Shown in pieces: positions 1 through 22,973 of a DNA stretch of 22,973 nucleotides. Position 1 is the first letter of the stretch. Every line of letters begins with the position of its first letter. Origin of the DNA: Saccoglossus kowalevskii (Eukaryota; Hemichordata; Enteropneusta; Harrimaniidae); NCBI RefSeq assembly GCF_000003605.2, contig NW_003123226.1, forward strand, positions 1 through 22,973. Reading direction: 5' to 3'. The notes under the pieces were generated by a model, which saw nothing but the letters and a program-made list of their open reading frames with translations, was not told where the DNA came from and made no database searches. The translations under genes and the position numbers were made by a program.

Positions 1-287
1 GCTTCACATATAAGCTGGTTATCACAATAGCGAACCGAGAAATCGGCGACAAACTGCTTACAAAGTTGTAAAAAGCGATTGCAAAAGTTGGTAGATTCAC
101 TCGGGATAGTTACCTGTGATATCATATTAACACGTCCCATAGTTAAAAGTTCGAAAATGTCACCTTATAGTTCGTAAATAGCCATTCAATTAGCGAAGTG
201 TTATTCGAGATATGAGGAGGTCATAGGTCAATATTAGAATGTACTTGTGCCAGCGATATCAATTTTAGAACATTCAAAACAAGAAAT

Positions 288-303
288 AGCCGTCAATTCG
301 GCT
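288..303 (+). other. Conserved short hairpin upstream of 5S-like segment (example copy)
   Basis: AGCCG and CGGCT form a perfect 5-bp inverted repeat around a TCAATT loop, ending 13 bp before the 5S-like segment. The same hairpin recurs at that place in nearly every unit. The stem is broken in the units at 883 (CGGAT, near 1249) and 6566 (CGCTT, near 6930). At 7514 only a loop base changes. No compensatory changes were seen, so conservation may reflect common descent only. Confidence 0.5.
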
Positions 304-316
304 CAAATTTAAATAA

Positions 317-425
317 TTCATGCAGCCGTGTGGTTAGGTGGGGGAACAATGTCTAAAGTAAAGCACAATCGGTCGTGGTTAGTGCTTGCATGGAAGACTC
401 CCTAAATAAAAAAAGTTGTTGGATG
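317..425 (+). pseudogene. 5S rRNA-derived segment, copy 0
   Basis: This is a degenerate 5S rRNA-like sequence. From about 350 onward it aligns without large gaps to the box A, intermediate element and box C region of animal 5S rRNA: AAGTAAAGCACAATCGGTCG, then TGGTTAGTGCTTGCATGG. The 3' end resembles the helix I strand (GTTGTTGGATG) and runs into a T7 tract at 426-432. The 5' third is poorly conserved and about 8-11 nt short. Against the other copies, box C has two private changes (TAGTGCTT for TAGTACTT; ATGGAAG for ATGGGAG). A functional 5S rRNA is very unlikely because helix I and the GGATGGG motif are damaged. Residual Pol III promoter activity is possible but unproven. Confidence 0.75.
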
Positions 426-1003
426 TTTTTTTCATTTTGTTACATCACGCAAATGGAAATGATATAGGCAACGTTTTTGCATTCTTCCTAACTGTGATGC
501 CACTCATTTATAATAGAGAATCGTGAAGTTTTCGTATTTTTTTAATTAATGCAAAGTTTTAAAATCCCTTCTAATTTTCCAGAATAAGTTGTTGATGCTG
601 TCGGCACGTAATAGTTTTTAAGCTGTTAACACAACGTGCAAAGTTGTTCAAAGTGATTGCAAAGTTATGCAAAGGGATAGCAATGATGGTAGATGTATTT
701 GTATATATGACCAAAGTTGTAGGCATGTCGAAACGCGCAGTTGTAAAGTCGACAAATTTAATAAAATCCAGTTGAAAGCAGCCTATATATGTTCACAAGA
801 ACAGACGTAAAATGTTAGAACACAGCGTGCAAAGTAGCAAACAAATTATTGAAATGTTGATGGCGTTAATCGTGAATTTAACCTAAGTCATTGGCATGAC
901 GACCCCGCAGTTAAATTTGGAAAATGTTAAGTGAATATCTCGAAAATGCCTCACATATAAGCTGGTTATCACAATAGCGAATCGAGAAATTATCGACAAA
1001 CTG

Positions 1004-1036
1004 CTTACAAAGTTGTAAAAAGCGATTGCAAAGTTG
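1004..1036 (+). repeat. Internal sub-repeat B (example in unit 1)
   Basis: TACAAAGTTGTAAAAAGCG followed by ATTGCAAAGTTGG resembles sub-repeat A about 580 bp further on in the same unit (near 1585-1617). Both are preceded by a GCTG(G)TTA-CACA motif. This suggests an old duplication within the unit. Confidence 0.6.
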
Positions 1037-1262
1037 GTAGATTCACTCGCGATAGTTACCTGTGATATCATATTAACTCGTCCCATAGTTAAAAGTTCGA
1101 AAATGTCACCTAATATTTCGTAAATAGCCATTAAATTAGCGAAGTGTTACTCGAGATATGAGAAGGTCATAGGTCAATATTAGAATGTACTTGTGCCAGC
1201 GATATCAATTTTAGAACATTGAAAACAAGAAATAGCCGTCAATTCGGATCAAATTTAAATAA

Positions 1263-1370
1263 TCCATGCAGCCGTGTGGTTAGGTGACCGAACAATGTCT
1301 AAAGTAAAGCACAATCGGTTGTGGTTAGTACTTGCACGGGAGACTCCCTAAATGAAAAAGTTGTTGGATG
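1263..1370 (+). pseudogene. 5S rRNA-derived segment, copy 1
   Basis: It carries GTGACCG at its 5' side, CGGTTGTGG in the intermediate-element region and CTTGCACGGG in box C (T to C against most copies). The weak helix I remnant is TCCA at 1263-1266 facing TGGA at 1365-1368. It is followed by T10 (1371-1380), among the longest T-tracts in the array. Confidence 0.75.
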
Positions 1371-1584
1371 TTTTTTTTTTCTTTTTGTTACATCACGCAA
1401 ATGGAAATGATATAGGCAACGTTTTTTCATTCTTCCGAACTGTGATGCCACTCATTTATATTAGAGAATGGTGAAGTTTTCGTTTTTATTTTAATTAATG
1501 CAAAGTTTTAAAATCTCTTCTAATTTTCAAGAACAAGTTGTTGATGCTGTCGGCACGTAATGGCTTTTAAGCTGTTAACACAAC

Positions 1585-1617
1585 GTGCAAAGTTGTTCAA
1601 AGTGATTGCAAAGTTGT
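1585..1617 (+). repeat. Internal sub-repeat A (example in unit 1)
   Basis: GTGCAAAGTTGTTCAAAGTG followed by ATTGCAAAGTTGT contains CAAAGTTG twice and aligns to sub-repeat B with few mismatches. It lies 12 bp after GCTGTTAACACA. A related GTGCAAAGTAGCAAAC occurs again about 230 bp later in each unit. Confidence 0.6.
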
Positions 1618-1832
1618 GCAAAATGATAGAAATGTTGGTAGATGTATTGGTATATATGACCTAAGTTGTTGGCATATAGAAACGCGCAGTTGTGAAGTCG
1701 ACACATTTAATAAAAGCCAGTTGAAAGCAGCCTATATATGTTCACAAGAACAGACTGTAACATGTTAGAACACTGCGTGCAAAGTAGCAAACAAATTATT
1801 GAAATGTTGACGGCGTTGATTGTGTATTTAAC

Positions 1833-2779
1833 CTAAGTCATTGGCATGACGACCCCGCATTTAAATTTGGAAAATGTTAAGTGAATATCTCGAAAATGCC
1901 TCACATATAAGCTGGTTATCACAATAGCGAACCGAGAAATCGGCGACAAACTGCTTACAAAGTTGTAAAAAGCGATTGCAAAGTTGATAGATTCACTCGG
2001 GATAGTTACCTGTGATATCATATTAACACGTCCCATAGTTAAAAGTTCGAAAATGTCACCTAATATTTCGTAAATAGCCATTAAATTAGCAAAGTGTTAC
2101 TCGAGATATGAGGAGGTCATAGGTCAATATTAGAATGTACTTGTGCCAGCTATATCAATTTTAGAACATTCAAAACAAGAAATAGCCGTCAATTCGGCTC
2201 AAATTTAAATAATCCATGCAGCCGTGTGGTTAGGTGGGGGAACAATGTCTAAAGTAAAGCACAATCGGTCGTCGTTAGTACTTGCATGGGAGACTCCCTA
2301 AATAAAAAAAAGTTGTTGGATGTTTTTTTCATTTTGTTACATCACGCAAATGGAAATGATATAGGCAACGTTTTTGCATTCTTCCTAACTGTGATGCCAC
2401 TCATTTATAATAGAGAATCGTGAAGTTTTCGTATTTTTTTAATTAATGCAAAGTTTTAAAATCCCTTCTAATTTTCAAGAACAAGTTGTTGATGCTGTCG
2501 GCACGTAATAGTTTTTAAGCTGTTAACACAACGTGCAAAGTTGTTCAAAGTGACTGCAAAGTTGTGCAAAGGGATAGCAATGATGGTAGATGTATTTGTA
2601 TATATGACCTAAGTTATAGGCATGTCGAAACGCGCAGTTGTAAAGTCGACAAATTTAATAAAAGCCAGTTGAAAACAGCCTATATATGTTCACAAGAACA
2701 GACGTAAAATGTTAGAACACAGCGTGCAAAGTAGCAAACAAATTATTGAAATGTTGATGGCGTTAATCGTGAATTTAAC
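1833..2779 (+). repeat. Unit 2 (947 bp)
   Basis: Complete unit. The left part (GATAGATTCACTCGGG, GCATTTAAATTTGG, GCTATATCAATTT) matches the unit at 15305. The right part (GGGGGAAC, ACGTAAAATG, GATGGCGTTAATCGTG) matches unit 0. It is therefore a mosaic of two lineages. Confidence 0.95.
2213..2322 (+). pseudogene. 5S rRNA-derived segment, copy 2
   Basis: It has GTGGGGGAAC like copy 0, a private GTCGTCGTTAG just before the TACTTG core, and an otherwise common box C (CTTGCATGGGAGACT). A T7 tract follows at 2323-2329. Confidence 0.75.
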
Positions 2780-3725
2780 CTAAGTCATTGGCATGACGAC
2801 CCCGCAGTTAAATTTGGAAAATGTTAAGTGAATATCTCGAATATGCCTCACATATAAGCTGGTTATCACAATAGCGAACCGAGAAATTGGCGACAAACTG
2901 CTTACAAAGTTGTAAAAAGCGATTGCAAAGTTGATAGATTTACTCGTGATAGTTACCTGTGATATCATATTAACACGTCCTATAGTTAAAAGTTCGAAAA
3001 TGTCACCTAATATTTCGTAAATAGCCATTAAATTAGCGAAGTGTTACTCGAGATATGAGGAGGTCATAGGACAATATTAGAATGTACTTGTGCCAGCGAT
3101 ATCAATTTTAGAACATTCAAAACAAGAAATAGCCGTCAATTCGGCTCAAATTTAAATAATCCACGCAGCCGTATGGTTAGGTGACCGAACAATGTCTAAA
3201 GTAAAGCACAATCGATCGTGGTTAGTACTTGCATGGGAGACTCCCTGAATAAAAGACTTGTTGGGTGTTTTTTTTCTTTTTGTTTCTTCACGCAAATGGA
3301 AATGATATATGCAACGTTTTTGCATTCTTTCTAACTGTGATGCCATTCATTTATAGTAGAGAATCATGAAGTTTTCGTATTTTTTTATTAATGCAAAGTT
3401 TTAAAGTCCCTTCTAATTTTCAAGAACAAGTTGTTGATGCTGTCGGCACGTATTGGGTTTTAAGCTGTTAACACAACGTGCAAAGTTGTTCAAAGTGATT
3501 GCAAAGTTGTGCAAAATGATAGAAATGTTGGTAGATGTATTGGTATATATGACCTACGTTGTTGGCATGTTGAAACGCGCAGTTGTAAAGTCGACAAATT
3601 TAATAAAAGCCAGTTGAAAGCAGCCTATATATGTTCACAAGAACAGACTGTAACATGTTAGAACACAGCGTGCAAAGTAGCAAACAAATTATTGAAATGT
3701 TGACGGTGTTGATCGTGTATTTAAC
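2780..3725 (+). repeat. Unit 3 (946 bp)
   Basis: Complete unit of the GATAGATTTACTCGTG / GGACAATATTAG / CCACGCAGCCGTATGG subtype. Its right part has TTTCTTCACGC, ATATGCAACG, GCCATTCATTTATAG and CCTACGTTG. Confidence 0.95.
3160..3267 (+). pseudogene. 5S rRNA-derived segment, copy 3
   Basis: The 5' side reads CCACGCAGCCGTATGG, the intermediate-element region ATCGATCG, and box C is the common form. The 3' end has TTGGGTG instead of TTGGATG. T8 follows at 3268-3275. Confidence 0.75.
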
Positions 3726-4673
3726 CTAAGTCATTGGCATGACGACCCCGCAGTTAAATTTGGAAAATGTTAAGTGAATATCTCGAAAATGCCTCACATA
3801 TAAGCTGGTTATCACAATAGCGAACCGAGAAATCGGCGACAAACTGCTTACAAAGTTGTAAAAAGCGATTGCAAAGTTCATAGATTCACTCGGGATAGTT
3901 ACCTGTGATATCATATTAACACGTCCCATAGTTAAAAGTTCGAAAATGTCACCTAATATTTCGTAAATAGCCATTAAATTAGCGAAGTGTTACTCGAGTT
4001 ATGAGGAGGTCATAGGTCAATATTAGAATGTACTTGTGCCAGCGATATCAATTTTAGAACATTCAAAACAAGAAATAGCCGTCAATTCGGCTCAAATTTA
4101 AATAATCCATGCAGCCGTGTGGTTAGGTGTCCGAACAATGTCTAAAGTAAAGCACAATCGGTTGTGGTTAGTACTTGCATGGGAGACTCCCTAAATAAAA
4201 GAGTTGTTGGATGTTTTCTTTCTTTTTGTTTCTTCACGCAAATGGAAATGATATATGCAACGTTTTTGCATTCTTTCTAACTGTGATGCCATTCATTTAT
4301 AGTAGAGAATCGTGAAGTTTTCGTATTTTTTTTAATTAATGCAAAGTTTTAAAATCCCTTCTAATTTTCCAGAACAAGTTGTTGATGCTGTCGGCACGTA
4401 ATGGGTTTTAAGCTGTTAACACAACGTGCAAAGTTGTTCAAAGTGATTGCAATGTTGTGCAAAATGATAGAAATGTTGGTAGATGTATTGGTATATATGA
4501 CCTACGTTGTTGGCATGTTGAAACGCGCAGTTGTAAAGTCGACAAATTTAATAAAAGCCAGTTGAAAGCAGCCTATATATGTTCACAAGAACAGACTGTA
4601 ACATGTTAGAACACAGCGTGCAAAGTAGCAAACAAATTATTGAAATGTTGACGGCGTTGATCGTGTATTTAAC
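3726..4673 (+). repeat. Unit 4 (948 bp)
   Basis: Complete unit of the GTTCATAGATTCACTCGGG / GAGTTATGAGG / GTGTCCG subtype. It forms the first half of a dimer with the following unit and closely matches the unit 1892 bp downstream (5618-6565). Confidence 0.95.
4106..4213 (+). pseudogene. 5S rRNA-derived segment, copy 4
   Basis: It has GTGTCCG, CGGTTGTGG and the common box C. The downstream T-tract is interrupted (TTTTCTTTCTTTTTG) but still begins with four Ts. Confidence 0.75.
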
Positions 4674-5617
4674 CTAAGTCATTGGCATGATGACCCCGCA
4701 GTTAAATTTGTAAAATGTTAAGTGAATATCTCGAAAATGCCTCACATATAAGCTGGTTATCACAATAGCGAACCGTGAAATCGACGACAAACTGCTTACA
4801 AAGTTGTAAAAAGCGATTGCAAAGTTGATAGATTTACTCGTGATAGTTACCTGTGATATCGTATTAACACGTCCCATAGTTAAAAGTTCGAAAATGTCAC
4901 CTGATATTTCGTAAATAGCCATTAAATTACTGAAGTGTTACTCGAGATATGAGGAGGTCATAGGACAATATTAGAATGTACTTGTGCCAGCGATATCAAT
5001 TTTAGAACATTCAAAACAAGAAATAGCCGTCAATTCGGCTCAAATTTAAATAATCCACGCAGCCGTATGGTTAGGTGACCAAACAATGTCTAAATTAAAG
5101 CAAAATCGGTCGTGTTTAGTACTTACATGGGAGAATCCCTGAATAAAAGAGTTGTTGGATGTTTTTTTTCTTTTTGTTTCTTCACGCAAATGGAAATGAT
5201 ATATGCAACGTTTTTGCATTCTTTCTAACTGTGATGCCATTCATTTATAGTAGAGAATCATGAAGTTTTTCGAATTTTTGTATTATGCAAAGTTTTAAAA
5301 TCCCTTCTAATTTTCAGAACAAGTTGTTGATGCTGTCGGCACGTATTGGGTTTTAAGCTGTTAATACAACGTGCAAAGTTGTTCAAAGTGATTGCAAAGT
5401 TGTGCAAAATGATAGAAATGTTGGTAGATGTATTGGTATATATGACCTACGTTGTTCGCATGTTGAAACGCGCAGTTGTAAAGTCGACAAATTTAATAAA
5501 AGCCAGTTGAAAGCAGCCTATATATGTTCACAAGAACAGACTGTAACATGTTAGAACACAGCGTGCAAAGTAGCAAACAAATTATTGAAATGTTGACGGC
5601 GTTGATCGTGTATTTAA
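4674..5617 (+). repeat. Unit 5 (944 bp)
   Basis: Complete unit of the GATAGATTTACTCGTG / GGACAAT subtype. AAATTTGTAAAATG (near 4704) is shared only with the unit exactly 1892 bp downstream (6566). A shortened ATTTTTGTATTATG tract near 5275 contributes to its lower length. Confidence 0.95.
5054..5161 (+). pseudogene. 5S rRNA-derived segment, copy 5 (most altered control region)
   Basis: It has more changes in the control region than most copies: AATTAAAGCAAAAT in the box A area, GTGTTTAGTACTTACATGG, and GAGAAT instead of GAGACT. The GACCAAAC variant recurs only in the unit at 20986. T8 follows at 5162-5169. Confidence 0.72.
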
Positions 5618-6565
5618 CTAAGTCATTGGCATGACGACCCCGCAGTTAAATTTGGAAAATGTTAAGTGAATATCTCGAAAATGTCTCACATATAAGCTGG
5701 TTATCACAGTAGCGAACCGAGAAATCGGCGACAAACTGCTTACAAAGTTGTAAAAAGCGATTGCAAAGTTCATAGATTCACTCGGGATAGTTACCTGTGA
5801 TATCATATTAACACGTCCCATAGTTAAAAGTTCGAAAATGTCACCTAATATTTCGTAAATAGCCATTAAATTAGCGAAGTGTTACTCGAGTTATGAGGAG
5901 GTCATAGGTCAATATTAGAATGTACTTGTGCCAGCGATGTCAATTTTAGAACATTCAAAACAAGAAATAGCCGTCAATTCGGCTCAAATTTAAATAATCC
6001 ATGCAGCCGTGTGGTTAGGTGTCCGAACAATGTCTAAAGTAAAGCACAATCGGTTGTGGTTAGTACTTGCATGGGAGACTCCCTAAATAAAAGAGTTGTT
6101 GGATGTTTTCTTTCTTTTTGTTTCTTCACGCAAATGGAAATGATATATGCAACGTTTTTGCATTCTTTCTAACTGTGATGCCATTCATTTATAGTAGAGA
6201 ATCGTGAAGTTTTCGTATTTTTTTTAATTAATGCAAAGTTTTAAAATCCCTTCTAATTTTCAAGAACAAGTTGTTGATGCTGTCGGCACGTAATGGGTTT
6301 TAAGCTGTTAACACAACGTGCAAAGTTGTTCAAAGTGATTGCAAAGTTGTGCAAAATGATAGAAATGTTGGTAGATGTATTGGTATATATGACCTACGTT
6401 GTTGGCATGTTGAAACGCGCAGTTGTAAAGTCGACACATTTAATAAAAGCCAGTTGAAAGCAGCCTATATATGTTCACAAGAACAGACTGTAACATGTTA
6501 GAACACAGCGTGCAAAGTAGCAAACAAATTATTGAAATGTTGACGGCGTTGATCGTGTATTTAAC
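5618..6565 (+). repeat. Unit 6 (948 bp)
   Basis: Complete unit, near-identical to unit 4 at a spacing of 1892 bp, including GTTCATAG, GAGTTATGAGG, GTGTCCG and TTTTCTTTC. The phase mark lacks one C (AACTAAG). Confidence 0.95.
5998..6105 (+). pseudogene. 5S rRNA-derived segment, copy 6
   Basis: By eye it matches copy 4: GTGTCCG, CGGTTGTGG, common box C, and a TTTTCTTTCTTTTTG tract downstream. Confidence 0.75.
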
Positions 6566-7513
6566 CTAAGTCATTGGCATGACGACCCCGCAGTTAAATT
6601 TGTAAAATGTTAAGTGAATATCTCGAAAATGCCTCACATATAAGCTGGTTATCACAATAGCGAACCGTGAAATCGGCGACAAACTGCTTACAAAGTTGTA
6701 AAAAGCGATTGCAAAGTTGATAGATTTACTCGTGATAGTTACCTGTGATATCATATTAACACGTCCCATAGCTAAAAGTTCGAAAATGTCACCTAATATT
6801 TCGTAAATAGCCATTAAATTAGTGAAGTGTTACTCGAGATATGAGGAGGTCATAGGACAATATTAGAATGTACTTGTGCCAGCGATATCAATTTTAGAAC
6901 ATTCAAAACAAGAAATAGCCGTCAATTCGCTTCAAATTTAAATAATCCACGCAGCCGTATGGTTAGGTGACCGAACTATGTCTAAAGTAAAGCACAATCG
7001 GTCGTGGTTAGTACTTGCATGGGAGACTCCCTGAATAAAAGAGGTGTTGGATGTTTTTTTTTCTTTTTGTTACATCACGCAAATGGAAATGATATATGCA
7101 ACGTTTTTGCATTCTTTCTAACTGTGATGCCATTCATTTATAGTAGAGAATCATGAAGTTTTCGTATTTTTTTAATTAATGCCAAGTTTTAAAATCCCTT
7201 CTAATTTTCAAGAACAAGTTGTTGATGCTGTCGGCACGTAATGGGTTTTAAGCTGTTAAACACAACGTGCAAAGTTGTTCAAAGTGATTGCAAAAGTTGT
7301 GCAAAATGATAGAAATGTTGGTAGATGTATTGGTATATATGACCTACGTTGTTGGGCATGTTGAAACGCGCAGTTGTAAAGTCGACAATTTAATAAAAGC
7401 CAGTTGAAGCAGCCATATATGTTCACAGAACAGACTGTAACATGTTAGAACACAGCGTGCAAAGTAGCAAACAAATTATTGAAATGTTCGACGGCGTTGA
7501 TCGTGTATTTAAC
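6566..7513 (+). repeat. Unit 7 (948 bp), with a cluster of single-base indels
   Basis: Complete unit pairing with unit 5 (shared AAATTTGTAAAATG). Within 7258-7490 it shows at least eight single-base insertions or deletions against all neighbours: GTTAAACAC, GCAAAAGTTG, GTTGGGCATG, GACAATTTAAT, TTGAAGCAG, GCCATATATG, CACAGAACAG and ATGTTCGACGG. The net effect on length is small. Confidence 0.93.
6946..7053 (+). pseudogene. 5S rRNA-derived segment, copy 7
   Basis: It has CCACGCAGCCGTATGG, GACCGAACTATG, the common box C, and GAGGTGTTGG at the 3' end. T9 follows at 7054-7062. Confidence 0.75.
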
Positions 7514-7542
7514 CTAAGTCATTGGCATGACGACCCCGCAGT

Positions 7543-7760
7543 TAAATTTGGAAAATGTTAAGTGAATATCTCGAAAATGCCTCACATATAAGCTGGTTAT
7601 CACAATAGCGAACTGAGAAATCGGCGACAAACTGCTTACAAAGTGGTAAAAAGCGATTGCAAAGTTGGTAGATTCACTCGAGATAGTTATCTGTGATATC
7701 ATATTAACATATCCCACAGATAAAAGTTCGAAAATGTCAATAATATTTCGTAAATAGCCG
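7543..7760 (+). repeat. First copy of internal 218-bp duplication
   Basis: The segment from TAAATTTGG to ATAGCCG corresponds to the left ~220 bp of a unit. It ends where a normal unit would continue ATAGCCATTAAATTAGCG. It has private variants (TTATCTGTG, CATATCCCACAGATAAAAG, GTCAATAAT) that are absent from the second copy. Confidence 0.9.
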
Positions 7761-7978
7761 TAAATTTGGAAAATATTAAGTGAATATCTCGAAAATGCCT
7801 CACATATAAGCTGGTTATCAAAATAACGAACCGAGAAATCGGCGACAAACTGCTTACAAAGTTGTAAAAAGCGATTGCAAAGTTGGTGGATTTACTCGGG
7901 ATAGTTACCTGTGATATCATATTAACACGTCCAATAGCTAAAAGTTCGAAAATGTCACCTAATATTTCGTAAATAGCC
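7761..7978 (+). repeat. Second copy of internal 218-bp duplication
   Basis: It restarts at TAAATTTGGAAAATATTAAG and continues into a full unit. It differs from the first copy at many positions (GGTGGATTTACTCGGG against GGTAGATTCACTCGAG). The two therefore probably came from different units through misaligned exchange, or the event is old. TTAAATT occurs at both normal breakpoint positions. Confidence 0.9.
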
Positions 7979-8111
7979 ATTAAATTAGCGAAGTGTTACT
8001 CGAGATATGAGGAGGTCATAGGTCAATTCTAGAATGTACTTGTGCCAGCGATATCAATTTTAGAACATTCAAAACAAGAAATAGCCGTCAACTCGGCTCA
8101 AATTTAAATAG

Positions 8112-8219
8112 TCCAGGCAGCCGTGTGGTTAGGTGACTGAACTATGTCTAAAGTAAAGCACAATCGGTCGTGGTTAGTACTTGCACGGGAGACTCCCTAA
8201 ATAAAAAAGTTGTTGGATG
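8112..8219 (+). pseudogene. 5S rRNA-derived segment, copy 8
   Basis: The start is GTCCAGGCAG instead of ATCCATGCAG. It has GTGACTGAACTATG and the CTTGCACGGG box C variant shared with copy 1. T7 follows at 8220-8226. Confidence 0.74.
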
Positions 8220-8677
8220 TTTTTTTCTTTTTGTTACATCACGCAAATGGAAATGATATATGCAACGTTTTTGCATTCTTTCTAACTGTGGTGCCACTCA
8301 TTTATTTTAAAGAATCGTGAAGTTTTCGTATTTTTTTTAATTAATGCAAAGTTTTAAAATCCCTTCTAATTTTCCAGAACAAGTTGTTGATGCTGTCGGC
8401 ACGTAATAGTTTTTAAGCTGTTAACACAACGTGCAAAGTTGTTCAAAGTGATTGCAAAGTTGTGAAAAGGGATAGCAATGATGGTGGATGTATTTGTATA
8501 TATGACCTAGTTGTTGGCATGTTGAAACGCGCAGTTGTAAAGTCGACAAATTTAATAAAAGCCAGTTGAAAGCAGCCTATATTTGTTCACAAGAATATAC
8601 TGTAACATGTTAGAACACAGCGTGCAAAGTAGCAAACAAATTATTGAAATGTTGACGGCGTTGATCGTGTATTTAAC

Positions 8678-9620
8678 CTAAGTCATTGGCATGACGACCC
8701 CGCAGTTAAATTTGGAAAATGTTAAGTGAATATCTCGAAAATGCCTCACTAAGCTGGTTATCACAATAGCGAACCGAGAAATCGGCGACAAACTGCTTAC
8801 AAAGTTGTAAAAAGCGATTGCAAAGTTCATAGATTCACTCGGGATAGTTACCTGTGATATCATATTAACACGTCCCATAGTTAAAAGTTCGAAAATGTCA
8901 CCTAATATTTCGTAATTAGCCATTAAATTAGCGAAGTGTTACTCGAGTTATGAGGAGGTCATAGGTCAATATTAGAATGTACTTGTGCCAGCGATATCAA
9001 TTTTAGAACATTCAAAACAAGAAATAGCCGTCAATTCGGCTCAAATTTAAATAATCCATGCAGCCGTGTGGTTAGGTGTCCGAACAATGTCTAAAGTAAA
9101 GCACAATCGGTTGTGGTTAGTACTTGCATGGGAGACTCCCTAAATAAAAGAGTTGTTGGATGTTTTCTTTCTTTTTGTTTCTTCACGCAAATGGAAATGA
9201 TATATGCAACGTTTTTGCATTCTTTCTAACTGTGATGCCATTCATTTATAGTAGAGAATCGTGAAGTTTTCGTATTTTTTTTAATTAATGCAAAGTTTTA
9301 AAATCCCTTCTAATTTTCCAGAACAAGTTGTTGATGCTGTCGGCACGTAATGGGTTTTAAGCTGTTAACACAACGTGCAAAGTTGTTCAAAGTGATTGCA
9401 AAGTTGTGCAAATGATAGCAATGATGGTAGATGTATTTGTATATATGACCTACGTTGTTGGCATGTTGAAACGCGCAGTTGTAAAGTCGACAAATTTAAT
9501 AAAAGCCAGTTGAAAGCAGCCTATATATGTTCACAAGAACAGACTGTAACATGTTAGAACACTGCGTGCAAAGTAGCAAACAAATTATTGAAATGTTGAA
9601 GGCGTTGATCGTGTATTTAA
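8678..9620 (+). repeat. Unit 9 (943 bp)
   Basis: Complete unit of the GTTCATAG / GTGTCCG subtype. A 3-bp loss gives CCTCACTAAGCTGG, and GTAATTAGCC is shared with the units at 19090 and 20986. The distal part is hybrid (GCAAATGATAGCAATGATGG with CCTACGTTG). Confidence 0.95.
9055..9162 (+). pseudogene. 5S rRNA-derived segment, copy 9
   Basis: It has GTGTCCG, CGGTTGTGG, the common box C and an interrupted TTTTCTTTC tract, as in copies 4 and 6. Confidence 0.75.
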
Positions 9621-10568
9621 CTAAGTCATTGGCATGACGACCCCGCAGTTAAATTTGGAAAATGTTAAGTGAAAATCTCGAAAATGCCTCACATATAAGC
9701 TGGTTATCACAATAGCGAACCGTGAAATCGGCGACAAACTGCTTACAAAGTTGTAAAAAGCGATTGCAAAGTTGATAGATTTACTCGTGATAGTTACCTG
9801 TGATATCATATTAACACGTCCCATAGTTAAAAGTTCGAAAATGTCACCTAATATTTCGTAAATAGCCATTAAATTAGCGAAGTGTTACTCGAGATATGAG
9901 GAGGTCATAGGACAATATTAGAATGTACTTGTGCCAGCGATATCAATTTTAGAACATTCAAAACAAGAAATAGCCGTCAATTCGGCTCAAATTTAAATAA
10001 TCCACGCAGCCGTATGGTTAGGTGACCGAACAATGTCTAAAGTAAAGCACAATCGGTCGTGGTTAGTACTTGCATGGGAGACTCCCTGAATAAAAGAGTT
10101 GTTGGATGTTCTTTTTCTTTTTGTTTCTTCACGCAAATGGAAATGATATATGCAACGTTTTTGCATTCTTTCTAACTGTGATGCCATTCATTTATAGTAG
10201 AGAATCGTGAAGTTTTCGTATTTTTTTTAATTAATGCAAAGTTTTAAAATCCCTTCTAATTTTCCAGCACAAGTTGTTGATGCTGTCGGCACGTAATGGG
10301 TTTTAAGCTGTTAACACAACGTGCAAAGTTGTTCAAAGTGATTGCAAAGTTGTGCAAAATGATAGCAATTATGGTAGATGTATTTGTATATATGACCTAC
10401 GTTGTTGGCATGTTGAAACGCGCAGTTGTAAAGTCGACAAATTTAATAAAAGCCAGTTGAAAGCAGCCTATATATGTTCACAAGAACAGACTGTAACATG
10501 TTAGAACACTGCGTGCAAAGTAGCAAACAAATTATTGAAATGTTGAAGGCGTTGATCGTGTATTTAAC
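9621..10568 (+). repeat. Unit 10 (948 bp)
   Basis: Complete unit of the GATAGATTTACTCGTG / GGACAAT subtype. GTGAAAATCTCG (near 9669) is shared with the unit at 11516. AGCAATTATGG is shared with the next unit. Confidence 0.95.
10001..10108 (+). pseudogene. 5S rRNA-derived segment, copy 10
   Basis: It has CCACGCAGCCGTATGG, GTGACCG, CGGTCGTGG and the common box C. The first downstream T-tract is broken (TTCTTTTTCTTTTTG), so any Pol III stop would fall a few bases later. Confidence 0.75.
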
Positions 10569-11515
10569 CTAAGTAATTGGCATGACGACCCCGCAGTTAA
10601 ATTTGGAAAATGTTAAGTGAATATCTCGAAAATGCCTCACATATAAGCTGGTTATCACAATAGCGAACCGTGAAATCGGCGACAAACTGCTTACAAAGTT
10701 GTAAAAAGCGATTGCAAAGTTGATAGATTTACTCGTGATAGTTACCTGTGATATCATATTAACACGTCCCATAGTTAAAAGTTCGAAAATGTCACCTAAT
10801 ATTTCGTAAATAGCCATTAAATTAGCGAAGTGTTACTCGAGATATGAGGAGGTCATAGGACAATATTAGAATGTACTTGTGCCAGCGATATCAATTTTAG
10901 AACATTCAAAACAAGAAATAGCCGTCAATTCGGCTCAAATTTAAATAATCCACGCAGCCGTATGGTTAGGTGACCGAACAATGTCTAAAGTAAAGCACAA
11001 TCGGTCGTGGTTAGTACTTGCATGGGAGACTCCCTGAATAAAAGAGTTGTTGGATGTTTTTTTTCTTTTTGTTTCTTCACGCAAATGGAAATGATATATG
11101 CAACGTTTTTGCATTCTTTCTAACTGTGATGCCATTCATTTATAGTAGAGAATCATGAAGTTTTCGTATTTTTTTAATTAATGCAAAGTTTTAAAATCCC
11201 TTCTAATTTTCAAGAACAAGTTGTTGATGCTGTCGGCACGTAATGGGTTTTAAGCTGTTAACACAACGTGCAAAGTTGTTCAAAGTGATTGCAAAGTTGT
11301 GCAAAATGATAGCAATTATGGTAGATGTATTTGTATATATGACCTACGTTGTTGGCATGTTGAAACGCGCAGTTGTAAAGTCGACAAATTTAATAAAAGC
11401 CAGTTGAAAGCAGCCTATATATGTTCACAAGAACAGACTGTAACATGTTAGAACACTGCGTGCAAAGTAGCAAACAAATTATTGAAATGTTGAAGGCGTT
11501 GATCGTGTATTTAAC
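10569..11515 (+). repeat. Unit 11 (947 bp)
   Basis: Complete unit, very close to units 10 and 12 over the left half. It has a private AAGTAATTGG at the phase mark. Confidence 0.95.
10949..11056 (+). pseudogene. 5S rRNA-derived segment, copy 11
   Basis: It has CCACGCAGCCGTATGG, GTGACCG, CGGTCGTGG and the common box C. T8 follows directly. Confidence 0.75.
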
Positions 11516-12463
11516 CTAAGTCATTGGCATGACGACCCCGCAGTTAAATTTGGAAAATGTTAAGTGAAAATCTCGAAAATGCCTCACATATAAGCTGGTT
11601 ATCACAATAGCGAACCGTGAAATCGGCGACAAACTGCTTACAAAGTTGTAAAAAGCGATTGCAAAGTTGATAGATTTACTCGTGATAGTTACCTGTGATA
11701 TCATATTAACACGTCCCATAGTTAAAAGTTCGAAAATGTCACCTAATATTTCGTAAATAGCCATTAAATTAGCGAAGTGTTACTCGAGATATGAGGAGGT
11801 CATAGGACAATATTAGAATGTACTTGTGCCAGCGATATCAATTTTAGAACATTCAAAACAAGAAATAGCCGTCAATTCGGCTCAAATTTAAATAATCCAC
11901 GCAGCCGTATGGTTAGGTGACCGAACAATGTCTAAAGTAAAGCACAATCGGTCGTGGTTAGTACTTGCATAGGAGACTCCCTAAATAAAAAAAGTTGTTG
12001 GATGTTTTTTTTCTTTTTGTTACATCACGCAAATGGAAATGATATAGGCAACGTTTTTTCATTCTTCCTAACTGTGATGCCACTCATTTATAATAGAGAA
12101 TCGTGAAGTTTTCGTATTTTTTTAATTAATTCAAAGTTTTAAAATCCCTTCTAATTTTCCAGAACAAGTTGTTGATGCTGTCGGCACGTAATAGTTTTTA
12201 AGCTGTTAACACAACGTGCAAAGTTGTTCAAAGTAATTGCAAAGTTGTGCAAGGGGATAGCAATGATGGTAGATGTATTTGTATATATGACCTAAGTTGT
12301 TGGCATGTTGAAACGGGCAGTTGTAAAGTCGACAAATTTAATTAAAGCCAGTTGAAAGCAGCCTATATATGTTCACAAGAACAGACTGTAAAATGTTAAA
12401 ACACAGCGTGCAAAGTAGCAAACAAATTATTGAAATGTTGACGGCGTTGATCGTGTATTTAAC
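11516..12463 (+). repeat. Unit 12 (948 bp), subtype switch inside the 5S-like segment
   Basis: The left half is the GATAGATTTACTCGTG / GGACAAT / CCACGCAGCCGTATGG subtype, like the two units before it. From about 11970 onward (CATAGGAGAC, TTACATCACGC, ATAGGCAACG, GAAACGGGCAG) it matches the unit that follows. The exchange point lies within the 5S-like segment. Confidence 0.95.
11896..12004 (+). pseudogene. 5S rRNA-derived segment, copy 12 (chimeric)
   Basis: The 5' side is the CCACGCAGCCGTATGG / GTGACCG type and the 3' side is the CTTGCATAGG type. T8 follows. Confidence 0.75.
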
Positions 12464-13408
12464 CTAAGTCATTGGCATGACGACCCCGCGTTTAAATTTG
12501 GAAAATGTTAAGTGAATATCTCGAAAATGCCTCACATATAAGCTGGTTATCACAATAACGAACCGAGAAATCGGCGACAAACTGCTTACAAAGTTGTAAA
12601 AAGCGATTGCAAAGTTGGTAAATTTACTCGGGATAGTTACCTATGATATCATATTAACACGTCCCATAGCTAAAAGTTCGAAAATGTCACCTAATATTTC
12701 GTAAATAGCCATTAAATTAGCGAAGTGTTACTCGAGATATGAGGAGGTCATAGGTCAATTCTAGAATGCACTTGTGCCAGCGATATCAATTTTAGAACAT
12801 TCAAAACAAGAAATAGCCGTCAATTCGGCTCAAATTTAAATAATCCATGCAGCCGTGTGGTTAGGTGACCGAACAACGTCTAAAGTAAAGCACAATCGGT
12901 CGTGGTTAGTACTTGCATAGGAGACTCCCTGAATAAAAAAATTGTTCGATGTTTTTTCTTTTTGTTACATCACACAAATGGAAATGATATAGGCAACGTT
13001 TTTTCATTTTTCCTAACTGTGATGCCACTCATTTATAATAGAGAATCGTGAAGTTTTCGTATTTTTTTAATTAATGCAAAGTTTTAAAATTCCTTCTAAT
13101 TTTCCAGAACAAGTTGTTGATGCTGTCGGCACGTAATAGTTTTTAAGCTGTTAACACAACGTGCAAAGTTGTTCAAAGTGATTGCAAAGTTGTGCAAAGG
13201 GATAGCAATGATGGTAGATGTATTTGAATATATGACCTAAGTTGTTGGCATGTTGAAACGGGCAGTTGTAAAGTCGACAAATTTAATTAAAGCCAGTTGA
13301 AAGCAGCCTATATATGTTCACAAGAACAGACTGTAAAATGTTAGAACACAGCGTTCAATGTAGCAAACAAATTATTGAAATGTTGACGGCGTTGATCGTG
13401 TATTTAAC
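12464..13408 (+). repeat. Unit 13 (945 bp)
   Basis: Complete unit with CCCCGCGTTTAAATT, GGTAAATTTACTCGGG, ATAGCTAAAAG and AATTCTAGAATG. The distal part has GAAACGGGCAG and AATTTAATTAAAGCC, shared with unit 12. Confidence 0.95.
12844..12951 (+). pseudogene. 5S rRNA-derived segment, copy 13
   Basis: It has GACCGAACAACGTC, the CTTGCATAGG box C and a private TTGTTCGATG at the 3' end. T6 follows. Confidence 0.74.
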
Positions 13409-13788
13409 CTAAGTCATTGGCATGACGACCCCGCATTTAAATTTGGAAAAAGTTAAGTGAATATCTCAAAAATGCCTCACATATAAGCTGGTTATCACAA
13501 TAGCGAACCGTGAAATCGGCGACAAACTGCTTACAAAGTTGTAAAAAGCGATTGCAATGTTGATTGATTCACTGGGGATAGTTACCTGTGATATCATATT
13601 AACACGTCCCATAGCTAAAAGTTCGAAAATGTCACCTAATATTTCGTAAATAGCCATTAAAATAGAGAAGTGTTACTCGAGATATGAGGAGGTCATAGGT
13701 CAATTCTAGAATGTACTTGTGCCAGCGATATCAATTTTAGAACATTCAAAACAAGAAATAGCCGTCAATTCGGCTCAAATTTAAATAA

Positions 13789-13896
13789 TCCATGCAGCCG
13801 TGTGGTTAGGTTATCGAACAATGTCTAAAGTAAAGCACAATCGGGCGTGGTTAGTACTTGCATAGGAGACCCCCTGAATAAAAAAGGTGTTGGATG
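13789..13896 (+). pseudogene. 5S rRNA-derived segment, copy 14 (closest to canonical 5S in the core)
   Basis: The core reads TCGGGCGTGGTTAGTACTTG (13841-13860), then CATAGGAGACCCCCTG. The TCGGGCG intermediate element and GAGACC are the canonical animal 5S forms, which other copies have lost (TCGGTCG/TCGGTTG and GAGACT). The downstream tract is TTTGTTTTTTC. Confidence 0.78.
13827..13874 (+). promoter_or_regulatory. Putative Pol III type 1 internal control region (representative, copy 14)
   Basis: In 5S genes, TFIIIA binds box A, the intermediate element and box C inside the gene. Here AAAGTAAAGCACAA (13827-13840) lies in the box A place, TCGGGCG (13841-13847) in the intermediate-element place, and CTTGCATAGGAGACCCC (13858-13874) in the box C place, with spacing like 5S. 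The TTGGATGG to TTGCATAG change hits box C. The order and spacing are visible; activity is inferred only. Confidence 0.5.
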
Positions 13897-14356
13897 TTTG
13901 TTTTTTCTTTTTGTTACATCACGCAAATGGAAATGATATTGGCAACGTTTTTGCATTCTTCCTACCTGTGATGCCACTCATTTATAATTGAGAATCGTGA
14001 AGTTTTCGTATTTTTTTATTAATGCAAAGTTTTAAAATCCCTTCTAATTTTCCAGAACAAGTTGTTGATGCTGTCGGCACGTAATAGTTTTTAAGCTGTT
14101 AACACAACGTGCAAAGTTGTTCAAAGTGATTGCAAAGTTGTGCAAAGGGATAGCAATGATGGTAGATGTATTTGTATATATGACCTAAGTTGTTGGCATA
14201 TTGAAACGCGCAGTTGTAAAGTCGACAAATTTAATGAAAGCCAGTTGAAAGCAGCCTATATATGTTCACAAGAACAGACAGTAAAATGTTAGAACACAGC
14301 GTGCAAAGTAGCAAACAAATTATTGAAATGTTTACGGCGTTGATCGTCTATTTAAC

Positions 14357-15304
14357 CTAAGTCATTGGCATGACAACCCCGCATTTAAATTTGGAAAATA
14401 TTAAGTGAATATCTCGAAAATGCCTCACATATAGGCTGGTTATCACAATAGCGAACCGTGAAATCGGCGACAAACTGCTACAAAGTTGTAAAAAGCGAAT
14501 GCAAAGTTGATAGATTTACTCGGGATAGTTACCTGTGAAATCATATTAACACGTCCCATAGCTAAAAGTTCGAAAATGTCACCTAATATTTCGTAAATAG
14601 CCATTAAATTAGCGAAGTGTTACCCGGGATATGAGGAGGTCATAGGTCAATATTAGAATGTACTTGTGCCAGCGATATCAATTTGAGAAGATTCAAAACA
14701 AGAAATAGCCGTCAATTCGGCTCAAATTTAAATAATCCATGCAGCCGTGTGGTTAGGTGACCGAACAATGTCTAAAGTAAAGCACAATCGGTCGTGGTTA
14801 GTACTTGCATGGGAGACTCCCTAAATAAAAAAAAAAGTTGTTGGATGTTTTTCTCATTTTGTTACATCACGCAAATGGAAATGATATAGGCAACGTTTTT
14901 GCATTCTTCCTAACTGTGGTGCCACTCATTTATATTAGAGAATCGTGAAGTTTTCGTTTTTTTTAATTAATGCAAAGTTTTAAAATCCCTTCTAATTGTC
15001 CAGAACAAGTTGTTGATGCTGTCGGCACGTAATGGGTTTTAAGCTGTTAACACAACGTGCAAAGTTGTTCAAAGTGATTGCAAAGTTGTGCAAAATGATA
15101 GAAATGTTGGTAGATGTATTGTTATATATGACCTAAGTTGATGGCATATAGAAACGCGCAGTTGTGAAGTCGACAAATTTAATAAAAGCCAGTTGAAAGC
15201 AGCCTATATATGTTCACAAGAACAGACTGTAACATGTTAGAACACTGCGTGCAAAGTAGCAAACAAATTATTGAAATGTTGACGGCGTTGATTGTGTATT
15301 TAAC
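14357..15304 (+). repeat. Unit 15 (948 bp)
   Basis: Complete unit. From ATTTGAGAAG (14681) to about 15040 it is nearly identical to the next unit at a 949-bp shift. The distal CATATAGAAACGCGCAG and TTGTGAAG variants match unit 1, fourteen units upstream. Confidence 0.95.
14736..14847 (+). pseudogene. 5S rRNA-derived segment, copy 15
   Basis: It has GTGACCG, CGGTCGTGG and the common box C (14804-14818), followed by an expanded run of 10 As (AATAAAAAAAAAAG) before GTTGTTGGATG. T5 follows. Confidence 0.75.
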
Positions 15305-16252
15305 CTAAGTCATTGGCATGACGACCCCGCATTTAAATTTGGAAAATGTTAAGTGAATATCTTGAAAATGCCTCACATATAAGCTGGTTATCACAATAGC
15401 GAACCGAGAAATCGGCGACAAACTGCTTACAAAGTTGTAAAAAGCGATTGCAAAGTTGATAGATTCACTCGGGATAGTTACCTGTGATATCATATTAACA
15501 CGTTCCATAGTTAAAAGTTCGAAAATGTCACCTAATATTTCGTAAATAGCCATTAAATTAGCGAAGTGTTACTCGAGATATGAGGAGGTCATAGGTCAAT
15601 ATTAGAATGTACTTGTGCCAGCTATATCAATTTGAGAAGATTCAAAACAAGAAATAGCCGTCAATTCGGCTCAAATTTAAATAATCCATGCAGCCGTGTG
15701 GTTAGGTGACCGAACAATGTCTAAAGTAAAGCACAATCGGTCGTGGTTAGTACTTGCATGGGAGACTCCCTAAATAAAAAAAAAAGTTGTTGGATGTTTT
15801 TCTCATTTTGTTACATCACGCAAATGGAAATGATATAGGCAACGTTTTTGCATTCTTCCTAACTGTGGTGCCACTCATTTATATTAGAGAATCGTGAAGT
15901 TTTCGTTTTTTTTAATTAATGCAAAGTTTTAAAATCCCTTCTAATTGTCCAGAACAAGTTGTTGATGCTGTCGGCACGTAATGGGTTTTAAGCTGTTAAC
16001 ACAACGTGCAAAGTTGTTCAAAGTGATTGCAAAGTTGTGCAAATGATAGAAATGTTGGTAGATGTATTGGTATATATAACCTACGTTGTTGGCATGTTGA
16101 AACGCGCAGTTGTAATGTCGACAAATTTAATAAAAGCCAGTTGAAAGCAGCCTATATATGTTCACAAGAACAGACTGTAACATGTTAGAACACAGCGTGC
16201 AATGTAGCAAACAAATTATTGAAATGTTGACGGCGTTGATCGTGTATTTAAC
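15305..16252 (+). repeat. Unit 16 (948 bp)
   Basis: Complete unit. The left part matches unit 2 (GATAGATTCACTCGGG, GCTATATCAATTT), and the middle matches unit 15 (TTTGAGAAGATTC, TAATTGTCCAG). The distal part has TATATATAACCTACG, which recurs in unit 18. Confidence 0.95.
15685..15796 (+). pseudogene. 5S rRNA-derived segment, copy 16
   Basis: By eye it is identical to copy 15, including the 10-A run and the TTTTTCTC tract. This is consistent with recent duplication of the unit. Confidence 0.75.
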
Positions 16253-17198
16253 CTAAGTCATTGGCATCACGACCCCGCAGTTAAATTTGGAAAATGTTAA
16301 GTGAATATCTCGAAAATGCCTCACATATAAGCTGGTTATCACAATAGCGAACCGAGAAATCGGCGACAAACTGCTTACAAAGTTGTAAAAAGCGATTGCA
16401 AAGTTCATAGATTCACTCGGGATAGTTATCTGTGATATCATATTAACACGTCCCATAGTTAAAAGTTTGAAAATGTCACCTAATATTTCGTAAATAGCCA
16501 TTAAATTAGCGAAGTGTTACTCGAGTTATAAGGAGGTCATAGGTCAATATTAGAATGTACTTGTGCCAGCGATATCAATTTTAGAACATTCAAAACAAGA
16601 AATAGCCGTCAATTCGGCTCAAATTTAAATAATCCATGCAGCCGTGTGGTTAGGTGTCCGAACAATGTCTAAAGTAAAGCACAATCGGTCGTGGTTAGTA
16701 CTTGCATGGGAGACTCCCTAAATAAAAATGTTGTAGGATGTTTTGTTCTTTTTGTTACATCACGCAAATGGAAATGATATAGGCAACGTTTTTGCATTCT
16801 TTCTATCTGTGATGCCACTCATTTATAGTAGAGAATCGTGAAGTTTTCGTATTTTTTTAATTAATGCAAAGTTTTAAAATCCCTTCTAATTTTCAAGAAC
16901 AAGTTGTTGATGCTGTCGGCACGTAATGGGTTTGAAGCTGTTAACACAACGTGCAAGGTTGTTCAAAGTGATTGCAAAGTTGTGCAAAATGCTAGAAATG
17001 TTGGTAGATGTATTGGTATATATGACCTACGATGTTGGCATGTTGAAACGCGCAGTTGTAAAGTCGACAAATTTAATAAAAGCCAGTTGAAAGCAGCCTA
17101 TATATGTTCACAAGAACAGACTGTAACATGTTAGAACATAGCGTGCAAAGTAGCAAACAAATTATTGAAATATTGACCGCGTTGATCGTGTATTTAAC
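16253..17198 (+). repeat. Unit 17 (946 bp)
   Basis: Complete unit with GGCATCACG at the phase mark, shared only with the unit 1892 bp downstream (18145). The left part is the GTTCATAG / GTGTCCG subtype. The middle has TTACATCACGC, ATAGGCAACG and CTATCTGTG. Confidence 0.95.
16633..16740 (+). pseudogene. 5S rRNA-derived segment, copy 17
   Basis: It has GTGTCCG with CGGTCGTGG, a combination different from copies 4, 6 and 9. Box C is common; the 3' end is TTGTAGGATG. The downstream tract is TTTTGTTCTTTTTG. Confidence 0.75.
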
Positions 17199-18144
17199 CT
17201 AAGTCATTGGCATGACGACCCCGCAGTTAAATTTGGAAAATGTTAAGTGAATATCTCGAAAATGCCTCACATATAAGCTGGTTATCACAATAGAGAACCG
17301 AGAAATCGGCGACAAACTGCTTACAAAGTTGTAAAAAACGATTGCAAAGTTCAAAGATTCACTCGGGATAGTTATCTGTGATATCATATTAACACGTCCC
17401 ATAGTTAAAAGTTTGAAAATGTCACCTAATATTTCGTAAATAGCCATTAAATTAGCGAAGTGTTACTCGAGTTATGAGGAGGTCATAGGTCAATATTAGA
17501 ATGTACTTGTGCCAGCGATATCAATTTTAGAACATTCAAAGCAAGAAATAGCCGTCAATTCGGCTCAAATTTAAATAATCCATGCAGCCGTGTGGTTAGG
17601 TGTCCGAACAATGTCTAAAGTAAAGCACAATCGGTTGTGGTTAGTACTTGCATGGGAGACTCCCTAAATAAAAAAGTTGTTGGATGTTTTTTTCTTTTTG
17701 TTACATCACGCAAATGGAAATGATATATGCAACGTTTTTGTATTCTTTCTAACTGTGGTGCCACTCATTTATATTAGAGAATCGTGAAGTTTTCGTATTT
17801 TTTTTAATTAATGCAAAGTTTTAAAATCCCTTCTAATTTTCAAGAACAAGTTGTTGATGCTGTCGGCACGTAATGGGTTTTAAGCTGTTAACACAACGTG
17901 CAAAGTTGTTCAAAGTGATTGCAAAGTTGTGCAAATGATAGAAATGTTGGTAGATGTATTGGTATATATAACCTACGTTGTTGGCATGTTGAAACGCGCA
18001 GTTGTAAAGTCGACAAATTTAATAAAAGCCAGTTGAAAGCAGCCTATATATGTTCACAAGAACAGACTGTAACATATTAGAACACAGCGTGCAATGTAGC
18101 AAACAAATTATTGAAATGTTGACGGCGTTGATCGTGTATTTAAC
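17199..18144 (+). repeat. Unit 18 (946 bp)
   Basis: Complete unit with GTTCAAAGATTCACTCGGG and ATAGAGAAC. From about 17290 on it is close to the next unit (TTTTTGTATTC, GTGGTGCCACTC and TTATATTAG in both). Confidence 0.95.
17579..17686 (+). pseudogene. 5S rRNA-derived segment, copy 18
   Basis: It has GTGTCCG, CGGTTGTGG and the common box C. T7 follows. Confidence 0.75.
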
Positions 18145-19089
18145 CTAAGTCATTGGCATCACGACCCCGCAGTTAAATTTGGAAAATGTGTAAGTGAATA
18201 TCTCGAAAATGCCTCACATATAAGCTGGTTATCACAATAGAGAAACGAGAAATCGGCGACAAACTGCTTACAAAGTTGTAAAAAGCGATTGCAAAGTTCA
18301 AAGATTCACTCGGGATAGTTATCGGTGATATCATATTAACACGTCCCATAGTTAAAAGTTTGAAAATGTCACCTAATATTTCGTAAATAGCCATTAAATT
18401 AGCGAAGTGTTACTCGAGTTATGAGGAGGTCATAGGTCAATATTAGAATGTACTTGTGCCAGCGATATCAATTTTAGAACATTCAAAACAAGAAATAGCC
18501 GTCAATTCGGCTCAAATTTAAATAATCCATGCAGCCGTGTGGTTAGGTGTCCGAACAATGTCTAAAGTAAAGCACAATCGGTTGTGGTTAGTACTTGCAT
18601 GGGAGACTCCCTAAATAAAAAAGTTGTTGGATGTTTTTTTCTTTTTGTTACATCACGCAAATGGAAATGATATATGCAACGTTTTTGTATTCTTTCTAAC
18701 TGTGGTGCCACTCATTTATATTAGAGAATCGTGAAGTTTTCGTATTTTTTTTAATTAATGCAAAATTTTAAAATCCCTTCTAATTTTCCAGAACAAGTTG
18801 TTGATGCTGTCGGCACGTAATAGATTTTAAGCTGTTAACACAACGTGCAAAGTTGTTCAAAGTGATTGCAAAGTTGTGAAAAGGGATAGCAATGATGGTA
18901 GAAGTATTTGTATATATGACCTAAGTTGTTGGCATGTTGAAACGCGCAGTTGTAAAGTCGACAAATTTAATAAAAGCCAGTTGAAAGCAGCCTATATATG
19001 TTCACAGACAGACTGTAACATGTTAGACACAGCGTGCAAAGTAGCAAACAAATTATTGAAATGTTGACGGCGTTGATCGTGTATTTAAC
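18145..19089 (+). repeat. Unit 19 (945 bp)
   Basis: Complete unit. The start resembles unit 17 (GGCATCACG), the middle matches unit 18, and the distal part switches to GGGATAGCAATGATGG / CCTAAG. Private changes are AATGTGTAAGTG (near 18187) and small deletions at CACAGACAGAC and GTTAGACAC (19003-19030). Confidence 0.95.
18526..18633 (+). pseudogene. 5S rRNA-derived segment, copy 19
   Basis: It matches copy 18: GTGTCCG, CGGTTGTGG, common box C, T7. Confidence 0.75.
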
Positions 19090-20037
19090 CTAAGTCATTG
19101 GCATGACGACCCCGCAGTTAAATTTGGAAAATGTTAAGTGAATATCTCGAAAATGCCTCACATATAAGCTGGTTATCACAATAGCGAACCGAGAAATCGG
19201 CGACAAACTGCTTACAAAGTTGTAAAAAGCGATTGCAAAGTTCATAGATTCACTCGGGATAGTTACCTGTGATATCATATTAACACGTCCCATAGTTAAA
19301 AGTTCGAAAATGTCACCTAATATTTCGTAATTAGCCATTAAATTAGCGAAGTGTTACTCGAGTTATGAGGAGGTCATAGGTCAATATTAGAATGTACTTG
19401 TGCCAGCGATATCAATTTTAGAACATTCAAAACAAGAAATAGCCGTCAATTCGGCTCAAATTTAAATAATCCATGCAGCCGTGTGGTTAGGTGTCCGAAC
19501 AATGTCTAAAGTAAAGCACAATCGGTTGTGGTTAGTACTTGCATGGGAGACTCCCTAAATAAAAGAGTTGTTGGATGTTTTTTTTCTTTTTGTTTCTTCA
19601 CGCAAATGGAAATGATATATGCAACGTTTTTGCATTCTTTCTAACTGTGATGCCATTCATTTATAGTAGAGAATCGTGAAGTTTTCGTATTTTTTTTAAT
19701 TAATGCAAAGTTATAAAATCCCTTCTAATTTTCCAGAACAAGTTGTTGATGCTGTCGGCACGTAATGGGTTTTAAGCTGTTAACACAACGTGCAAAGTTG
19801 TTCAAAGTGATTGCAAAGTTGTGCAAAATGATAGCAATGATGGTAGATGTATTTGTATATATGACCTACGTTGTTGGCATGTTGAAACGCGCAGTTGTAA
19901 AGTCGACAAATTTAATAAAAGCCAGTTGAAAGCAGCCTATGTATGTTCACAAGAACAGACTGTAACATGTTAGAACACTGCGTGCAAAGTAGCAAACAAA
20001 TTATTGAAATGTTGAAGGCGTTGATCGTGTATTTAAC
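19090..20037 (+). repeat. Unit 20 (948 bp)
   Basis: Complete unit of the GTTCATAG / GTGTCCG subtype with GTAATTAGCC. AGTTATAAAATCCC (near 19709) and CCTATGTATGTTC (near 19936) are shared only with the next unit. Confidence 0.95.
19470..19577 (+). pseudogene. 5S rRNA-derived segment, copy 20
   Basis: It has GTGTCCG, CGGTTGTGG and the common box C. An uninterrupted T8 follows, unlike its close relatives 4, 6, 9 and 21. Confidence 0.75.
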
Positions 20038-20985
20038 CTAAGTCATTAGCATGACGACCCCGCAGTTAAATTTGGAAAATGTTAAGTGAATATCTCGAAA
20101 ATGCCTCACATATAAGCTGGTTATCACAATAGCGAACCGTGAAATCGGCGACAAACTGCTTACAAAGTTGTAAAAAGCGATTGCAAAGTTGATAGATTTA
20201 CTCGTGATAGTTACCTGTGATATCATATTAACACGTCCCATAGTTAAAAGTTCGAAAATGTCACCTAATATTTCGTAAATAGCCATTAAATTAGCGAAGT
20301 GTTACTCGAGTTATGAGGAGGTCATAGGTCAATATTAGAATGTACTTGTGCCAGCGATATCAATTTTAGAACATTCAAAACAAGAAATAGCCGTCAATTC
20401 GGCTCAAATTTAAATAATCCATGCAGCCGTGTGGTTAGGTGTCCGAACAATGTCTAAAGTAAAGCACAATCGGTTGTGGTTAGTACTTGCATGGGAGACT
20501 CCCTAAATAAAAGAGTTGTTGGATGTTTTCTTTCTTTTTGTTTCTTCACGCAAATGGAAATGATATATGCAACGTTTTTACATTCTTTCTAACTGTGATG
20601 CCATTCATTTATAGTAAAGAATCGTGAAGTTTTCGTATTTTTTTTAATTAATGCAAAGTTATAAAATCCCTTCTAATTTTCCAGAACAAGTTGTTGATGC
20701 TGTCGGCACGTAATGGGTTTTAAGCTGTTAACACAACGTGCAAAGTTGTTCAAAGTGATTGCAAAGTTGTGCAAAATGATAGCAATGATGGTAGATGTAT
20801 TTGTATATATGACCTACGTTGTTGGCATGTTGAAACGCGCAGTTGTAAAGTCGACAAATTTAATAAAAGCCAGTTGAAAGCAGCCTATGTATGTTCACAA
20901 GAACAGACTGTAACATGTTAGAACACTGCGTGCAAAGTAGCAAACAAATTATTGAAATGTTGAAGGCGTTGATCGTGTATTTAAC
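20038..20985 (+). repeat. Unit 21 (948 bp), chimera
   Basis: The left ~250 bp are the GATAGATTTACTCGTG subtype. From GAGTTATGAGG / GGTCAATATTAG onward it is the GTGTCCG subtype. It shares TTAGCATGACG at its phase mark with the next unit, and the distal variants with unit 20. Confidence 0.95.
20418..20525 (+). pseudogene. 5S rRNA-derived segment, copy 21
   Basis: It has GTGTCCG, CGGTTGTGG and the common box C. The TTTTCTTTC tract matches copies 4, 6 and 9. Confidence 0.75.
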
Positions 20986-21931
20986 CTAAGTCATTAGCAT
21001 GACGACCCCGCAGTTAAATTTGGAAAATGTTAAGTGAATATCTCGAAAATGCCTCACATATAAGCTGGTTATCACAATAGCGAAACGTGAAATCGGCGAC
21101 AAACTGCTTACAAAGTTGTAAAAAGCGATTGCAAACTTCATAGATTCACTCGGGATAGTTACCTGTGATATCATATTAACACGTCCCATAGTTAAAAGTT
21201 CGAAAATGTCACCTAATATTTCGTAATTAGCCATTAAATTAGCGAAGTGTTACTCGAGTTATGAGGAGGTCATAGGACAATATTAGAATGTACTTGTGCC
21301 AGCGATATCAATTTTAGAACATTCAAAACAAGAAATAGCCGTCAATTCGGCTCAAATTTAAATAATCCACGCAGCCGTATGGTTAGGTGACCAAACAATG
21401 TCTAAAGTAAAGCACAATCGGTCGTGGTTAGTACTTGCATGGGAGACTCCCTGAATAAAAGACTTGTTGGATGTTTTTTTTCTTTTTGTTTCTTCACGCA
21501 AATGGAAATGATATATGCAACGTTTTTGCATTCTTTCTAACTGTGATGCCATTCATTTATAGTAGAGAATCATGAAGTTTTCGTATTTTTGTATTAATGC
21601 AAAGTTTTAAAATCCCTTCTAATTTTCAAGAACAAGTTGTTGATGCTGTCGGCACGTATTGGGTTTTAAGCTGTTAATACAACGTGCAAAGTTGTTCAAA
21701 GTGATTGCAAAGTTGTGCAAAATGATAGAAATGTTGGTAGATGTATTGGTATATATGACCTACGTTGTTGGCATGTTGAAACGCGCAGTTGTAAAGTCGA
21801 CAAATTTAATAAAAGCCAGTTGAAAGCAGCCTATATATGTTCACAAGAACAGACTGTAACATGTTAGAACACAGCGTGCAAAGTAGCAAACAAATTATTG
21901 AAATGTTGACGGCGTTGATCGTGTATTTAAC
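20986..21931 (+). repeat. Unit 22 (946 bp), reciprocal chimera
   Basis: The left part is the TTCATAGATTCACTCGGG / GTAATTAGCC / GAGTTATGAGG subtype. From GGACAATATTAG onward it is the CCACGCAGCCGTATGG subtype, the opposite arrangement to unit 21. The right part resembles unit 5 (GACCAAAC, TTTTTGTATTA, GTATTGGG, GTTAATACAACG). Confidence 0.95.
21366..21473 (+). pseudogene. 5S rRNA-derived segment, copy 22
   Basis: It has CCACGCAGCCGTATGG, GACCAAAC (as in copy 5) and an intact common box C, with GACTTGTTGG as in copy 3. T8 follows. Confidence 0.75.
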
Positions 21932-22878
21932 CTAAGTCATTGGCATGACGACCCCGCAGTTAAATTTGGAAAATGTTAAGTGAATATCTCGAAAATGCCT
22001 CACATATAAGCTGGTTATCACAATAGCGAACCGAGAAATCGGCGACAAACTGCTTACAAAGTTGTAAAAAGCGATTGCAAAGTTCATAGATTCACTCGGG
22101 ATAGTTACCTGTGATATCATATTAACACGTCCCATAGTTAAAAGTTCGAAAATGTCACCTGATATTTCGTAAATAGCCATTAAATTAGCGAAGTGTTATT
22201 CGAGATATGAGGAGGTCATAAGTCAATATTAGAATGTACTTGTGCCAGCGATATCAATTTTAGAACATTCAAAACAAAAAATAGCCGTCAATTCGGCTCA
22301 AATTTAAATAATCCATGCAGCCGTGTGGTTAGTTGACCGAACAATGTCTAAAGTAAAGCGCAATCGGTCGTGGTTAGTACTTGCATAGGAGACTCCCTGA
22401 ATAAAAAAGTTGTTGGATGTTTTTTTTCTTTTTGTTACATCACGCAAATGGAAATGATATAGGCAACGTTTTTGCATTCTTCCGAACTGTGATGCCACTC
22501 ATTTATAATAGAGAATCGTGAAGTTTTCGAATTTTTTTAATTAATGCAAAGTTTTAAAATCCCTTCTAATTTTCCAGAACAAGTTGTTGATGCTGTCGGC
22601 ACGTAATAGTTTTTAAGCTGTTAACACAACGTGCAAAGTTGTTCAAAGTGATTGCAAAGTTGTGCAAAGGGATAGCAATGATGGTAGATGTATTTGTATA
22701 TATGACCTAAGTTGTTGGCATGTTGAAACGCGCAGTTGTAAAGTCGACAAATTTAATAAAAGCCAGTTGAAAGCAGCCGATATATGTTCACAAGAACAGA
22801 CTGTAACATGTTAGAACACAGCGTGCAAAGTAGCAAACAAATTATTGAAATGTTGTCGACGTTGATTGTGTATTTAAC
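21932..22878 (+). repeat. Unit 23 (947 bp)
   Basis: Last complete unit. The left part is the GTTCATAG subtype; the middle and distal parts are the TTACATCACGC / ATAGGCAACG / GGGATAGCAATGATGG type. It has a private TTGTCGACGTTG near 22853. Confidence 0.95.
22312..22419 (+). pseudogene. 5S rRNA-derived segment, copy 23
   Basis: It has GTTAGTTGACCG, AAAGCGCAATCGG in the box A area, and the CTTGCATAGG box C. T8 follows. Confidence 0.74.
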
Positions 22879-22973
22879 CTAAGTCATTGGCATGACGACC
22901 CCGCATTTAAATTTGGAAAATGTTAAGTGAATATCTGGAAAATGCCTCACATATAAGCTGGTTATCACAATAG
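22879..22973 (+). repeat. Unit 24 (partial, cut by window end)
   Basis: The first 95 bp of a further unit (phase mark, GCATTTAAATTTGG, ATCTGGAAAATG, TAAGCTGGTTATCAC). The array therefore continues past the window. Confidence 0.95.

Follow-up and report, generated by a model that had tools for sequence, protein, structure and literature searches.

Tandem satellites that carry part of a 5S rRNA gene have been described in frogs, fish and Plantago. In frogs, the tandem satellite PcP190 contains a region with about 70% likeness to the 5S gene, and transcripts have been reported; as described there, this region takes up 120 bp of each ~190-bp repeat (PMC11675491). In the account of 5SHindIII-DNA from Hoplias fish, a partial 5S gene makes up 95 bp of a 360-bp tandem unit, and the other 265 bp resemble 5S spacer (PMC2713275). 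PLsatB of Plantago, as its description gives it, holds fragments of both the 5S gene and the 5S spacer (PMC11202950). Mobile elements provide a second set of parallels. Ajax TRIMs are described as having lost the 5S fold and as retaining nothing of 5S beyond its box A, IE and box C portion, and the same account describes lepidopteran SINE3 elements with a more conserved promoter and diverged upstream sequence; elements of both kinds have defined ends (PMC10886601). The LTR-based Cassandra is described as occurring in plants as long tandem arrays; each unit has a 5S promoter and terminator, and the arrays resemble 5S rRNA genes (PMC7215508).

The DNA analysed here, called the window, is a whole contig of Saccoglossus kowalevskii (NW_003123226.1, positions 1 to 22,973, forward strand). 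It is a tandem array of ~948-bp units, and both contig ends still lie within the array. There are 24 full units spanning 5-22947, arranged head-to-tail in a single orientation, with a mean pairwise identity of 95.9%. Near-identical units can be non-adjacent, with identity of up to 99.5% for the units at 8747 and 19159. One short unit of 218 bp (7583-7800, forward strand) fuses unit positions 1-186 to 911-950; it has lost ~730 bp, with a junction over 6 bp, and is without the 5S block. The sole open reading frame of at least 90 amino acids in the window (93 amino acids) overlaps this short unit and was set aside. A tRNA search of the window found none, and all Rfam matches to it were far under gathering scores (the best being 20 bits against 50). 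A blastn search of phages, plasmids and E. coli and exact-pattern searches of viral contigs and GTDB genomes gave no match to the window sequence.

Each full unit carries a 5S-derived block on the forward strand. Coordinates are given in register with 5S 1-121, the clear match being confined to 49-91. The blocks lie at 308-428 (unit at 5), 1254-1376 (unit at 952), 2204-2325 (unit at 1902), 3151-3271 (unit at 2849), 4097-4217 (unit at 3795), 5045-5165 (unit at 4743), 5989-6109 (unit at 5687), 6937-7058 (unit at 6635), 8103-8222 (unit at 7801), 9046-9166 (unit at 8747), 9992-10112 (unit at 9690), 10940-11060 (unit at 10638), 11887-12008 (unit at 11585), 12835-12953 (unit at 12533), 13780-13902 (unit at 13478), 14727-14850 (unit at 14426), 15676-15799 (unit at 15374), 16624-16743 (unit at 16322), 17570-17689 (unit at 17268), 18517-18636 (unit at 18215), 19461-19581 (unit at 19159), 20409-20529 (unit at 20107), 21357-21477 (unit at 21055) and 22303-22423 (unit at 22001). 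As an earlier note on this DNA had reported, all 24 full units show box A, IE and box C-like sequences in order, with a T-tract about where the 3' end is expected; this tract has four or more T in every full unit.

Evidence for a 5S origin came from the primary sequence. An ungapped 43-nt block corresponding to 5S positions 49-91 is identical to the host's own 5S gene at 37 of 43 positions, including 25 consecutive identities. Against four eukaryotic 5S genes, the best local score was 46, which none of 500 dinucleotide shuffles reached; the shuffles, scored in the same way, had a mean of 20.2, a standard deviation of 2.1 and a maximum of 30. When the window family (A) and two sister families (B and D) were anchored on box C and compared jointly, the register was kept without indels over approximately 5S 20-119, with as-good positions numbering 2 of 692 for 5S 20-48, 3 of 692 for 31-48 and 5 of 692 for 92-119. 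The joint match for 5S 1-30 was no better than background (236 of 692 positions as good), so the source need not have been a whole gene. For the window family alone, the match to the host gene is weak over 5S 92-119 (32 of 948 positions as good) and at or near background over 5S 1-48. The proposal that the 5' third is diverged thus describes the window family by itself, and does not extend to the three families taken jointly, which match from about 5S 20. Judging by these sequence comparisons, the satellite block is a descendant of a 5S gene.

The block is not a functional 5S gene, since it neither scores nor folds as 5S rRNA. Searched whole or in parts with the RF00001 covariance model, the window gave no match at E up to 10. 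A home-made 5S model reached at best 7.9 bits (E 1.3) on the window, with four of five weak matches falling on blocks, and the consensus 5S segment folded no better than shuffles (z -0.64). The poor fold described earlier was therefore borne out by Rfam, by the home-made model and by folding against shuffles. A conserved RNA stem within the block was considered and rejected; it was present in single folds, but by eye was broken in some copies. Together with the primary-sequence match and the cross-family register, the lost fold supports the suggestion that the 5S segment was altered before amplification. The sequence GCATGG, which had been put forward as common damage, is found literally in 17 of 24 units, and the C that creates it in all 24. 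However, the intact host 5S genes examined likewise read GCATGG, so this base is not damage. A lineage's normal 5S base can pass for pseudogene damage, and caution is warranted.

The host's functional 5S genes lie in arrays with units of ~1.14 kb and ~1.58 kb, and score 105-113 bits with RF00001 among the matches listed. In tandem layout, unit length and uniform orientation the window is like 5S rDNA, which could suggest that the gene and spacer of an ordinary 5S rDNA cluster degenerated together in situ. The rest of the unit argues against this. The earlier note had pointed to the functional spacers as a comparison for the remainder of about 830-840 bp, and no similarity beyond shuffles was found for either spacer kind: in four comparisons, 160, 48, 197 and 61 of 200 shuffles were equal or better. 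The unit is therefore not a decayed 5S rDNA repeat plus spacer, and decay in place is very improbable. The same genome also contains a separate 216-bp satellite whose 5S-like gene is full-length and shows compensated pair changes. Its 14 RF00001 matches in two 1.5-kb loci all exceed the gathering score, and Rfam annotation would label it 5S rRNA. Four diagnostic sites bear on whether the block came from the functional gene or from this satellite, and they split evenly (the satellite is favored at 5S 47 and 61, the functional gene at 25 and 30), with total matches about equal. A literature search on a 216-bp 5S satellite, or on satellitomes with 5S likeness, found no paper, and a search for literal sequence words of the repeat found none.

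These features place the locus among the described systems. PcP190 has a far shorter repeat and a longer 5S-like region than the window, where a 948-bp unit has a clear match of 43 nt; by description rather than sequence comparison, the 216-bp satellite is its closer parallel. Like PLsatB, the window contains 5S gene sequence, but the remainder of its unit is unlike host spacers, in contrast to the spacer parts described for PLsatB and 5SHindIII-DNA. Like Ajax as described, the block is without the 5S fold. The window is a 5S-derived satellite of a known general kind, a new example rather than a new phenomenon.

Sister families with units of 944, 728 and 957 bp carry the same 5S block. In this genome, 7,499 sites matched the box C 25-mer with at most two mismatches, a count that includes 5S genes and the 216-bp repeat. 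At the same threshold, 4,672 sites matched a non-5S motif of the unit; reversed-pattern controls gave 0 in both cases. Within the window, diversity of the 5S core is 0.043, against a unit average of 0.041, and 78 of 130 windows of the unit are as low or lower; no copy-level constraint is thus seen in this array. Between families, the promoter half (box A through box C) has diverged less than most other parts of the unit, an effect of modest strength. When A, B and D are compared, conservation peaks in the 43-column core (40 of 43), which holds a 25-nt stretch matching the host gene exactly, but conservation of box C in this comparison is discounted, since it was through box C that B and D had been found. 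The one fair test is A against family F, since neither was found by box C, F being represented by three units of one contig. A and F are 75.1% identical overall, with 23 of 25 positions identical in box C (12 of 902 windows reach that) and 38 of 43 in the core (19 of 925), placing the block in the top 1-2% of windows.

One interpretation of these data is that selection keeps a working internal Pol III promoter, or a TFIIIA/TFIIIC site, which might serve a short satellite RNA or a satellite chromatin anchor. This is a rather unlikely explanation, as is the wider proposal that the block is the selected part of a satellite superfamily whose arrays, with units of 728 to 957 bp, retain a putative TFIIIA/TFIIIC-binding site captured from a 5S gene. 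Under that proposal, only units with an intact site would be amplified and copies outside arrays would lose it. The A-F comparison, the conserved A/B/D core, even with B and D selected by box C, and the T-run in every full unit favor such selection, as do three long-contig copies located with the non-5S motif, in which box C has two of 25 positions changed, four of 25 changed, or is absent. Against it, the block shows no extra conservation inside the window, where 9 of 24 units depart from the commonest box C sequence. In B and D, both found through box C, diversity as low as that of box C recurs in 94 of 922 and 432 of 706 windows, respectively, and diversity as low as that of the 43-nt core in 314 of 901 and 226 of 685. 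Moreover, F is represented by three units of one contig, and the dispersed copies number three.

Less probable still is a mobile element, of SINE3 type or a TRIM of the Cassandra or Ajax kind, that has a promoter derived from 5S and was amplified in tandem. Such arrays can resemble 5S rDNA, the ordered box A, IE and box C are as in those elements, Ajax provides a precedent for a block without the fold, and dispersed copies of the satellite family occur in long contigs. However, no defined ends were seen in a small sample of six fetched copies: five show an end, each at a different unit position as limited by BLAST, with starts near 350, 654 and 734 and ends near 66, 126, 241, 629 and 718 on the consensus. 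In addition, the 5S register extends beyond box C to the T-run, more than Ajax is described as retaining (PMC10886601).

The array is probably a non-coding satellite with a captured 5S gene copy, spreading by unequal crossing-over, with its promoter half decaying slowest. One 5S rRNA gene copy of the host lineage would have become joined to an AT-rich repetitive body unrelated to it, and the composite unit would then have been amplified and split into families of 728 to 957 bp, an order of events that we infer. The tandem structure suggests turnover by unequal crossing-over and gene conversion, as do the 218-bp deletion unit and the near-identical non-adjacent units. The likeness of A and F in box C and the core is not predicted by plain decay and counts against this explanation; the slower change may reflect chance, or something may bind the promoter half. 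This one genome offers functional 5S genes, a 216-bp full-length 5S-like satellite and long promoter-half satellites for side-by-side comparison. Should selection be acting on the promoter half, the family would provide a testable example of satellite work done by a Pol III factor site.

Twenty-four full units of ~948 bp lie head to tail across 5-22947, with a mean pairwise identity of 95.9% (range 92.8-99.5%). The window is one entire contig (C1587) of a 572-Mb host assembly of 4,830 contigs, and the array extends to both contig ends, neither of which lies outside it; unit counts are those within the contig. The array also includes a short unit of 218 bp (7583-7800) in which unit positions 1-186 are fused to 911-950 with a 6-bp overlap at the junction, and which therefore lacks the 5S segment. 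The deletion that produced this short unit removed about 730 bp. Nearly identical units are found at non-adjacent positions, the closest pair being those at 8747 and 19159 (99.5%). From these distant pairs and the deletion unit, we infer unequal exchange and conversion. The unit at 6635-7582 appears by eye to contain a cluster of one-base insertions or deletions in short runs, a pattern that might reflect sequencing error and not biology.

The 5S likeness of the block, as judged from primary sequence, is clear. The unit consensus scored 46 against four eukaryotic 5S genes, while 500 shuffles gave a mean of 20.2 and a maximum of 30; this match has no gaps and spans 5S positions 49-91. Over this 43-nt core, the consensus is identical to the host’s intact 5S gene at 37 of 43 positions, with 25 consecutive identities. 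The Rfam 5S model found no match in the window, searched whole and in parts, at E values up to 10. Our own covariance model, built from six 5S genes, reached at best 7.9 bits (E 1.3), with four of its five weak matches on 5S blocks and on the right strand. Hence, the 5S origin proposed in the earlier note is borne out by nucleotide similarity but not by covariance models. We give the nucleotide similarity more weight because a lost fold explains the failure of the models. Upstream of box C, CCATGCA at consensus positions 313-319 is complementary to the TGCATGG of box C at 381-387, a pairing that by eye is broken in some copies.

The earlier note had also regarded GCATGG, in place of GGATGG, as damage. 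This view does not survive comparison with the host’s intact 5S genes, since all five distinct copies inspected read GCATGG. GCATGG is the normal sequence of this host, and it ties the block to the host’s own 5S lineage; the literal motif is present in 17 of the 24 window units, and its C in all 24. The host 5S gene looks animal-like. A genome search with RF00001 gave at least 47 matches, all above the cut-off; scoring covered 47 of the 18,217 candidates from the first look. Functional 5S genes occur in two kinds of array, with spacings of about 1.14 kb and 1.58 kb (loci L009, L010 and L011 on other contigs). One spacer of each kind gave an uncontrolled mutual local score of 43.

When the 829 bp outside the block were compared with one host spacer of each kind, using 200 shuffles per comparison, shuffles did as well or better in 160, 48, 197 and 61 of 200 cases. 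The likeness of the body to both spacer kinds is thus at shuffle level, and the unit is therefore not a host 5S rDNA repeat that decayed. By sequence comparison, the unit is a 5S copy placed inside an unrelated repetitive body. Faint internal repeats in the body, at offsets near 170-190 bp or multiples (consensus 46-91/645-690, 624-640/816-832, 697-738/869-909 and 136-174/906-944), hint that the satellite body grew out of a shorter repeat.

Related repeats are abundant. Across the whole genome, allowing up to 2 mismatches, a box C 25-mer matches at 4,566 forward and 2,933 reverse sites, and its reversed control at none. Reading some of the first places among the box C matches listed yielded family B (944 bp; 51 units, read in six stretches on five contigs; by consensus 84% to family A, that of the window), family D (728 bp; 10 units on one contig), E (a diverged two-unit locus) and a 216-bp satellite (194 monomers in five stretches). 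A non-5S unit motif has 3,040 + 1,632 genome matches within 2 mismatches, with none for its control, and led to family F (957 bp; three units, the third partial, on one contig). By arithmetic rather than census, 4,672 units of about 0.9 kb would amount to roughly 4 Mb, or 0.7% of the assembly.

For the window family alone, in-register likeness to 5S 1-48 is at or near background: of the 948 unit positions, 76 do as well with the sea urchin gene, 269 with that of Xenopus, 22 with Drosophila, 76 with C. elegans and 121 with the host gene. For 5S 92-118, the corresponding numbers are 2, 3, 79 and 14 of 948, with 32 of 948 for host 5S 92-119, a likeness that ranges from suggestive to weak. A joint slide of families A, B and D against the host gene covered 692 positions. 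As good a score was reached at 2 positions for 5S 20-48, 3 for 31-48, 5 for 92-119, 12 for 92-105, 43 for 106-119 and 236 for 1-30. Because of this joint register, the ancestor probably carried about 5S 20-119 free of indels, a longer stretch than can be seen in the window family by itself.

Within the window, there is no sign of selection on the core: its diversity is 0.0426, against an overall 0.0411, and a value as low or lower occurs in 78 of 130 windows. In the A/B/D alignment, the core ranks first in conservation among 43-column windows (40/43), a result that is biased because box C was the means of finding B and D. The fair pair is families A and F. They agree at 75.1% overall, at 23/25 positions of box C (equalled by 12 of 902 windows) and at 38/43 of the core (equalled by 19 of 925). 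Of three long-contig copies found by the non-5S motif, two have 2 and 4 changes in the 25 positions of box C, and the third lacks any box C within 9 changes. This one fair comparison and the three other copies suggest, as a lead, that box C changes more slowly in the arrays.

The 216-bp satellite (loci L033, L035, L036, L037, L038, L046 and L048 on other contigs) carries a full-length, 120-nt 5S-like region whose consensus differs from the host gene at 10 places, one of them an insertion. Eight of the 10 fall in paired columns; three pairs have changed on both sides yet remain paired, and none is broken. In 5,000 random placements, at least three compensated pairs arose in 1 and no broken pair in 3. 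The structure used was a joint fold of the consensus and the host gene, which favours that structure somewhat; folded singly, the two give nearly the same structure. These compensated and unbroken pairs indicate that the 5S part was evolving as a structured 5S RNA until, or during, its conversion into a satellite. Single copies have since become diverse, at 0.098 within the 5S region and 0.135 elsewhere. Rfam counts the repeat as 5S rRNA, with 14 matches in two 1.5-kb loci of this satellite that score 48-92 bits and all exceed the gathering score of 38; in five long-family loci (L032, L045, L047, L049 and L050), it has no match at E values up to 1. The satellite may represent a second class of 5S gene, either past or still active. 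In arrays L033, L037 and L038, the distance between some adjacent box C sites is just 117-118 bp, which would fit a loss of most of the spacer. Either the 216-bp repeat or the functional 5S gene may have been the source of the window block.

Satellites derived from 5S are already known: PcP190 in frogs (PMC11675491), 5SHindIII-DNA in Hoplias (PMC2713275) and PLsatB (named in PMC11202950). The window family differs from the 5SHindIII type in that the rest of its unit is not 5S spacer, and size and composition set it apart from PcP190. Like Ajax (PMC10886601), the window family retains mainly the promoter part of 5S, but among six dispersed copies of the family, five with an end, no two ends agree, in what is a small sample. 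Among the papers that literature searches listed, none describes a repeat that could be tied to the ~948-bp unit, which is weak evidence of novelty. The best reading is that a 5S gene copy was captured by a repetitive body, and that the composite unit would then have been amplified by recombination and split into families, its RNA fold decaying and its promoter half decaying more slowly.
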